Below are positions 1 to 64,000 of a stretch of DNA of 64,000 bases, in pieces. The notes under the pieces were generated by a model that was not told the origin of the DNA, did no database searches, and saw only the letters and a list, made by a program, of their open reading frames with translations. The translations under genes were made by a program, and so were the position numbers. Source of the stretch: Paraburkholderia phenazinium (lineage in GTDB: Bacteria; Pseudomonadota; Gammaproteobacteria; Burkholderiales; Burkholderiaceae); contig NZ_FSRM01000002.1 of NCBI RefSeq assembly GCF_900141745.1, positions 682,001 to 746,000 of the forward strand, given 5' to 3'. The first letter of the stretch is position 1. Each line of letters begins with the position of its first letter.

Positions 1-81
1 CCTCAAAGACACTGAGGAAGCGGCCGACTTGGTGCTACTACCGCGGCGTGGAACTGCGACGCCAGAAAGTTGACGCCGGCG

Positions 82-394
82 TTAAAGGGCGTTGCGGGGC
101 AGTAGGCTTTGATAGTTGCCGATCCGCGCGCCCTCAAACCCGATCAATCGTTTCCCGTTTGGGATAGGAGGGATCACCTTGATTTCAAAGTCGAAGCCCG
201 AGAGCCAGTTGACCCCAAGCGCGCTCCCTCTCGGGTGGCGATTCGCGGCAGCATGAGTTGCCCATGCTCTCGAAATCGTCGCGCGCAATCTCGGCAACTG
301 GAAACCCCGCGGCATCGAACGGCTTGTCTGTGAGACCTCCGAATCTGACCTCAAGATGCTCCTGGTCGTACTGCAGAACGACTCCCGCGTCGCA
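82..394 (-). pseudogene. Degenerate coding remnant, function unknown
   Basis: Two adjoining reading frames on the minus strand look like pieces of one protein. The upstream piece (about 394 down to 262) reads GVVLQYDQEHLEV...FGGLTDKPFDAAGFPV. The downstream piece, in another frame, reads GVNWLSGFDFEIKVIPP...FEGARIGNYQ and ends with TAA at 82-84. A stop codon at 395-397 closes the upstream frame and no start codon with a ribosome site precedes it. I infer a frameshifted and truncated gene. I do not recognise the family, and chance reading frames in GC-rich DNA remain possible. Confidence 0.3.
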
Positions 395-933
395 TCAGTG
401 TGCTTTTTTGCGGTGACCTGAACTTTTGGGCAACCTTTGCATCACGCCCGACCATTACGAAGTGCTCCATGTTTGACGCTTCGGCGCCAACAAGTTTGCG
501 CGATATCTATGGAGCCAACGTCGATATCGACGGCGGCACCCGCTGGGATGCGCCGATTTTGCAACATCTCGCGGAGACGAGAAATCGGTGTTCTGCCGGT
601 GCTGTCGAACAGCACCGGCAGAGGTGTAGAACTTCACCCATCGGCCAGCCACCCACGTGAGGGTACATGGTCGCGGCTTACGGAGAGCTCACGCCTTCTT
701 GGGGCAGAAAGAGACACGGCGGGACCGGTCCAGCAGGCCCATCCGCCTGCACCTCGCGAACAGTGCGTATAGCCAACGGTTCTCGGCCGAGCGTCACGCC
801 GATCTGCCGGTACGTGTCACATCGTTGCTTGATCGGCAACGATTCGAGCGCGGGCGCCCTACTCGCAGCGATGGAAGCGAGCCGCTCGCGCACGTCGGGC
901 GCGAGCGAATGAAGCAACCTGCAGACGTTTTCT
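395..933. other. No supportable gene
   Basis: Several overlapping short open frames exist on both strands, but none has a convincing ribosome site, start codon or recognisable motif. I see no RNA gene. It probably holds decayed sequence flanking the porin gene. Confidence 0.4.
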
Positions 934-960
934 CTGGCAACGCCCCGATGGAATTGCCAG
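934..960 (-). terminator. Hairpin downstream of the porin gene
   Basis: CTGGCAA at 934-940 pairs with TTGCCAG at 954-960 across a 13-base loop, four bases beyond the porin stop codon. No T tract follows on the minus strand, so it is a candidate stem only. Confidence 0.35.
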
Positions 961-963
961 CTC

Positions 964-2040
964 TCAGAAACGCGTCTGGACGCCAATGCGCCCAATGAAC
1001 TGCGACGCGCTGCTCGATGTCACCATCACGTCATTGATCTGCGCCGCCGCACCCTGGTTTGCGCGCTGATAGAGGGCTGCCACGTAGACGCCGGTACGCT
1101 TCGACAACTGGTAGTTCACCGTCGCGGTGAGCTGGTGCGCGTGGTTGTCGTCGACCACCTCGTTGCCCTTCATGTACATGTACGCGCCGCTCAGCGACCA
1201 CTCCGGCGCGATCTGCCACATGCCGCCCAGTTCGGCCTGCCAGACCTGGCCGCCGTTCAGCTCGTTACGCACTGCCGTATAGAGCGCGGTGGCAGTAACG
1301 GAGCCGATCCGGTAGTGCGCGCCGACACCCCAGTTGCGCACGCTGTCCTGTGCACCCGAGACCGCCGTCTTCACCTGCGTGTACGCAGCGTTCGCGCCGA
1401 ATGCGCCGTGCGTGTAGTTGATCCCCGCGCTCACGCCGCTGTTCGAACCGAACGAACCTGCGACGCCGCCGAAGCCATACATCGCACCCGCGGAGAAGCC
1501 GCCATAGCTCATGCTCTGATACTTCACCGAGTTGTTGACGCCGACGCCTGCCATGCGGTCCCAGTCGAATGCGCCCGTGGGATTGTCTGGCAACGCGAGC
1601 TTCGCGAACGGCCCATTGCGGAAGTCATAGATGCCCTGCGTATAGATCGCCGCGTCGTCCAGCCCGAAGAACAGCGAATCGGTCATGAAGTCATACTGGT
1701 TGCCGAAGGTGAGCCGGCCGTAGCGCTCGTCGTCGAGACCGACAAATGCCTCGCGGCTGAACAGGCTGCCGCCCGGCATGAACGATCCCGTGCCCATCTC
1801 GAACTGGTTTGTCAGCACCAAGATGGCATGCGTGCCGCCGCCCAGATCTTCCTTACCGGTGAACTTCAGCAGGTTCGGCACGGCAACGCCGTCGTCGAAC
1901 TTCAGCACGTGGCCGCCGCCTTCGTTGCTGACATAGGACACGCCGGCATCGAGCAGGCCGCTGAGCGTAACGTTGCTTTGCGCGTACGCATGACACGCGA
2001 ACAGCAGCGTAGCCGTCGCGCAAAGGGCTCTGGTTTTCAT
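964..2040 (-). CDS. Gram-negative porin (OmpC/Omp32-like, Burkholderia type)
   Basis: Outer-membrane trimeric porin for small hydrophilic or aromatic solutes. The mature part starts QSNVTLSGLLDAGVSY after a clear signal peptide (MKTRALCATATLLFACHAYA), and the chain ends in the aromatic residue Phe (GVQTRF), as beta-barrel assembly needs. At 358 residues it has the normal length for the family. I chose the start at 2040 because the longer open frame gives a non-secretory N-terminus and because AGGAGA lies eight bases upstream. It is followed in the same direction by nothing obvious and preceded by the MFS transporter gene. This suggests that it serves as the outer-membrane entry for the phenylpropanoid pathway encoded nearby. 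That role is inference. Confidence 0.9.
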   Translation of the reverse strand: MKTRALCATATLLFACHAYAQSNVTLSGLLDAGVSYVSNEGGGHVLKFDDGVAVPNLLKFTGKEDLGGGTHAILVLTNQFEMGTGSFMPGGSLFSREAFVGLDDERYGRLTFGNQYDFMTDSLFFGLDDAAIYTQGIYDFRNGPFAKLALPDNPTGAFDWDRMAGVGVNNSVKYQSMSYGGFSAGAMYGFGGVAGSFGSNSGVSAGINYTHGAFGANAAYTQVKTAVSGAQDSVRNWGVGAHYRIGSVTATALYTAVRNELNGGQVWQAELGGMWQIAPEWSLSGAYMYMKGNEVVDDNHAHQLTATVNYQLSKRTGVYVAALYQRANQGAAAQINDVMVTSSSASQFIGRIGVQTRF

Positions 2041-2131
2041 TGACTGTCTCCTGAATCGAATTGTTATGGTTCGCGACGAGGTGTCGCGGATTGCATGAAT
2101 GCGTGGGTAGCGAGGGATACGCGGTGACGCG

Positions 2132-3418
2132 TCAGGCGATGTCTTTCGGCACGCCGAGCGTGGCGCCCGGAGCCACGTCGCTGCGTCTGCGTGGCGACGT
2201 TTCGACGAGGAACAGCGACACCACGGCGCCCACGACGAGGCCGCCAAGCGCAAAGGTCAGCGTGGACGGCAGGCCGAAATGTTGTGCGACGAATCCGGCG
2301 ATCGCCGGTGCAAGTCCGCCGCCGAAGATTTCACCCGCGCCCGACACGAAGCCCACCGACGAAGCGACGAGTCCGATCGGCGCCGCTTCGGTCGCGATCG
2401 GGCCGCTTAGGAGACCGAGCAGGCCAAGCGCGAACACGGAGACGCCGAACAGCAGGATGAAGAGCGTTTGCGGATTGGCGCCGGTCTGTGCGAACAGATA
2501 CAGCAGCACCGCCGCACACACGAACGCGATGATCGCCGCGTTGCGCCGACCGATGAAATCCGACACCCCGGCCACGCCAAACGAGCCGACGAAGCCACCG
2601 AAGCCGATCGCCGACACGACGAAGCCCATCTTCTGTGTGTCGAGATGCAGCACTTCGACGAGATAGGTCGGTACCATCGCGCTGACCACGAAGATGCCCG
2701 CCATCGCGCACAGGATCGCGAGCGTGGCGAGCCAGACATTGCGGCGTCTGAACAGCGTGGTCCAGCGGGGGCGGGCGGAACTGACCTGCGTGGGCATCAG
2801 TTCGTTGCGCGGCTGGTCCTTCAGCGTGCGAGCGATGAGGATCGCGACAATCAATCCCGGCACCGCGGAAATCGTGAAGACCCAGTGCCAGGACGGCACA
2901 ACCCGCAGCAGTTGCGTCGCTAGGATCGGCGCGACGCCAAGACCCAGCAGCGAGAACATGCTGAGCTGCAGCCCCAGATTGAAGCCGCGCCGCGACGGCA
3001 GTGACGCCTCGCCAGTAGCCGCGACACTGGCCGGCGTGAACGCCCCTTCCGCAATGCCCATCACTGCGCGGATCAGCATCAGGCTAGCGAAGCCGCTTGC
3101 GAGACCCGACAGGCTCGAGAGCAATGAAAACGCGACCATCGTCGTGACCAGAATGCGCTTGCGACCGATGCGATCGGACACGGGCCCCATCGCGATCGCC
3201 CAGACGCCCCACGCGACACTCAGAATCCCAATGAGGCTACCCAGTTGCTGGAAGTTCAGATTGAGATCGCGCATCATGTGCGGAAACAGCGGCGCGACGA
3301 TCCAGCGGTCCAGTCCGACCAGGCCGAAACCGAGGCCGAGCAAAACGAGTGTCTTTATTTCGTATACCGAATCATGTTTCTGACCCGTTTTCACATGTTC
3401 AGGTGAAGCAGAATGCAT
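2132..3418 (-). CDS. MFS transporter, probable aromatic acid carrier
   Basis: Inner-membrane secondary transporter of the major facilitator superfamily, about 428 residues with 12 predicted hydrophobic helices. The signature between helices 2 and 3 is visible as GPVSDRIGRKRIL, and RFG-type residues (ADFIGRR-like, here SDFIGRRNAA) recur in the second half. The start at 3418 (MHSASPEHV) is set by AGGAGA upstream. The longer frame reaching 3502 lacks a ribosome site. It lies between the porin and a divergent MarR gene, next to ferulate-catabolism genes, so uptake of a hydroxycinnamate or similar aromatic acid is the likely job. The exact substrate cannot be read from the sequence. Confidence 0.85.
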   Translation of the reverse strand: MHSASPEHVKTGQKHDSVYEIKTLVLLGLGFGLVGLDRWIVAPLFPHMMRDLNLNFQQLGSLIGILSVAWGVWAIAMGPVSDRIGRKRILVTTMVAFSLLSSLSGLASGFASLMLIRAVMGIAEGAFTPASVAATGEASLPSRRGFNLGLQLSMFSLLGLGVAPILATQLLRVVPSWHWVFTISAVPGLIVAILIARTLKDQPRNELMPTQVSSARPRWTTLFRRRNVWLATLAILCAMAGIFVVSAMVPTYLVEVLHLDTQKMGFVVSAIGFGGFVGSFGVAGVSDFIGRRNAAIIAFVCAAVLLYLFAQTGANPQTLFILLFGVSVFALGLLGLLSGPIATEAAPIGLVASSVGFVSGAGEIFGGGLAPAIAGFVAQHFGLPSTLTFALGGLVVGAVVSLFLVETSPRRRSDVAPGATLGVPKDIA

Positions 3419-3459
3419 GAGGGTGTCTCCTGTCCAGGTTCTCGGAATTTGTTTATGTT

Positions 3460-3491
3460 CTATATTTGTTATAGATGATAAGTTGTTTATC
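3460..3491. promoter_or_regulatory. AT-rich inverted repeats, candidate MarR operator
   Basis: Two adjoining perfect inverted repeats lie between the divergent MFS and MarR genes: CTATA-TTTGT-TATAG (3460-3474) and GATAA-GTTGT-TTATC (3477-3491). The region is much more AT-rich than its surroundings. MarR proteins commonly repress divergent genes from such sites. That the adjacent MarR binds here is inference. Confidence 0.45.
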
Positions 3492-3598
3492 AAAAAACGC
3501 AAGAATCCCGGGTTAGGGGAAAACGCTGAATTCGAGGTAGTCGCATGCTATGATCCATCGAGCCTGTTTTGCCATGTCCACACCCATGTTCCACGCCT

Positions 3599-4072
3599 AT
3601 GTCGACCAAACCCACCGCCGATAACATCAACGACGATCTCGTCGGTCAGGTCGACCAGTCGGAACTGCTGGATCTTCTCGGTTACAACGTGCGGCGCGCA
3701 TATCTGGTGATCCAGGCGCACTTCGACATGCAGATGGAAAAGCTCGAGGTGCGTCAGGCCGATTTCGCGGTGCTATCCACCCTGCGGCGCAATCCGGGCA
3801 TCAATCAGAAGTCTCTTGCCGAGGCGCTTGCCATCGCGCCGCCCAACCTCGCCACGTTGCTCGACCGCCTCGAATCTGCCGGGCTGCTGGCGCGTCAACG
3901 CAGCACCGGCGACAAACGCATCCAGCTCGTCTCGCTCACGCCGCAAGGCACGAAGCTCCACACTCAGGCAGTGAAGGCCGCGCGCAAGGCCGACGAAGCG
4001 GCCGTGCACCGGCTGTCGAGCGATGAGCGGGATCAGTTGAGACTGCTGCTGTCGAAAATTTTCCAGGACTAG
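3599..4072 (+). CDS. MarR-family regulator, likely of hydroxycinnamate catabolism
   Basis: Winged helix-turn-helix dimeric repressor of about 157 residues. The core reads LRRNPGINQKSLAEALAIAPPNLATLLDRLESAGLLARQRS, the recognition-helix region, and then the wing DKRIQLVSLTPQG, both typical of MarR. Start at 3599 (MSTKPTADN) is preferred over 3569, since the extra residues are not family-like. It is divergent from the MFS-porin pair and convergent with the feruloyl-CoA synthetase-like gene. FerC and HcaR/CouR-type MarR regulators respond to hydroxycinnamoyl-CoA thioesters in ferulate or coumarate pathways. By context this gene is a good candidate for the same role, but ligand identity is not visible. 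Confidence 0.85.
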   Translation: MSTKPTADNINDDLVGQVDQSELLDLLGYNVRRAYLVIQAHFDMQMEKLEVRQADFAVLSTLRRNPGINQKSLAEALAIAPPNLATLLDRLESAGLLARQRSTGDKRIQLVSLTPQGTKLHTQAVKAARKADEAAVHRLSSDERDQLRLLLSKIFQD

Positions 4073-4077
4073 CGCGC

Positions 4078-4111
4078 GCCGGTGGGGAACGACACCGCGT
4101 TCCCCACCGGC
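4078..4111. terminator. Strong stem-loop between convergent genes
   Basis: A perfect 13-base stem (GCCGGTGGGGAAC at 4078-4090 with GTTCCCCACCGGC at 4099-4111) with an 8-base loop sits between the MarR stop and the end of the convergent acyl-CoA synthetase gene. No long T tract is present, but position and strength fit a bidirectional terminator. Confidence 0.6.
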
Positions 4112-4120
4112 ACATCGCGT

Positions 4121-6286
4121 TCAGGTAGCGATCGGGTCTGCTGCGACCAGCATCAACGCATCGAGCGCCAGCACGCCCTGCCCACGCGGATAGACGACCA
4201 CCGGATTCAGGTCGATCTCGCGAATATCCGCTGTCGTTTGCAGCAGGGCCCCCAGATGCACGACCACCTCCGCGAGCGCTTCGACATCCAGCGCGGGCGC
4301 ACCGCGATAACCATGCAGCAGCGGCGCACTCTTCAGCTTGCCGATCTCGCGCACCACCGCCTCTCTGGTCAGATCGTGCGGCAACAGGCGAATGTCGCGC
4401 GTAACCTCGGCAGCGACGCCACCGAATCCGATCAGAATCACCGGCCCCCACTGCGGATCGTGGCGCGCCCCGACGATCATCTCCAGCCCACGCTCCCCCA
4501 TCCGTTCGATCAACACGCCATCGAGCGCGACTCCGGGAGCGCGTTGCCGCACGTTGTCGTGAAGCTGCGCCCACGCCAGTCTGAGCGCATCGTCCCCGCT
4601 CGTGCCGAGGATCACGCCGCCTACGTCGCTCTTGTGGCTCAACGCGGCCGCCTGCACCTTGAGCGCGACCGGGTAGCCGAGCCGCCGCGCGATCGTCAGC
4701 GCGGTGTCGAGATCGGTGGCAAGCTCGCCGCGTGCGAACGGCACACCTAGCGGCGCAAGCAGTTGCTTGGCCCGGTATTCAGGCACGACGCCGTTGGGCA
4801 GCGCCATGCCGGGCGTGATGGGCTCAAAGACGGCCTGCGCGAAGTCGCGGGTTCCGAGTTCCGACAGACGGGCGACCGCGCGCAGCGCGCGCTCCGTGCT
4901 CGGGAAGTACGGAATGCCCACCTCGCGCATCTGCGCGATGTAGTCGGCAGGCACGAGCGCGCCTTCGTCCAGGCCGGCACAGATCACCAGTTTCTGCGGC
5001 CGCAGTTCGCGCACCGCGCGCAACACCGGCGGCATCTTGATAGCGCACGTCACCGAGTCGGTCTGGATGAGACCGATCACGATCGCCGAGAAGCGGTCGT
5101 CGTCGAATAGCGCAGACAGCGTACGGTAGTAAAGCTCAGGATCGACCAGCCCCTGCGCGGTCAGGTCGAGCGGATTGGCCACCGCCACGAACGCCGGCAT
5201 CACGGAGCGGAGCGCGGGTGCATCGTCATCGTGAAGCGCGGGCAGCTCGAGATCGAGCTCCTCGCAGAGATCCAGACACAGCGCCTTGAATGCCCCAGAC
5301 TCGCCAACGATCGCGGTGCCGCGCGCGGGCAGCTGCGCGCAGCGCAGCCCGATCTCCGCGATGTCGCCGAGTTCTTCCAGCGTGTGGGCGAGCACGATGC
5401 CCGCGCGTTCGACCTTCGTGCGCATCAACGCATGGTCGCCGGCCATGGCGCCGGTGTGCGTGGCCGCCGATTCGCGCGCGGCGGCGCTCCTGCCCGGATG
5501 CAGTAACACCAGCAGCTTGCCCGCCTCGCGTGCCCGACGCGCCGCCGCGAGCAGCCGGCCCGGTTGACGGAACTGCTCGGCGATCAGCGCGATGACGCGC
5601 GTGCCGGGATCATCGAGCAGGAATGCCAGATAATCTTCCAGGTGGCTAGCCGCCTCGTTTCCCGTCGACACTGCGTACGACAGCGGCAAATTGCGGCTTG
5701 CCAGCGTCGTGTTGAGCACTGCCATCATCGCGCCGCTCTGCGACAGAATACCAATCGCCGGATGCTCGCGGTTGCGCTGCGCCTGCGCGTCGCTCACTGT
5801 CGTTTCGATGAACGTCAGCGGCACGCGATCGAGATAGTTGATGCAGCCAAGGCAGTTGGGCCCTTCGACGAGCATGCCCGCTTGCGCAGCGATGCGCGCA
5901 ATCTCGCGCTGCTGCGCGATGCCTTGCTGCCCTGCTTCGGCGAAACCCGCCGAAAAGATCACGACCGCCCCGACCTTGCGTGCCGCAAGCGCGCGCACGG
6001 CATCGAGCACTGCGGGTTGCGGAATTGCCAGCACGGCGACGTCAATGCCATCGGGCAACTGGTCAATCGAATTCACGCACGGCCGGCCGTCGATTTCGTC
6101 GCGCTTCGGATTGACGAGGTAGATGCGGCCCCGGTAGTCGTTGCGCTCGAGATTGGCCAGCACCGAAGCGCCGAGCGCGCCGGGCGTCGGCGAAGCACCG
6201 ACGATGGCGATCGACTCGGGCCGCAGCAGACGTCCCACAGCCTGCGCGCTCACTGCGGAGCGCACGTCGGATTGACTCGGGTTCAT
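4121..6286 (-). CDS. ADP-forming acyl-CoA synthetase, probable feruloyl-CoA synthetase (FerA-like)
   Basis: Activates an acid to its CoA thioester with ATP, giving ADP and phosphate. The 721 residues show the fused acetate-CoA ligase (NDP-forming) plan: an N-terminal CoA-binding Rossmann domain (SIAIVGASPTPGALGASV, residues about 28-45), two succinyl-CoA-ligase-like domains including GPNCLG and SQSGAM, and a C-terminal ATP-grasp domain (GYPVALKVQAAALSHKSDVGGV) ending DLNPVVV. It lies just downstream of the feruloyl-CoA hydratase/lyase gene (18 bases away) and last in the operon. FerA of Sphingobium SYK-6 is a feruloyl-CoA synthetase of this ADP-forming type, unlike the AMP-forming Fcs of pseudomonads. 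The feruloyl specificity is inference from context. Confidence 0.85.
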   Translation of the reverse strand: MNPSQSDVRSAVSAQAVGRLLRPESIAIVGASPTPGALGASVLANLERNDYRGRIYLVNPKRDEIDGRPCVNSIDQLPDGIDVAVLAIPQPAVLDAVRALAARKVGAVVIFSAGFAEAGQQGIAQQREIARIAAQAGMLVEGPNCLGCINYLDRVPLTFIETTVSDAQAQRNREHPAIGILSQSGAMMAVLNTTLASRNLPLSYAVSTGNEAASHLEDYLAFLLDDPGTRVIALIAEQFRQPGRLLAAARRAREAGKLLVLLHPGRSAAARESAATHTGAMAGDHALMRTKVERAGIVLAHTLEELGDIAEIGLRCAQLPARGTAIVGESGAFKALCLDLCEELDLELPALHDDDAPALRSVMPAFVAVANPLDLTAQGLVDPELYYRTLSALFDDDRFSAIVIGLIQTDSVTCAIKMPPVLRAVRELRPQKLVICAGLDEGALVPADYIAQMREVGIPYFPSTERALRAVARLSELGTRDFAQAVFEPITPGMALPNGVVPEYRAKQLLAPLGVPFARGELATDLDTALTIARRLGYPVALKVQAAALSHKSDVGGVILGTSGDDALRLAWAQLHDNVRQRAPGVALDGVLIERMGERGLEMIVGARHDPQWGPVILIGFGGVAAEVTRDIRLLPHDLTREAVVREIGKLKSAPLLHGYRGAPALDVEALAEVVVHLGALLQTTADIREIDLNPVVVYPRGQGVLALDALMLVAADPIAT

Positions 6287-6304
6287 GTCGGCGGGCTCCC
6301 GGGC

Positions 6305-7141
6305 TCAGGTACGCTGGCGTGTCAGATCGTACGTGCCAAGACCGGGCTTATAGGTCTTGTCGTCGAGGAATTGTCGCAGACCTTCCTTGCGGCCGTCGTC
6401 GTCGTAGCTGTTGGCCGCTTCCTGGGCACGCACGAGAAAGTCTTCCGCGTTGTCGTAGGTCATCTCGCGCACCCGGCGGACCGCGTCCTTGGTAGCCTTC
6501 AGCGCAACCGGATTCTTTTTCAGCAGCGCCTGCGCCACCTCGACGACGCGCGCACGCAATTGCGCGGCAGGCACGGCCTCGTTGACGAGCCCCCACTCCT
6601 CGGCCTTGCGACCATCGATACGCTCGCCGAGCATCGCGTGATACATCGCGCGACGAAACGACAGCAGCTCCGCTGCGACCTTCGACGCACCACCGCCCGG
6701 CAAGATGCCCCAGTTGATCTCCGACAGGCCGAAGTGCGCGTCCTCGGCGCAGAACGCGAGATCGCAGGCGAACAGCGGGCCATAGCCGCCGCCGAAACAC
6801 CAGCCGTTGATCATCGCGATGGTGGGCTTCTGGTACCAGCGCAAACGCCGCCACCAGCCGTAGCTCTCACGCTGCGCCTTGCGCGTGCCTGCGAGACCAT
6901 CGGCCTCCGTATCACGGAAGTATTCCTGCAGATCCATGCCGGCCGTCCACGCGGGCCCTTCTCCCGTCAGCACCAGCACACCCGCGTCTGGATGGAATTC
7001 CAGCTCGTCGAGCACTCCCATCATGCGACGGTTCAGCGCCGGGCTCATCGCGTTGCGCTTTTCCGGGCGATTGAATTTTACCCACGCGATGCCGTTCTCG
7101 ATGCTGAAAACGACGGTCTGTTCTTCTGCCTGACTGCTCAT
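6305..7141 (-). CDS. p-Hydroxycinnamoyl-CoA (feruloyl-CoA) hydratase/lyase
   Basis: Crotonase-fold enzyme that hydrates feruloyl-CoA and cleaves it to vanillin and acetyl-CoA. The 278 residues match the HCHL family closely: RPEKRNAMSPALNRRM near the start, WTAGMDLQEYFR in the active-site region, NGWCFGGGYGPL for the oxyanion hole, GLSEINWGI, and a C-terminal FLDDKTYKPGL. The start at 7141 (MSSQAEEQ) follows AAGGTG. The longer frame reaching 7192 is not needed. It sits in an operon between vanillin dehydrogenase and the ADP-forming synthetase, which is the expected set for CoA-dependent non-beta-oxidative ferulate breakdown. Confidence 0.93.
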   Translation of the reverse strand: MSSQAEEQTVVFSIENGIAWVKFNRPEKRNAMSPALNRRMMGVLDELEFHPDAGVLVLTGEGPAWTAGMDLQEYFRDTEADGLAGTRKAQRESYGWWRRLRWYQKPTIAMINGWCFGGGYGPLFACDLAFCAEDAHFGLSEINWGILPGGGASKVAAELLSFRRAMYHAMLGERIDGRKAEEWGLVNEAVPAAQLRARVVEVAQALLKKNPVALKATKDAVRRVREMTYDNAEDFLVRAQEAANSYDDDGRKEGLRQFLDDKTYKPGLGTYDLTRQRT

Positions 7142-7217
7142 TGCCGACACCTTGTTCGAAGAGAAATGATAGATCGGGGCGCCGGACTGCAATACCCTAC
7201 AGACGCCCCGCTGCTGC

Positions 7218-8690
7218 CTAGAATGGATACTGCGGCACGGCGTCCTTCACCGTGACCCACTGCCAGTGGGTGTACTGCTCCCAGTCCGCGGGACCGCCCA
7301 CGCTGGTGCTGTTGCCCGAGGCGCCCGTGCCGCCAAACGGGTTGATCACCTCGTCGGCCACGGTCTGGTCGTTGATATGCAGAAGGCCCGTGTGCAGACG
7401 CTCGCCCAGTGCCATCGCGCGTCCGACGGATGCCGAGATCACGCCGGCGGACAGGCCGTATTCGGTGTGGTTGGCGAGCTCCACGGCTTCATCGTCGGTA
7501 TCGAACGGAATTACGCTGGCGACGGGCCCGAAGATTTCCTCATCGAATGCGCGCATGCCCGGCTTTACGTTGGACAGCACCGTGGGCGCGTAGAACAGTC
7601 CCTCGTGCGTCGCACCCGCCTCGACTACCGCGCCGGCCGCCACCGATGCGCCAACGATGTCGACCACATTCTGCAACTGCCGCTGGTCGATGATGGGCCC
7701 GAGCGCCACCTGTGCGACGGCTGGGTCGCCCACCGGCAGGTGACGCGCCTTGTCGGCGAGACGCCGCGTGAGTTCTGCAGCGATGCCGCGCTGCACCAGC
7801 ACGCGGCCGGTCGCCATGCAGATCTGTCCCTGGTGGAACCACGCGCCGAATGCGATCGCGGAGACCGCGCGGTCGAGGTCGGCATCGTCGAGGACGATCA
7901 GAGAATTCTTGCCGCCCAGTTCCAGCGAGACCTTCTTCAGATGCCGGCCCGCCAGTTCGCCGATTTTGCGGCCGGCGGCCGTCGAACCGGTAAACGCGAG
8001 CATCGGCACGCCGGGTGCCTCGACCAGCGCCTGCCCGACGTCCGCGCCACCGGGCAGCACATGCAGCAGGCCCTTCGGCAGGCCCGCGGCCGCCAGCACT
8101 TCGGCAATCACGAAGCCGCCGGCATACGGCGTGCGCGGATCAGGCTTGATCACCACCGCGTTGCCGACAGCCAGCGCGGGCGCCACCGAGCGCAGAGACA
8201 GCACCAGTGGGAAGTTGAACGGCGAAATCACGCCGATCACGCCCAGCGGCAACTGGCGCGCGATGCTGAGCCTGCCAGGGACGCTCGGCAGCACGCGGCC
8301 GGTCGCTTCCAGCGGCATGGCCGCGGCACGCTGCAGCAGCACGATCGCTTCACGCACCTCATGCTCGCCCTTAGGGAGGATGGCGCCGGTCTCGCGCGCA
8401 ATCAGCGCTGCTGCAGCCCGAGCGTGCTCCTGAAGCAGCGCTGCCGCGCGATGAAACACGGCAGCACGTTCGCGCGGTGGCGTGGCGGCCCACGCGCACT
8501 GTGCCGCGCGCGCCGCGCGCACCGCAGCCGTGACGTCCTCCTGCGTGGCCTTGCCGACCTGATGCAGCGGCCGACCGGAAGCCGGCTCGATGACGTCCAG
8601 CGTGCCCGGCACGCGGACCCAGTCGCCGTTGAAGATCGCGCCGCGCCATGTATCGGCGTTGGCAAGCGAGAGGCCTGACGGATTGCTCAT
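7218..8690 (-). CDS. vdh: Vanillin (aromatic aldehyde) dehydrogenase
   Basis: NAD(P)-dependent aldehyde dehydrogenase of 490 residues that oxidises vanillin to vanillate. Family motifs are present: the proline-rich entry ISPFNFPLVLSLRSVAPAL, the cofactor loop GSTAAGRKIG, the general base in SLELGGKNSLIV, and the catalytic cysteine in HQGQICMATGR. The start at 8690 has GGAGA nine bases upstream. It lies between the coniferyl-alcohol dehydrogenase gene and the hydratase/lyase gene, all co-directional with short gaps. It might also oxidise coniferaldehyde to ferulate, since no separate coniferaldehyde dehydrogenase is seen here. Confidence 0.9.
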   Translation of the reverse strand: MSNPSGLSLANADTWRGAIFNGDWVRVPGTLDVIEPASGRPLHQVGKATQEDVTAAVRAARAAQCAWAATPPRERAAVFHRAAALLQEHARAAAALIARETGAILPKGEHEVREAIVLLQRAAAMPLEATGRVLPSVPGRLSIARQLPLGVIGVISPFNFPLVLSLRSVAPALAVGNAVVIKPDPRTPYAGGFVIAEVLAAAGLPKGLLHVLPGGADVGQALVEAPGVPMLAFTGSTAAGRKIGELAGRHLKKVSLELGGKNSLIVLDDADLDRAVSAIAFGAWFHQGQICMATGRVLVQRGIAAELTRRLADKARHLPVGDPAVAQVALGPIIDQRQLQNVVDIVGASVAAGAVVEAGATHEGLFYAPTVLSNVKPGMRAFDEEIFGPVASVIPFDTDDEAVELANHTEYGLSAGVISASVGRAMALGERLHTGLLHINDQTVADEVINPFGGTGASGNSTSVGGPADWEQYTHWQWVTVKDAVPQYPF

Positions 8691-8726
8691 GACGAATGTC
8701 TCCAGTTGGTGTTGAACCTGCTCTGT

Positions 8727-9494
8727 TCAGATAGCCGTGGCGGCCAGACCGCCGTCGACGGGCAGATTGACGCCGTTGATCCAGCGCGCGGCGTCGGAGG
8801 CCAGAAACACGATAGCTTCGGCGACTTCGTCGGCGTACGCGGGGCGTTTCATTCTGGCGGCATCGGCCTCCACGCGCTCGGGACCGAGCATCGTGACGAA
8901 ATCGCCCAGAATCGGCGTAAAGACGGGACCCGGCGCGACGCTGTTGACGCGCACCGAATGCTTCGCGAACCAGTCCTGCGAACGGCGCGCGCTCCACACG
9001 ATCAGCGCTTCCTTGAAATACTGGTAACAGGTGGCCTGGGGCACGGGATGCCCGGCGAGCCAGCGCGAGCCGGCATCGAAGCCGTCCGTCCCGGCCAGCT
9101 CCCGATGCAGGGCCAGCCGTTGCGGCCATTCGGCGCCGAGGATCGACGCGACGTTGATCACGTTGCCGCCCGGCGCGAGACGCGGCAGCAGCGCCTCGCA
9201 CAGATGGCGCAGCCCCAGATAGTTCACGCGCGCGACGACGTCGACCGGCGCGGTGCCCGGCACTCCGGCGATATTCGCCAATGCGTCGATGCGAGCGGGC
9301 AGGCGTTCGACCAGCGCGTCGATCGCGTCCGGATCGCCCAGGTCCGCCTGGTGGAACGCATCGAGGGTCATGTTGACTGGCTGACGGTCCACGCCGATCA
9401 CACGGGCGCCATGAAACCGCGCGAGGCGGGCGGTTTCCGCGCCGATTCCGGACGCAACGCCAGTGACGATCAGGGTCTTGCCATGCAGATTCAT
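8727..9494 (-). CDS. calA: SDR-family coniferyl-alcohol dehydrogenase (CalA-like)
   Basis: NAD-dependent short-chain dehydrogenase of 255 residues. The cofactor motif is TGVASGIG at residues 11-18, the catalytic serine lies in NVASILGAE, and the active-site pair is YQYFK (Tyr-x3-Lys). The chain ends NGVNLPVDGGLAATAI. Length and the shortened beta4 region (NIAGVPGT) resemble CalA, which oxidises coniferyl alcohol to coniferaldehyde in eugenol and coniferyl-alcohol catabolism. It is the first gene of the operon that continues with vdh, the hydratase/lyase and the CoA synthetase, which supports that call. Confidence 0.85.
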   Translation of the reverse strand: MNLHGKTLIVTGVASGIGAETARLARFHGARVIGVDRQPVNMTLDAFHQADLGDPDAIDALVERLPARIDALANIAGVPGTAPVDVVARVNYLGLRHLCEALLPRLAPGGNVINVASILGAEWPQRLALHRELAGTDGFDAGSRWLAGHPVPQATCYQYFKEALIVWSARRSQDWFAKHSVRVNSVAPGPVFTPILGDFVTMLGPERVEADAARMKRPAYADEVAEAIVFLASDAARWINGVNLPVDGGLAATAI

Positions 9495-9546
9495 TGAGCT
9501 TGTCTCCTTGGTTCCGGTCGAGTGCCGTTTAATTGTTTTACACCAT

Positions 9547-9569
9547 AATAGTTACATCGTATAACTATT
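9547..9569. promoter_or_regulatory. Operator-like inverted repeat upstream of the ferulate operon
   Basis: AATAGTTA at 9547-9554 is repeated inversely as TAACTATT at 9562-9569 with a 7-base spacer, about 53 bases before the first start codon, within an AT-rich promoter-like stretch. It is a good candidate site for the MarR regulator encoded at 3.6-4.1 kb (inference). Confidence 0.6.
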
Positions 9570-9613
9570 TTTTCAAGCAAAATTTCAGCATGCGCGACTT
9601 GGCGCGGAAACGG

Positions 9614-10585
9614 CTAGAGATCGAGCACGAGGACGGGCGAGCGTGAACGCGAGCAGCACGGCAGGAAGTACTCGCCGGCGGCCTTCTCCTCGTCGGTCAG
9701 GTAGCTGTCCCGGTGATCGGGCTCGCCTGCCAGCACGCGCGTCACGCAGGTGCCACACACACCTTGTCCGCACGACGTCAGCACGTCCACGCCGTGTTGC
9801 GCGAGCGACTCGACGACCGTACACCCGGCTGGCACTTCGACCGACACGCCGCTGCTTGCGATGCGCACCGTAAAGCTGCTCTCTTCACGCGCATCTGCAT
9901 TCGCAGCCACACTCGCGAAGAACTCATGATGCAGTCGATGATCGGCCCAGCCTTGCGACCGCGCTTCGGCCAGCACCGACTCCATGAAACCGCGTGGACC
10001 GCACACGTAGAGATGCGTGTGCGCGGTCGCCGCCGCGATCACCGCGGCGATATCGAACGCTTGATGCGCAGCCGCATCGTCGAAATGAATCTGCACGCGT
10101 TCTTGAAATGCGGAGGCCGCCAGCCGCTCGACGAACGCCGCCCGCTCGCGTGAACGCGCGCAATAGTGCATGTCGAATGGCGCATTCTGCGCGGCGAGAT
10201 GCTCGGCCATCGCGAGGATCGGCGTCACGCCGATACCGCCCGCGAGCAGCAGATGGCGGGCTGCCTGCGCGTCCACCGGAAAATGGTTGCGCGGCGCGCC
10301 GATCCGGATCAAGTCACCCTGTCGCACCTGATCGTGCATCGCCATCGAACCGCCCCGTCCGTTCGCATCGCGCAGCACCGCAATTTCGTAGCAGTCGTTG
10401 CGAGCCGGATTGCCGCATAGCGAATACCGGCGAATGAGCCCACCTGGAAGATGCACGTCGACATGCGCGCCCGCGTCGAAGCCGGGTAGCGGCGCGCGAT
10501 CCGGGCGACGCAGTTCGAAACCGCAGATGCCGTGCGCCTCATCCCACTTGCGCACCACTTCGACCGTCAACGTGGCGTCGTTCAC
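9614..10585 (-). CDS. vanB: Vanillate O-demethylase reductase subunit VanB
   Basis: Electron-transfer partner of VanA, 323 residues. It has the FAD-binding barrel (GGLIRRYSLCG), the NAD-binding region (HLLLAGGIGVTPILAMAEHL; CGPRGFM) and a C-terminal plant-type 2Fe-2S domain with the cysteine pattern SCGQGVCGTC. It passes electrons from NADH to the Rieske centre of VanA. The start is GTG at 10585: the reading frame upstream is not family-like, GGAGG lies just before, and the GTGA sequence overlaps the vanA stop by four bases, which indicates translational coupling. Confidence 0.95.
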   Translation of the reverse strand: MNDATLTVEVVRKWDEAHGICGFELRRPDRAPLPGFDAGAHVDVHLPGGLIRRYSLCGNPARNDCYEIAVLRDANGRGGSMAMHDQVRQGDLIRIGAPRNHFPVDAQAARHLLLAGGIGVTPILAMAEHLAAQNAPFDMHYCARSRERAAFVERLAASAFQERVQIHFDDAAAHQAFDIAAVIAAATAHTHLYVCGPRGFMESVLAEARSQGWADHRLHHEFFASVAANADAREESSFTVRIASSGVSVEVPAGCTVVESLAQHGVDVLTSCGQGVCGTCVTRVLAGEPDHRDSYLTDEEKAAGEYFLPCCSRSRSPVLVLDL

Positions 10586-11679
10586 GAAGCCTCCTTCGTC
10601 GACACGACCGGCTTGATCGGCACAACCGGCATGCCCTCGTGCGCTACCTGTTGCGATCGCTCTTCGGCCAGCAGACGGTCGATGATCTTGCGGGACAACA
10701 CCCCGCCCGCATCGATATTGAGCTTCAGCAGCGAACGCTCCGGCCACGCCAGCAGGTTTTGCTGCTGACGCTCGAGCATCTGCAGATCCTCGGCAAAGAT
10801 TTTTCCTTGACCTTCGCGGATTTGCGCGGTCAGGTCCACGTCGTCCGGCCGGAAATTGCGCGCCATGCCCCAGAAATACCAGATTGACGTTTCCGTCTCG
10901 GGCGTGATGAAATCGACGACGATCGAAGACGCCTTATGTTCCGCAGGTGCGTCGTACCCGCCATGCTCCGCGTGCGCGACACCCACTTCGATCATCACGT
11001 GACTGGGCGGCGTGAAGCGGCAGATCTGCCAGCGATCCACCGGCACATCGTCGGCGAGGCCATTGCCGCGCAGCGCCATCTGCCAGAACGGTGGCGCCGC
11101 GATGTTGTGCATGAAGCGGCTCGTCACGACCTCGTCGCCGCGGCTCGCGGTCTTCGGCGGCGCCTCGTCAATCTCCTTCTGGCCGATGCTGCTCGCGTGC
11201 ACATAGGTTTCGTGTGTGAGATCCATCAGGTTGTCGATCATCAGCCGGTAGTCGCAGCCGATGTGATAAAGGCCGCCGCCGTAAGCCCAGCCAGGATCGC
11301 TCGCCCACGGCAGCGGGTGCAGCTGCGCGGGATCGGCCTGCGAAATATCGCCTGGCCACACCCAGACGAACCCGTCCCGTTCGAGTGCCGCATAGCGCCT
11401 GATCGACGGAAAGCCGCCCACTCTTTGTCCGGGCATTGCCGACGCCTTGCCGTCGCAGCCCATCTCCAGCCCGTGGTAGCCGCAGACCAGCTTGCCGTCG
11501 CGCACAAAGCCGAGCGAGAGCGGTGCGCCGCGATGCGGACAGAAGTCTTCGAGCGCGATCACCTCGCCCGCTTCGCCACGGTAAAACACCATTGATTCGC
11601 CGCAGATCCTGCGACCTAACGGCTTGCCATCGATCTCGTCCGGGGTGCACGCCACGTACCACGCATTCTTCAGAAACAT
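10582..11679 (-). CDS. vanA: Vanillate O-demethylase oxygenase subunit VanA
   Basis: Rieske non-haem iron oxygenase of 365 residues that demethylates vanillate to protocatechuate and formaldehyde. The Rieske ligands are C47-x-H49 and C66-x2-H69 (DFCPHRGAPLSL; LVCGYHGLEM). The mononuclear iron site is indicated by DNLMDLTHETYVHASS. AGGAGGAG lies upstream of the ATG. It is the first gene of the vanAB operon, divergent from a MarR-family gene with palindromic sites between them. The product, protocatechuate, would need a ring-cleavage pathway that is not in this window. Confidence 0.95.
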   Translation of the reverse strand: MFLKNAWYVACTPDEIDGKPLGRRICGESMVFYRGEAGEVIALEDFCPHRGAPLSLGFVRDGKLVCGYHGLEMGCDGKASAMPGQRVGGFPSIRRYAALERDGFVWVWPGDISQADPAQLHPLPWASDPGWAYGGGLYHIGCDYRLMIDNLMDLTHETYVHASSIGQKEIDEAPPKTASRGDEVVTSRFMHNIAAPPFWQMALRGNGLADDVPVDRWQICRFTPPSHVMIEVGVAHAEHGGYDAPAEHKASSIVVDFITPETETSIWYFWGMARNFRPDDVDLTAQIREGQGKIFAEDLQMLERQQQNLLAWPERSLLKLNIDAGGVLSRKIIDRLLAEERSQQVAHEGMPVVPIKPVVSTKEAS

Positions 11680-11747
11680 CGCCTTTGTCTCCTCCTGATG
11701 TCGGAACGGTTCGATTCAAATAATGCGAACCGTACACAGCGATCCTA

Positions 11748-11782
11748 ACATTCAGTACACTGAATGTGACTGAGTGTACTGA
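11748..11782. promoter_or_regulatory. Double palindromic operator in the vanA/MarR intergenic region
   Basis: A 20-base near-perfect palindrome (ACATTCAGTACACTGAATGT, 11748-11767) is followed by TGAGTGTACTGA (11771-11782), an inverted near-copy of its core TCAGTACACTGA. The paired sites lie between divergent vanA and its MarR gene, so they are probably its operators controlling both genes. The regulator identity is inference. Confidence 0.7.
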
Positions 11783-11883
11783 GCGTCCCGGAACCCGGCA
11801 AGGACGGCGGTATACTGGTTTTCCCTGAAAGGGCCGCTACGCCGCGCATGCGGCGCATCGAATCATTACCTGCTCGCCTCGCC

Positions 11884-12360
11884 ATGAAAAAACGAAACAC
11901 AGCTGACGCATCGCGTCCGCCCCTGCATCTTTATGAAGAGCCCGGCCACTTGATCCGGCGCGCTAATCAGATCGCGGTAGCGATGTTTTACGAAAAGCTC
12001 GGTCGCGATATCACGCCGGTGCAGTACGCGGTGCTGCGCATGCTCGCAGAGAATCCCGGGCTCGATCAGGTAACTCTCGCGCAGAAGGTCGCCCTCGACA
12101 CGTCGACGACGGCCGACATTGCCGCGCGCCTGGAAAGCAAAGGTTGGATCGTCAGGGAAATGCTGCCGAGACGGCAGCGCAGCCTCGCATTGACGCCTGA
12201 GGGTACGACGCTGCTCGCCGAGTTGACGCCGCGGGTTCACGATCTACGCGATAGCCTGTTCGAAGGCATGGGTGAAGAAGATGCGCTTGATCTGATGCGG
12301 CTCCTGAGCAAATTCGTACATCTGAACAACGAGCAGAGCCGGGCACCGCTTAAAGCGTAG
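11884..12360 (+). CDS. MarR-family regulator of vanAB (VanR-like role)
   Basis: Winged helix-turn-helix regulator of 158 residues. MarR-like elements are GRDITPVQYAVLRMLAENPGLDQVTLAQKV, the recognition helix region DTSTTADIAARLESKGWIVRE, and the wing PRRQRSLALTPEGTTLL. I chose the ATG at 11884 (MKKRNTADA). An alternative at 11848 adds 12 residues without a better ribosome site. The gene is divergent from vanA and shares the double palindrome with it, so vanillate- or aldehyde-responsive repression of vanAB is the likely role. Confidence 0.85.
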   Translation: MKKRNTADASRPPLHLYEEPGHLIRRANQIAVAMFYEKLGRDITPVQYAVLRMLAENPGLDQVTLAQKVALDTSTTADIAARLESKGWIVREMLPRRQRSLALTPEGTTLLAELTPRVHDLRDSLFEGMGEEDALDLMRLLSKFVHLNNEQSRAPLKA

Positions 12361-12583
12361 GGCTAAACACAACGAGTGCTATTGCGATAGAGCAGAGCCG
12401 ACTGGAATGCGATTCGACCGCTCTTGTGCGTACCCGTTTACGCCGATAAGTAAAGTTATCGTCGGGATCAATTGTAGGCCCCAAGCTGTAACGTCCTACC
12501 TGACTCTCCCGGAACCGCTCACCTAGTGGTGCATGTCGCGAACGAGGCGCAGACTGGCGCAACTTATTTCGCTGAAACGGCCT

Positions 12584-12772
12584 TTACGCCATCGCGGCCT
12601 CAATGTGCTGCTTCATGCGTTCCAGCAGCGATGCGCCGGTCACCTGCGATCGTTCACAACGTTCGGCCAGCGCGTAGTCCAGTTCCGTGGCGATGGTGAC
12701 GGCTATTTGACCGCGCGCGCCCTCCTCTTTGGTGTCACTATCCCGGCCAAATTTGACACAACTGGGCGTAAC
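12584..12772 (-). pseudogene. Ribbon-helix-helix-like small protein, 5'-truncated remnant
   Basis: The frame reads KFGRDSDTKEEGARG, then IAVTIATELDYALAERCERS and ASLLERMKQHIEAAMA before TAA. A short beta-strand followed by two helices resembles a ribbon-helix-helix DNA-binding protein. No ATG, GTG or TTG precedes it in frame before the stop at 12773-12775. Its first part overlaps the 3' end of the PLD-protein gene in another frame. I infer that its 5' end was lost at an island junction, though a non-standard start cannot be excluded. Confidence 0.35.
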
Positions 12773-14208
12773 CTAACAAGGAAGTCTTTCGGCTCGAATC
12801 TCAAGTAGGCGGCGCGATAGCGAGCGACCGCCTGCCCATCAGAAACGTAGAAGCCGGAAAACTCTCGGGGAGTTATCGGCCGGCGCCGTTGCCCAAATGG
12901 CGGTTCATTGGAAAAAACCACATGCCCTTCGTCCCATTCCACCTCGAAAACTGATCGAACGTCGTTTTGAAGAAATTGAACCGAGAGCGGCCCCTGTCGC
13001 GAGAGCTTGTCAAAAATGGCCAGCGTCGGATCGTTCTCGCCAATGCGATCCGAAATGTAAATACTGATGTGTACTCCTTGCGCAAGGCATGAGCGGAGAC
13101 GCTTTATTACGTCACCATCAATCTTTGCCGCGGACGGATTCGTCGTGGTGATTGTTATCGAACGCGTCGCCTTTTCAAGCGCCTGAAAGAGGTAATACTC
13201 CATCTCATGGCAACGGACAGGGACAACGGGCAAGCGATCAAGCTCCTGTTCGAGCCCGTTAAGCTCGATCTCGTATTCAATCTTCTTTGCTAACAACGAG
13301 TCGACTCGCTCTTCCGCAAGGCGCGAGTTTACTCCACGTAGATTCAGCAACAGAATACTTCTACGCTGGACAAGACTTGCGACGTTCGGGCCTTGGCCGT
13401 TTCCACAAATCAGCTCGCGGTAGCGTTTTCGGACTGCCTGCACGCCTGGCTTGTTCGCCATCGCTCGATCGACCCCAATCAGCTTTGGCAGCCCAACCTT
13501 CGCGCAGGTGGCGGTAAGGTCGTTGTCGATTGAGCCGTTGATAGCGAGGCGGAACGTCTGCTCACCGTCGGGCCCGGCGAATATCAACGCCACAGACTGT
13601 CGGTATCTGCCAAAGGATTTGTGAATACCCGTTACACGGAGCACTTCGAAGCTGGAGGCCCCGAGATCACCAACGGAGCTACTGGCAGCCCGAAGCTTGT
13701 TAATGTCACCGACGTCGAGTTCTTCAGTCAGCGGCCTCGCAAATGCATTGGGTAACGGCGCCATCAGTCCATCTGGACCGGCTCGCTGTTTTGTATAGAC
13801 CAGCGTTCGGTCGAGCACGACGCGCTGGATTGGATCCCACAGCACATACATGCGTCGATCCGATGGGCTCGCTTCCCCGCCCTGCCGCAACAACTCCTTT
13901 CCGCGCCGTAGCAACAGATATTGGCCGAAGGCGTCCGTTCCAAGGTAGTCACCGTCACACAGACCGCGCAGCAACCGTCTGCCATACGCAAGGTCAACGC
14001 CAAGGAATTCGCATATATTTCCGTCCTCCACCAAACCCGCTTCGACTGCACGAAGGCAAAATTCTGTCGGTGCCGGAACTGGCCTGCGGTCAAGACCGAT
14101 AATATCTACAACGAGAAGTTGGACTGGCAAATGCAGGATGAAATAGTCGACCAGGGTATGCCCCGTCACTGAATCGAAACGCTTTGCAATTTCAGTTTGG
14201 TCTCTCAT
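12703..14208 (-). CDS. mkoB: PLD-fold protein, Mokosh type I-like second component (MkoB)
   Basis: A 501-residue protein whose last third has a phospholipase D-like fold: FQALEKATRSITITTTNPSA at 341-360, IDGDVIKRLRSCLAQGVHISIYI at 363-385, and a second-motif region GHVVFSNEPPF around His429. The usual H-x-K of active PLD nucleases reads H-V-V here, so catalysis is uncertain. The first 330 residues are not recognised. The start codon overlaps the stop of the kinase-helicase gene (ATGA, 14205-14208), which shows tight coupling. As I recall the published Mokosh type I system, it pairs a kinase/SF1-helicase protein with a PLD-family protein. The assignment rests on that architecture. Confidence 0.7.
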   Translation of the reverse strand: MRDQTEIAKRFDSVTGHTLVDYFILHLPVQLLVVDIIGLDRRPVPAPTEFCLRAVEAGLVEDGNICEFLGVDLAYGRRLLRGLCDGDYLGTDAFGQYLLLRRGKELLRQGGEASPSDRRMYVLWDPIQRVVLDRTLVYTKQRAGPDGLMAPLPNAFARPLTEELDVGDINKLRAASSSVGDLGASSFEVLRVTGIHKSFGRYRQSVALIFAGPDGEQTFRLAINGSIDNDLTATCAKVGLPKLIGVDRAMANKPGVQAVRKRYRELICGNGQGPNVASLVQRRSILLLNLRGVNSRLAEERVDSLLAKKIEYEIELNGLEQELDRLPVVPVRCHEMEYYLFQALEKATRSITITTTNPSAAKIDGDVIKRLRSCLAQGVHISIYISDRIGENDPTLAIFDKLSRQGPLSVQFLQNDVRSVFEVEWDEGHVVFSNEPPFGQRRRPITPREFSGFYVSDGQAVARYRAAYLRFEPKDFLVRLRPVVSNLAGIVTPKRRARAVK

Positions 14209-17200
14209 ATGTCCTTCAGCAGGCAGAAGTCCGGGTTCGCGCGAATGTAGTCGATGACCATCCGAAAATGGTTCTGTCCTTTGACGCGGTGACAGAAAGT
14301 CGCATCTCCGACAACTACCAGAGCGTCCCTCGCTCGCGACAACGCGACATTAAGGCGTTCCTTCTCACGTTGAAAACCAATTCTGTTTTCGTCGTTTGAG
14401 CGCGTGACGCTGTAGAGGCAGATATCCGCCTCTCTCCCCTGGAACGCATCGACGGTATTCACTTCCACGGTAAAACCGGCGTGAGGTCCTATCTGCTGCG
14501 AGATGTCGTCACGCAACCGCGCGACTTGAGCTGAATATGCTGCGATGACCGCCACCTCTATCGCCTTCTTGCTTTTTCGCGTTTGCCTGGATATCTCTTT
14601 CAATTGTTCAATGATTTCGTGCGCTTCGGCCACATTTTCGTACGTGCCCCCTGGTGCCTCAGTCTCCGCATGTTTCGGCATCTTGGATGTGGACAGCCAC
14701 GTTACTGCCATCGGATAGATTCGCGCTACCACCACATTTCGCTTATCGTCATCGCGTACGTTGACGAGTTTGTTGTCGTAAAAAACTTGACTGACCAATG
14801 CTCCGATTGTGCTGCACATGCGCCTCTGCTCCACCAACTCCTCGACACACTCTCTCGGGAGTCTGGACAGAAGGACGGATAAGAGGCTCTTCTTTGCATC
14901 GTCTGAAAAAGGAGATTCACCATTTTCGTTCAATGCTGACTCAATATATGGCGGCAACTGCTTGGGGTCACCAACCAGGATTGTTCGTCGACTTCGAGAC
15001 ATTGGGACAAGCGTCTCAGTTGCCGTCGCCTTGGATGCCTCGTCGACAACGCATAAATCGTACTCGTCCTGCTGGAAAGCGGGCGTGCTTCCCAACCCGA
15101 TGCACGTTCCCGCCACAATCCGCGCCTCGCGAAGGACAGCGCCATGAAAGGAGCGTTCAGAACCAAGCCGATTTAGCCAGTCCAGATGAAGCTTCATGAG
15201 CGGCAACAGATCTTTTCTGGCGCTATTTTCTGTAACAAGACCATCCAGCAACCCTTCGAGTTCGCTGTCGTCCGCCGTCCTGAAATCGACGCCAAAACCA
15301 TTGAGCCTGTCGAGACTATTGACCAATCGACCAAGTCTCGCGTCCAATGAATCAATGCTCGTTTGTAGTTCGTCCTCTTCGCCCAACGTATCCACCGTCT
15401 GGCGCAGAATCTCATGCGGGTCCGGAAGCTGTCCCTCCCCGAGTTGCTCCAACCGCCGGTCGTCGATCTTCAGTTTTCTGTCTCTGAGACTCTCTTGTCT
15501 CTCGTTGAGCGTCCGGAGCGCCTTCCGTGTTTCCAGGTAGCTGCGCCCCAATAGCTCGACCTTTACTTCGAACGCGTTTATGCCTTTTCCTTGAGCATAG
15601 GCTTCCATGAAACGCTCGGAACGTGCTTCGGCCTTCAGGCACCAGTCTTTGACTTTCCGCTCCAGCGTGAGGCGCTCTACAGACTTATTTACCTTGTGTG
15701 CATTCTCTGATCCAAATGACACGATACGCACCACTTCGTCCGCGAGCTTTTTCTCATCCAGTTTTGCAATGATATGGTCGAGTGCGACATGAGTCTGTGA
15801 CGACAGCAGGATGCGTCGGTCGGGATAACGTTTCAGATACGCGCTGATCAGCTCTGCAATCAAGGTCGTCTTACCTGTTCCCGGCGGACCGTTCACGACG
15901 AGTAGGCTGCTTACCTCCATTGCCTTGTCCAAAACCTGTCGCTTGTCCGAGCTCAGATGATCGGGAAACTGAAGGCCGGCCGGTTCAGGGGGTGTAGCAG
16001 TCTCCGGCTCGGACAGGACGGCACCGATCGTCGGGCTGACCGCTCTCCCCGCGCGTATATCTTCAAGCGCCGCACGTTGCTTCTGAAGCGACTTGCGCTC
16101 CGCCTCGAAGTTGGTCTGAAGCACTGCATTTGCGCGTGGAACGTCTCCTCTCTTTCCAGACCGCAGAAAGAGTGTTACCTGGTCAGCCTCCACATCAACC
16201 ACTGTAAAAATGACGGGCCTACCGCTGACCGTCTGCAATACCAGCGACGCACCGAGTTCCTCTCTTTCGAAATCACCCTCGATTGTTGCAATGAGAAATT
16301 CCTCTTCGTCGTCTATCCGACGAGCAAGGAATTCCTTTTGCTTGTACTTGTAGAGACGCTCCTTCTCGCGCAGAAAATCCGCCCAACAATCAAACCAGTA
16401 GTCACGCCTCTTCTGCTCCGCCTCATTAGCCCGCGCGTTGTCCACTACGTCTAGTCGGCTAAAGAACGTACGCAGCCCATCACGGGCCGTCTTGTATTCG
16501 CGAACCGCGTCAGCCCGGAAGGTAACTCCCGGCACCGTGGCGTATTGCTCGCGCAGTTCGCTTGCTCGATCAGGCGTGTGAATTGCCAATTCCTCGACCA
16601 GCAAGTCGTTATCCCGAGTCCTGCACCGAATCCGCAAAGTGGCGCCCACTATCCGGACAAATCCTACGTCCTGATCGTTGAAGGCAGACCAGTTGGAATT
16701 GAGGTCATCAACAATATAGGACGCACACTGTCTCTCGTCTAAATTCGAAAACTCGGCCTTTAGTGACGCAGTACTGGATGGTTGAAGGCACAGAAAGACG
16801 TCGATTGGAACTTGCGACTTGGACATCGCGGCCGCGTGGTAAGAATCGAGGTCTGCGAGAAGAACCGAGATAGCCTCTTGTCGAGCGTCCGGTGATTCAG
16901 ATAACGCCTTGCGCAAGATAGATTTCGGCGTCGACAGATCACGCAAACTTTCCAGTGCGAGACGCAAATCCTCCGCCGTATGAAATATTGTGCCGGCCAG
17001 ACAAGATGTGGCAATTGCCGCCCAGGAGTACAAATCCCTTTGGTCTGACCGATAACCGTCGTCTGCCTCGGGGGGCGTGTACGGGGGCGATCCCGTCTGG
17101 GAAAAGGTCAGGCCCAGTTGGGGCTGTGTGGTGTTGCGAGCGATGCCGAAATCCACGATCTTTGGTGTCCCGTCCTCGTCGAAGAGCACGTTCTGCGGTT

Positions 17201-17660
17201 TTAGGTCCCGGTGAGCCCAGTGCCGTTGGTGAGCATATGCCAGCGCTTGTAACAATGGCCGACCAATTTCTTCATAGAACTCGCTCCAGCTTGTCGGACC
17301 TTGTGCTTCGATGCGCTTTGTGAGATCACCGCCCGGAAGCCACTCGAGCACCAGATACGGGATGTTAGAAACGTTTCCGCTGTCGACGAGCCGAACAATG
17401 TTTGGATGCGAGAGATCATCGAGCGCTCGCCCCTCTCGCTCGACTGAGAGCGCCGCGCGCGCATAATCCGATCTGTTTAACGGCACCTTTATCGCCAGCT
17501 CTCGCTGGTCGGTTATCTGTGTTGCGCGAAAAACCGCTGACATGCCCCCGTCCGATCGGTCAGCAGAGATATCATATTTTTGATCGAGCACAATCCCGTG
17601 CCGGATCGGAAAGCTGTCGTCTGCGCGGGCGGCATGCTCGCTCTCGCTTCTCAGGTTCAT
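14205..17660 (-). CDS. mkoA: Ser/Thr kinase fused to SF1 (COG1112-type) helicase, Mokosh type I-like (MkoA)
   Basis: A 1151-residue fusion. Residues about 25-270 form a Hanks-type kinase: glycine loop at 35-45, Lys58 in LAIK, HRDLKPQN from His150, DFG at 170-172. Residues about 570-1150 form an SF1 DNA/RNA helicase: Walker A GPPGTGKTT near 590, Walker B VVDEASKAT near 868, GDPKQLPP, and late motifs VEVNTVDAFQGREADI and NVALSRARDALVVVG. The middle is coiled-coil-rich. GGAGA precedes the ATG. It is upstream of and overlaps the PLD-fold gene. This pairing matches Mokosh type I, an antiphage system thought to act on phage nucleic acid. Its base composition is visibly less GC-rich than the catabolic genes, a sign of transfer. 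Confidence 0.8.
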   Translation of the reverse strand: MNLRSESEHAARADDSFPIRHGIVLDQKYDISADRSDGGMSAVFRATQITDQRELAIKVPLNRSDYARAALSVEREGRALDDLSHPNIVRLVDSGNVSNIPYLVLEWLPGGDLTKRIEAQGPTSWSEFYEEIGRPLLQALAYAHQRHWAHRDLKPQNVLFDEDGTPKIVDFGIARNTTQPQLGLTFSQTGSPPYTPPEADDGYRSDQRDLYSWAAIATSCLAGTIFHTAEDLRLALESLRDLSTPKSILRKALSESPDARQEAISVLLADLDSYHAAAMSKSQVPIDVFLCLQPSSTASLKAEFSNLDERQCASYIVDDLNSNWSAFNDQDVGFVRIVGATLRIRCRTRDNDLLVEELAIHTPDRASELREQYATVPGVTFRADAVREYKTARDGLRTFFSRLDVVDNARANEAEQKRRDYWFDCWADFLREKERLYKYKQKEFLARRIDDEEEFLIATIEGDFEREELGASLVLQTVSGRPVIFTVVDVEADQVTLFLRSGKRGDVPRANAVLQTNFEAERKSLQKQRAALEDIRAGRAVSPTIGAVLSEPETATPPEPAGLQFPDHLSSDKRQVLDKAMEVSSLLVVNGPPGTGKTTLIAELISAYLKRYPDRRILLSSQTHVALDHIIAKLDEKKLADEVVRIVSFGSENAHKVNKSVERLTLERKVKDWCLKAEARSERFMEAYAQGKGINAFEVKVELLGRSYLETRKALRTLNERQESLRDRKLKIDDRRLEQLGEGQLPDPHEILRQTVDTLGEEDELQTSIDSLDARLGRLVNSLDRLNGFGVDFRTADDSELEGLLDGLVTENSARKDLLPLMKLHLDWLNRLGSERSFHGAVLREARIVAGTCIGLGSTPAFQQDEYDLCVVDEASKATATETLVPMSRSRRTILVGDPKQLPPYIESALNENGESPFSDDAKKSLLSVLLSRLPRECVEELVEQRRMCSTIGALVSQVFYDNKLVNVRDDDKRNVVVARIYPMAVTWLSTSKMPKHAETEAPGGTYENVAEAHEIIEQLKEISRQTRKSKKAIEVAVIAAYSAQVARLRDDISQQIGPHAGFTVEVNTVDAFQGREADICLYSVTRSNDENRIGFQREKERLNVALSRARDALVVVGDATFCHRVKGQNHFRMVIDYIRANPDFCLLKDI

Positions 17661-18082
17661 TCTTTTTGTCTCCAGGGCGCATTCTCAAATCGCAGTCCGG
17701 CCAATTTGCGGGCCGACCTCATGATGCACGAGGTTTTTCGTCCAAGTTTAGTTCTGTACAGAATATTATCGGCCGCCAAGCATAAAACCTAAGGCCTCTG
17801 TGCCTGCGTCGTCACCGCATTTCCCCAGAGCAAGAATCATTTCAAGATTGAAAGCCATCGTTGCGAACGGAGCGACGCCCGTCACCTTTCTGGTACTCGC
17901 GGTCAGGAGGTCAGGGCCAATGTTAGTATCCGGAAACAAGCACCGACTGAGATGTTTAGGAATGAGTCTGTAAATCTATATAACCCTGACACTTATGAGA
18001 AAGATTCGTGCTTAACACGGTCCAGTCCCAGATGCAGTCGTCAAAACCATCATGACCATACTTCTGCCCCGAGACTGACCGA
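17661..18082. other. Divergent intergenic region, 422 bases
   Basis: It separates the kinase-helicase gene from the divergent 1128-residue gene, so it must hold promoters for both. It is AT-richer than its surroundings. I see no gene, hairpin or clear operator. Confidence 0.5.
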
Positions 18083-21000
18083 ATGTCCAATTCTGTCGCT
18101 GCCCCCATGCCAGTCGCCTTGTATAGCGATCTACCGATGACGCGACAGGCATATCGTGCATTTCGTGCACGGCTCATTGCGTCCGAGGCAGTTCAACGTC
18201 GGATCGAAAAGGCTTGGGCCAAGACCTCCTACATACATGGTTGCTGGGCTCGCCGGCCGCTCGGTCTCGCTTACGGGCGGCACGTGATTCAAGCATTTCG
18301 AGATCAGGCGCTCGACGTGCTCGAGACGCTCACCGACGACGCAATAGATGAAGCAACTGAGGATGCGGCCTGTGCCAGACGCGCGTTGCGCGTTCCGGAT
18401 AATGCGTTACCCGAACGCACGCGCGGGACGCGTACCGGATACGGGCTGCTCAGGGCACTGGCACCTCTCGCCTGGTGGCGCCGAGTTGCCGCACGTCTGC
18501 GACCGATTGGCACGCCAGAGGGCCGGCGGTTGGTGTTTGCGGCCTACGCTCGCCCTTCGTGGCGGGACCAGCCCCACTTCGATGAGGCTCTCGATTTTTT
18601 CCTGCGCCACTTTACGCTGCCCGACTCGGCGAAGGGGCTTATAGAAGTCGGCTGGATAAACGAGACGACCGTACGCAACGCATGGCGACTGGGACTGCGC
18701 TCGGCGGACGCGCTAACCTCATTTGCGGATGCATCGCGAGGTTTCCCGGCCGAAAAGCTAGCGGTCCTCATCGAGCTCGAAGTGATCCGGACCGTGGAAG
18801 AACTCACCTGGCTCGAGCAATGGCGCAGTGAGCGGGAGCACATTTCGGCCACGCCGGGTGTACATCGGCAGGCGAAGCGCTCGATTGCGCGCCTGCTCGA
18901 GCTCGGTGCCCCACGCAGAAGCATTCTTCGGTTACTCGATTTCTGGAATTCGTGTGCGCCGGAAGATCTGAACCAATCGTTGAGCGCGCTCGCTGCGCGC
19001 GGCTACGGCGACGGCGCACAGATATTCAAAGCGCTCGAACAAACACTTTGGCTTGCACCTAGCGCTCGTAACTGGGACTTCGTCATCGACGTCGTAGGTG
19101 CACGTGAGGTTCACCACATCGCTCTGTTTGACGAGTTTCTCCGATGCGATACGCTGCCCGATGCCGCGGTCATACGTGCAGTCCAGGTGCCTGGCAGCAA
19201 ATTCGAGGATCTCGCGCAGACGCAATCCTTTCTGCTAACCCTATGCGACCGCCGCGCCCAGCCGGCGCGCGTCATTGCACTACTACTGGCGGAGCCGCAT
19301 GCGTTGCGCATTGAGCAACTGGCGCACTGTCGCAGCTATGCGGTGCACCGCTCTGAGGATGAGCTCCAGCAGTTCCTTGCGACGCTTGCGCAACACGGCT
19401 TCGGCACCACTGTGGGCGTGCTCGCATTTGAGGAAGTCTACAAATCGTGGCTACAAACTTCGAAAGTCGGTCGACTTCTGGCGCTCTACCGGCGCCTGCG
19501 CGATGCCCCACCTGATCCGCAAGCCGCCGCCAAATGGGTGATCGCGGTTGGTGAAAAATACCTCGATTCTCTCGAGTACCTCACGGAGGCGTTCCAGGTA
19601 ACTGATCGCGGAGCGTTTCAGCAGATCCGGCCCTTCGCACGCATCGCGAAGAACGTGCTGGCATGGGCCATCGAAGGGCGCGGGCATGCAACTGTTGAAG
19701 CACTTCGTACCTGGCGCCGAAGCGCACGTGGCATCGAGCAGGTAGATAACTATGAATGGCGAGAGCCCGTAACGCAGATCCTGCTCGAGGACGCTGCCGC
19801 ACGCGGCGATTTCATCCACGTGAACCGCAACTGGAGGGCGTTCTGGAAAGCGCGTCGGAACGAAAGCGAGGCCATCGTGGGAAGACCGGCCGTCGGAGCC
19901 GACAAGATGGCATTCGAGGTCTACTGGGCGCGGGTCGCGGAGCTCGAACCGCTTCTTGAAGAACGAGCGCTGCCGCACTTGCGGCATCAACTGGAGGCAA
20001 CAGGCGGATTTGTGGCGGCCAGCCTCATTCGCGCCGCGTGGCATGATGCGCGCGCGTATGAACAGGGGCTTGCGACGTTTACTAGCGAAGTGAAGGCTCT
20101 ATTAGATGGGCGCGGACCGAACACAGCGGATATTTCCGAGCTGCAGGCCGATGCGATCTCGGCCGTCTACGGCATCGACTTCGAGCCTCAAGACACGTAT
20201 TGGAGCAAGGTGGTGGCGCTTGAGACACATCTTGCCGGGCTGACATTGCGGCCGTACACAATGCACTTCGCTCGCCAACGCATCGAGATAAAGGGGAAGC
20301 GCCAGATTGACAGTCAAGGCGTTGTCGCCTTGCGCGAGGCGTTCGATTATGGGCGGCGTTTCCGCCAGATGATCGGCATAGACGTCGGACTCGCGTCAGA
20401 AGGTCTGTCGCCCAGGCAGATGCGTGAGAATCAACGTGCAGCGAGTCCCCAGACGCTGCACCGCCATCTGGGGGTACTGCTAGGTGTGTTGCCCGAGTCG
20501 ATGACTGAAGCCCTCAGTATTGAAATCGAGGCATTTGGCCTGGAGACGCACGATCCCGAACGGCGCCACGAGGCCGCCACGCACATCTCGAACTTCTTCG
20601 AAGTCGAGCTGGGAGACACCCTTCCCCAAGGTGTTGGGGCACTCAAGGCGCAGCTCGGCGAATTCGGCGCAGCCACGCTTGCCCGGCGCCTTGTCGACGC
20701 AACCTCGCAAGAGCCCGATTCAGACGGCCTTGTGGTAGCGTTCGAACGAACGGCAAATCGCGTGCGTGAACTGTACGGCCGGTGGATTCATCGCCAGTTG
20801 GATGTATTTACGGGTGGGGCTGTCGCTGCGGGCGGCGATATGTATCGCGCAGTCGTCTCGAAGTACGGCGCAGCCTACTACTCGAAGGTTGCGACCAAGC
20901 TTTGCAGCGATGACAATGAGCGCATGTGGCAGGAGCGCCGGCAGTCGCATCTGCTTGTCTTTGATCTAGCCAGAAAACGCCTTGCGGCGATGGCCATGCT

Positions 21001-21469
21001 TTACGTCGAGCGTGTCGCGGCGATCGACCCAGTGCGCCCCACACTCGTCATGCGCGCCATCAATACGCTCGTAGGCGAAGATTCCGGCCACGATCCAGAC
21101 TCGGTCGTCCGCGCGTTTTTTTCGGTGGGCGAGCAAATCGCGAAAGACAACCGTTTCGCCGCGTTTGCCATACCGACCAATACCGGTCAGCACCTGCTTT
21201 CAAACCGCAATGAAATCGTCGCAGTCATTGCGCGGCGATGCAACGAGGAGAAAGCGGACCATTCGGCACCCGATGGCGACTCGCCACAGCAGCTCCACCA
21301 AGCGCGGGTGGTGAGACTGCCTTCCGATGCGCCTTTCTATGGTTATGAACATGGCCGCGCGCCAGTCCACATACTCTACGTGCTTTGGTCGCCCTCGTGC
21401 GAGACCGCCGTACACTCAGCCGGAGAGGTATCCCGCAGGCCCGACGCAACGGACACGCGCACTCTTTAA
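18083..21469 (+). CDS. Large protein of unknown function (1128 residues)
   Basis: I do not recognise the family. The product is soluble, with no signal peptide or membrane segments, and appears almost wholly alpha-helical with many Arg/Glu/Ala-rich helices. No Walker motif, nuclease motif or protease triad was seen. The last 60 residues are low in predicted structure. Codon use is GC-rich, unlike the defence genes on either side. The start at 18083 (MSNSVAAPM) is the first ATG. Alternatives are at residues 9 and 19. It is divergent from the Mokosh-like pair and is followed after 25 bases by a small frameshifted gene. Position within a defence-carrying island suggests a role in conflict or mobility, but this is only association. 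Confidence 0.75.
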   Translation: MSNSVAAPMPVALYSDLPMTRQAYRAFRARLIASEAVQRRIEKAWAKTSYIHGCWARRPLGLAYGRHVIQAFRDQALDVLETLTDDAIDEATEDAACARRALRVPDNALPERTRGTRTGYGLLRALAPLAWWRRVAARLRPIGTPEGRRLVFAAYARPSWRDQPHFDEALDFFLRHFTLPDSAKGLIEVGWINETTVRNAWRLGLRSADALTSFADASRGFPAEKLAVLIELEVIRTVEELTWLEQWRSEREHISATPGVHRQAKRSIARLLELGAPRRSILRLLDFWNSCAPEDLNQSLSALAARGYGDGAQIFKALEQTLWLAPSARNWDFVIDVVGAREVHHIALFDEFLRCDTLPDAAVIRAVQVPGSKFEDLAQTQSFLLTLCDRRAQPARVIALLLAEPHALRIEQLAHCRSYAVHRSEDELQQFLATLAQHGFGTTVGVLAFEEVYKSWLQTSKVGRLLALYRRLRDAPPDPQAAAKWVIAVGEKYLDSLEYLTEAFQVTDRGAFQQIRPFARIAKNVLAWAIEGRGHATVEALRTWRRSARGIEQVDNYEWREPVTQILLEDAAARGDFIHVNRNWRAFWKARRNESEAIVGRPAVGADKMAFEVYWARVAELEPLLEERALPHLRHQLEATGGFVAASLIRAAWHDARAYEQGLATFTSEVKALLDGRGPNTADISELQADAISAVYGIDFEPQDTYWSKVVALETHLAGLTLRPYTMHFARQRIEIKGKRQIDSQGVVALREAFDYGRRFRQMIGIDVGLASEGLSPRQMRENQRAASPQTLHRHLGVLLGVLPESMTEALSIEIEAFGLETHDPERRHEAATHISNFFEVELGDTLPQGVGALKAQLGEFGAATLARRLVDATSQEPDSDGLVVAFERTANRVRELYGRWIHRQLDVFTGGAVAAGGDMYRAVVSKYGAAYYSKVATKLCSDDNERMWQERRQSHLLVFDLARKRLAAMAMLYVERVAAIDPVRPTLVMRAINTLVGEDSGHDPDSVVRAFFSVGEQIAKDNRFAAFAIPTNTGQHLLSNRNEIVAVIARRCNEEKADHSAPDGDSPQQLHQARVVRLPSDAPFYGYEHGRAPVHILYVLWSPSCETAVHSAGEVSRRPDATDTRTL

Positions 21470-21486
21470 CGTAACTTTAACGTAAC
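21465..21486 (+). repeat. Two tandem copies of an 11-base repeat
   Basis: TTTAACGTAAC occurs twice in direct succession (21465-21475, 21476-21486). The first copy contains the stop codon of the 1128-residue gene and the second lies just before the ATG of the next small gene. It may be a slippage product or a regulatory site. Confidence 0.7.
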
Positions 21487-21494
21487 GCAAACTC

Positions 21495-21841
21495 ATGAAT
21501 CCAGTTGAAGCCAAAGAGGTGATCGATCTGCTCGCACGCGGCATTGCGCCGACAACGGGCGAAATCCTGCCCGAGGACGGGCCGCTGTCCGACGTCCGCG
21601 TCGTGCGCGCATTGCTGCTCGCGAGCAACGCGCTTGCCTCTCCGGATGGAACCCGGTGTGCAGGCTCGCACCCGACCTGCCGCAGGCCGGTAAATCATGG
21701 TCCGACGCCGAGGACGAGCGGCTAACCAAGGCATACGATTCCGGCACGCCGATCAATGAGCTTGCCCGCCTCCACGAACGCACTCGCGGAGCAGTCCGCT
21801 CGCGCTTGAAGAAACTCGGAAAACTTCAAGACGAATCGTGA
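21495..21841 (+). pseudogene. Small helix-turn-helix-like gene split by a frameshift
   Basis: Two overlapping frames form one plausible protein of about 115 residues. The first, from ATG 21495, reads MNPVEAKEVIDLLARG, then TGEILPEDGPLSDVRVVRALLLASNAL. Near 21650 coding sense moves to another frame that reads LPQAGKSWSDAEDERLTKAY and ELARLHERTRGAVRSRLKKLGKL, a Myb/SANT-like or helix-turn-helix segment. The two frames differ by a single-base-type shift and no good slippery heptamer is visible, so I infer a mutation or a sequencing error. I recall similar small proteins in proteobacterial genomes but know no function. Confidence 0.6.
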
Positions 21842-22013
21842 AGAGTTTCCGCAGCGCCCGCTGTGACTGTCCCGCCGCCTGTGAGTCTTGAAAGATTGCC
21901 CAGCACGAAAGGTTACGGCAGATTTGCCGGCTTGCCTGATTCAGCGTGGGTGGCGAATGGACAAGGAGGATCGATAAACGGCTTCACGTTCGTTTGATGA
22001 TCGGCGAAATCAG

Positions 22014-22325
22014 TCAACGTACTTTCGAACTGGATATCTGTTCGGCAGCCGATTTAGCAACCGGCCGAATGATCTCAGGGAAAGACTTGTCCGGGAGTAC
22101 TGAACAGCATCCCAAAGCAACGCTGACCGCTGAAAATATGTCTCCGACGCCCTTGTCCTCGCGGTTGACCGCCAGCAATTGCACGCGAAAAACAAACACA
22201 TCTTCGATTTCGCCCAGAGGCTCTAACTTTAGCCGTCGACGCAATCTTTTGTCATGCGATACTTTGAGAACAACCGATGTCGGTACGATGAGAATACAGT
22301 AACGTGCGCTGCATCCAATAACGAG
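22014..22325 (-). pseudogene. Possible C-terminal gene remnant
   Basis: A minus-strand frame reads RYCILIVPTSVVLKVSHDKR, then LKLEPLGEIEDVFVFRVQLL and ends SSSKVR at TGA. Strand pattern and the LGEI...VFRV ending slightly recall the last part of class III nucleotide cyclase domains. No start codon exists in a sensible place, and the frame runs into the N-terminal region of the next gene on the opposite strand. It may be a decayed fragment. The similarity is weak. Confidence 0.25.
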
Positions 22326-22343
22326 AGAGACCCGAGGTGTCCG

Positions 22344-25300
22344 ATGAGCCTGGCAAGTGTTCGCTCCAGCCGCGGCGATAGCTATGAGATTTTGATCGCA
22401 GCCCAATGGGCAGTACGGATGCTGTCCGGCATGGATATTGAAAGCGTCGGCATTGACTCGACCGAGCTGGACGTCTCCGGCGAGTTCGTCACAGTTGACG
22501 ATGTTGTGGTCACATTCCGTGAAAGAACGAAGACTTACTGTCAGTGCAAGAAAAATCAAACAGACTTCGACTCTTGGAAAGTTTCGGACCTTGCTGACGA
22601 CCTAAAAAAGGCGGCAAACCAACTGACGCGTGACCCCCGAGGGACGGTAGTTTTTTACTCGACCGTACCGTTCGGTCAGATTCAAAAGCTGCGGGAACAT
22701 TCGATCGCGTTTTCGGACAGCGAGGCGTTTCAGAAAAGTCTCTCGACCAACAAGTCTTTGGCGACGGTTGCCAACACGCTCACCACTCTCTGGTCAGAAT
22801 GGATCGACACTGGCAATCGCACTCTCTTCGACCTCCTTCGACGCATATCCTTCGAAGGGACTTCATCGCAGGCAGTTCTCGCGGACCAGATCCTACGTGA
22901 CCTGAGGATGCACGTCACCGGGACCGAAAATGTTTACGACGCGTTAATCGCTCACTTGAATCGCCTTAAAAGTCGGACGACTTTCGACGCCGCCACAATT
23001 ACGTCGAAGCCGGTTCTGACCAGAGACGCACTCTTACAACTTATCGTTAAGGCGGGAGCCGTGCATACGCCCCCTCGGGCAGAGGCCGATCTTCTAAACG
23101 AGTTCAAGCGCGTCTCTGCAGTGGGCAGAGCGTGGCGCAGGGATATCGGTTCTCAACGAATACCGCGTACATCGCTCCAAACGCTTCTGGAACACATCGG
23201 CAATGGCGTAAAACGAGTCTTGGTATCAGACAGCCCAGGGGCAGGAAAGACCTGCCTGCTGCTCAATCTCGTCGACGAGCTCGAGAAGCAAAGCTACCGA
23301 TCTGTTATCTTCGTCCAAGGTCGAGAATTTGCCAATGCATTCAGCGACGGGGAGCGTTGCGCCTTGGGGCTGCCTGCCAGCGTTCTCGACTCGGTAGCCC
23401 GTATGGCTGAATACAGGCCTGTTGTGGTTGTCCTGGATTCGATCGATGTGCTGTCGCTAGCACGAGAACACTCATGTCTCAACTACTTCCTCACGCTCGT
23501 CGACCGGTTGCCGACAATCCCGAATGTCACTGTGATTGTCGCATGTCGAAACTTCGACCTGAAATATGATCGCCGCCTCGGACATCGTCAGTGGGATATG
23601 ACGATATCCGTAGGACCGCTCGATTGGCGGACTGAGGTCGTTCCGCTTCTAGAAGAATGGAACGTCAATGCGGACGACCTCGGAGACCGACTTCCGGTCA
23701 TCTTGACCAACCCGCGCATGCTCGCAATCTTTGGAGACCTAGTTAGTCGCGGACGGATTCCCGTCGTATCCACAGCGCAGGAACTTACCGAGCAGTATCT
23801 CGAGACTTGCGTCTCAGAAGTTCCGGCACTCGGAGAACCAGCCTTGATACTGCTGGAAGCGTTGGGGCAACAGATGTTGACGCGACGCCGATTGTCTATT
23901 GCGCCCGCCAGTGCCAACATTCCTCAACAGATGAAAGCGTCGTTACTAAGCAGTGAGATCATCGTTGAAAACTCCTCTCGATCTATTGAGTTTGGACATC
24001 AGACCTTGCTTGATGTGCTAGCGGTGCGCGCGGCAATCAGGTCGGGCAGCTCACTGATCGGATTTGTGCGGGCTCATGCGGCGACCCCCTTTCTGCGTCC
24101 CACAATCCGCAGCTTTCTGTTTTATTTGCGCTCGACAGACCCAGCGACTTTTCGATCACAGGTTCGAGCGATCATTGATGCTGAGGACATCGCTTTTCAT
24201 CTGAAGCGACTCGTAGCAGAGTCGTTTGCTGAGGTCATACCGACGGACGACGACTGGCGCCTCATATCACATCTGGACTCCCGGCATCCCAAAATCTTTC
24301 AGTTCTTCTTTTTCGCAACTCGTGCAGTTGAATGGTTCGACTTCTTCAGGCAGCACTGGTGGTCAACCCTAGTCGCGAAGAAGAACGTCGAAGGAGTGTT
24401 CCTCTTCACCCGTCATCTTGACGCTTGGGTTTCCACCTCTTCGCGCGATGTTCTGCAAATCTTTCTTGAACTGTTGCAATTCAACTGGCTGACGCGTGAT
24501 GAGGCTGCCGGCATCATTTCCGGCTCGATGCATCGTTGGAGCGACTGGACAGCGCCCCACCTAGAAAACGTCCTAAGTGCGTTGATCGAGTCGGCCTCGA
24601 CCATCAGAATCCCGCTCGGCCATAGTCTTGCCACCTGGGTCGGTGCAACTGGCAAGGGTGATGAGCTCCTTTGGCGATTTATCACTGGAGACATTACCTC
24701 GGAAGACGTGCATTACCGCAGGATCGGTTCAAAACTCCGATGCGGACCAGATCGTCTTGGTCCTAATCGGACGTTTCTAGAGGAACGCATGAGGTCGTCA
24801 GAGGCCCTGCTCAACCTCGCTATTGAAAGTATCGACTGCTGGACCCGGCGGGAGCTCGAATTCAACGATAGATCGGGATTTCGGATCGGATTCCTTCACG
24901 AGACATCGTATTCGCAGTCACATGCCAGATATGACATGAGGCATATCGATGGCGGAACAGTGCTTCTCGGCGCAATCGAGTCCGCATGCCTGAGTCACGC
25001 AGCGACCGACACCCCTTGGTGGCGTGAGAATGTGAACATGCTCTTGCACAGCGTCGATGGTGGCCTGCGCTATATTGCAATCCGGGCAATCACAAAAGCA
25101 CCGGAAACGAATATCGTAAGTATAGCGGGCGTTCTGCGCGATCAAACTATGCTTGAATACGGAGGCGACTATGAGATGGGTCGATTGCTCAATTCTTCAT
25201 TTCATCTCTTGGGACCAGAAGTCACGGATAGTGTGCTTGACCAGATAATGACGCTTTTTGAGGGATATTATCAAGAAAGCGGAACCATACCCGATTGGAT

Positions 25301-26906
25301 TCCGAGAAAACGACGAGACTTCCTGGACTGGATACCCTGCTGCCTTAGGTCACCCGCAGCCAGCATCTACCTAGATCAGTTACGCAACCAGTATGGCGAT
25401 TCCGAGCGCGAACCGCGGATAGAGAGAAGTGGCGGTTGGGTGTCGCCACCTTTTGAATACAGACGCTTCGTCGAGCTCTCGCCACCCGACGTCGTTCGTC
25501 TCTTGCGCCAATACAGTCCGGGCCATTGTCGAGAAAACTTTCTGCCTGCAGGAGGACCGGACGCTGTCGCCGCGCAATTGTCAGAGGCTGCCTCTAGATA
25601 TCCGGTACGCTTCCTGTCGTTGCTCACCGAACACTGGTCAAAGATTGACGATCGATTTGGCAGAAGCATCCTTACCGGCATCGCTCGGCATCTCGGTTAC
25701 CGCTCTGGTAGCGTCGTGAGCACTGGCGAGTGGAAGGCGGAAGAGGAACCGCCCCTAACTCTTGTGGTGAAGCTTGCGCTGGACGAACTCGACCGCCATC
25801 CTGCTTCGTGGACTGGGACTCGGGCTGCCGCCGAGGTGCTTGAGGCATCTTCACATGTCATCGAAGACGACGTTGAACTCGGGAGATTCACGTTTCATTT
25901 GGTTGGTGTTTCCCTGTCCCCGGACCCGGAGTCAGAGGGAAATGAGCTGGCGATAACGGCATCAAACTCTACGAGAGGCGTTGCTGCCCAAGCTGCAACG
26001 ATAGCTGCAGTGCGATGGGAAGCAAAAGGAAAGCTTATTCCCTCATTGCTCGATACAACTCTCCAGCGCCTCGCCGGCGACGCTAATGGCGGAGTTCGTT
26101 TTTCCATACTTCGCTATCTTCCGCGCTTGCAGCAGACCAACCCTGCTTTGGGCTGGCGCCTCTTCGCGAAGGCTACCGACGGTGCTGATGTGGCGACATG
26201 GTCTGAGGCCGAACCGTGCCTCTATTCTGCCTATCATCTGGATTTTGAGAGAGTATCCCCTTATCTCGTGCGCTTGTATCAGGCGCGAGCACTCGAGTCG
26301 TGGGCGCATATTGCATGTCTGGCGACCCTTTCCGGACACATTTCGACGACTGATATTAAGGCCTCCCTTGAGGGCGTCGAGGAGGAATCGGCATGGATCG
26401 GTACCTCTCGCGTATTTGCCACCAACGCCGGACTTAACGAGCATCAGGCAGCTTGTTTTGACATGCTTGAGTGGGTGTTGCTGCATGCCCCGCCTTCAAT
26501 GAATGTAGCCAGCGAGGTCGACCATCGGTTGTTCGCAGCAGAATCGGGTATCCATCATGTTCCTGAACCACTGCTGCGAACTGTGTTTGCGTTCAGAAGT
26601 CGGATCGACCAGGTGCAACGGGCAGCACCCACGTCTTTCCTTCAATGGCTGGAAGCAAATGCAGTTGATGCGCCGGACCAGACACTATCGGCTATCGAGA
26701 TAATGCTCAACGGGTCGCAATGGTCCGAGGAAGCAACGCTATTCTTTGCACCATCAATTTTCAGCGCTCTGTTTCAGGAAGCAGAGGAACGGGAAGACTC
26801 TGATGGAGGTGATTTCCTGCATCGCGTCGTCGCGGTTCAGGACGTCCTGCTTCAGTTCGCTGGGAATACGCTATATAACTGGCTCAAGGACGCTGAACGG
26901 GCATGA
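22344..26906 (+). CDS. Avs-like STAND NTPase with N-terminal Cap4/PD-(D/E)xK-type nuclease
   Basis: A 1520-residue protein. Residues about 8-210 resemble the Cap4 (DUF4297-type) nuclease: SSRGDSYEILIAAQW, acidic VDD at 51-53 and QCKK from Gln67, a Q-x-K variant of the PD-(D/E)xK core. A STAND-type NTPase follows, with Walker A DSPGAGKT at 296-303 and Walker B VVVVLDSIDVL near 364. The last 800 residues are helical, as in target-sensing arms of Avs proteins. The start at 22344 is set by GAGGT upstream. The longer frame from 22254 adds a cysteine-rich segment without a ribosome site. Avs proteins sense phage proteins and then cut DNA. The subtype cannot be assigned by eye. Base composition is lower in GC than the flanks. 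Confidence 0.75.
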   Translation: MSLASVRSSRGDSYEILIAAQWAVRMLSGMDIESVGIDSTELDVSGEFVTVDDVVVTFRERTKTYCQCKKNQTDFDSWKVSDLADDLKKAANQLTRDPRGTVVFYSTVPFGQIQKLREHSIAFSDSEAFQKSLSTNKSLATVANTLTTLWSEWIDTGNRTLFDLLRRISFEGTSSQAVLADQILRDLRMHVTGTENVYDALIAHLNRLKSRTTFDAATITSKPVLTRDALLQLIVKAGAVHTPPRAEADLLNEFKRVSAVGRAWRRDIGSQRIPRTSLQTLLEHIGNGVKRVLVSDSPGAGKTCLLLNLVDELEKQSYRSVIFVQGREFANAFSDGERCALGLPASVLDSVARMAEYRPVVVVLDSIDVLSLAREHSCLNYFLTLVDRLPTIPNVTVIVACRNFDLKYDRRLGHRQWDMTISVGPLDWRTEVVPLLEEWNVNADDLGDRLPVILTNPRMLAIFGDLVSRGRIPVVSTAQELTEQYLETCVSEVPALGEPALILLEALGQQMLTRRRLSIAPASANIPQQMKASLLSSEIIVENSSRSIEFGHQTLLDVLAVRAAIRSGSSLIGFVRAHAATPFLRPTIRSFLFYLRSTDPATFRSQVRAIIDAEDIAFHLKRLVAESFAEVIPTDDDWRLISHLDSRHPKIFQFFFFATRAVEWFDFFRQHWWSTLVAKKNVEGVFLFTRHLDAWVSTSSRDVLQIFLELLQFNWLTRDEAAGIISGSMHRWSDWTAPHLENVLSALIESASTIRIPLGHSLATWVGATGKGDELLWRFITGDITSEDVHYRRIGSKLRCGPDRLGPNRTFLEERMRSSEALLNLAIESIDCWTRRELEFNDRSGFRIGFLHETSYSQSHARYDMRHIDGGTVLLGAIESACLSHAATDTPWWRENVNMLLHSVDGGLRYIAIRAITKAPETNIVSIAGVLRDQTMLEYGGDYEMGRLLNSSFHLLGPEVTDSVLDQIMTLFEGYYQESGTIPDWIPRKRRDFLDWIPCCLRSPAASIYLDQLRNQYGDSEREPRIERSGGWVSPPFEYRRFVELSPPDVVRLLRQYSPGHCRENFLPAGGPDAVAAQLSEAASRYPVRFLSLLTEHWSKIDDRFGRSILTGIARHLGYRSGSVVSTGEWKAEEEPPLTLVVKLALDELDRHPASWTGTRAAAEVLEASSHVIEDDVELGRFTFHLVGVSLSPDPESEGNELAITASNSTRGVAAQAATIAAVRWEAKGKLIPSLLDTTLQRLAGDANGGVRFSILRYLPRLQQTNPALGWRLFAKATDGADVATWSEAEPCLYSAYHLDFERVSPYLVRLYQARALESWAHIACLATLSGHISTTDIKASLEGVEEESAWIGTSRVFATNAGLNEHQAACFDMLEWVLLHAPPSMNVASEVDHRLFAAESGIHHVPEPLLRTVFAFRSRIDQVQRAAPTSFLQWLEANAVDAPDQTLSAIEIMLNGSQWSEEATLFFAPSIFSALFQEAEEREDSDGGDFLHRVVAVQDVLLQFAGNTLYNWLKDAERA

Positions 26907-26968
26907 AAGGCGACGAAGTGGCCGCCTTGAGATCTCACCTCCACATAGGCGGGATGCGCAGAATGTAT

Positions 26969-28303
26969 CTACAGATACTCTCGAGCGTAGCGTCGTATCC
27001 CGACATACAACGTCTGATTGACAGCACTTACCGCTTTTGCTGAGCCCAAAGCTTTCTTAAGTTGCTGCCATTCTTCAATCATCGCGTTTTTCGCTTCCGT
27101 TGACAGCACGCCATTCCCGGGCGGATCGTCTTGCTTACAAAGCCGTGTCACCGTGCCTGGCGCGATTTCTAGCTCGGTCGCGATCGCAAGCCTGGTCCGC
27201 CCTGCGTCCCGCAATCTTTTCACCTCTTCGGCAAGAAAACCGTACCTAGTCGGTTTCACATTTTGCGGAACTCCGTTTACGACCCCTTTGTAGGTGAAAG
27301 CCGCCCCGCAACTGCACTTTGCCAAATACCCTCTTACCGAACGCTGTCGCAAGGATACGGGATGAAACGCACCATGCATCGACTGGAAGTTGGGACAGAA
27401 CGGCCACGCATTGGCGCAAGCCTCGGTAGGCAGACTGGAGAGAAACTCAGCGAGCAAAACCGTTCTATAGACACGTCCAATCGGTAGTGTTTTTCTCAGG
27501 GCCGTCGAGAGCCAGCTCTGATCGCTTCGCGGCATCGTTTCGAGATGTTGCAGGAAGGATTCTCCGAAATGCTGCATGAGCGAGTGCTTAAGGTCCCGCC
27601 CGCGAATCGATCCAAACCCGAGGGCGAAGCCGCCGGCGCGAGCGCTTTGCCTGAAGTGATTTACCAGATTCTCGGGGACGACGGAGACCCGAGAATGAAG
27701 CAACCACGCCGACATCTGGGCCACGCGTAAGCAAGCCTCGCTTTGCGAGGAAGTCAGGTCAAGCCTAACCTCCTTACCAAAGCCGACGACCGACTCCGGC
27801 GTTGGCCACGGTAGCTTCTTCCAAATAGCCTGGTGGTCAACTTCAACCAGCCATTGCGCATGTCTGGGACATATCAACACGCCAGGAAGTAGGTGCTCAC
27901 GACGCCAGTAGGGCGGCCGTCCCTCGGCGAGGTCGGAAGCGCGACACGCATCACAGTAGCGAAGCGCACCAAGTAGGCCCGCCTTTTTTTGAGATCGATG
28001 CGAGCCACGCTCGCGCGTCTGTTTGATGCAGTCGATCGCTGATTCTGCGGGGAGCAGGGAAGCGTAATAGGGATAAAGCGTCATCCGTTCGGCTATCTCG
28101 TCGGCGTCCCACGGCCAGACGTGCTGGCACTCAATGGCCACATGCTCAAGGCTATACGCCAAACCGAGGGGCAACGACGGGAAATATCCGAAGATCGTTC
28201 GCAGCGTTCCTGTGAAAACTGACACGCGCATGTCGTGGAGGTAACGAGCGATCACCCCGAAGAGAGGCTCGTCCTCGTAAGGTAGGTCAAGATCGACCGC
28301 CAT
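26969..28303 (-). CDS. tniQ: TniQ/TnsD-family target-selection protein 2
   Basis: A 444-residue TniQ-family protein, the class that guides TnsABC-type transposases to a target. It starts LPYEDEPLFGVIARYLHDM, as TniQ proteins do, and has the zinc-finger residues YCDACRASDL and LICPRHAQWL (C-x2-C and C-x2-H). A C-terminal helix-turn-helix is suggested by RLAIATELEIAPGTVTRL. It is the last gene of the tnsABC-tniQ-tniQ series and ends 62 bases from the convergent Avs-like gene. It differs strongly from the other TniQ, so the two probably recognise different targets or act together. Confidence 0.85.
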   Translation of the reverse strand: MAVDLDLPYEDEPLFGVIARYLHDMRVSVFTGTLRTIFGYFPSLPLGLAYSLEHVAIECQHVWPWDADEIAERMTLYPYYASLLPAESAIDCIKQTRERGSHRSQKKAGLLGALRYCDACRASDLAEGRPPYWRREHLLPGVLICPRHAQWLVEVDHQAIWKKLPWPTPESVVGFGKEVRLDLTSSQSEACLRVAQMSAWLLHSRVSVVPENLVNHFRQSARAGGFALGFGSIRGRDLKHSLMQHFGESFLQHLETMPRSDQSWLSTALRKTLPIGRVYRTVLLAEFLSSLPTEACANAWPFCPNFQSMHGAFHPVSLRQRSVRGYLAKCSCGAAFTYKGVVNGVPQNVKPTRYGFLAEEVKRLRDAGRTRLAIATELEIAPGTVTRLCKQDDPPGNGVLSTEAKNAMIEEWQQLKKALGSAKAVSAVNQTLYVGIRRYAREYL

Positions 28304-28491
28304 TTTCGCCTCCCTAGCTTTGGGCGAGCTGACGCAATTAGCCTTTCCCGTCCGCGCGTCATCTCACGACGCTGATACCCAATCGTCAAGCGTGCAGTCC
28401 GCTTCGGGTACTGATTCCAATGAGGTCCAGGCTGTGGAGGTTCGTCGGAGCGTAGTGGCTAAAAACGCAACGGTTGCTCATCAGAATCACA

Positions 28492-29865
28492 TCACAGCCC
28501 CCGGTCAGCAGTTGAAACGCCGCCTAACTCCTCCGGCGCATATCGTCGCAGAGCTTTCCAGAGCCCCGGTTCGGCACGGGACGCGATGCCAATACTTCCC
28601 GCGCTCGCGATCGTCTGGCGCCATTTTTCGACCATCGCATGTACTGACGTGTGACGATTCGGCGTCACATCCGCAGAATAGACGCGAGCCATCCTGCGAG
28701 CCGTACTCTCGGCGATCCTCAAATCCCTTGCGATCTCCGCTATGGATTGCCCGAAAAAATAGCGTCGCTGTGCTTCCCGAATATAATCGGGACCATAAAC
28801 TGTCGGGACGACACCCGCCGGAACGCCTTGCATGACCTCACTATAGGTGAACGAAAAGCCGCATCGGCACCGGGCATAGTGGCGGCCTTCATGCGCTTCC
28901 CGGATCTCTACTCGATGATTGGGTCCGTGCGGAGCGAACATGCTTGGGCAATATGGCCACGACGACTGCTCATGGCCTGTTCCCAATGCTGCTCCAAATA
29001 TTCCGAGCAGAATATTAGGCAACGCACATGTCGCCGTCTGGTAACGCCTCAGTCTGCCGATGATCCAGTTCTGCGCGGTGGTCGGGAGAAGCCCCACGAA
29101 GCGCAGGTATTCCGGACCATAGAACGAAGCGAATGCGCTTGTCAGACTGCGCGCTGCAAGCTGGTCTCGACCATGTGCGAATCCACTGCTGTGAGCAGCC
29201 TTCCAGCAGAACCGGAGCATTGACTCGGGGTCGACGCTCCTGCGTGCCTCCAGTAGCCACTGCGCGGCCCGTGCGACCTGGTGAACGTTGAAACGCTGCT
29301 CCTCAGTAAGCGACAGGCCGAGAATTTCACCTGAGGAGAGTGCATCTTCGATCGTAGGCCACGGCGTCGACGAACACGATCCATATCGCAGCGCCCTCAG
29401 CCAGCAATTGTGTGTCGGGCACACGAGAACGCCCGGAACCTGATGGACCCGTCGCCAGTGCCGAGGACGCCCTCGCGACAGGTCCTCGTCAACGCAGGCG
29501 TCGCAGCAACGAACTATCTTGACCTGCTGGATAAGCTTAAGCATGAAGGTCGGCAAGGTACCTACACGGCGGGTTTCGATCTCCGCATACAGGCGGCCAA
29601 GCTCGGACGGCGTCGCGAAGGTCGCGTAGAAAGGAAAGAGCGTGGTGGATTCGATCAGTTCGCGCGAAGACATCCCCCAGACAGCACGCACCTGTTCCGC
29701 GACAAACCCGAGGTTATACGCCAGTGCTGGCGAAAACTGCGCCCGATAGCCGAACATTTGATGCAGAAACCGATTCCAGTTCCCCACGCGCATCTCACGC
29801 GCATAGCGTGCGACCGCGCCGAAGAGCGGCTCGTCATCCTCTCGGGGAAACAGGTCAGTCGCCAT
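28492..29865 (-). CDS. tniQ: TniQ/TnsD-family target-selection protein 1
   Basis: A 457-residue TniQ-family protein. The N-terminus DDEPLFGAVARYAREMRVGN is the family signature, the zinc finger is RCCDACVDEDL with LVCPTHNCWL, and IAEIARDLRIAESTARRMARV gives a C-terminal helix-turn-helix. The ATG lies three bases after the tnsC stop, so the two are coupled, and the ribosome site is inside the end of tnsC. A gap of 188 bases with no clear gene separates it from the second TniQ gene. Confidence 0.87.
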   Translation of the reverse strand: MATDLFPREDDEPLFGAVARYAREMRVGNWNRFLHQMFGYRAQFSPALAYNLGFVAEQVRAVWGMSSRELIESTTLFPFYATFATPSELGRLYAEIETRRVGTLPTFMLKLIQQVKIVRCCDACVDEDLSRGRPRHWRRVHQVPGVLVCPTHNCWLRALRYGSCSSTPWPTIEDALSSGEILGLSLTEEQRFNVHQVARAAQWLLEARRSVDPESMLRFCWKAAHSSGFAHGRDQLAARSLTSAFASFYGPEYLRFVGLLPTTAQNWIIGRLRRYQTATCALPNILLGIFGAALGTGHEQSSWPYCPSMFAPHGPNHRVEIREAHEGRHYARCRCGFSFTYSEVMQGVPAGVVPTVYGPDYIREAQRRYFFGQSIAEIARDLRIAESTARRMARVYSADVTPNRHTSVHAMVEKWRQTIASAGSIGIASRAEPGLWKALRRYAPEELGGVSTADRGL

Positions 29866-29868
29866 GCT

Positions 29869-31596
29869 TCATCCCGCTGAAGCTGGATGAATGTGCGCCC
29901 CTTCGCGCGCCGATACGGTCCGAGAAGTTTTGAGAGCCTGGCCTCCGTTCACCCGCTGCTTGGTCGTCGACTTTCCGGGCCGGCCGTCGCGGTCCGCACC
30001 TGCGCCCCTCACCCGCAGCGCGTCCCTCACCACGGCCTCGGATGCCAGCCCCGGTGAGTCGGCCATGACCTTCAATACCAGTTTTTCGGCGTCATTTTCC
30101 GGGATGCGCAGGTAGACGAGCGATGACATCGCCTCGGCGAACACTTCTGCATCGATTCCGTCGCATCCGTCATTGATGGCTCGCGTTCTGACACCGGCCA
30201 GCGCATGTTCGTGTGCCCGGTCTGCGCCCTCAGCGCACATGTCCGCATATTTCGCCATCAACTTGGGATTTCCGCTTTTGAGCGCAGCTATCATCCCACC
30301 GAGAGGGGAAAGCGCGTTGCGGGTTGCGCACTGCATCAGGTCCACGGTGAGTGCCTCTCTTTTCGAGACGATCCCTTCGTATTGCGTGACCCGAGCGGAT
30401 TGCTTGGCAAGAGCGGGCATACCCGCACTCTCCGACAGCAATGTTGAGATCAAATCCACTTTGACCTTTCCGGAGGGAGGCCCCTTCTTCAGGAAGTCCA
30501 GCTCAAGGTGCTCTGTGGCAAACTTGTTCCATGTCTCTCCTGCTTCGAACGGCTTCAGCTCTTCGTAGCCGTACGATGTCGCACGTCGCATCAGACGCAA
30601 TCGCGTCCTCAGTAGTGTCATTCCATCCGGGGTTCCGAGCAGAAGAACGGAACAGCACCGACTGTTTAGAAGGTTGATCAGCATATCTATCAGTTCCGTC
30701 TTTGCAGCTGCTTTTAACACATTCTGAAATTCGTCAATTATGAGCAATCCTGTATAATATCTTGTCAACACGATAATCACCTTTGCAATGTAGTCGCCTA
30801 CATAGGATCTCGCTTTCATCTCATTCAGGTAACTCGTACCCAGATGCAGATCGATCGACAGCAGGATGCCCCTCAGAAATGTCATCACGCTGCCGTTGGC
30901 CGGCGCAGTCACGAACACCCAGACGAGCTGCCTGAACTGGCAGCCCACGCCGCGAAACGACTTGTGCTGGATGATGGGTGGAAACAAGCTGAGGATGATT
31001 TTCACCGCCGTCGTCTTACCAGTCCCCGAGAGTCCGACCAGCGCGCGACAGGCGGCATGATCTTCCACAAGATCGGCGATGACCCCCGGTTCCCCGGATT
31101 GAACCCTGCGATAGGCCGCATTGATGTCCGCATGGAGATTACGAGACGGGTCACTGCGCGCATACTGGGTCCTGAACGCGCTATGCATCCAGTTCAGCAG
31201 CATGCTATGCACCGGTAGAATGACAAGCAGCCGGTCGATCCTGCCGACCGCCATGATGCGGCGCTCGTCGGACCACGTGCGACACTCGGGTGGATGCGCA
31301 ACCGAGAAGTGTCTCGACAGGGCCTTCATGATCTTTCCCTCGTCGGTAAATGGAGGGAGCGCCAGGATCAGCGGATTGTTGCGATACTCCTCGAGTTCAT
31401 CGCCGGGATCGTGGTATTCCGCCTCGACGAACAGTTGCTGGCGGGCCAAAATCGGATCCTCCACAATCCGGAGCGGCACTGCATCTTCAGGGCGACGGCG
31501 GTCTGAGCCAGATCTTGAGCGGGCGTTCATTGACCTCGAAGGCTTTGCCGCCGCGTTGTTGGACGAACGGGAAGATGAACGAATTTGAGGATTCAT
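29869..31596 (-). CDS. tnsC: TnsC-like AAA+ regulator of transposition
   Basis: A 575-residue AAA+ ATPase that links target selection (TniQ) to the transposase (TnsAB). Walker A is GLSGTGKTT at 188-196 and Walker B is LLIIDEFQNV with Asp288 and Glu289. A sensor-like VLLLGTPDGM follows. The first 45 residues are Ser/Arg-rich and disordered. I chose ATG 31596, 13 bases after the tnsB stop and with GGAG upstream. The longer frame reaching 31671 would overlap tnsB by 62 bases. Length is close to Tn7 TnsC (555 residues). Confidence 0.9.
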   Translation of the reverse strand: MNPQIRSSSRSSNNAAAKPSRSMNARSRSGSDRRRPEDAVPLRIVEDPILARQQLFVEAEYHDPGDELEEYRNNPLILALPPFTDEGKIMKALSRHFSVAHPPECRTWSDERRIMAVGRIDRLLVILPVHSMLLNWMHSAFRTQYARSDPSRNLHADINAAYRRVQSGEPGVIADLVEDHAACRALVGLSGTGKTTAVKIILSLFPPIIQHKSFRGVGCQFRQLVWVFVTAPANGSVMTFLRGILLSIDLHLGTSYLNEMKARSYVGDYIAKVIIVLTRYYTGLLIIDEFQNVLKAAAKTELIDMLINLLNSRCCSVLLLGTPDGMTLLRTRLRLMRRATSYGYEELKPFEAGETWNKFATEHLELDFLKKGPPSGKVKVDLISTLLSESAGMPALAKQSARVTQYEGIVSKREALTVDLMQCATRNALSPLGGMIAALKSGNPKLMAKYADMCAEGADRAHEHALAGVRTRAINDGCDGIDAEVFAEAMSSLVYLRIPENDAEKLVLKVMADSPGLASEAVVRDALRVRGAGADRDGRPGKSTTKQRVNGGQALKTSRTVSAREGAHIHPASAG

Positions 31597-31609
31597 GATG
31601 ACGCTCCAT

Positions 31610-34072
31610 TCAATGCTGATGTGGGGGGTGATCCGTGATCTTTGAGAGCCTGGCAGCTTCGAGTTCGTCACGAAGCGAGCCGCGATGTTTCGGCCGTGCT
31701 GAAGGCTGACTGTCTACGGGGGGCGGTGCAGTGTCGGCTGGCGCGCCAGCCGTCGTCTTCCGCGCAATGGATGCGTTGACAACCTGCTCCCGCTTGCGCG
31801 CGTCCCTCATATTGCTGTCAACGGGGTGCTTCAGACCCGCCTCCCTTAGCAGAGCCTTCTGCATTTTTTTCTCGGCGGCCGCATCAACACGCGCATTGTT
31901 CATCTGCATGATGCGGGTGGTCTCGCCTGCTGCGAGTTCAAGCCGGTTGTTTTCATGATTGCGGTCCCGGTAGACCTGCCACTCGACCCAGGACAGGTCC
32001 TCGACTGGCGCCACGCGGTTGGTGGGCGCCCATATTCCCCGCTGCTGGAATCCTTGTGCCGTGATCCAGATGCACTGAAGGGCGCCTGGCTGGATAAGGA
32101 TCGGGACATGCCTGTCCTTCCTGTTAGTCGACTCAAGGTAGGCGCGCTCGGCCGCTGGCGAGGCGAAATAGGCACCATTCCAGCGAACGCCGCGGTCGGT
32201 CAGCAAGCCGGTTGCCTGGTGCCATGTTGCAAGCTGGATCTCTTCGACCGTGTAACTGGTCAGCAAGCCCGAGCGGTTCTCAATTCCCCAGTTCCACCGG
32301 TTAAGCGGCGTATCGGAGCGCCCCGCCCCGACCATCTCTGGGGGAGGCTGGTCGTCGGAGATGGGCGTACGGTGGTACACATGGATCGCCCGGAGTAGCT
32401 GCAGAATAAAACTTCTAAGCGTATGCACGGCGTCCCACGGATAGTGGCGGGCTCCCCGCGTGTGCCAGTCCCGCTCAACGACACCAAACATCTGACGCTG
32501 ATAGATCACCGTCAGGCAGCCGAAGCGCCGCTCAACCACTGCACGCCACGTGGGTGTGTAGGGCCGGCTGTTCTCGACGCTCATCCCGTAAGCGGCGAGT
32601 CTGTTCCAAGGCTCAGTCGCCATGAACTCGGCGCCACGATCAAGATGAAATGCCGTGGGCATGTAGACGCAGGGCCAGTCAGCTGCCGAAATAAAGAAGC
32701 CATAACGCGCGCACAACTGGTCTTTGGGCGTGACGATGCTCTCTAACGCAAGCGCCGCAGCCTCATAGCTCGCCTTCTCGAATCCGACCCAGAATCCCAC
32801 GATCATCCGACTAAACAGATCAACACACAGATAGACGGTCGGTCGTCCCACCACCACTTTCCGGTCCAGCATGGAGACGAGATAGACGTCGGCAACCGTC
32901 GCATCGAGCAGATAGACATCGCCCGGTCCCTGGATATGCTGCGCGGCATGCCCGCGTTTTGGCATCAGAGCTCCGCTACCCTGCTCAATGCGCAGGCTCT
33001 CCCGAGCCAAATAAGCGCCGGGCTCGGTCTGGCAAAAGTAGCTGAACTGCCGAACCGTAATGACGTTCTCGTCTTTCAGCTCCAGTTCGGTGAGGTGGCC
33101 CTCCCGGTCACGGACTTCGCGCTTGCGACGCGTCCGCAGGTTGAGTACATCGACGACGTTCCGATAGCTCGGCCTGGACCGCCTTCCGCGACGCGTCTTG
33201 CGACTGGTTTTTGCGATATGTGCCCGTCCCGCCTCAGCGACGCGCTTGACACTGCCTGCACCGAGCCTGCTGCCACCGGCTGTGGTCGCACCGGATGTGT
33301 CAGGGTCCTCGTCCGGATGATCTGCGTCCAGCACGACGGCTGCTTCGACGTCGGCTGGGCCGAGTTCAGCCAGCCACTCGGCTTCCTTGTTGGTAAGGTA
33401 CAGATCGAGCCCCTGCCACAGAATCCGGGTCAGGGTTTCGGAGGGAAGCATCCGGACGATCAGCACACCGTTCTTCGGTGGTCGTCCCGGCATCGTGCTG
33501 TACTGTCGATACACCCGCTGCCTGGTACCGGTCGGGCGGAAGTTATCTCCGCCGCGTGGACGGCCAGACGCAGGATAGTGACTACTCACCGCCTCACGCG
33601 TCATACCGCGCTGGAAATAGCGTCGCAGTTTTTCCCTAATCGTATTCTCGCAGACACCCCATTTCGCACACGCTTCATCGATCAGTCCTTGCCGGCTCGT
33701 CCGGCTCAGAAGTTGCCGGTAACGCGGGCGCGCGTCGTCACCGGTTGGCCTGACCAGAGCGGATATCTGCTTCCAGTTGTCAGCCGACTGTCGCTTATGG
33801 CCCTCGAGCGGACGGACCGTCGCCTCCACCATACTGAACGGATCCTCGAGAACCTGGACGAAGCGTCCCTCTCCCCGATAGCGGGGATCCGTCACTCTTC
33901 TCAGGTCGGCCGTGTCGCGTTTGATAAAACGGAGGTGACCTTCGATCGGGCAAAGATACGTATAAGGCTGTCCATCGCCGGAATAGACGACGCGAAGGAT
34001 CCGGTCGTCGTCTACATCACGCCATAGCGTGCGCACAGCAAAGGGAATATTGCACTTTACGCGGACAGGCAT
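31610..34072 (-). CDS. tnsB: TnsB-like DDE transposase
   Basis: An 820-residue transposase that cuts the 3' ends of the element and joins them to the target. The retroviral-integrase-fold core is visible: first Asp in YLLDATVADVYLV (about 390) with YLCVDLFSRMIVGFWVGF, second Asp in AFHLDRGAEF (about 477) and Glu in VVERRFG (about 513). A Mu-type C-terminal domain and a basic tail follow. The start at 34072 (MPVRVKCN) has AGGGGGC upstream and lies 17 bases after the tnsA stop. The extended frame to 34279 overlaps tnsA and is not protein-like. Confidence 0.92.
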   Translation of the reverse strand: MPVRVKCNIPFAVRTLWRDVDDDRILRVVYSGDGQPYTYLCPIEGHLRFIKRDTADLRRVTDPRYRGEGRFVQVLEDPFSMVEATVRPLEGHKRQSADNWKQISALVRPTGDDARPRYRQLLSRTSRQGLIDEACAKWGVCENTIREKLRRYFQRGMTREAVSSHYPASGRPRGGDNFRPTGTRQRVYRQYSTMPGRPPKNGVLIVRMLPSETLTRILWQGLDLYLTNKEAEWLAELGPADVEAAVVLDADHPDEDPDTSGATTAGGSRLGAGSVKRVAEAGRAHIAKTSRKTRRGRRSRPSYRNVVDVLNLRTRRKREVRDREGHLTELELKDENVITVRQFSYFCQTEPGAYLARESLRIEQGSGALMPKRGHAAQHIQGPGDVYLLDATVADVYLVSMLDRKVVVGRPTVYLCVDLFSRMIVGFWVGFEKASYEAAALALESIVTPKDQLCARYGFFISAADWPCVYMPTAFHLDRGAEFMATEPWNRLAAYGMSVENSRPYTPTWRAVVERRFGCLTVIYQRQMFGVVERDWHTRGARHYPWDAVHTLRSFILQLLRAIHVYHRTPISDDQPPPEMVGAGRSDTPLNRWNWGIENRSGLLTSYTVEEIQLATWHQATGLLTDRGVRWNGAYFASPAAERAYLESTNRKDRHVPILIQPGALQCIWITAQGFQQRGIWAPTNRVAPVEDLSWVEWQVYRDRNHENNRLELAAGETTRIMQMNNARVDAAAEKKMQKALLREAGLKHPVDSNMRDARKREQVVNASIARKTTAGAPADTAPPPVDSQPSARPKHRGSLRDELEAARLSKITDHPPHQH

Positions 34073-34089
34073 AAGCGGCCCCCTATGGC

Positions 34090-34902
34090 TTAGGCTGCTG
34101 TCTCGCGTGGGACGGCGACGAAACTCGACGGCGACTGATCCCAGAGTGCGGGAGCACGCAGGTTGGTCAACAGTTGACCGGTTGCAAGTAGCTGCCGGAA
34201 GGCACGCATCGATGCCCCCGGTACGAGTCCGCGCTCTCGCGTAGCCGCGCTGCACGCGTCGCCAGCTGACATGTGGCACGACCTCGCCAGTTCAGCCAGC
34301 ACTATCCGTTGCGCATGGCGCTCCGCCTCACTCACACCAACACGTTCAATGTATTCCCGCGCTGGATAGAGCCAGGCCAGGTTTCTGGCCCATACACTGT
34401 TAAGACCGTGGCTGAGGACGATGAATAGACGCACACCTCGCTCTTCCCAGTACTGGGACAATATGGCCAGTTCAATTTCCGTGTCGGGCCCGGGATCAGA
34501 CACGGAACGCCGCACCTTGACAGCTTCGTCCGCCAGGCGTCCTTCCACGTCGACCGTCACGACGAGATCGGTCAGCAAAACCCTCGGATTGCCATACCCG
34601 CCCGGATGCTTCAGTCCCATACGCGCAGCGATCAGAACAGTCCTGTCTAGCTCGGCGGGGACGCGCTCGCGGATATCCATCACGCCCTCACGAAAATATT
34701 CGTGCAGGAACGTCGCGTATTCGGTGTCGGCCGCAAGATGGAATTGACGCTGACCGAAACGCCAGCATGCAACGCGATGGACTCGGCCCATCTTCGGCAG
34801 TTCCCGCACCACAAGCGGCGGTGAATATGCCATCCCCCGCAGTTGTGCGCATGCCTGGCGGCAGATAAGACGCTCACGTTGGCGGATTGATTGACCGAAC
34901 AT
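34090..34902 (-). CDS. tnsA: TnsA-like endonuclease
   Basis: A 270-residue restriction-like endonuclease that cuts the 5' ends of the transposon so that it moves by cut-and-paste. Active-site residues line up well with Tn7 TnsA: Glu61 (ADTEYATF), Asp112 (LLTDLVVTVDV) and Lys129 (DEAVKVRRS), against E63, D114 and K132 as recalled for Tn7. The C-terminal part would contact TnsC. GGAGC lies eight bases before the ATG. It is the first gene of the tnsABC-tniQ-tniQ operon, so one transposon end should lie upstream of 34902. Confidence 0.9.
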   Translation of the reverse strand: MFGQSIRQRERLICRQACAQLRGMAYSPPLVVRELPKMGRVHRVACWRFGQRQFHLAADTEYATFLHEYFREGVMDIRERVPAELDRTVLIAARMGLKHPGGYGNPRVLLTDLVVTVDVEGRLADEAVKVRRSVSDPGPDTEIELAILSQYWEERGVRLFIVLSHGLNSVWARNLAWLYPAREYIERVGVSEAERHAQRIVLAELARSCHMSAGDACSAATRERGLVPGASMRAFRQLLATGQLLTNLRAPALWDQSPSSFVAVPRETAA

Positions 34903-35089
34903 GGCAAAGCTCCATTGGGCCGTTGGGTGCCCTTGTCAACACCATCACCTTGCCGTATGCATTGCAATAGCCGCAGTCCAACGCCGAACGCTTCGGGCAA
35001 AGCACAAAGCATTACCCAAGCCCCTCGCATCGGCGCCAGGAAGGACAGCACGCCAATTTCACGGGACGTGGGCTGCCCACCGTTTAATA

Positions 35090-35845
35090 CTACTGGACCG
35101 GGCCACCACCCAATGATCTGGACGGCTGGCAGATGACGACCATCACGCCGCGGGCGAAGGCCCACTGCTGGACGGAGGGGGACAGCTGCGGCTGATGGTC
35201 CATGATGACTGTGTGAGGCACCCCCTTCCGTTTGGAAAGGCGCTCTAGGTATGCTACCGCGGCACCTGCCCTGCATGGAAAGATATGTCCGGACGACAGC
35301 GGCTTCTGGGTGTACCAGTCATGCACGATGACGACACAATCTTCCGCAAGGTACCCTGCTGATAGCACCGTTTTCCATGTGACATCGATCCGCCAGATTT
35401 CATCGCCAAGACGCGTCCAGAATTCCCGCCTCGCCGCGCCTGAGCGGCGCCCCACAGTCGGGCGTGCGCCTTCGTCTGAATACGGCCACGGAATGGGCCT
35501 GATGAGCGGATTGCCGACCAGACTGGTGCGCCACGACGACGGTGGAACGCGGGACACGTCGCGGCCATTGTCCAGCGGTTTTGCTAGCCGCTTTCCGACG
35601 CCCGATACCGGCGACGCCCCAGCCATGAACAGATCTTCAAGTCGGTCCGATGCCGGCAGCGAAGCATGGTTAATGTGCATGCCGCCCAGACTGCGCTGAA
35701 TCTGCGCGAACGCGAGCGAAGCACGGTTCACATTTTTGTTCCGCCCTACATGCTTATCAAGCTTGACTTGCTTACGGAGCTTGGCATTCTTATGCCGTTT
35801 GTCATGCTTGCCGCCTTTGCCGGCAATACGTTCGGTTGGCTTCAT
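35090..35845 (-). CDS. IS3-like DDE integrase-core protein, C-terminally truncated
   Basis: A 251-residue protein. Residues 1-50 are very basic (Lys/His-rich). From about 148 the chain follows the IS3/retroviral integrase core: WRIDVTWKTVL with Asp154, VIVHDWYTQKPLSSGHI, then a second Asp216 in VIMDHQPQL and WAFARGVMVVICQPSR. It stops at the point where the catalytic Glu segment would begin, so it lacks the third residue of the DDE triad. AGGAGG at the ideal distance precedes ATG 35845, so it looks translated. It could be a broken IS3-family transposase or a protein taken over by the Tn7-like element. No inverted repeats of an insertion sequence were seen. Confidence 0.55.
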   Translation of the reverse strand: MKPTERIAGKGGKHDKRHKNAKLRKQVKLDKHVGRNKNVNRASLAFAQIQRSLGGMHINHASLPASDRLEDLFMAGASPVSGVGKRLAKPLDNGRDVSRVPPSSWRTSLVGNPLIRPIPWPYSDEGARPTVGRRSGAARREFWTRLGDEIWRIDVTWKTVLSAGYLAEDCVVIVHDWYTQKPLSSGHIFPCRAGAAVAYLERLSKRKGVPHTVIMDHQPQLSPSVQQWAFARGVMVVICQPSRSLGGGPVQ

Positions 35846-36633
35846 GAGTCCTCCTGCCTGGTGAAAATGTAGCGCCTGATGCGGCCGCGTTGGCGAGCAC
35901 CAACGACGCATCTGCACCCATTGATACGGAAGTGCCAGAAACCCGCCGGGCTCTGAACCCGAGGGTGCGGCGCGACCCTCATCCCGAGCCGCACCCTCGC
36001 CCCATCCTTTTTCATAAGTTGTCCATAGTTATTGGTTCGAATGCCTCGCATGACTGTGTGCTTGAGGCGGCGTACCCGACAGCTTTTTCAGGTAACTGTA
36101 GTCCATGGCTGTCCCGGGTCAAGCTGGACGCCTCGGTACCGTCGTGCTTGTGCTGGCCGCGATCGTACCGTGAATAACAGACACTTATAATTTTTCACGG
36201 CGACCTGATGGCGTTGAAAAACAGGCCATTTCCAGGTCCGATCTGGCCATCTCCTTCCAGTGCTCCGCTCCACAGGACAATGTTTTGTACTGCAAACTAT
36301 ATCAAGATCGATACATGCAGAATCGCGCGAGTCATCGTACAACGGCGCTATCCTTCAGACCATTTCAGCCGCAGGGTCTTAAGTTTCTTTTATATGACTT
36401 CTCTGTATATGCCGGTGGTGGTTTTTGGCCTGCCGTGAACTGAACCGGCTGGACGAGATGAGGCCGCAGTCTGACTTCCGGCGGGACGCATTCTGGCGCC
36501 CCGATTGGCACGATAATGAAACTTAGCAAGCGTCGCGATCCGTTTCCCTTCGCGTTTTGCAGCTAATCCCGCTCATCGCGCTATGAAATCTGGATATCGC
36601 GCCCGCGGCCATTTTTCGCGCCATAATCGGCTG
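35846..36633. other. Long non-coding region containing a perfect hairpin
   Basis: About 790 bases with no supportable gene. It holds the stem-loop listed at 35961-35998 and a stretch with low GC around 36160-36430. Its position, between the truncated DDE gene and the KfrA-recombinase pair, makes it a candidate for a transposon end or a recombinase resolution site, but I found no matched terminal repeats by eye. Confidence 0.4.
35961..35998. repeat. Perfect 11-base stem-loop
   Basis: GAGGGTGCGGC at 35961-35971 is matched by GCCGCACCCTC at 35988-35998 with a 16-base loop that itself carries ACCCTC. It could be a terminator or a protein-binding site of the mobile element. Confidence 0.65.
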
Positions 36634-37458
36634 ATGGGACGCGCGCCACTGAATTCACCCGAGTCGGTTCGCCACGCTGTCCAGCAGCTGCTGGATGCGG
36701 CGGGAACGGGCGTGCCCGTCACGCCCCTGCTGTTCAGACGGCTTGTGTCATCCCGCCGGGTGCGTGAGCAATTGGGCGGCGGCGATCCGGCGTGGATCGG
36801 GCGCCAGATTCGCGCCATTGAGGCCGAGGTAATCAGCCAGTCCACGGCACGCTTCACCGCGACCGGGCTTCCCGAGCCGGTCGCCGACTCGATGCGTGCG
36901 CTGTGGCTGATGGCCCTCGAAGCGGCCCGGGGCGAGCTCACTGATGCGCAGGCGGCCGCCGCGGAAGCGGTTGCCCGCGCCGCCGCCGAACGCGACAACT
37001 CGGCCGCACTGACAGCCATGCTGCGCACCGAGCTCGACGACTGGCAACGGCATGCGCGTGACCGGGACATGCGGATCGGACAGCAGGAGGCGGAACTGGC
37101 CGAGTCACGGCGACAGCTTGCCGAGGAGAAAAACCGGGCGCGACTCGCCGAAACCAGACTCCTTGAGGTGACCCGCGCCCACGACGAGGCGCGCCGTCAA
37201 TATGACGAGGCGCAAGCGGCCGTACAGCGCGAATATGCGGGTCTTGCACGTCAGCTGATGAACGCGACGGATGAGCAGCGCCGGGCGCTGGCAGCAGCGC
37301 AGGCTGCCTTGCAGCCGGAACTGAAGTCATTGCGCCAACGGCTTGCGCAGATGACCGCGAAGTACGAGCAGCTGGATCGGGCGCGCGGGGACCCTGCCGC
37401 CACTCCCGCCCCTGGTGGCGGCCGGCCCGCCGGCACGCGCGATCATCCTGCCGGCTAA
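36634..37458 (+). CDS. KfrA-like coiled-coil DNA-binding protein
   Basis: About 274 residues. The N-terminus SVRHAVQQLLDAAGTGVPVT...FRRLVSSRRVREQLGGG is a KfrA_N-type DNA-binding domain. From about residue 100 to 255 the chain is a long Ala/Glu/Arg coiled coil (AELAESRRQLAEEKNRARLA and similar), and the tail is Pro/Gly-rich. I favour ATG 36634 (MGRAPLNSP). ATG 36583 adds 17 residues and is possible. It precedes a tyrosine recombinase gene by 12 bases, so the two form an operon. TnpT, which helps the TnpS recombinase resolve Tn4651-type cointegrates, is a protein of this general kind, and an accessory role for the recombinase is likely. Confidence 0.75.
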   Translation: MGRAPLNSPESVRHAVQQLLDAAGTGVPVTPLLFRRLVSSRRVREQLGGGDPAWIGRQIRAIEAEVISQSTARFTATGLPEPVADSMRALWLMALEAARGELTDAQAAAAEAVARAAAERDNSAALTAMLRTELDDWQRHARDRDMRIGQQEAELAESRRQLAEEKNRARLAETRLLEVTRAHDEARRQYDEAQAAVQREYAGLARQLMNATDEQRRALAAAQAALQPELKSLRQRLAQMTAKYEQLDRARGDPAATPAPGGGRPAGTRDHPAG

Positions 37459-37470
37459 CGGGAAGACGTG

Positions 37471-39003
37471 ATGCGGCCCTCGGACTACCTGGACCTGTCG
37501 GCAGATCCGCCGTGCCGCCTGCCGGAGGGCATCCCTGCCGCCGTTGAGTATCTGTCCGCTTCCTTGGGCCGGCCCGTCTATCGAACGTGGAGCCCGGCAA
37601 GCCTGCTTGAACGCTACGGTTCCATGCGGGATGCAAAAATCGCCGAGCCTCAAATCTTCGCTCTACTGCTCGCTGGCGGGACCGCCACCCAGTTCTGGGA
37701 CATGGGCCAGACCCGCACGCTGCCGTCGCAGCAGGCACCGCGGGCCGAGGTCGTCGTCGAGCGGCTGCTGCGCGTGCTGCGGGTCAGATTCCGCCCGGCC
37801 CATCTGTCCGTAGAGAGCCATCACGGCAGGAAGGCGGCCGGCGCCGCGGCGCTCCGCCCAGACATGCGACCGGCGGCGCCCGTAGTTGACGCCGAACCCT
37901 GGCTGGCAGGAAGCGGACGGTACTACAACCGTAACCCCTCGGCCAATTCCCTGGGCGCCCTTGACGACGGCGACGCCGTGCGCAGGTTTCTGCAGGAGCG
38001 GGCCAGCCATTCGACTCATACTCATCGCGCCTATACCGAGGAAATCGGCCGCCTGATCCGGTGGTGCAAGGCGAACGGCGTCCCCGGCCCCCTGTCGGAC
38101 CTGACGCGCGAAACGCTGATCGAGTATCGGCAATGGCTTGCCGGGTCTTCACCCCAATCGCCAGAAGCAGGACGCGGACAGGGACGGGGACAGGGCGAAG
38201 CAAGCCAGCGGCGCGCCATGGCGGTCCTGCGGAGCGTGTTCGGCTTCCTGTCTCTCACCGGGTACCTGAGCGCGAACGCGTGCGCAAGACTTGGCGATAC
38301 AGCGGCGGCCCGCGGAGCGTTCCGTCCGGAGCGCATCCTGCCCGAGGCTGCAGTGCAGGCTGTCGATCGCTGGCTGCTCGAACGGATCAGCGATACCGGC
38401 CAACGGATTGACGTCGCGCGCCGCGCGGCAATTGTGGCGATCTATCGCTACTGTGGTGTACGTCTTAATGAGCTCGCGACGCACGACAGCTACCCCCGCC
38501 TCACGGTGGAGGCGAGCGGCTGGACATTGACAGTGCTAGGCAAGCGGCAGAAGAAGCGGTCGATTCCGCTGCCCGACATCTGCACGCGGTTCCTCAGACA
38601 GTATCGCCTTGCATGCGGGCTTACGGCGACACCGGCATCGGGCGAGACCAACCCGCTGATCCAGGGAAAGCGCGGCAGTCTTGGAGCATCGGGGCTCTAC
38701 CGGGAGGTCAAGGCCGCGTTTCAGGAGATGGCTTCAACGATGCCCGCAAGCGATGCAGCTGCCCGTCTGGTTCTCGAAAGCGCCTCCCCCCACTGGCTGC
38801 GACATGCCTTAGGAAAGAGGCTGGTGATCGATAAAAAGGTGCCACTGCCAATGGCGCAGCTTATCCTGGGCCACGAGTCGGTGGTAACAACAGCGGGCTA
38901 TTCGCGCACTAACGTCTCGGAGCTGCGCGAAATCATGCAGAGCAGTTTTACGCTACCGTCTTCAGACGCTCCGCCGCAGACAGATCCGTCACTCACACGT
39001 TAG
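37471..39003 (+). CDS. Tyrosine recombinase/integrase
   Basis: A 510-residue site-specific recombinase. Catalytic residues are in order: Arg331 in YCGVRLNELATHD, Lys in LGKRQKKRSIPLP, His441 and Arg444 in HWLRHALG, His468 in LGHESVVTT and the nucleophile Tyr477 in AGYSRTN. A SAM-like core-binding domain lies around 170-270. About 150 extra N-terminal residues are not part of the usual integrase. The start could be ATG 37471 or the adjoining GTG 37468. It is coupled to the KfrA-like gene and convergent with an XRE regulator gene. It may resolve cointegrates or integrate an element. Its attachment site is not identified. Confidence 0.88.
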   Translation: MRPSDYLDLSADPPCRLPEGIPAAVEYLSASLGRPVYRTWSPASLLERYGSMRDAKIAEPQIFALLLAGGTATQFWDMGQTRTLPSQQAPRAEVVVERLLRVLRVRFRPAHLSVESHHGRKAAGAAALRPDMRPAAPVVDAEPWLAGSGRYYNRNPSANSLGALDDGDAVRRFLQERASHSTHTHRAYTEEIGRLIRWCKANGVPGPLSDLTRETLIEYRQWLAGSSPQSPEAGRGQGRGQGEASQRRAMAVLRSVFGFLSLTGYLSANACARLGDTAAARGAFRPERILPEAAVQAVDRWLLERISDTGQRIDVARRAAIVAIYRYCGVRLNELATHDSYPRLTVEASGWTLTVLGKRQKKRSIPLPDICTRFLRQYRLACGLTATPASGETNPLIQGKRGSLGASGLYREVKAAFQEMASTMPASDAAARLVLESASPHWLRHALGKRLVIDKKVPLPMAQLILGHESVVTTAGYSRTNVSELREIMQSSFTLPSSDAPPQTDPSLTR

Positions 39004-39063
39004 CAGGATTGAACAGCCGGCCGACCGCTTTCACGGTGAAAAGCCGGATACGGAGGCGCCTCT

Positions 39064-39312
39064 TCACTTTGCGCGTTGACGTGGCGGTGGGGCAGACAGG
39101 AGTTCGCAGACGTCCTTCCCCAGTGCAGTGGCAAGTGCTGCAATGACGAGCAGCGAAGGATTTCCAAGCGATCGCTCGATCTGACTCACATAGGTACGAT
39201 CCAGCTCGGCCTCAAAGCTTAGACGCTCCTGCGAAAGCGCATGCTCCCGCCGGAACTTTTTCAGATTGGTCGCGAGATGCTGTCGTAGCGTCTCATAGTC
39301 GCGTTGCTTCAT
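39064..39312 (-). CDS. XRE-family helix-turn-helix regulator
   Basis: An 82-residue single-domain DNA-binding protein. The HTH_3 fold is clear: LKKFRREHALSQERLSFEAELDRTYVSQIERSLGNPSLLVIAALATAL. The RTYVSQIERG-like segment is the recognition helix. It is convergent with the recombinase gene and divergent from a 148-residue hypothetical gene, which it may control. Small regulators of this type are common in mobile elements. Confidence 0.85.
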   Translation of the reverse strand: MKQRDYETLRQHLATNLKKFRREHALSQERLSFEAELDRTYVSQIERSLGNPSLLVIAALATALGKDVCELLSAPPPRQRAK

Positions 39313-39388
39313 TCCTTGAAGCGTGCCGACGTTGAGATTGCTGGTCCACGGGATATAATCTACAAATTGATTTTATTGTGAGCTGAAG

Positions 39389-39835
39389 ATGTTGTTGACC
39401 CATGCCCAGTGGGCCGAATCAAACCCCACCAAACAAAGGCTTTCCGCGCCCCACCGGCCCTGGCGGTGTGTTGGCATTTCGGCCGAGTCGCCGGTCTTTC
39501 TGGTCGACCTGTTCTGGGGACCTGAGAACATGGATGAAGCGATTCGAAGTGTGCTGGTATCTTCGCCCGAAGAACTCATTGAAATCGTGTCTGAATTCGG
39601 CGTGGATCGCTGCCGCGTGTTTCATCTGGGGCTTGCCAATGGTCGTCGAGACGAGCAGCCCGCGTTAACTGCAGTCATGGCGTTGCGGAGCCATCGGGAA
39701 CCTGACAACCCGATGAAATCGTATGTCTATGCAGATGCGCAAGGAGGCCAGCACGCGTGCTTTTCCTGGTCGCCCCTCGCGGATGAGACTTCGGTGTGGG
39801 AAGAGGAACTTGTACTTAACACCCGTGCGTTGTGA
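39389..39835 (+). CDS. Hypothetical protein, 148 residues
   Basis: I do not recognise the family. It appears soluble and acidic, with sequences such as VFLVDLFWGPENMDEAIRSV and DRCRVFHLGLANGRRDEQPA. A purine-rich ribosome site (GAGCTGAAG) precedes the ATG. It is divergent from the XRE gene with a 76-base AT-rich gap, so the two may share regulation. Codon use is like that of neighbours. Confidence 0.55.
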   Translation: MLLTHAQWAESNPTKQRLSAPHRPWRCVGISAESPVFLVDLFWGPENMDEAIRSVLVSSPEELIEIVSEFGVDRCRVFHLGLANGRRDEQPALTAVMALRSHREPDNPMKSYVYADAQGGQHACFSWSPLADETSVWEEELVLNTRAL

Positions 39836-40075
39836 CGCCTGACCAGACCAGCCTGTTATCGCGGAAGCAGCCCTGCCACAATACCGAAATGCATGGAGGT
39901 GGGGGGCTCTCAACAGCCGGCGGTAAATATAGGCGAGACGCATGTCACGTAGTCGTGTGCAAACCGGGCGCGAATGATCATGGTTCTGATATGTTGCCTC
40001 CGCTGGCCGTTTGACGGGCCGCTGTCGTCGCCTGACACCCGCAGTCGTTGCGTTGGCCTGACACAAGGTCCGTCC

Positions 40076-40510
40076 TTACCAGCACTCATTGGGCTCGCCG
40101 AACTCACGCCTTGCGGCGTCCAGAACTCGCTGCGGCTCAATTACAAAAACGTGGGCCGGGGTTTCACCGTTGAGCAGTGCATGTGGCGAGTAGAGCCAGA
40201 ATACACGTCGCCACCCGCCACGATCCTCCTCGTCACTGGGCAGCAGCTTCAGCAAATCCGAAACCTCGGTGCGCAACGCGCCGTAAGAATTGAACTGAAA
40301 GTCTGGATAGCGGTAAGCGCGCTCGGGCGCTGACCACACCCCCAACATTGCTCCGCTCGAGCGTAGATGCCCGAGGTACTGATCAGGGTTGCTCCCGGGC
40401 TGGATGCCCGCACTTTCAGCCACGCGTTTGGCGTCCGGCCAGTCCTTCGCGAGAAGTTCGTCACGGAAGTTAATGGATACCCGGCGGCTTTCATCTCTAT
40501 CTGATTCCAT
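40076..40510 (-). CDS. Orphan ParS/MbcA/Xre antitoxin-like protein
   Basis: 144 residues. The N-terminal part, INFRDELLAKDWPDAKRVAESAG, then SNPDQYLGHLRSSGAMLGVW, looks like a small DNA-binding module. The C-terminal part RVFWLYSPHALLNGETPAHVFVIEPQRVLDAARREF resembles the toxin-binding domain of the MbcA/ParS/Xre antitoxins (a conserved G-x-T-P motif). No RES-domain toxin gene is adjacent, so it is either an orphan or a relative with another role. The family assignment is moderate. Confidence 0.5.
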   Translation of the reverse strand: MESDRDESRRVSINFRDELLAKDWPDAKRVAESAGIQPGSNPDQYLGHLRSSGAMLGVWSAPERAYRYPDFQFNSYGALRTEVSDLLKLLPSDEEDRGGWRRVFWLYSPHALLNGETPAHVFVIEPQRVLDAARREFGEPNECW

Positions 40511-40528
40511 TTCTTCGGAGGTCCTAGG

Positions 40529-40726
40529 CTATCGGCGGGTCTTGAATGTTGATTTCACGATAAGGCGAGGGTTGACAAAAGACCGCGGGTTTTCGGAACT
40601 TTGCGGACTGTTTTCAGCATTGTCCATCCACTCGCAAAAAACTCCATGTCGGCCATCACCGAAGATTCGCAGATCCTTGACGGTGTACCGTGCTTTACCG
40701 GTACCCGGGTAGCGGCCCATTAACAT
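40529..40726 (-). CDS. Small hypothetical protein, possibly YodC-like
   Basis: 65 residues from ATG 40726: MLMGRYPGTGKARYTVKDLR, then GDGRHGVFCEWMDNAENSPQ. The VxCxWxD arrangement after a short basic beta-rich segment slightly recalls DUF2158 (YodC) proteins, but the N-terminal SGGP-type motif is changed. There is no strong ribosome site. It may be real or a remnant. Confidence 0.3.
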   Translation of the reverse strand: MLMGRYPGTGKARYTVKDLRIFGDGRHGVFCEWMDNAENSPQSSENPRSFVNPRLIVKSTFKTRR

Positions 40727-40896
40727 CGGCAGATTACGACATTGCAGGGCACATTCCCCGAATCGCGAAGGACCGTGTGGGGCGCGGAACGAGCCGTCCG
40801 CCACACGAAAATGGACAGCGCCTCGATCGGCCAAGCCGGGTTGTGGCGAGTGCGGCTAAACTATTAACTACCCAGTAGCCTTAGAACGGTGCGCTC

Positions 40897-41151
40897 ATGG
40901 ATATTGAGAAGATCGCCAAAGCCATCGAGGCCGACCCCGGCCGGCACATTGTGACCATAGCCGTCTCGACCCGCGCCGAGGTATCGAAGCGGTTCGTCCG
41001 CGCCATGAACGGCGAGTCGCAGGGAGCATGGGTCTCGTTTGAGAGCGAAGCCGCGGCGCGAAAGGCACCCGGGCCAGACTCGGCCGCGCCGGAGGTAATC
41101 GAACGCGCCCGGCAACTCCTCGCGCAAGGCGGCAGGAATGAACACCAGTAA
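40897..41151 (+). CDS. Small hypothetical protein, 84 residues
   Basis: Starts MDIEKIAKAIEADPGRHI, a beginning that I recall from small Burkholderia plasmid- or element-borne proteins next to antitoxin genes. The middle (VSKRFVRAMNGESQGAWVSF) and the C-terminal helix (EVIERARQLLAQGGRNE) are not diagnostic. The ribosome site is weak. It overlaps the start of a broken DUF1778-like gene by 14 bases, which suggests an old antitoxin-type operon. Confidence 0.45.
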   Translation: MDIEKIAKAIEADPGRHIVTIAVSTRAEVSKRFVRAMNGESQGAWVSFESEAAARKAPGPDSAAPEVIERARQLLAQGGRNEHQ

Positions 41152-41338
41152 AGCTCTACCCTCGACCGCGGCGGCCGACGCCGCCGAGCAACTGCCCGAC
41201 CGGCTCCCAGCGCTCGATACGACGTAAGTCGTTCGCCTGTCAGTGGCCGGCCAGCAACGTCTGGCCGAAACCCTGTCGTTGCCGCGGGAACCGGTACCCG
41301 CGCTGAAGCGTGCCATCGCCCGTCACGACTGGCTGTAG
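41138..41338 (+). pseudogene. DUF1778 (TacA-type) antitoxin gene with in-frame stop
   Basis: One frame runs from ATG 41138 through 29 codons to TAA, then goes on in the same frame VVRLSVAGQQRLAETLSLP and PALKRAIARHDWL to TAG 41338. The second half matches the end of DUF1778 antitoxins (LS..qrrlaeaLlnPpePnaALrrA). The N-terminal ribbon-helix-helix is not present in usual form. So this is a decayed antitoxin, and no GNAT toxin gene follows it. Confidence 0.5.
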
Positions 41339-41539
41339 CGTGATGAACGACGGCAGAGCCATCTCGGAATCACCTGTTTGTTTCGCGCCTACTCTAATAA
41401 CTCCTTCTATCAAAGTAGCGGTCAATGCGCAGGTTACAGGTACTGGGCGCGCAGTGACCAGACGCGGCTGTCACAGCCATCCCGCAGAGGAAAGTCACGG
41501 CTTGAGCGTAAGTCTTCAACTGACATGGAACAACGAACC

Positions 41540-42562
41540 ATGATGAAGGCATTCGTCATCGACCGATATGGACGCAAGAGTGACGTACGCGCCGGCGATA
41601 TGCCGGTTCCTGACCTGAATGAGGACGACGTGCTGGCCCAGATTCACGCCGCGGGCGTGAACCCGCTCGATTCAAAGATCAGGGACGGCGAGTTCAAGCT
41701 GATTTTGCCATATCGCTTGCCGCTGATTTTGGGCAACGACCTAGCTGGGGTCGTTGTCCGCGTCGGATCGCGCGTGCGGCGACTCAAGCCGGGCGATGAG
41801 GTGTATGCGCGACCGCCCAAAGATCGGATCGGTACTTTCGCGGAATTTATCGCGATTGAGGAAGTGGCTGTGGCGTTCAAGCCCAAGGCGCTCACGATGG
41901 AAGAAGCGGCTTCCATTCCGTTGGTGGCTTTGACAGCCTGGCAGGCGCTGGTCGAGAAAGGTCAACTGAAGAAAGGACAAAAGGTATTGATACACGCCGG
42001 CTCGGGTGGTGTTGGCACCTTTGCCATTCAACTGGCCAAGCATCTGGGAGCGATCGTCGCGACGACAGCGAGCGCCGCGAATGCCGGATTGATGAAGCAA
42101 CTTGGCGCTGATATCGTCATCGATTACAAGAAAGATGACTTTGCCGCCGTGCTGAATGACTGCGATGTGGTGCTAGATACGCAAGGCGGAAATACGCTCG
42201 AAAGATCGCTGCGCGTTCTCAAAACGGAGGGCAAGCTCATCGGGATCGCCGGCCCACCCGATCCCGATTTTGCTAAACAGATGGGGGCCTCCCTGTTCCT
42301 AAACACGGTGATGCGCTTTCTAAGTTATCCCATTCGAAGGGCGGCGAAACGTCGCAACGTCACTTATTCATTCCTGTTTATGCGTGCCGATGGTGACCAA
42401 CTAGGCCAGATCGCTACGCTCATTGACGCACGTGCTATCAGGCCAGTGATCGATCGAATTTTTCCGTTTAACTCAACACGAGAAGCCTTGGCTTTTGTCG
42501 AAGCGGGACGTTCAAAGGGTAAAGTCGTCATCAAGATCCGATGGAGAGAGATATCTATTTGA
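41540..42562 (+). CDS. NADP-dependent MDR-family oxidoreductase (quinone oxidoreductase-like)
   Basis: A 340-residue medium-chain dehydrogenase/reductase without the structural zinc cysteines. The N-terminal GroES-like domain has GVNPLDSKIRDGEFK and LGNDLAGVVVRVG, and the Rossmann domain has VLIHAGSGGVGTFAIQLAKHLGAIVATTAS. It would reduce quinones, enals or similar substrates with NADPH. Start at 41540 (MMKAF) is preferred. ATG 41525 adds five residues, and the open frame back to 41378 is not family-like. Neighbours do not indicate a pathway. Confidence 0.88.
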   Translation: MMKAFVIDRYGRKSDVRAGDMPVPDLNEDDVLAQIHAAGVNPLDSKIRDGEFKLILPYRLPLILGNDLAGVVVRVGSRVRRLKPGDEVYARPPKDRIGTFAEFIAIEEVAVAFKPKALTMEEAASIPLVALTAWQALVEKGQLKKGQKVLIHAGSGGVGTFAIQLAKHLGAIVATTASAANAGLMKQLGADIVIDYKKDDFAAVLNDCDVVLDTQGGNTLERSLRVLKTEGKLIGIAGPPDPDFAKQMGASLFLNTVMRFLSYPIRRAAKRRNVTYSFLFMRADGDQLGQIATLIDARAIRPVIDRIFPFNSTREALAFVEAGRSKGKVVIKIRWREISI

Positions 42563-42769
42563 TTTCTCGCAGACCTAACGGCACATGCTCGACGTGAGTT
42601 TTTTGGGCCGCTGCATGCCAACGTCCGTTGTCAGCGTGGAGCCGACTTTCAAACGTCTTCAGAAGAATCAAAAGGAACGACGGCTCTTGGCCGAAGCCGG
42701 GCCGACGGCGAATTTCCACGACCCAAAAGAGCCGTTTGACGCATTTCGCTGAGCGTCTTATACCCGGCC

Positions 42770-45700
42770 CTAACCGGCCGCTTGCGCCGCAAACAACCGG
42801 ATCAATGTCTGAGGGTCTACTGGTTTCGTCAGATGATGGTCGAAGCCCGCCTCCGCCGAGCGGATACGATCCGTAGGCAGCCCAAAGCCGGTGACCGCCA
42901 CAAGCATCGCGCTCAGTCCAATCTCGGATTTACGCAGTGTTCTTGCCACCTCGTATCCGTCCATATCCGGCAGCCCGATGTCCAGCAGCACGACGTCTGG
43001 ACGAAAGACTGCGGACGCTGCAATTCCCGACGTGCCGTCGAGACGCGTTTCTACTTGGTGGCCTTCAATTACGAGCAGCATTGCCAGGGCTTCCGCCGCG
43101 TCAGCATTGTCATCGATGATGAGTATCCGCTTTGGAGGGACCAGCGCCGCCTGCGCCCGTGCATCCTCCTGCTCCGCGGCCCCGGAACCCGAATCCAGCG
43201 GAAGATCCACTACAAATTCGCTGCCGCTCTTGCCATCGCTGATTGCCCTGACGGAACCGCCGTGCAGCTCGATCAGGCGCCGAACCACGGACAGACCCAC
43301 ACCAAGTCCAGCGTGGATTGGGTTACTCGCCGGTGCCCCCTGGACGAACATGTCAAAGAGGCTTCCTAACGTTTTGGGCGGAATCCCCCGCCCGTTATCC
43401 TTGATGCTTAATCGAAGCCGCTGGCCCACTCTGACGGCCTGAATTTTTATCTTGCCGCCGGGCGCCGTAAACTTTGCGGCATTGATGACAATATTTTCAA
43501 GGACCTGCGACAGGCGGGTGGGGTCCGCGTATAAAGTTATAGGCTCGTCTGGAAGAGAAACGGAAAGCGTGTGATGGCGCTCGTCGATGATCGGCTGGCA
43601 AACCTCGATGGCGCTCTGGATGACCGTCCCCAATGATACGTTCTTGCGATGCAGTTCGATACTGCCACTTGTTATCCGCGAGAGGTCGAGCATATCGTTC
43701 ACGAGCTGCATCATCGCGCGACCCTGCCTCTGTATCACCCCGCCTGCCCATGCTTTCTGGGTCGCCGCGGCAGTATCTGAGGCAAGCAGTTCCCCGGCGG
43801 AACAAAGCGCCGCGAGCGGATTGCGCAGCTCGTGACCCAGTACCGCGAGAAACTCGTTTTTCCGCCGGTCCGCCTGCGCCAACCGTTCGGCCCGCTCGCG
43901 AAGGAATGCATTGCTCACACTGCGGTCGGTGAGATCACGCTCGGTGGTGGCGACCGCAACTGCATTACCCGCGTCGTTCGACAGGATCGACATAGTAAGC
44001 CAGATGTTGATAATCTCGCCATCTCTCCTGATCCGCTGGGTTTCGCAGGAATGTAACGCTTCGTTGTTCTGTGTCTGCTCGATAAAATCGAGATGATCCG
44101 GTCTCGCACCGTTCGGCATCAGATCGGACACATTCATGTTCAGCGCTTCGGATTCGCTATAGCCATACATGCCGGCGGCTGCCCGGTTCCATGCGAGGAA
44201 GCGGCCGCTGAGGTCAACTACGGTTACCGCATCATTTGAACCGTCAACGACGGCGGCAAGCCTGCGCGATCGCTCGTCGGCTTGCTTCGCATGGGTGATG
44301 TCGGTCCAGGTGACGACCGCACCTGCGGCCATGTTGCCTGGGTCGCTAGAAAAAGGGGTAACGCGCCGGACATACCATTCTCCGGTCGCTGTTTCAATAT
44401 CCATGGTGGCTTGCTTCCTCAGGCCCGAAAGCACTCCATCCATATCCCGCGCCAATCCATCACCGAGAGGAGCACCGAGCAATTCCTTGATCGGATGCCC
44501 CACGTCCGCCGACGCAAGCCCCAGCATCCTGCCGGCACTGGGTGTAAATCGCCTGATCTGCCCTTGCTGATCGAGGAGCACCGTCGCGATCTCCATGCTG
44601 GCGAGGAGATTGGTGACATCGCCGGCCATCGCTGCCAGTTGCTCGACCTTGTGTTCGAGTTGCGAATTCAACAGACTCAGCTGCTCGTTGACTGCCTGCA
44701 ACTCTTCTTTCGACGTTTCAAGTTCCTCATTGGCCGAGCGCAATTCCTCGTTCATGGAGAGAATCTCTTCGTTCGACACGCGCAGCTCGCTATTACTTTC
44801 TTCCAGCTCCTCGATCGTGTCGCCGAGCTCCGCCTGGGTCGTGCGAAGCTCGTTCTCGATATGCCACAGATCCGAGTCGGCGCCAAGCGCTACCGACGCC
44901 TCCAGGCGGTCTATCGTCTGTAATCTGGCGAAAATAACAAGGAACGCGGTACCCGAACTGGCAGTATCGAAGGGACGCGTCACAGTGATTTTTATGGGCG
45001 GGGCCTTGGCGCCTGATACGACTTCACTCACGGGAGCACTGGCCGGGTTTTGCATGGCCCGGCGTAACAGGATTCGCAACTTCAGACGCAATGCCTCGCG
45101 CGTCATGTCCAGGATGTTGCCGGTCGGCTCGCCCGCTGGTTGCGCCAGGTATTCGTCCGCGGTGCCGCTCACGTAGAGGATCTGGTGTGCGGAATTGACC
45201 AGTACAGAAGCGGCGTGTTGCTCGCCCAGCAGAGTCGCATTCACCAGTTCCGCATAGCCCTTGTTCCGTGCTCCCACGCGGGTCGCCGGCGGAAACTCCT
45301 CGCGCCGGACCGCCCTCGCGGAAAAACGGTAGCCAGAAATACCCGGTGCTGGTGTCGGACTGCGCTGGTAGATCCGCCATGCTTTGGACACCTCCTCGAA
45401 ATGAGTCGAATCCGGATCAGTACTTTCCGAGCGTCCGAGAAACAGGAACCGCTTTGGGTTGAGTGCGAAATGAAACAGTTCGAAAACACGCTGCTGGGCT
45501 TCGGGCTCCAGGTAAATGAGCAGGTTGCGGCAACTGACGAGATCCACACGGGAAAAAGGCGGGTCGGCGATCAGGTTCTGCGGGGTGAACAGGACCCTCT
45601 CGCGGAGGTCCTGACGGATCTGGAAGCCACCGTCGTGCGCATGAAAAAAACGTTCGAGCCGAGTGTCGCCGATGGGCAATGCTACCCCCGGCGGATAGAT

Positions 45701-46798
45701 GCCGGGCCGGGCGCGTGCCAGTGCGGCGCGGTTCACGTCGGAGGCGAGAATCATGAACTTCCGCCGTATAGCCCGCTTCTCGATCTCCTCAGTGAGCAGG
45801 ATGGCCATCGAGTAGGCTTCTTCGCCGGTCGCGCAGCCAGGCACCCAGACGCGTAGGGGCTCTTCGCGCTCGGGTTCCTCCAGCAACCGGCTTAGTACGC
45901 GCGCGGATAGCGCTGCCCACGCTTCCGGGTCACGGAAAAATTCGGTCACGCCAATCATCATGTCCAGACTCAGTGCCTGCGCTTCTTCCTCGCGGCTTTT
46001 CAGTATCCCGTAATAGGCTTCCAGGCTGTCCACGCGGTTCACTGTCATGCGTCGGGAGATACGACGTTCGAGCGTACCGCGCTTGTAGCCTCTGAATTCC
46101 GAACCGATGGCTGAAAGCGCTCTGTACGCTGGCTCGAGATCTACCGGCTGCGGCGCGTCACCGGGCGACGCCAATGTCGCAGTTGTAGAGCGTTCAATGT
46201 ATTCGGTCAGCGCCGCCGGCATCTCTTTAACTGGCAGCACAAAGTCAACCAGGCCGGTCGCGATGGCGTGTGCCGGCATGGTACTGTGTTCAGCCGATTC
46301 GGGCGCCTGGGCCATTACCATGCCGCCTTCGGCCTTGATAGCCCGCAGTCCTGCGGCGCCGTCCGCATTTGCTCCGGTGAGCACGATCCCGACGGCACGG
46401 TCGTGCTGGTCAGCAGCCAGGGACTTAAACAGCAGGTCGATCGGCATGGGGACCTCGCGCCGCCCAGCGGCGGGTGCCAGCTTGAATGCGCCATGCGACA
46501 GGGTGACCGATACCTTAGGGGGAATAACGTAGATGTGCCCCCCTTGAATCAGCCCGGCGTCCTCGATAACTGAGACGGGAAGCTGCGTCTCCCTCGCTAG
46601 CAGTTCAGCCAGGTGACTCTCGGCGTCCGGCGCCAGATGGACGACGACCACGAACGCGGTGTCTTTCGGCATCGCGGATGCCGCCCTGAAGAAGAGGCCA
46701 AGCGCCTTCAGCCCACCAGCCGACGCACCAATCCCCACAATGCGCGGAGATCGTGCCACACGCGCATCCGGGGCCATGACGTCTTTGGAATCGTTCAT
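42770..46798 (-). CDS. CheB-CheR-PAS-hybrid histidine kinase fusion
   Basis: About 1342 residues joining chemotaxis-type and two-component modules. In order: CheB methylesterase (IVGIGASAGGLKAL with catalytic Ser, VVVVHLAPD with His, LTGANADGAAGL), CheR methyltransferase (VWVPGCATGEEAYSMAILL), a long coiled coil (EELEESNSELRVSNEEIL and repeats), two PAS domains, a HisKA domain (FLAVLGHELRNPLAAL, phospho-His), HATPase_c (NIVINAAKFT; DNGRGIPP) and a C-terminal receiver (ILIIDDNADAAEAL; DVVLLDIGLPDMDGYEVA; KPVD). No membrane segment is seen. The start is uncertain: ATG 46798 (MNDSKDVM) has no strong ribosome site, and candidates exist at 46777, 46849 and GTG 46894. Its signal and output genes are unknown. 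Confidence 0.9.
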   Translation of the reverse strand: MNDSKDVMAPDARVARSPRIVGIGASAGGLKALGLFFRAASAMPKDTAFVVVVHLAPDAESHLAELLARETQLPVSVIEDAGLIQGGHIYVIPPKVSVTLSHGAFKLAPAAGRREVPMPIDLLFKSLAADQHDRAVGIVLTGANADGAAGLRAIKAEGGMVMAQAPESAEHSTMPAHAIATGLVDFVLPVKEMPAALTEYIERSTTATLASPGDAPQPVDLEPAYRALSAIGSEFRGYKRGTLERRISRRMTVNRVDSLEAYYGILKSREEEAQALSLDMMIGVTEFFRDPEAWAALSARVLSRLLEEPEREEPLRVWVPGCATGEEAYSMAILLTEEIEKRAIRRKFMILASDVNRAALARARPGIYPPGVALPIGDTRLERFFHAHDGGFQIRQDLRERVLFTPQNLIADPPFSRVDLVSCRNLLIYLEPEAQQRVFELFHFALNPKRFLFLGRSESTDPDSTHFEEVSKAWRIYQRSPTPAPGISGYRFSARAVRREEFPPATRVGARNKGYAELVNATLLGEQHAASVLVNSAHQILYVSGTADEYLAQPAGEPTGNILDMTREALRLKLRILLRRAMQNPASAPVSEVVSGAKAPPIKITVTRPFDTASSGTAFLVIFARLQTIDRLEASVALGADSDLWHIENELRTTQAELGDTIEELEESNSELRVSNEEILSMNEELRSANEELETSKEELQAVNEQLSLLNSQLEHKVEQLAAMAGDVTNLLASMEIATVLLDQQGQIRRFTPSAGRMLGLASADVGHPIKELLGAPLGDGLARDMDGVLSGLRKQATMDIETATGEWYVRRVTPFSSDPGNMAAGAVVTWTDITHAKQADERSRRLAAVVDGSNDAVTVVDLSGRFLAWNRAAAGMYGYSESEALNMNVSDLMPNGARPDHLDFIEQTQNNEALHSCETQRIRRDGEIINIWLTMSILSNDAGNAVAVATTERDLTDRSVSNAFLRERAERLAQADRRKNEFLAVLGHELRNPLAALCSAGELLASDTAAATQKAWAGGVIQRQGRAMMQLVNDMLDLSRITSGSIELHRKNVSLGTVIQSAIEVCQPIIDERHHTLSVSLPDEPITLYADPTRLSQVLENIVINAAKFTAPGGKIKIQAVRVGQRLRLSIKDNGRGIPPKTLGSLFDMFVQGAPASNPIHAGLGVGLSVVRRLIELHGGSVRAISDGKSGSEFVVDLPLDSGSGAAEQEDARAQAALVPPKRILIIDDNADAAEALAMLLVIEGHQVETRLDGTSGIAASAVFRPDVVLLDIGLPDMDGYEVARTLRKSEIGLSAMLVAVTGFGLPTDRIRSAEAGFDHHLTKPVDPQTLIRLFAAQAAG

Positions 46799-46894
46799 AT
46801 AAAGCGAAATTTTTGGTTGTTCGGTGCGAGCGATACGTCGAGGGATCATGCCCGAGGGCAGATGGGTGTTGTAATTTTTATTGAGTGGCTGCAC

Positions 46895-47177
46895 CGCGTC
46901 CCGATTGGAGCCGTCACTTTACCCGCAACCGCGTGCCTAGCAAGCGACGTGTCAGTGACTTGGCGCAGGTAACGGCGATGCTCAAGCCCCTGAATCGACC
47001 ATTGCTCCATCTGATAATGTTCGTTGCTCCGGTGTCCATTCGCTCTTCCATCGTTCATCCCCGGATCTGAACCGATCGCTGCGTGCTTCAAATTTCGCTC
47101 GAATGCTGCGCCGCATCCAGTACTCGCGACCTCACCTGGCGACGCTTGCTTCGACAAGGAGCGGGGGCCGGTGGGTC
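46895..47177. other. Intergenic region without a supported gene
   Basis: About 280 bases upstream of the CheB-CheR fusion. Short frames on both strands lack ribosome sites and family features. It should hold the promoter of the fusion gene. Nothing else is visible. Confidence 0.4.
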
Positions 47178-47390
47178 CTATCCGTAAATGCGGTCCAGGC
47201 AACGTGCGCGAAGCAGGTACAAGCCGTTGAGGACCGTCTTGCTCGCCTGGATAAAACACACGCTGTGAACGCGTCGCGGGTCTGCGGGCTCGCGCAGACT
47301 GACGTATTCGGAGTGCAAGGTCATTTGCGTTTCCATTGCCACGATTTCCCTTTCCACCCTCGCCAAGAGACTGACGTAAGCGCTTTCCAT
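47178..47390 (-). CDS. Small hypothetical protein, 70 residues
   Basis: From ATG 47390: MESAYVSLLARVEREIVAME, then EYVSLREPADPRRVHSVCFI and ending YLLRARCLDRIYG. GGGAG lies a few bases before the start. It looks like a small two-helix protein and is not recognised. It may be specific to this group of bacteria. Confidence 0.4.
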   Translation of the reverse strand: MESAYVSLLARVEREIVAMETQMTLHSEYVSLREPADPRRVHSVCFIQASKTVLNGLYLLRARCLDRIYG

Positions 47391-47754
47391 ATCGCTCCCA
47401 CGAGTCAATGGACTTGCTCGTCTGTGTCTGCCCATATCGTAGTCCGAGAATTCGCGATCATGCTATCCAACGTGATATGACCCCTTAATCAATGGCGGGA
47501 AATGAACATTGAAGCCGGGGGCGGAACAGCGCAGGTCGAGAGAGCACTCGAACGATACCTGATCGCACGCGGCCCCCCGGAGAAAGCACTGGCTCACCGA
47601 TGGGCAGACCGCCGGGTTATGTCGCCGGCATCGTCGTACCGCATGTCCGCAAACCGGAGGGCGGAAGCGTGGTTGGGGTTGGGGAGGCTAGTGGTGAGTT
47701 GCCATTCCATCAGGTACATGTGATGCTTCTAATAGGAAAATGCCGCGAGGTCTT
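47391..47754. other. Intergenic region without a supported gene
   Basis: About 360 bases. A 73-codon frame at 47502-47723 has atypical composition and no ribosome site, so I do not call it. No RNA gene or repeat was seen. Confidence 0.35.
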
Positions 47755-48036
47755 ATGAACGGGGAAGACATTGCGCACCGCTTGGGCGACATGACGGCCG
47801 CGCTTGATGCCATAGCGTTTCGGCTGAAAGGAAGTGGATTGCAGAGGGACCACGCCAAGATTGCAGCTGAAATTCACGATGTGATGAAGCTCATGGGCGG
47901 TCTAAGTACCCTAGGCTTCGTGGACTACCATTCCTTGAACGTCGCCAGAGAACTTGTTAAGGCAAACGAACTCAAGGTAGCGCTCGAACAATTGCGCCGG
48001 ATCTTGGCGCGGCAGTCCGGTGCGAGCTGCCTTTAG
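47755..48036 (+). CDS. Small hypothetical helical protein, 93 residues
   Basis: Not recognised. Reads MNGEDIAHRLGDMTAALDAI, then KIAAEIHDVMKLMGGLSTLG and ELKVALEQLRRILARQSG, a predicted helical bundle without membrane segments. GAGG lies just before ATG 47755. An alternative ATG at 47740 adds five residues. Next-gene spacing is 210 bases, so it appears to stand alone. Confidence 0.55.
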   Translation: MNGEDIAHRLGDMTAALDAIAFRLKGSGLQRDHAKIAAEIHDVMKLMGGLSTLGFVDYHSLNVARELVKANELKVALEQLRRILARQSGASCL

Positions 48037-48246
48037 CTATCCGGCATGGCCCATTGCTCCGACCACCTGCACTCTCCCGGCAGACGTAGACTCCCTAGCT
48101 CGCGTCGATCCGAAAGCACACCTCCCGTGTTCGCAGGCGGGAGCGTCCTCGCAGCGGAGCAGCGCATCGCCCATTTCGGCCCTAGCGAGATCCGACATTT
48201 ACAAGTGCGATGATCGTCGATCAACGCCTTATTATTCGGAAACAGC

Positions 48247-48471
48247 ATGCGATTTCAGTACAAGCACTTTGTGATCGACGCGACTCCAGACCTCGCTTCG
48301 GGTCAATTTTGGGCGCGCGCACGAATCGCTCCAGGTGCTCTCAACGAAGACGAGCAGCCGCCGCTAATTGATCAGCGAGAAATCGGGCGCTTCTCCCAGA
48401 AATCTCTCGCCGTGGAGCACGCGATTAACTGGGCTCGTAGTTGGATAGAGAGCCAGCGAACGCTGAGCTGA
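48247..48471 (+). CDS. Small hypothetical protein, 74 residues
   Basis: Reads MRFQYKHFVIDATPDLASGQ, FWARARI and then SQKSLAVEHAINWARSWIES. I recall related short proteins as common conserved hypotheticals in Burkholderia, with a predicted beta-strand part and a C-terminal helix. No function is known to me. The start is the first ATG, following an A/T-rich upstream stretch. Confidence 0.6.
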   Translation: MRFQYKHFVIDATPDLASGQFWARARIAPGALNEDEQPPLIDQREIGRFSQKSLAVEHAINWARSWIESQRTLS

Positions 48472-48720
48472 TCCGGCCGCGCCCGGAATGACGCATGGAA
48501 GTTGGCCCAATCTCAGTCTACTTCGCGAGTCAGGAACTCGGCTGAAGCGTTTCAGAACGGTATCGCGAACGAACTATCTGCGTAGTAGGGACCGCAGTGT
48601 CCGTTGCCGGATGGGCATCGGCCCTTCGAACGCCATCGCCGGGCGTCTCAAATTGGCCGGCTGCCGTCTCATGCGCTCTGCATTTGCGTTGCGCAGCCTC
48701 GATCAGTAGCACGCGACCGG

Positions 48721-48939
48721 CTATTCGGGAGGTGCCTTCCTCATACCAGACCGGATTTCCACCACCAACTGGTAGGTAATTCCCGCGAAAAAAGTGAGGA
48801 ACAGTGGCATCCCGACAACAAGAACGCCCCAGCCCGCGCCTCGCGACAAAGAAACCGCGAGAACGAAGGCAATCATGGCAGCAAGTGACAGATAAGCCTT
48901 TATGAACCGTTTGGCTATGGCCTGCTTTACAGTTGGCAT
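48721..48939 (-). CDS. Small inner-membrane protein, two predicted helices
   Basis: 72 residues. After a basic start (MPTVKQAIAKRFIKAYLSLA) come two hydrophobic segments, about residues 17-33 and 36-58 (GWGVLVVGMPLFLTFFAGI), then a charged tail. It resembles no family I can name. It might be a small membrane stress protein. Confidence 0.45.
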   Translation of the reverse strand: MPTVKQAIAKRFIKAYLSLAAMIAFVLAVSLSRGAGWGVLVVGMPLFLTFFAGITYQLVVEIRSGMRKAPPE

Positions 48940-49176
48940 AGGTCCGCAGCAGTCCTCCCACTAACGTTCTGATGCGGCTCTGGAGCGAGCGTGTGCTATC
49001 GATTGTCGACGATCCGGGTCACGATGTCGAGCGTCCCTAATTGGCCGATCACGGCCGCCGTAGCTCAGTCCGATGCAATGGTCTTAGCCATATACGCCGA
49101 ATATGTGCTCACCGAAAATTTTTGAGCGAGTCAATTTGACAAACTATAATCGCGCTCCATTTTCCCGGAGCGATCC

Positions 49177-49917
49177 ATGGCAGATACGGACTTATCATCT
49201 ACCTCCTTGGGCCTGGCTGCGTATGCAGAATTTGCAGATCGCTATGCTTCGGTAGCACCAACGAAAGCGCACAACGCGCTTTACGAACGCCCCGCGACGA
49301 TTGCTTTAGTCGGAGATGTCTCCGGTTTGCGCATTTTGGATGCGGGATGCGGACCGGGAATTTTCAGCGAAATCTTCGCCCGCAATGGAGCGACGGTCCA
49401 CGCATTTGACATCACGCCGCGGATGGTCGAGCTTGCCCGCATACGTTGCGCCGGACTTCCGGTCACGTTGGCTGAAGGCAATCTAGCTGAACCACTGAAC
49501 TGGCTGCAAGATGCGTCATTCGACAAGATCGTGTGTGCCTTGGCGCTCGACTACGTTGCAGACCTGGCTCCAGTGTTTAAAGAATTCAGAAGGGTCGCCA
49601 GTCCTGGCGCAACATTGGTGTTCTCGATGTCTCATCCCATGCGCGACTGGATGGACGAGCGGACGCACGGAGCCTGGACATACTTCGATACGTCCCGCTT
49701 CGGCATGTACTGGGGCGGCTTCGGCGAACCAAAGCCGTTCGTTCAGTCGTATCGACGCCCGCTTGCAGCCATACTCAACGATTTGGTCGAAAGTGGCTGG
49801 AATCTGGAGTCGCTCGTCGAGCCAAAACCGCTTGAAGAGATGAAGACCGTCGACCCGGAGCATTACGCAGAACTCTCTATGACCCCTGCGTTTATCTGTG
49901 TTCGGGCACGCTGCTAG
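49177..49917 (+). CDS. Class I SAM-dependent methyltransferase
   Basis: 246 residues with the Rossmann-like methyltransferase fold. Motif I is LRILDAGCGPGIFSEIFA, motif II region is VHAFDITPRMVELAR, and post-I/II acidic residues lie in FDKIVCALALDYVADL. The C-terminal half (FSMSHPMRDW...YWGGFGEPKPFVQSYRRPL) is like UbiE/Trm9-type small-molecule methyltransferases. Substrate is unknown. It stands alone between small hypothetical genes and the amino-acid cluster. Confidence 0.85.
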   Translation: MADTDLSSTSLGLAAYAEFADRYASVAPTKAHNALYERPATIALVGDVSGLRILDAGCGPGIFSEIFARNGATVHAFDITPRMVELARIRCAGLPVTLAEGNLAEPLNWLQDASFDKIVCALALDYVADLAPVFKEFRRVASPGATLVFSMSHPMRDWMDERTHGAWTYFDTSRFGMYWGGFGEPKPFVQSYRRPLAAILNDLVESGWNLESLVEPKPLEEMKTVDPEHYAELSMTPAFICVRARC

Positions 49918-50119
49918 GCATCTCGGTATTCATAGCGAGAAATAGCTCCGAATGTCGTCAATCTGAGAGGATGCGTCCACTGGCCGTTCCTGGCCGGAAC
50001 TTACCAGTCAAGACCTTGCTGCTGCGGGGAGCGGCTGGGTCGCGCAACACGTCGCTCGAGATTGCGCGCGCGAGAACCGGTACATCGCGCGCCTGATTAG
50101 CGTGCGGATTACCACTGCA

Positions 50120-51070
50120 TCAGATCGTACCGGCCACCACGCTATCCGCGATCTGCGCATCCTGCACCGCGACTCCGGTTAAATCAGCGATCGTGATCTG
50201 CATCGGGTCGGCGTCGTTGCGCACGCGCTCGCCGCTTTCCAGCGCCGAGCCGAGCTCGGTCAGACGTTCTATCTGAATAAGCCCGGCCGCCAGCGCATGC
50301 GAGACTTCTCCGTAGCGGCTGCACTGGGCAATCGAATCGACAACGATCGACGACGCTCGCGCGACGATGTGCGGATCGAGTTCCTGCTTGCCGAACGCAT
50401 CCGCCCCGACCGCCGTGATATGCGTACCGCCGCGAATCCAGGCTGTTTGCAGCAGCGCTTGCCGCGAAGGCGTCGCAGTGACGATCAGGTTCGCGTTCGC
50501 TGCGACGGCTTCTGCACTGTGCTGCACCTTTACAACAAATCCCCGTCCGGCCATGTTTTCGGCAAACGAGGTGCTCAGCGCCACGGAAGGACTCCACACG
50601 TGCACTTCGCGGCATGCCGTCACCGGCTTCAGATATTCCAGTTGCAGACGCGCCTGCTCGCCCGCGCCAATGATGCCGATCGCCGTTACGTTACGCGGCG
50701 CGGCCACCCGCGCGGCCAGTTGCCCCGCAATCGCGGTCCGTATGCACGTCAACCAGCCTTCGTCCTGCAGCAGCGCGACAGGAACACCGGTCGTCGCCGA
50801 ACACAACACGACGAAGCCGCTATTGCTTGGCATTCCCTGCTTCGGATTGTCGTAAAAGCCGGACGATATCTTGATCGCGAACGTCCGTGCACCGTCTATG
50901 TGGGCCGATTTGATGCAGCAATCACCATTGGCATCCGCGAACTGAAAGTTCTGCACAGGCGGTACCTGCGCGGTGCCGCGCGAGTATGCGATAAACCCCT
51001 GCTCGATCATCCGCACTGCACGATCGACGTCGAAACGTGCGACGATTTCATCCTTACTCCAGATCTTCAC
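50120..51070 (-). CDS. Ornithine cyclodeaminase/mu-crystallin family protein (EutC/BhcD-like role)
   Basis: NAD(P)-binding enzyme of 316 residues. The Rossmann motif is AIGIIGAGEQARLQLEYL, with upstream family elements IKISSGFYDNP and LLQDEGWLTCIRTAIAG. Members include ornithine cyclodeaminase, L-arginine dehydrogenase DauB, ectoine-pathway EutC and the iminosuccinate reductase BhcD. Here the ATG overlaps the stop of a threonine-dehydratase-family gene by four bases, the pairing seen in eutBC and among the bhc genes. I infer that it reduces an imine made by that enzyme or a related oxidase. The true substrate is not visible. Confidence 0.85.
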   Translation of the reverse strand: MKIWSKDEIVARFDVDRAVRMIEQGFIAYSRGTAQVPPVQNFQFADANGDCCIKSAHIDGARTFAIKISSGFYDNPKQGMPSNSGFVVLCSATTGVPVALLQDEGWLTCIRTAIAGQLAARVAAPRNVTAIGIIGAGEQARLQLEYLKPVTACREVHVWSPSVALSTSFAENMAGRGFVVKVQHSAEAVAANANLIVTATPSRQALLQTAWIRGGTHITAVGADAFGKQELDPHIVARASSIVVDSIAQCSRYGEVSHALAAGLIQIERLTELGSALESGERVRNDADPMQITIADLTGVAVQDAQIADSVVAGTI

Positions 51071-52038
51071 TTCACGGCCTCGATGAATTTTTCCAGCATG
51101 ATGTTGCGCCCGCTCAGCACTACCGCTACCGCGCGTCCCTGATAGTGGTCCGCCAGTTTCAGCATCGATGCCAGCGCAACGCCCGCGGCGCCCTCGATCA
51201 TCCAGCGGTCGGTCCGCGCGAGCAGCTTCATGGCCGCCCTGATCTGTTCTTCAGTGACGAGCGTGGTTTTGGAGATCACCCGCTGGCCGATGTCGAACGT
51301 GATCGTGTCCTGCTCGATTCCGCCCGCGGTACCATCGGAAATCGTGTCGCGCTCCTCGCTCTCGACAATCCTGCCTACCTTCAGCGAGCGGTACAGCGCC
51401 ATCGAATTGGCGGGCCAGCAGCCGACTACGTCGGTCTGCGGCAGCAACTCCCGCACAGCCGCCCCGACGCCGCAAATCAAGCCGCCGCCGCCCACCGAGG
51501 CGAACACGCCGGCGAGCTCGATACCTGCCGACTGCGCCTGTTCGTGCAGCTCGACACCTATCGTGCCTTGCCCGGCAATCACGTCGATGTCGTTGTACGG
51601 CGAGACGAAGCACATACCCTTGAGCTTCGCCTGACGTCCCGCTTCAAGCTCGACCGCAAGCGGGGTGTCGTCGATCGTGATCAGTTCCGCGCCGAGCGCG
51701 CGAATCATGTCGAGCTTCACCGGCGATGCCGTGGTCCTTGCATACACCGAGACCGGGACGCCTGCGAGCTTGCCCGCCAGTGCCATGGCCTGACCGTGAT
51801 TGCCGCTCGACACAGTCAGCACGCCATTGCGTCGGGTGGCGGCATCGAGCAGGCGGATCCTGTTCGACGCACCGCGAAACTTGAACGAACCCGTGTGCTG
51901 CAAATGCTCGCACTTCAGATAGACATCACAGCCGCTCAACCTGGACAGCATCGGGCTATACGTGAGCGGCGTGACCGCGACCTGTGGGCGGATCGCGCGA
52001 TGTGCGTCCTCGATTCGCTGAAATAGCGCGTTTGTCAT
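51067..52038 (-). CDS. PLP-dependent threonine dehydratase-family enzyme (EutB/BhcB-like)
   Basis: 323 residues of the fold-type II PLP family. The cofactor lysine is in TGSFKFRGA, the substrate-carboxylate loop is SSGNHGQ, and the phosphate-binding glycine loop is VGGGGLICGVG. Such enzymes dehydrate or racemise beta-hydroxy amino acids (threonine, serine, hydroxyaspartate, or hydroxyectoine-derived compounds). The start at 52038 has GGAGAG upstream. The frame back to 52143 overlaps the FAD enzyme gene. Coupling with the cyclodeaminase-family gene suggests dehydration of a beta-hydroxy amino acid to an imine followed by reduction. Confidence 0.85.
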   Translation of the reverse strand: MTNALFQRIEDAHRAIRPQVAVTPLTYSPMLSRLSGCDVYLKCEHLQHTGSFKFRGASNRIRLLDAATRRNGVLTVSSGNHGQAMALAGKLAGVPVSVYARTTASPVKLDMIRALGAELITIDDTPLAVELEAGRQAKLKGMCFVSPYNDIDVIAGQGTIGVELHEQAQSAGIELAGVFASVGGGGLICGVGAAVRELLPQTDVVGCWPANSMALYRSLKVGRIVESEERDTISDGTAGGIEQDTITFDIGQRVISKTTLVTEEQIRAAMKLLARTDRWMIEGAAGVALASMLKLADHYQGRAVAVVLSGRNIMLEKFIEAVK

Positions 52039-52102
52039 TCGTTGTCTCTCCAATCGTAATACGTCCCGGAGCGACTTCCGGGCTCGGCTGCCTCTATGTC
52101 GC

Positions 52103-53344
52103 CTAGCGGAATCGCTCGGGACGAAACGGATAGGGATCGGCAACAGGCGTTGCGCCCGTCATCATTTCCGCCAACAGGCGGCCTGACACGGGGCCGAGTG
52201 TCAACCCGTGATGGTTGTGGCCAAACGAGAACCAGAGCCCGCGATGACGAGGCGCAGCTCCGATAACCGGCCGCATATCCGGCGTACAGGGACGCAGGCC
52301 AAGCCAGGGCGCGTTGTCCAGCCGCCGGCCGAGGCCGAAGATGGGTCGGGCAATGTGCTCCGCCCGACCCAGTTGAATGCCCGTCGGCGCCGCCTCACGT
52401 CGGGCGATCTCGACGCCGGTCGTCAACCGCAGGCGTCCTTGCATGGGCGCGATCACGTAGCCTTTCTCCGTATCGACAAGCGGCACGGAAAGCATCGCCC
52501 GGGTGGGCTCGTAATGCATGTGATAACCGCGCTTCGCCCGCAGCGGTATGCGATAACCGAGCGGTGCGAAAATCTTGTCGGACCATGGTCCGAGGGCTAC
52601 TACAACCTCCCCTGCGCTGATCAGGCCTTGTGATGTCTGCACGGTCCATGCGTCGGCCTGCTGGCGCAGCGTGGTCGCCTCGCCGGTCAAAAGCTGGCCG
52701 CCACCTTCCTCGAACAGTCGCGCGTAGCCCTTCGTCAATGCGCCGGGGTTGGCAACGCTCGCCGGATCTTGCCAATGCAATGCGCCACAGAAACCCGGCG
52801 CAAGACCGCATTCGCGCGCCTGGAGTGCGGCGGCATCGAGCGGTGTCACGCGCAATCCATGGGTACGCGCTTTCGCTTCGGCTACTGCGGATTGCCGTTC
52901 AAATTCTGCCTCCGTACGGAATGCCTCGAGCCAGCCGCCGTGATGCACGAGGCTGGCAAGACCTGCGCGTGCGATCAACGCATCGTGTTCGACGACGCTT
53001 CGCCGGATCAACGGAAACATGTCACGCGCAGCAGCTTCGAGGCGGCTCGGGGACGACTCCCACCAGAAGCGCGCGAGCCATGACGCAAACGTCGGCAGCG
53101 CCTTATAGTCCCAGTAAAGGTCCGTCGATTGATTGCGCAGATAGCGCAGCAGCGTAGCGGGATGGCGTGGAAAGGCATAGGGCACGACGGATGAGCTTTC
53201 GATCAGCCCGGCATTGCCGAAGCTGGTCTCCTCACCCGGGCCGCGCCGGTCGACGAGTGCCACGCGGCGTCCGCGATCCTGCAGATGCAGCGCGCTCGAC
53301 ACGCCAACCGTTCCGGCTCCCAGCACGATCACATCGAAATCCAT
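52103..53344 (-). CDS. FAD-dependent D-amino-acid dehydrogenase-like oxidoreductase (DadA/DAO family)
   Basis: 413 residues. The dinucleotide-binding motif VIVLGAGTVGVSSALHLQDRG stands at the N-terminus, the DAO-type GSFGNAGLI-like segment reads TSFGNAGLIESS, and the C-terminal FAD-contact motif is GLWFSFGHNHHGLTLGPVSG. These flavoenzymes oxidise D- or N-alkylated amino acids to imino or keto acids and pass electrons to the respiratory chain. It lies between the binding-protein gene and the dehydratase gene, all in one direction. D-amino-acid use is inference supported by the nearby DauR-like regulator. Confidence 0.87.
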   Translation of the reverse strand: MDFDVIVLGAGTVGVSSALHLQDRGRRVALVDRRGPGEETSFGNAGLIESSSVVPYAFPRHPATLLRYLRNQSTDLYWDYKALPTFASWLARFWWESSPSRLEAAARDMFPLIRRSVVEHDALIARAGLASLVHHGGWLEAFRTEAEFERQSAVAEAKARTHGLRVTPLDAAALQARECGLAPGFCGALHWQDPASVANPGALTKGYARLFEEGGGQLLTGEATTLRQQADAWTVQTSQGLISAGEVVVALGPWSDKIFAPLGYRIPLRAKRGYHMHYEPTRAMLSVPLVDTEKGYVIAPMQGRLRLTTGVEIARREAAPTGIQLGRAEHIARPIFGLGRRLDNAPWLGLRPCTPDMRPVIGAAPRHRGLWFSFGHNHHGLTLGPVSGRLLAEMMTGATPVADPYPFRPERFR

Positions 53345-53372
53345 CCGCCCGCTCCAATTGCCATGCCACTCA

Positions 53373-54155
53373 CTACTTCGCGATGATGTCGCGCTTGAAG
53401 TACTTTTGCGACAGGCTGCTAAGCGTGCCGTCCTTCTTCAAGGCAGCCAGCGCAGCGTCGACCTTTCCAGCCAGCGCCGTGTCGCTCTTGCGCATGCCGA
53501 AGCCCGTGCCTTCGCCTAGCGTGGCTGGGTCCGAGAGCGGATTACCGACAATGGCGTAATCATGCCCTTCGGGCTTGCTCAGGAAGCCGGCTTCGACCGT
53601 CTGTGCTTCCTGGACCGCGGCGTCCAGACGGCCGGCAATGAGGTCGGAGTAGACCTGATCCTGGTCCTGGTACGAGATGATCGTTACGCCTTCCGTCGCC
53701 CAATGCTGTTTCAGGAAGTCTTCCTGCGACGATCCCTGCAGAACGCCGACGCGTTTGCCGTGCAGGCTCTTCACATCCGGCAGCAAGGAGGAGGCGCGCT
53801 TTGCCACCATCACGATCGGCACGACGTAGATTGCCGGCGTGAAATCGATGGACTGCTTGCGCTTTTCGGTGATGTTCATGGCGGAGTTGATCACATCGAA
53901 CTTGCGTGCCTGCAGCGCGGGAATCAATCCGTCGAACGAATTCTCCACCCACTCGCATTTCACGCCCAGCTTCGCGCAGACCGCGTTGCCGACATCGACG
54001 TCGAATCCCTCGAGTTGTCCGCTGGGCGACTTGCTTTCGAACGGCGGGTACGCTGCCTCGATGCCGAAACGCAAGGTGCCCTGCGTTTCGGCATTGACGA
54101 TGCTGACCGAACCCATCAACGCGGCAGCGACGAAAAGTGAAAGTGGAAGCTTCAT
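53373..54155 (-). CDS. Amino-acid ABC transporter periplasmic binding protein (family 3)
   Basis: 260 residues with a signal peptide (MKLPLSLFVAAALMGSVSIV NA) and the family-3 solute-binding fold: GTLRFGIEAAYPPFESKSPS, GFDVDVGNAVCAKLGVKCEW, LIPALQARKFDVINSAMNIT and KRKQSIDFTPAIYVV. This type binds basic or polar amino acids such as lysine, arginine, ornithine or glutamine. No permease or ATPase genes follow, so it must use a transporter encoded elsewhere. It is the first gene of the minus-strand series with the flavoenzyme, dehydratase and cyclodeaminase-family genes. Confidence 0.9.
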   Translation of the reverse strand: MKLPLSLFVAAALMGSVSIVNAETQGTLRFGIEAAYPPFESKSPSGQLEGFDVDVGNAVCAKLGVKCEWVENSFDGLIPALQARKFDVINSAMNITEKRKQSIDFTPAIYVVPIVMVAKRASSLLPDVKSLHGKRVGVLQGSSQEDFLKQHWATEGVTIISYQDQDQVYSDLIAGRLDAAVQEAQTVEAGFLSKPEGHDYAIVGNPLSDPATLGEGTGFGMRKSDTALAGKVDAALAALKKDGTLSSLSQKYFKRDIIAK

Positions 54156-54320
54156 GATGATTCCCTGAGTAGTTGAGGGTCAAGCGCAAGTGGAGAAGCT
54201 TGACGGTTGGGTACCCCGCGCTCGCGCGGCGAAGCATGAGGCGCCGGACAGTCTGCCTTCGCACCCATTCTGGACACACAGTCTATTCTGGACTAAAACA
54301 AATGCAAGCAATTTCAAAAT

Positions 54321-54341
54321 AAAAGTCCAATCTGGACTTTT
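54321..54341. promoter_or_regulatory. Perfect operator-like palindrome in the divergent promoter region
   Basis: AAAAGTCCA (54321-54329) and TGGACTTTT (54333-54341) are perfect inverted arms around ATC. Further TGGAC/TGGACT half-sites lie just upstream (about 54270-54300). It sits between divergent genes of the amino-acid cluster, so the DauR-like regulator encoded nearby is the best candidate to bind (inference). Confidence 0.65.
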
Positions 54342-54396
54342 TAGATTTAGAATCGTGCTACCACCGCAAGCCGGCATCGCTCTGAGGAGCAGCCCA

Positions 54397-55377
54397 ATGA
54401 GCAGCACAGACAAGGGTTTCCCGCTGATCGTCGGGCACAAGGAGGTGCGCAACGCGCTGCCGCACCTCGACGTTCGCGGTGCATTGACCCGAATGTTTCT
54501 CGCACTCGCCAACGGCAATGCCGTGCAGCCTCCTCAGACTCTCACGCTGTTCCCCCACGACGCAGGCGACTTCATTACTTACCTTGGCGCCGTCGCGGAC
54601 ACCAAGGTATTCGGGGCGAAGCTATCGCCATACATCGTCACCGGGTCGAAGCCGATCATCACGGCATGGACCGCGCTGATGTCGACGGAAACGGGTCAGC
54701 CGCTGATGTGGTGTGACTCCGCTCTGCTTACCATCGAACGTACGGCAGGCGCGACCGCGCTAGCAGTCGATTGTCTGGCCACACGCGCGGCGAGCCGACT
54801 AGCGATCATCGGCACAGGGGCGCACGGGCAGGCGCATTTGCGTCACCTCGAACCACTTCGACCCTGGGATTCGATCAGCGTGTTTTCCCCCGACCTTGCG
54901 CAGAACGACACGAAGCGAGCCCAGTTGGCCGCACTGGACCGTCGTGTGAGGGTGTGCAGCAGTCTTGAAGACTGCGTGCGCGATGCCAACGTGGTGGCAC
55001 TGTGTACATCCTCGGGCACACCGGTGCTTCCGGATGGTCTGCTCACGAAGCCTGCGCTCATCACGTCGATCAGCACGAACGTCGCCGATGCGCACGAAAT
55101 TCCGCCAGCATGGATCCCAGCGATGGAGGTCTATTGCGACTATCGGCGAACCACGCCTGCCAGTGCGGGAGAAATGAAACTGGCCGCACAGCAGCATGGC
55201 TGGTCTGCGCAGAACGTGCTTGGCGACCTGGCCGAACTCGTGTCCGGCACAGCCCCCCGCCCCTCGTATGGGCGCCATGCATTTTTTCGCTCGATTGGCC
55301 TCGGTCTGGAAGACGTGGCGATCGCGTACGAACTGTTCACGCACATGAGCGGACGGCGCGCGCGCACCGGTGCCTGA
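54397..55377 (+). CDS. Second ornithine cyclodeaminase/mu-crystallin family protein
   Basis: 326 residues with the Rossmann motif RLAIIGTGAHGQAHLRHLEPL and family elements LSPYIVTGSKPIITAWTALM and GDLAELVSG. It is distinct in sequence from the family member at 50.1 kb. The start at 54397 (MSSTDKGF) has GAGGAG upstream. The extended frame to 54190 runs through the operator. It is divergent from the binding-protein gene and upstream of the DauR-like regulator gene. In the dauBAR arginine racemisation system, DauB of this family reduces the imino acid made by the D-arginine dehydrogenase DauA. An analogous anabolic-catabolic pair is possible here. Confidence 0.83.
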   Translation: MSSTDKGFPLIVGHKEVRNALPHLDVRGALTRMFLALANGNAVQPPQTLTLFPHDAGDFITYLGAVADTKVFGAKLSPYIVTGSKPIITAWTALMSTETGQPLMWCDSALLTIERTAGATALAVDCLATRAASRLAIIGTGAHGQAHLRHLEPLRPWDSISVFSPDLAQNDTKRAQLAALDRRVRVCSSLEDCVRDANVVALCTSSGTPVLPDGLLTKPALITSISTNVADAHEIPPAWIPAMEVYCDYRRTTPASAGEMKLAAQQHGWSAQNVLGDLAELVSGTAPRPSYGRHAFFRSIGLGLEDVAIAYELFTHMSGRRARTGA

Positions 55378-55509
55378 ACGCCGTGAATGCAGACCAGTCG
55401 CGCCGTGGCATGCATTGCCCGTGGCAAAATGAGGCATCAGACGAACATGGATTGCGTGATGCCGCCTGTCTCCCCGTATCTCGCGCAACCTCAAATCTCA
55501 TCCCTTACC

Positions 55510-56154
55510 ATGCGAAAAGCCAAAATCACGCCCGCGCGCCGGCTTCTGCTCGATCGATACAGTGCTGTCGCCGATGGTATCGCCCTGCTGTTCTTTCCGT
55601 ACGTCGAAATCGTCATTCACGACCTGCATACCCAGACGATAGCGTATATCGCGAACAATCTGTCCAAACGTGAGCTTGGTGATGAATCGGCGCTCGACGA
55701 CTTCGATCAAACCGCCGAGGCGGGCACGATCGGCCCCTACGAGAAGATCAATTGGGACGGCAGGCGGATGCGCTGTGTCAGTACCGTTCTTTCCGACGAT
55801 ACGGGGGTCGCAGTCGGCATGATGTGCGTCAACTACAACATCTCCGTGTTCGAGGACATGAAGCATCTCATCGATCGCGTGGTTTCAGGAGCAGGCCTCG
55901 TGAAACAGCCCGAAGAGTTGTTCAAGGACGACTGGCAGGAGCGGATCAACACCTTTCTCCACGCGTGGCTTCAGGAGCGGCAACTGGCGCTGAATTCCCT
56001 GACCCGGGATCATCGTCGCGAACTCGTGGAGGCGCTGTGGGCGGAGGGTGCGTTCAAAGGAAAGAGCGCGGCCAACTACGTTGCCAACGTTCTTGGCATG
56101 GGACGCGCGACTGTCTATCAGCATATAAGGGATTTGCGAGGTGCGGCAGCCTAG
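55510..56154 (+). CDS. YheO/DauR-type transcriptional regulator
   Basis: About 214 residues. The N-terminal PAS-like YheO domain reads RYSAVADGIALLFFPYVEIV, IHDL, then ANNLSKRELGDESALDDF. The C-terminal helix-turn-helix is FKGKSAANYVANVLGMGRATVYQHIRDLRG. This matches the DauR family, which represses D-arginine genes in Pseudomonas. The start is uncertain: ATG 55510 fits the family, and upstream ATGs at 55429-55459 lack clear ribosome sites. It follows the second cyclodeaminase-family gene and probably controls the divergent cluster through the palindrome at 54.3 kb. Confidence 0.83.
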   Translation: MRKAKITPARRLLLDRYSAVADGIALLFFPYVEIVIHDLHTQTIAYIANNLSKRELGDESALDDFDQTAEAGTIGPYEKINWDGRRMRCVSTVLSDDTGVAVGMMCVNYNISVFEDMKHLIDRVVSGAGLVKQPEELFKDDWQERINTFLHAWLQERQLALNSLTRDHRRELVEALWAEGAFKGKSAANYVANVLGMGRATVYQHIRDLRGAAA

Positions 56155-57026
56155 CCACCAGCCTGCGCCTGCGCCGCTTCGAGTATCCGCAACGCCAGCA
56201 GGTTGGCCGCCGGCTGGCGGCTATGGGCGGGACGCTCGACTAGCCCAACTTCCCTGAAGAAGGTGGCGTCTCCAAGCCCCAAGGCAACCACCCCCTCCGG
56301 AAGCGACAACGCAGCTGTAGAGGGAAGCAGCGCTACCCCCGCACCACGCCGAACCAGTTGAACAATTCCCTGAAGTTCATCCAGCTCGATTGCCTCCTTC
56401 ACGGAAATTTTTGAGCGGCGCAGAAACTGATCCACCAGTCTGCCATCGAAAGCGTTCCGATCGTACCGGATGAACGGCTCCGTCTCCAGCAACTCCCGCC
56501 AGGTGGAGCGTTGATGTGTCTCAGGTGCCAGCAGGAAAAACGGCTCCGATAGCAATACCCTCCACTGCAGATCTGCGGGAAGCGTGAAGCGGGGTTTGAT
56601 GATCACCGCCATGTCCACCTCTCCAGAATCCACCTGTCCTAGCAGATTCAGGGAAACCCCCGGGACCAGCCTTACACGGCATTCCGGATTTTCCGTCCGG
56701 AAGATGGCAAGTGCGTCCGCGAGGAACGACGCCTGCGCCGACGAGATGGCGCCGACCCGGATCAGCCCCGCACGGGAACTCGCTGCGCTACGGCCCAGCT
56801 TCGAATAGGCCGCCATGATTTCGTCCGCTACAGCTAGCGCCTCATAGCCCGCCGAGTTAAGCACGGCGTGCCGGCCGCTCCGGTCGAACAGCGCGAGGCC
56901 CAGCTCTTCCTCAAGCCGGTGGATTTGCGCACTGACGGCCGATTGGGTGAGCCCGATATTGGCGCCGGCGCTTGCGAACGAGCCATAGCGGACCACGGCC
57001 AAGAAGGTCTGAAGTTCCCGAAGCAT
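56151..57026 (-). CDS. LysR-family transcriptional regulator
   Basis: 291 residues. The winged helix-turn-helix is MLRELQTFLAVVRYGSFASAGANIGLTQSAVSAQIHRLEEELGLALF, followed by the periplasmic-binding-fold effector domain (LIRVGAISSAQASFLADALA). It overlaps the end of the DauR-like gene tail-to-tail by four bases and is divergent from gltI. LysR regulators usually control the divergent neighbour, so it probably regulates the gltIJKL-aminotransferase-SDR-RraA series. The inducer is unknown. Confidence 0.88.
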   Translation of the reverse strand: MLRELQTFLAVVRYGSFASAGANIGLTQSAVSAQIHRLEEELGLALFDRSGRHAVLNSAGYEALAVADEIMAAYSKLGRSAASSRAGLIRVGAISSAQASFLADALAIFRTENPECRVRLVPGVSLNLLGQVDSGEVDMAVIIKPRFTLPADLQWRVLLSEPFFLLAPETHQRSTWRELLETEPFIRYDRNAFDGRLVDQFLRRSKISVKEAIELDELQGIVQLVRRGAGVALLPSTAALSLPEGVVALGLGDATFFREVGLVERPAHSRQPAANLLALRILEAAQAQAGG

Positions 57027-57264
57027 CGCGACTCATCAAAAAAAATGTTCACATGGGCAAAAACATATCGTTTTCGGTGGTTTATTTTTCGCCATAGACT
57101 ACCTCTAACGATCCATCTTGAGAAGCAAAGAACTGCACCTGACGGCCTTCTAGGTGTGAACCCCAGGTGCCCCATGAATCGCATCGCGGCTCGTGCGCCT
57201 ATCGTCCCGCGTCCGTCAGAAAAAGATTTTCAAACCGAGACCAATGTAAAGAGGAGTATTAACC

Positions 57265-58164
57265 ATGCTTAAGAGCTTCAGGATGTTCTCAGGGATCGCT
57301 TTGCTGGCCGTCGCTTGCAGTGCCATGGCTGACGATCTGGGCCCCACCCTGCAGAAGATCAAGGACACGGGGATCATTTCGCTTGGCGTGAGATACGACT
57401 CGCCCCCGTTCAACTACAACCTCGGTGGCAATCAACAGGCGGGGTATTCCTATGACATCAGCACAAGAATCGTCGATGCCGTCAAGCAGCAACTAAATAT
57501 GCCGACGTTGCAGGTGAAAGAGTTGAGTGTCACTTCCCAGAACCGTATCCCGTTGCTGATGAACGGCACCATCGATCTCGAGTGCGGTACGACGACCAAC
57601 AACCTGGAGCGCGAGAAGCAGGTGGGCTTTTCGACCACCATCTTCATCATCGGCACTCGCCTTCTTGTCAAAAAAGACAGCGGAATCAAGGAGTGGTCGG
57701 ACCTGAAGGGCCACAACGTGGTTGCGGCAGCGGGATCGACCGGTGAGCGCCTGTTGCGGGACATGAATGACAAGGAAAAGCTGGGAATGAACATCATCGG
57801 AGCCAAAGACGTTGGCGAGGCATTCCTGATGCTGGAATCGGGCCGTGCGGCCGGCTATATGGACGACGACGCAATCCTGTATGCGGAGCGCGCAAAAGCG
57901 AGATCGCCGCAGGACTGGGTGGTAGTGGCCAAGCCGTTCACCCGGGAAGCTTATGGCTGCATGCTCCGAAAGGACGACGCACCATTCAAGAAGCTGGTGG
58001 ACAACGTCATTTCTAAAATGATGTCGGATGGCTCGATCAACAAGCTTTACACCAAGTGGTTCACTCAGCCGATCCCGCCGCGAGGATTCAATGTCGATTT
58101 CCCGATGTCTTCCGATATGAAGGCGCTTATCGCCAATCCGAACGATAAGGCACTTGACGAGTAG
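57265..58164 (+). CDS. gltI: Glutamate/aspartate-type ABC transporter binding protein GltI
   Basis: 299 residues with a signal peptide (MLKSFRMFSGIALLAVACSA). It follows E. coli GltI closely: GVRYDSPPFNYN, NRIPLLMNGTIDLECGTTTNN, SGRAAGYMDDDAILYAERAKA, EAYGCMLRKDDAPFKKL and PIPPRGFNVDF near the end. It should bind glutamate, aspartate or a close analogue in the periplasm. A strong AGAGGAG site precedes the ATG. It opens the series gltI-J-K-L. Confidence 0.92.
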   Translation: MLKSFRMFSGIALLAVACSAMADDLGPTLQKIKDTGIISLGVRYDSPPFNYNLGGNQQAGYSYDISTRIVDAVKQQLNMPTLQVKELSVTSQNRIPLLMNGTIDLECGTTTNNLEREKQVGFSTTIFIIGTRLLVKKDSGIKEWSDLKGHNVVAAAGSTGERLLRDMNDKEKLGMNIIGAKDVGEAFLMLESGRAAGYMDDDAILYAERAKARSPQDWVVVAKPFTREAYGCMLRKDDAPFKKLVDNVISKMMSDGSINKLYTKWFTQPIPPRGFNVDFPMSSDMKALIANPNDKALDE

Positions 58165-58377
58165 TCTGCCTGTATCGAACGTTGCAGTGCCGGAGGGAGT
58201 CGCCTTCCGGTACCGCAACGACTGCTACGCCCGAACCCGTTACATCGGCGCGCAGTCGTGTGGCCATATCCCGTGACCAGACGAGGCGCAAGATCCACGC
58301 TTTACATTGGGCGAACGTCGAAAGACTGTGAGGTGGCGTGAAGCGCCGCGCAGTCGGGACGCGTTCATACGGACTCC

Positions 58378-59106
58378 ATGCCTTACCTGTTCCACTGGGA
58401 CGTATTCCTCGAAAGAGCATCTTCCACCGAGACGTACCTTGACTGGATAGTATCCGGGCTGAAGGTAACCATCGCAGTCGGCCTGACTTCCTGGATCGTC
58501 GCGCTTTGCATCGGCTCCGTTCTCGGCGTGATGCGCACACTACCAAACAAGTGGGCATCGGGATTCGCCAGCGCGTACGTCGAACTCTTTAGAAACGTTC
58601 CGTTGCTGGTGCAGCTATTTATCTGGTACTTCGTCGTTCCGGAGTTGCTGCCATGGGGAGCAGCGATTAAGCAGATGAACCCTGTCGTCCAGCAGTTCCT
58701 TGCCGGCGTCATCTGCCTGGGAACATTCACAGCGGCGCGGATTTGCGAACAGGTGCGCTCAGGTATCGGCAGCCTTTCGCGTGGCCAGGGAAACGCAAGC
58801 CTCGCGCTGGGTCTGACGCCTCTGCAAACATACCGCTACGTAGTGCTACCGATGGCATTCCGCATTATTGTGCCCCCGCTCACAACGGAGTTCGTGAACA
58901 TATTTCAGAATTCCGCGGTGGCCTCGACAATCGGCCTTCTCGATCTGGCGGGCCAGGGACGGCAGTTAGTTGATTACACGGCCCGTCCCTATGAATCGTT
59001 TATCGCGGTAACCCTGCTGTACTGCCTCCTGAACGTAGTTGTCATGATGCTCATGCGCTGGATAGAGCGACGCGTTCGGGTTCCCGGTTATATCGGCAGC
59101 AAATAA
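58378..59106 (+). CDS. gltJ: Glutamate/aspartate ABC transporter permease GltJ
   Basis: 242 residues with about five membrane helices. Like GltJ it has TYLDWIVSGLKVTIAVGL near the start, VELFRNVPLLVQLFIWYFVVPELLPWG, and the cytoplasmic EAA-like loop QGNASLALGLTPLQTYRYVVLP. It forms the membrane channel with GltK. It begins 213 bases after gltI, and the gap shows no gene. Its stop is ten bases before gltK. Confidence 0.92.
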   Translation: MPYLFHWDVFLERASSTETYLDWIVSGLKVTIAVGLTSWIVALCIGSVLGVMRTLPNKWASGFASAYVELFRNVPLLVQLFIWYFVVPELLPWGAAIKQMNPVVQQFLAGVICLGTFTAARICEQVRSGIGSLSRGQGNASLALGLTPLQTYRYVVLPMAFRIIVPPLTTEFVNIFQNSAVASTIGLLDLAGQGRQLVDYTARPYESFIAVTLLYCLLNVVVMMLMRWIERRVRVPGYIGSK

Positions 59107-59115
59107 GAGATCAAT

Positions 59116-59799
59116 ATGGCCTACGAATTCGATTTCAGCCTGATCAATCCCGCCAACCTCAAAGTACTTGGCGAAGGCATGGTGGTGTCCCTCGAGATTA
59201 CATTGACGGGCGCAATCGTCGGCATTGTCTGGGGCTCCATTCTTGCGATGATGCGTTTATCTTCGATCCGGCCGTTGAGCTGGTTTTCGGAAGGGTACGT
59301 CACGGTCTGCCGCTCCATTCCGCTAGTGATGGTATTGCTATGGTTCTTTTTGATCGTCCCGCAGTTGCTTCAGAACGTACTAGGCCTGTCGGCCGCCTCG
59401 GATCTACGCATGACCTCGTCCCTGATCGCGTTCTCACTCTTCGAGGCAGCATACTGCTCCGAGATCATCCGGGCAGGTATTCAGGGCGTTCCACGCGGCC
59501 AGCTATTCGCCGCGCAGGCACTGGGAATGCATTATGGACAGGTCATGCTCCTCGTCATCCTGCCGCAGGCTTTTCGCAACATGGTGCCGCTGCTTCTGAT
59601 GCAGGGGATCATCCTCTTCCAGGACACCTCTCTGGTCTACGTCAGTGCGCTCGCGGACTTCTTTGGCCGGGCCTACGACATCGGTGAGCGCGACGGACGC
59701 ACGGTCGACATGCTGCTATTCGCCGGCGTTGTCTATTTCGTGATCTGCTTCTTCGCTTCCCAGTTGGTAAGGCGTCTTCAGAAAAGGGCTTCCATATGA
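59116..59799 (+). CDS. gltK: Glutamate/aspartate ABC transporter permease GltK
   Basis: 227 residues with about five membrane helices. The start [10 protein letters not shown] matches GltK, followed by [19 protein letters not shown] and the EAA-like loop [27 protein letters not shown]. It pairs with GltJ. Its stop overlaps the ATG of gltL by four bases, which couples their translation. Confidence 0.92.
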
Positions 59800-60530
59800 T
59801 TGAGATAAACAACGTATCCAAGCACTACGGGGCTTTCCAGGTGCTGACCGATTGCACCACCCAGGTCGCCAAGGGGGAGGTCGTGGTGGTATGCGGCCCG
59901 TCGGGATCGGGCAAATCCACGCTGATCAAGACCATCAACGGACTGGAGCCAATACAGAAAGGCGACATCCTTGTGAACGGCACACCCGTATGCAGCCCGA
60001 AGACGAATCTTTCGAAGCTTCGGTCAAAGGTAGGCATGGTATTCCAGCACTTCGAGTTGTTCCCACACCTGACGATTACCGAGAACCTGACGCTCGGGCA
60101 GATCAAGGTTCTGGGCCGCGGCAAGGACGAGGCGACCGACAAAGGCCTGAAGCTGCTCGATCGCGTCGGCCTCAAGACGCAGGCGGACAAGTACCCTGGC
60201 CAGCTATCGGGTGGCCAGCAGCAGCGCGTGGCAATTGCCCGCGCGCTCTCGATGGACCCGATCGCCATGTTGTTCGACGAGCCGACCTCGGCGCTCGATC
60301 CCGAGATGATCAACGAGGTACTCGATGTGATGGTCGAGCTTGCGCGCGAAGGCATGACGATGATGTGCGTGACTCACGAGATGGGTTTCGCAAAGAAGGT
60401 CGCACACCGCGTCATCTTCATGGATCAGGGCAGGATTCTCGAAGACACTGCGAAAGACGAATTCTTCGGAAACGTTGAGCAGCGGACTGACCGTGCGAAA
60501 CAGTTTCTCTCGAGAATTCTCCATCACTAA
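59796..60530 (+). CDS. gltL: Glutamate/aspartate ABC transporter ATPase GltL
   Basis: 244 residues of a polar-amino-acid transporter ATPase. Walker A is [12 protein letters not shown], the Q-loop region is [15 protein letters not shown], the signature is [15 protein letters not shown], Walker B is [12 protein letters not shown], and the switch histidine is in [12 protein letters not shown]. It powers uptake by GltJK. It ends the transporter part of the cluster. A weak hairpin lies just after its stop. Confidence 0.94.
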
Positions 60531-60575
60531 CCTGTTATCTACGCCGGCGTTACGCTGGCGCGATGATCTGATCGA

Positions 60576-60611
60576 TGGTCAAAATTTTCGTTGATTGTTT
60601 TGACCAATCAA
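60576..60611. promoter_or_regulatory. Overlapping inverted repeats before the aminotransferase gene
   Basis: TGGTCAAAA (60576-60584) is mirrored perfectly by TTTTGACCA (60598-60606). A second inverted repeat, TTGATTG (60591-60597) with CAATCAA (60605-60611), shares the right arm. Such mutually exclusive pairs can be an operator or an attenuator. TGGT-N-ACCA ends recall GntR-type sites. Confidence 0.55.
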
Positions 60612-60706
60612 AATATTTGGTGAGTGGCAGGGATATATATTGATTTTCCTCTGAGCGACTTGCCACTACCATGATGATCACGCATTAGGTTAATTTAGGA
60701 AAACGA

Positions 60707-61915
60707 ATGTTATCGCCCATGCTATCCCAACTTCTTGGCGCGGTGAAACCTTCACCGACGCTTTCCATTACCAGGCGTGCAGCCGAAATGCGTCGAAGAG
60801 GTGTCGACGTTGTCAGCCTCTCCCAAGGAGAGCCTGACTTCCCCACACCCGAACACATCTGCGAGGCAGCGAAACGCGCCATCGACTCCGGCATTACACG
60901 CTACACCGACGTAGATGGCACCCCCGAGTTGAAGGAAGCGGTCGTGCGGAAGTTTTGGCGCGACAACGGTCTTTCGTATGATGTCAGCGAAATCAACGTG
61001 GGCACGGGTGGCAAGCAGGTCATTTTCAACGCGCTACTTGCTTCACTGAATCCTGGCGATGAGGTGATTCTCCCCGCGCCGTATTACGTCTCCTACCCGG
61101 ACATGGTCCGGTTGATCGGTGCCGTACCTGTCGAAGTCCAGTGCGGCGCCGCGCAAGGTTTCAAGATCACCGCAGAGCAGCTTCGCGAAGCGATTACGTC
61201 TCGCACCAGATGGTTGATTCTCAACTCGCCGGGCAATCCCACCGGAGCAGGTTATTCGCGCGCGGAACTACGCGCGCTGGCCGCCGAGCTCCTACGTCAT
61301 CCGCACGTTATGGTGATGACAGACGACATTTACGAACACATCCGCTACGACGGCTGGCAGTTCTCGACGATTGCCTCCGAGTCGCCGGAGTTGCGGGAGC
61401 GAATTCTCACGGTCAATGGCATGTCGAAGGCTTACTCGATGACAGGATGGCGCATCGGATTCGCCGGTGGTCCGAAGTGGTTAATCGAGGCGATGGCAAC
61501 CGTTCAGTCACAAAGCACCAGCAATCCCTGCTCCGTCTCGCAAGCTGCTTCGCAAGCCGCATTGGACAGCCCGATGGATTTCATCAAGGAGCGCAACGAC
61601 GCGTTCCAACGCAGGCGTGACACTGCGCTGGAAAAGATCAACTCGATCGACGGCATTCACTGCCGACGTCCGGAGGGTGCGTTCTATCTCTTTCCGTCCT
61701 GCGAAGGCCTGATCGGCAAAGCAACGCCCGAAGGTAAGGTACTGCAAAACGATGTCGATCTTTGTGACTACCTCTTTGACCACGCGCGCGTTGCCGTAGT
61801 GCCAGGGATTGCGTTTGGCACAGATGACCACTTCCGCATTTCGTTCTCGACGTCAGAGGAGCGCCTGGCGTTAGGGTGTGACCGGATCATTCAGGCCTGC
61901 GAACTGCTGAAATGA
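60707..61915 (+). CDS. PLP-dependent aminotransferase, class I (aspartate aminotransferase-like)
   Basis: 402 residues of subgroup I-gamma/AspB type. Visible elements: VVSLSQGEPDFPTPEHI, TGGKQVIFNALLASL, NSPGNPTGAGYSRAEL, VMTDDIYEHIRYDG, the PLP lysine in NGMSKAYSMTGWRIGFAGG, and FRISFSTSEERL with the carboxylate-binding Arg. It would move the amino group of an acidic or related amino acid to 2-oxoglutarate. It lies after gltIJKL and before an SDR and an RraA-type aldolase gene, so a catabolic role with the imported amino acid is likely. Confidence 0.9.
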   Translation: MLSPMLSQLLGAVKPSPTLSITRRAAEMRRRGVDVVSLSQGEPDFPTPEHICEAAKRAIDSGITRYTDVDGTPELKEAVVRKFWRDNGLSYDVSEINVGTGGKQVIFNALLASLNPGDEVILPAPYYVSYPDMVRLIGAVPVEVQCGAAQGFKITAEQLREAITSRTRWLILNSPGNPTGAGYSRAELRALAAELLRHPHVMVMTDDIYEHIRYDGWQFSTIASESPELRERILTVNGMSKAYSMTGWRIGFAGGPKWLIEAMATVQSQSTSNPCSVSQAASQAALDSPMDFIKERNDAFQRRRDTALEKINSIDGIHCRRPEGAFYLFPSCEGLIGKATPEGKVLQNDVDLCDYLFDHARVAVVPGIAFGTDDHFRISFSTSEERLALGCDRIIQACELLK

Positions 61916-62016
61916 AAATCCAGCAGACATGCAGCTCCTATAAACGAAATCCGCATAAATTTGCTTGCCTGATTGACAGGCACCTCTAAATCTGTCGAAC
62001 CTTAGTGAGTTTCTCC

Positions 62017-62802
62017 ATGGACTTAGGCATCAAGAACCGTATCGCGCTTGTCATGTCGGCCGGAGGCGGACTGGGCTCAGCCATTGCGCTGGCGCTCGCC
62101 CACGAAGGCGTGACAGTCGCTGTGTCGGACCAGAACAGTCAGGCGCTGGAAGACACCGTGTCGCGCATTCGCGAAGCTGGCGGAACCGCCCACGGTTTCC
62201 AGGCCGACCTGGCCGATCTGGAGAACATTTCGGCCATGGTTGCGGACGTGAGGCGCACGGTGGGTGACCCGGACATCCTGATCAACAATTCCGGCGGACC
62301 GCCTCCCTCACTGGCCACAGGCGTGGCACCGCAGCAATGGCGCAAACAATTTGACTCGATGGTTGTGTCATTGATGCATCTGACGGACCTGCTGTTGCCA
62401 GCGATGAAACAGAAAGGCTGGGGCCGCATTATCACCAGCACCTCGTCCGGCGTGGTCGCACCGATACCTAACCTCGGCATGTCCAATGCGTTGCGCCTGG
62501 CATTGGTAGGCTGGTCGAAGACGCTCGCCAATGAGGTCGCTGCCGATGGCATCTGCGTCAACGTCGTTTTGCCAGGACGAATCGCCACGGACCGCATCCG
62601 CTCGCTGGATGAGGCGCGCGCAAGTCGTGAAGGTAAGACTTACGAGGAAGTCGTAGCCGCAAGCACGGCGTCGATACCGGCAAGGCGCTACGGCAAACCC
62701 GAAGAATACGCCGACGCGGTGACCTTCCTCGCCAGCGAGCGCGCCGCTTTCATTACGGGCTCTGTCGTACGCGTCGACGGCGGCATGATTCCCAGCATTT
62801 AA
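62017..62802 (+). CDS. Atypical short-chain dehydrogenase lacking the Tyr-x3-Lys motif
   Basis: 261 residues with an SDR fold. The cofactor loop is changed to VMSAGGGLGSAIAL, and NNSGGPPPSLATG and TSTSSGVVAPIPNLGMSNALRLALVGWSKTL follow. In the last segment the usual catalytic Tyr-x3-Lys is replaced by a SN-x2-R arrangement, as in the BKR-like SDR subgroup known to lack the classical tetrad. The chain ends FITGSVVRVDGGMIPSI. I chose ATG 62017. GTG 62005 would add four residues. It lies between the aminotransferase and RraA-type genes. Its reaction is unknown. Confidence 0.83.
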   Translation: MDLGIKNRIALVMSAGGGLGSAIALALAHEGVTVAVSDQNSQALEDTVSRIREAGGTAHGFQADLADLENISAMVADVRRTVGDPDILINNSGGPPPSLATGVAPQQWRKQFDSMVVSLMHLTDLLLPAMKQKGWGRIITSTSSGVVAPIPNLGMSNALRLALVGWSKTLANEVAADGICVNVVLPGRIATDRIRSLDEARASREGKTYEEVVAASTASIPARRYGKPEEYADAVTFLASERAAFITGSVVRVDGGMIPSI

Positions 62803-62823
62803 TCAACATTCCTTAAGGTACAG

Positions 62824-63522
62824 ATGATGAAAACAACTCCAGCCGTGCGAAGCGCCGAAGATCGCGAGGCCATTCGCCAACGCTTCCTGTCGGTTGACAC
62901 TTCCAACGTCGCAGACGTGCTTGATACTCTCGGCCTGTTCCATCAGGGTCTCTCGTCAGTCCTTAGCCCCTATCCAGCGTCCAGTGGAAAACTGGCAGGC
63001 TGGGCGTACACCATTCGCGGCCAAATGTCACCGTACGAACTCGGGGGCGACCCGGACAAGATGAAAGCTTGCGCGGGGGTGTCGACAGGCGACGTGACCG
63101 TCTGGAGCGGCGACGGTGAAGGCGTCTGCTATTTTGGCGAGCTCATCGCCATCGGCATGAAAGAGCGCGGCTGCGTCGGGTCGTTAGTTGACGGCGGGAT
63201 TCGCGACATTCGCTGGATTGCCGATCAGGATTTCCCAGTATTCGCGCGCTACCGTACTCCGGTGCAATCCATCGCGCGCTGGAAGGTCAATGGGTGGCAG
63301 GAGCCCGTCAGCGTGCGTGGCGCTACTTCGCAGTGGGTTACGGTGCACCCCGGCGACTTCGTGCTCGGCGATGAAGATGGTGTACTGGTCATTCCAAACG
63401 ACGTGGTCGACACCGTGCTGATTCAGGCAGAACACCTGACGGAGAAGGAACGTCTTATCCGCACGGAATTGCAACAGGGCCTGAGTCTCGCTGAGGCGCT
63501 GGCGAAATATGGACACGTCTGA
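62824..63522 (+). CDS. RraA/HMG-CHA aldolase-family protein, probable 4-hydroxy-2-oxoacid aldolase
   Basis: 232 residues. The active-site signature VDGGIRD gives Arg127 and Asp128, matching the class II 4-hydroxy-4-methyl-2-oxoglutarate/4-carboxy-4-hydroxy-2-oxoadipate aldolases, with FGELIAIGMKERG before it and PGDFVLGDEDGVLVIP after it. Such enzymes cut 4-hydroxy-2-oxo diacids to pyruvate plus pyruvate or oxaloacetate, and decarboxylate oxaloacetate. AAGG precedes the ATG. Its place after a glutamate-type transporter and an aminotransferase suggests that it cleaves the keto acid formed from an imported amino acid. RraA-type RNase E inhibition is less likely here. Confidence 0.85.
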   Translation: MMKTTPAVRSAEDREAIRQRFLSVDTSNVADVLDTLGLFHQGLSSVLSPYPASSGKLAGWAYTIRGQMSPYELGGDPDKMKACAGVSTGDVTVWSGDGEGVCYFGELIAIGMKERGCVGSLVDGGIRDIRWIADQDFPVFARYRTPVQSIARWKVNGWQEPVSVRGATSQWVTVHPGDFVLGDEDGVLVIPNDVVDTVLIQAEHLTEKERLIRTELQQGLSLAEALAKYGHV

Positions 63523-63604
63523 TCAGGCGATCTGCCCCGCTCATTGATGGGGTGCTTCATGCAAACAGCAGGTTCCTGCTGCACCGAAGATTGGTGAAGT
63601 AAGT

Positions 63605-63930
63605 CTCAGCCGGCCCTCGCCGCTCCAACCTCGAGCAGCGCCAGGGCCGGCTGCCCGACTCCCTCCAGCAGCGCACGGTCCGGCCCGGGCAAGCACCCGT
63701 ATGCCGAGACGGACGCCCAGCAGCAACCGGGCAAGATCGTCGGCGGACTGTGCAGTCGAAATCTCGCGGGCCTGCCGACCGGCGTGCGCACAACGCCGGA
63801 AAAACGCTTCTGCCGCCACGAGCACGCTGGTCCCTTCGATCCCTCTCGCTGACTCATTACAGTTCCCATTGGCACGTCCGTGAAGATTGCCCAAATGGTC
63901 TCGCAAAGTGACCTCATCTCGCAAGGCAAA
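63605..63930 (-). pseudogene. TetR-family regulator C-terminal remnant with frameshift
   Basis: On the minus strand one frame reads NCNESARGIEGTSVLVAAEA, FFRRC, then QSADDLARLLLGVRLGIRVL ARAG, like the ligand-binding half of TetR proteins. Near 63685 the sense shifts to a neighbouring frame that continues DRALLEGVGQPALALLEVG and stops at 63606. One extra base explains the break. The N-terminal helix-turn-helix is absent from the visible part. It is therefore a broken gene, or the sequence has a single-base error there. Confidence 0.5.
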
Positions 63931-64000
63931 GTAGCAGCAAAGACAAAACGAGCCAGCGTGCCGAGGACGGGCTGCGTCGCTCGAATCGCGTCGGCGACCA

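Follow-up and report, generated by a model that had tools for sequence, protein, structure and literature searches.

A Tn7-like tns operon with an altered TnsA beside a KfrA-tyrosine recombinase pair in Paraburkholderia phenazinium

How would a Tn7-like element move if its TnsA is altered and a site-specific recombinase is linked to its tns genes, and are the defence genes next to it its cargo? These questions are raised by a locus in Paraburkholderia phenazinium, which lies in a stretch of 64,000 nucleotides that was analyzed as a whole and is called the window here.

Gene content of the locus

The features of the locus are as follows.
12439..12466, no strand: left dif-like core site (PWM 18.7 bits; exact GATAA-N6-TTATC at 12445-12460), a candidate recombinase site at the left island edge
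12703..14208, minus: mkoB-like gene, 501 aa, without HxKx4D (PADLOC)
14205..17660, minus: mkoA, 1151 aa, Ser/Thr kinase plus SF1-type helicase (PADLOC, E 8e-197)
18083..21469, plus: gene for a 1128-aa protein of a rare family
22344..26906, plus: STAND/AAA ATPase, QxK near the N-terminus, relative of PDB 9n00
26969..28303, minus: tniQ/tnsD no. 2, 444 aa
28492..29865, minus: tniQ/tnsD no. 1, 457 aa
29869..31671, minus: tnsC, AAA_22/TniB (Walker A GLSGTGKT, Walker B LLIIDE)
31610..34279, minus: tnsB (match to 7pik, Tn7 TnsB, E 8e-50)
34090..34902, minus: tnsA, 270 aa (TnsA C-terminal domain, E 1e-6)
35090..35917, minus: weak rve-type transposase ORF fragment (E 0.0056, below the curated cut-off)
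36506..36533, no strand: dif-like core site upstream of kfrA (GATAATGAAACTTAGC at 36512-36527, one mismatch)
36583..37458, plus: kfrA, KfrA_N DNA-binding protein
37468..39003, plus: tyrosine recombinase (TyrR), 511 aa
39389..39835, plus: 148-aa ORF, kept with the recombinase pair in genomes G016 and G072

The Tn7-like core of TnsA, TnsB, TnsC and TniQ is complete in the window. The order tnsA-tnsB-tnsC-tniQ-tniQ on the minus strand had been proposed in the preliminary description, and profile and structure matches identified every member as a true homologue at its proposed place. The D, D and E of the window TnsB align with those of Tn7 TnsB, which we take to be the catalytic triad, and the two TniQ/TnsD proteins are 34% identical to each other. 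TnsB relatives at E<=1e-60 were found in one of 399 order-level genomes, namely the window's own, where no more than two candidates from each genome were scored, and every identity to the 834 plasmid records was below 60%; in the TnsB tree, the TnsB of genome G090 clusters with that of the window. Tn7-like elements that combine two TniQ proteins with defence cargo are already known, and excerpts of two papers describe dual-TniQ loci and cargo genes as frequent in Tn7-like elements (PMC10293859; PMC8649781). Like Tn7 (TnsABCDE) and the dual TniQ/TnsD elements (Faure 2023, PMC10293859), the window combines TnsA/B/C with two TniQ/TnsD proteins in one operon and has other genes on the tniQ side. 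It differs from them in that TnsE was not found among the island proteins scanned and, as had been said before, a PADLOC scan of nine island proteins found no Cas genes; in addition, both TniQ proteins exceed 440 aa, the position of TnsA K132 is R, and a divergent kfrA-tyrR pair lies beside tnsA.

An Avs-like STAND protein had been described on the tniQ side, and its STAND part was borne out by a strong full-length match to the STAND ATPase of PDB 9n00 (E 1.4e-275), an entry for which our literature search found no description. The protein is 1520-1550 aa long, depending on the start, and the start at 22,344 is likelier than that at 22,254 because most homologues among the matches listed are about 1520 aa long. 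The 1128-aa protein had been called uncharacterized, in agreement with our finding of no Pfam, PADLOC or NCBIfam match at E<=0.001; there are nine relatives besides itself among the matches listed, and its AlphaFold model is poor (pLDDT 58). With respect to the Mokosh-like pair, the MkoA assignment is strong, as in Mokosh type I, whereas MkoB differs in that it matches only in part (E 3e-18, profile positions 3-383 of 610) and in that the PLD-type motif HxKx4D, presumably expected in MkoB of Mokosh type I, is absent from the 501-aa protein.

The gene content suggests that the locus likely carries at least two antiphage systems, in which the STAND protein and MkoA/MkoB would be antiphage cargo and the 1128-aa protein probably is as well. 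The sequence makes it probable that, as proposed earlier, the defence genes are cargo of the Tn7 element: the low-GC block takes in the defence genes too, two core sites bracket them together with the tns genes, and G090 has a STAND homologue with 67% identity on its cargo side, about 34 kb away from tniQ. The ends and the empty site that would complete this proposal were not found in the searches described below.

Boundaries, ends and the sister element

The gene span previously given for the element stands, but it does not mark the limits of the island, which by synteny are wider (12,359 to 41,518). On the left, collinearity with genome G029 runs to 12,359, and on the right, DNA common to many species restarts at 41,518. 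Within these limits, the block of kfrA, tyrosine recombinase and 148-aa ORF (36,583-39,835) is common to the window, G016 and G072. The synteny limit on the left leaves the 12,439 core site within the island, so that two sites bracket the tns and defence genes. Searches of the window for tRNA genes and Rfam families gave no matches, and the related-locus scan returned two loci.

TnsB-binding repeats, inverted ends and a 5-bp target duplication had been suggested as a check of the element, but neither the window nor the 200 kb flanking it on each side yielded a convincing pair. For repeats and inverted ends, this included the intervals 12.3-12.8, 34.9-36.6 and 39-41.6 kb, where nothing was convincing. 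Scans for terminal inverted repeats with a 5-bp duplication over the window and the same 200-kb flanks, which presumed ends starting with TG and used raw pair scores uncalibrated against shuffles, gave many weak pairs (best, 19/24), none of which stood out. The repeat-cluster scan reached a top score of 14 within 12.4-36.5 kb compared to 66 and 25 at the ends of the sister element; over 464 kb many clusters scored above 14, and the higher ones that we inspected resembled repeats, tandem or coding, or dispersed motifs of other kinds. Clusters of GGTGAGnnnTTyCrGGA were considered as TnsB sites and dropped, given that they are scattered around a KfrA_N gene on the chromosome (401 aa) and are also missing from the 320-kb sister region. 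Comparison of G106 with G094 yielded no clean ends. No empty site was found either; the search was unsuccessful because collinearity with relatives breaks down among the right-flank genes, and in G029 both flanking genes sit on separate contigs.

The sister element, which is located in the same genome as the window and spans 196 kb, has clear ends. Both rank first in their regions by repeat-cluster score (66 and 25), with terminal inverted repeats and TnsB-binding repeats, and are accompanied by target duplications (CGCGC/CGCGC in G000; CACGC/CACGC in G027). This element is inserted at the 3' end of an egtB-like gene, and a KfrA-TyrR pair is internal to it.

TnsA, the recombinase and the dif-like core site

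The kfrA-tyrosine recombinase pair upstream of tnsA, and divergent from it, had been overlooked previously, as had the alteration of TnsA. The two recombinase-module genes are co-directional and linked to the window tns genes. TyrR residues R332/K359/H442/R445/H469/Y478, which we take to be the tyrosine recombinase catalytic set, are invariant among four relatives; TyrR was also aligned to XerD (1a0p). In 10 of the 32 full-length recombinase loci examined, tns genes are about 3 kb or less from TyrR; the recombinase is divergent from tnsA or tnsAB in 7 of these and convergent with tniQ in the other 3.

In the window TnsA, the positions aligned with E63, D114 and K132 of Tn7 TnsA, presumably the catalytic residues, read E, D and R. 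The triad is likewise broken in the TyrR-adjacent elements of G146, G016, G154 and G072, and also in G069, G089, G095, G042, G106, G094 and G068; it is intact in 10 other elements, and D and K were seen in 3 more. This recombinase was present in the same genome for 12/12 elements with degenerate TnsA compared to 1/13 others (p 2.7e-6). Given that G146 and G154 had entered the sample through a recombinase search, we also compared the groups without them, and the counts were 10/10 and 1/13 (p 1e-5). The TnsB tree contains only three independent contrasts, about 2.9 of them in the expected direction (p 0.25). The recombinase of G042 is interrupted by stops, and that of G068 is 2.9 Mb distant.

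A GATAA-N6-TTATC-type core site is found at kfrA in 31/32 loci scanned compared to 36/1382 background windows, and its dyad covariation was 0.194 compared to 0.122 in shuffles, with two of five measures no higher than the shuffles. Its strong copies in the window are at 36,506 and 12,439, with unlike 6-bp spacers (GTAAAG and TGAAAC), and a further one-mismatch match lies at 60,699; 3/100 shuffled windows reached three matches. No PWM match of at least 11 bits occurred in 430 kb of other loci, and secondary matches occurred in some recombinase-bearing loci: of the 26 loci L125-L150, six have sites of 12-30 bits that are not at kfrA, and in L138 and L149 these fall within the tnsAB coding sequence. 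Since such sites occur elsewhere, the 12,439 site is unusual, not unique. No core site was found upstream of tnsA within the 4.7-8.4 kb scanned in G094, G095, G089 and G042.

We considered that the palindrome could be a KfrA operator only and not a crossover site, which would remove one step of our model and is compatible with several readings. Its position at the start of kfrA in nearly all loci would fit an operator, as would the array of a different motif that accompanies a further KfrA_N gene on the chromosome. Against this, the ATAA-N6-TTAT architecture, with invariant inner arms and a variable 6-bp spacer, is like that of XerC/D dif sites, and strong copies lie at 12,439 and, in G106 and G068, 1.3 kb upstream of tnsA, where neither kfrA nor the recombinase is nearby; an operator alone appears somewhat unlikely to us.

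Possible routes of transposition

The best reading of the sequence, in our view, is replicative transposition with cointegrates resolved by TyrR and KfrA, to which we assign slightly less than even confidence. The locus would represent a Tn7-like element or its remnant. The TnsA endonuclease site is partly lost, so that transposition through a replicative cointegrate would be expected, with the altered TnsA presumably having lost 5' cutting. TnsB and TnsC would transpose the element, aimed by one or both of the TnsD-sized TniQ proteins, and KfrA and TyrR would then act on the dif-like core site between tnsA and kfrA, resolving the cointegrate in a manner akin to TnpS/TnpT in Tn4651. Excerpts from work on a Tn7-like CAST report that a TnsA D90A mutant shifts products to cointegrates (PMC8188705), and parts of other papers state that Tn7-like elements without TnsA usually bear serine or tyrosine resolvases (PMC8649781; PMC11406308). 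The sequence findings in its favour are the recurrent linkage of the recombinase to tns genes, its co-occurrence with degenerate TnsA, the core site at kfrA with its dyad covariation, the 12,439 site within the island limit, the core sites upstream of tnsA in G106 and G068, and KfrA-TyrR inside the sister element. Weighing against replicative transposition are the sister TnsAB fusion, which retains E, D and K (alignment to 9bw1) with KfrA-TyrR adjacent nonetheless, the fact that a single catalytic position of the window TnsA is altered (K to R), the small number of independent contrasts, the four genomes in which no core site was found upstream of tnsA, the secondary core sites elsewhere, the unlike spacers of the two window sites, the failure to find TnsB ends for the window element, and the possibility that the core site is an operator.

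An ordinary cut-and-paste Tn7-like defence island, in which the K-to-R TnsA remains able to cut, the recombinase belongs to unrelated mobile DNA next door and the ends have diverged beyond detection, would account for the E and D kept in the window TnsA, for the intact triad of the sister element, which has a recombinase of the same family adjacent, and for the commonness of dual-TniQ loci and cargo genes in the excerpts cited above (PMC10293859, PMC8649781). We regard it as unlikely, given that the recombinase pair is adjacent in the same orientation at seven loci and internal to the sister element, and that a recombinase accompanies degenerate TnsA in all 12 cases.

Most tyrosine recombinases are intolerant of unequal 6-bp spacers. 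This bears on a quite improbable alternative, in which the tyrosine recombinase itself mobilizes the island as a circle of tns and defence genes integrated between 12,439 and 36,506, with Tns as a passenger or relic. The bracketing by two strong core sites, the missing TnsB ends and the lack of a core site in the MarR flanks of relatives (L057-L059, background set) are consistent with such a circle, but the two spacers are unlike, no second site was found in the stretches scanned of G146, G154 and G016, and the bracket does not include the recombinase genes. It is very improbable that TniQ hunts the recombinase site upstream of kfrA as a target, in the way that the Tn5053 family hunts res sites according to part of PMC11406308, with the recombinase not part of the element: tns operons do recur near the core site at varied distances, but both located ends of the sister element are away from kfrA, its KfrA-TyrR is internal, and it is inserted at an egtB-like gene.

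Extending replicative transposition with resolution beyond this locus, we suggest, more tentatively still, a Paraburkholderia-type Tn7-like lineage in which TnsA is kept but does not cut, transposition is replicative, KfrA/TyrR resolves at the dif-like site in cis or in trans, and defence islands are gained and lost at the same sites. If true, these elements would be intermediate between cut-and-paste and copy-and-paste Tn7-like transposons, with TnsA decaying and a resolvase acquired, and would offer a short recombination site and a replicative route tied to the spread of defence islands. The literature, in the portions available to us, expects resolvases where tnsA is gone and not where it is retained but decaying. 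According to an excerpt of Benler 2021 (PMC8649781), Tn5053 and the clade 2-3 Tn7-like elements likewise combine a recombinase with transposition genes and an expected cointegrate route, but those branches are without tnsA, whereas the window keeps an altered tnsA and has a KfrA-TyrR pair as its recombinase. The Tn3-family TnpS-TnpT-rst system of Tn4651/TnXax1, as partly described in PMC4619425, similarly joins a tyrosine recombinase to an accessory protein that binds DNA and to a core site with inverted repeats; that site sits between its two genes, whereas the window genes are co-directional with the site upstream of kfrA, the window transposase is TnsB, and KfrA is likened to TnpT by role. 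In Tn6022, TnsF and Tsy (PMC10293859) also tie a tyrosine-recombinase fold to Tn7-like biology, but TnsF is a target selector with zinc fingers and without a catalytic site, whereas the window TyrR has all six catalytic residues.

Gene content and limits of the island

The genes that the preliminary description had assigned to this locus (tns, tniQ, STAND ATPase, 1128-aa protein and mkoA/mkoB) are real and lie at its coordinates, in a genome of 8.3 Mb on two contigs (G000; the window is C2:682,001-746,000).

Genes of the Tn7-like locus and the adjoining recombinase pair (window positions)
12,703-14,208, minus strand, mkoB
14,205-17,660, minus strand, mkoA
18,083-21,469, plus strand, gene for the 1128-aa protein
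22,344-26,906, plus strand, STAND ATPase gene
26,969-28,303, minus strand, tniQ2
28,492-29,865, minus strand, tniQ1
29,869-31,671, minus strand, tnsC
31,610-34,279, minus strand, tnsB
34,090-34,902, minus strand, tnsA
36,583-37,458, plus strand, kfrA
37,468-39,003, plus strand, tyrosine recombinase gene (tyrR); it and kfrA are on the upstream side of tnsA, in divergent orientation

TniQ1 and TniQ2 are 34% identical and both match the TniQ and TnsD profiles; in the accessible part of one survey (PMC10293859), two tniQ/tnsD genes occur at 998 loci and more than two at 50. Over its full length the STAND protein matches PDB entries 9n00, 9n01 and 9yix, codes of which no mention was found in the literature searched from 2024 onward. 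Its homologues (E ≤ 1e-40, best three candidates per genome) occur in at least 4 of 144 genus genomes, counting the source genome. The homologue in G090, a genome placed in one group with the window by the TnsB tree (95/98, with long branches), lies ~34 kb past tniQ, and that of G029 is in two pieces on contigs C28 and C54 (L225 and L226), with gajA/gajB-like genes adjoining the C54 piece. Judged by eye, the first of the upstream ORFs on C28 looks tyrosine-recombinase-like. The 1128-aa protein has at least three relatives at E ≤ 1e-20 among the other 143 genus genomes (best five candidates) and nine in the protein database, those named being from Burkholderia ambifaria and Paraburkholderia graminis. 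This gene content is ordinary for Tn7-like defence islands; the locus is set apart by its recombinase pair, core site and altered TnsA.

On the left, collinearity with G029 (79-83% DNA identity) reaches 12,359, the stop codon of a MarR gene, and GC content goes from 0.65-0.66 at 4-12 kb to 0.55-0.58 at 12-32 kb. On the right, homology to G016 and G072 spans kfrA, the tyrosine recombinase gene and a 148-aa ORF and ends at ~39,835, and DNA common to many species resumes at 41,518. The TnsB repeats or inverted ends with a 5-bp duplication suggested in the preliminary description did not emerge: no convincing ends came out of scans for inverted repeats, for TIRs with a duplication or for repeat clusters, which covered the window and its surroundings to 200 kb either way. 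In the repeat-cluster scan, both ends of the sister element, a second Tn7-like element of the source genome, have the top rank within their respective regions (30 and 25 kb). A short minus-strand frame at 12,588-12,728, which overlaps the end of mkoB and is without a clear start, is similar to the C-terminal end of a replication regulator (RepB-RCR_reg, E 0.05), and a 7.4-kb block at 56,158-63,526 has 87-88% DNA identity to four other species (G067, G072, G049 and G110).

The kfrA-recombinase pair and its core site

The window recombinase carries all six residues that we take to be its catalytic set. When the best ten candidates per genome were scored in 144 genomes of the genus, the family had at least 34 full-length members (≥468 bits), of which we examined 32 loci (all except G064:C6 and G145:C34). 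Genes of the tns set lie within ~3 kb in 10 of these, seven with the recombinase divergent from tnsA or tnsAB (window, G016:C124, G072, G154:C2, G146, the sister element and its G027 copy) and three with it convergent with tniQ (G018, G155 and G049); the other 22 had no tns match within ~3 kb with the queries used. At G072:C2:3.51-3.61 Mb, a Tn7-like operon is flanked by two KfrA-TyrR modules. TnpS/TnpT and their core site are described in the accessible part of PMC4619425. In the literature searched, the combination of kfrA, a tyrosine recombinase and a transposon turned up a single paper, on plasmids.

The imperfect palindrome GATAA-N6-TTATC occurs at kfrA, with at most one mismatch, in 31 of 32 loci versus 36 of 1,382 background windows, the set being the examined loci minus G027 plus a split G031 module. 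Exact matches number 27 with a spacer of 6 bp and one with a spacer of 8 bp; three sites carry a single mismatch, and that of G031 carries three; the L005 and L128 sites fall just within the aligned ORF start. Dyad covariation of the arms was 0.194 (30 of 32 sites) versus a shuffled mean of 0.122 and at most 0.077 for slid versions, while two of five measures (two-sided-change pairs and pair types) were not above shuffles. A matrix of the site gave four matches of at least 11 bits in 464 kb around the window.

Core-site matrix matches (window positions)
-73,965, 11.1 bits
12,439, 18.7 bits, outside the matrix training set
36,506, 19.6 bits, part of the training set
195,333, 15.0 bits

At the same threshold there were none in 430 kb of other loci, and shuffled windows gave 0.25 matches per 64 kb; extra matches of 12-30 bits occur in 6 of the 26 loci L125-L150, two of them within tnsAB. 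The plain pattern with one mismatch allowed also matches 60,699, and three such matches were reached by 3 of 100 shuffles. The strong sites at 12,439 and 36,506, whose spacers are unlike, bracket the tns, STAND, 1128-aa and Mokosh genes, and the former falls within the 344-bp boundary set by synteny. The stretches scanned in G146, G154 and G016 hold one site each and that of G072 (100 kb) four, one of which is in a short extra stretch within a flank that G106 and G094 share.

Elsewhere on the contig, about 12 copies of GGTGAGnnnTTyCrGGA lie within 1 kb (window +189.1 to +190.1 kb; G000:C2 ~871,100-872,200), adjoining a 401-aa KfrA_N gene (C2:869,543-870,748), and scattered copies lie up to ~270 kb away, one at window 12,506. 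The cluster is possibly a centromere-like or KfrA-binding array.

TnsA catalytic residues and recombinase linkage

In an alignment with 1f1z based on a profile of six sequences (E 1e-39), the window TnsA has E, D and R at the positions of Tn7 TnsA E63, D114 and K132, which we take to be catalytic. The comparison took one TnsB match per genome, the best, wherever the TnsA sequence was available, and added G146 and G154 from the recombinase search. G021 (no usable alignment), L031-L036 (no TnsA match), two weak partial TnsA-like matches (G090 and G068) and further TnsB matches of the same genomes were left out.

TnsA catalytic triad by genome
Degenerate (12): window, G146, G016, G154, G072, G069, G089, G095, G106, G094, G042, G068
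Intact (10): G090, G037, G055, G013, G050, G112, G019, G115, G114, G010
D and K present, E outside the alignment (3): G041, G020, G056

The recombinase family is present in all 12 genomes with a degenerate TnsA versus 1 of the 13 others (G090, on another contig), and it shares a contig with tns, no more than ~130 kb away, in 11 of 12 versus 0 of 13; the G042 copy is broken by stops, and that of G068, 2.9 Mb from tns, is excluded from the linked count. With kinship ignored, Fisher tests of degeneracy against presence gave p = 2.7e-6 for all 25 rows, 1e-5 minus G146 and G154, and 1.2e-4 minus these and the three partial rows. On the TnsB tree of the 25, in which G016, G055 and G090 sit on long branches, there were three independent contrasts, with a mean of 2.9 in the expected direction (p = 0.25). 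The related G106 and G068, in which no recombinase is next to the tns genes, have a strong core site at 1.3 kb upstream of tnsA; no core site was found upstream of tnsA in G094, G095, G089 or G042, nor in G090 and G055, the only two intact-TnsA loci with enough upstream DNA.

Replicative transposition has been predicted for elements that lost tnsA and acquired a resolvase of the serine or tyrosine type (PMC8649781), PMC11406308 agrees, and a TnsA D90A mutant yields cointegrates (PMC8188705), as far as the accessible parts of these papers go. Those of PMC8649781 and PMC11406308 hold no statement on a retained, degenerate TnsA beside a recombinase, though one may exist elsewhere. Tentatively, and with slightly less than even confidence, we infer that the window element would transpose replicatively, with cointegrates resolved by TyrR/KfrA.

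The sister element

The sister element spans 196,030 bp with exact ends (G000:C2:1,614,216-1,810,245). It is a clear exception to the pairing of degenerate TnsA with the recombinase: its TnsAB keeps E, D and K in alignment with 9bw1; the TnsAB fusions of G018, G155 and G049 are without the D and K present there. Its ends, TGACAAATTAAGCAAAAGTTGATC and TGACAAACAAAGCGTAAGTTGATC, match at 20 of 24 positions, and subterminal repeats are present. The copy in G027, a second species, is 99.5% identical over a 198-kb alignment that includes ~2 kb of flank, the flanks being ~82-90% identical. The 5-bp duplication reads CGCGC around the G000 copy and CACGC around that of G027, suggesting that the two copies may represent separate insertion events. 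The right end falls at the 3' terminus of an egtB-like ORF (FGE-sulfatase/DinB domains), whose stop codon, as called, forms the final three bases of the element, ~150 bp beyond tniQ2. The element encloses both tniQ genes, tnsC, tnsAB, kfrA and tyrR, and here the kfrA-tyrR pair belongs to the transposon.
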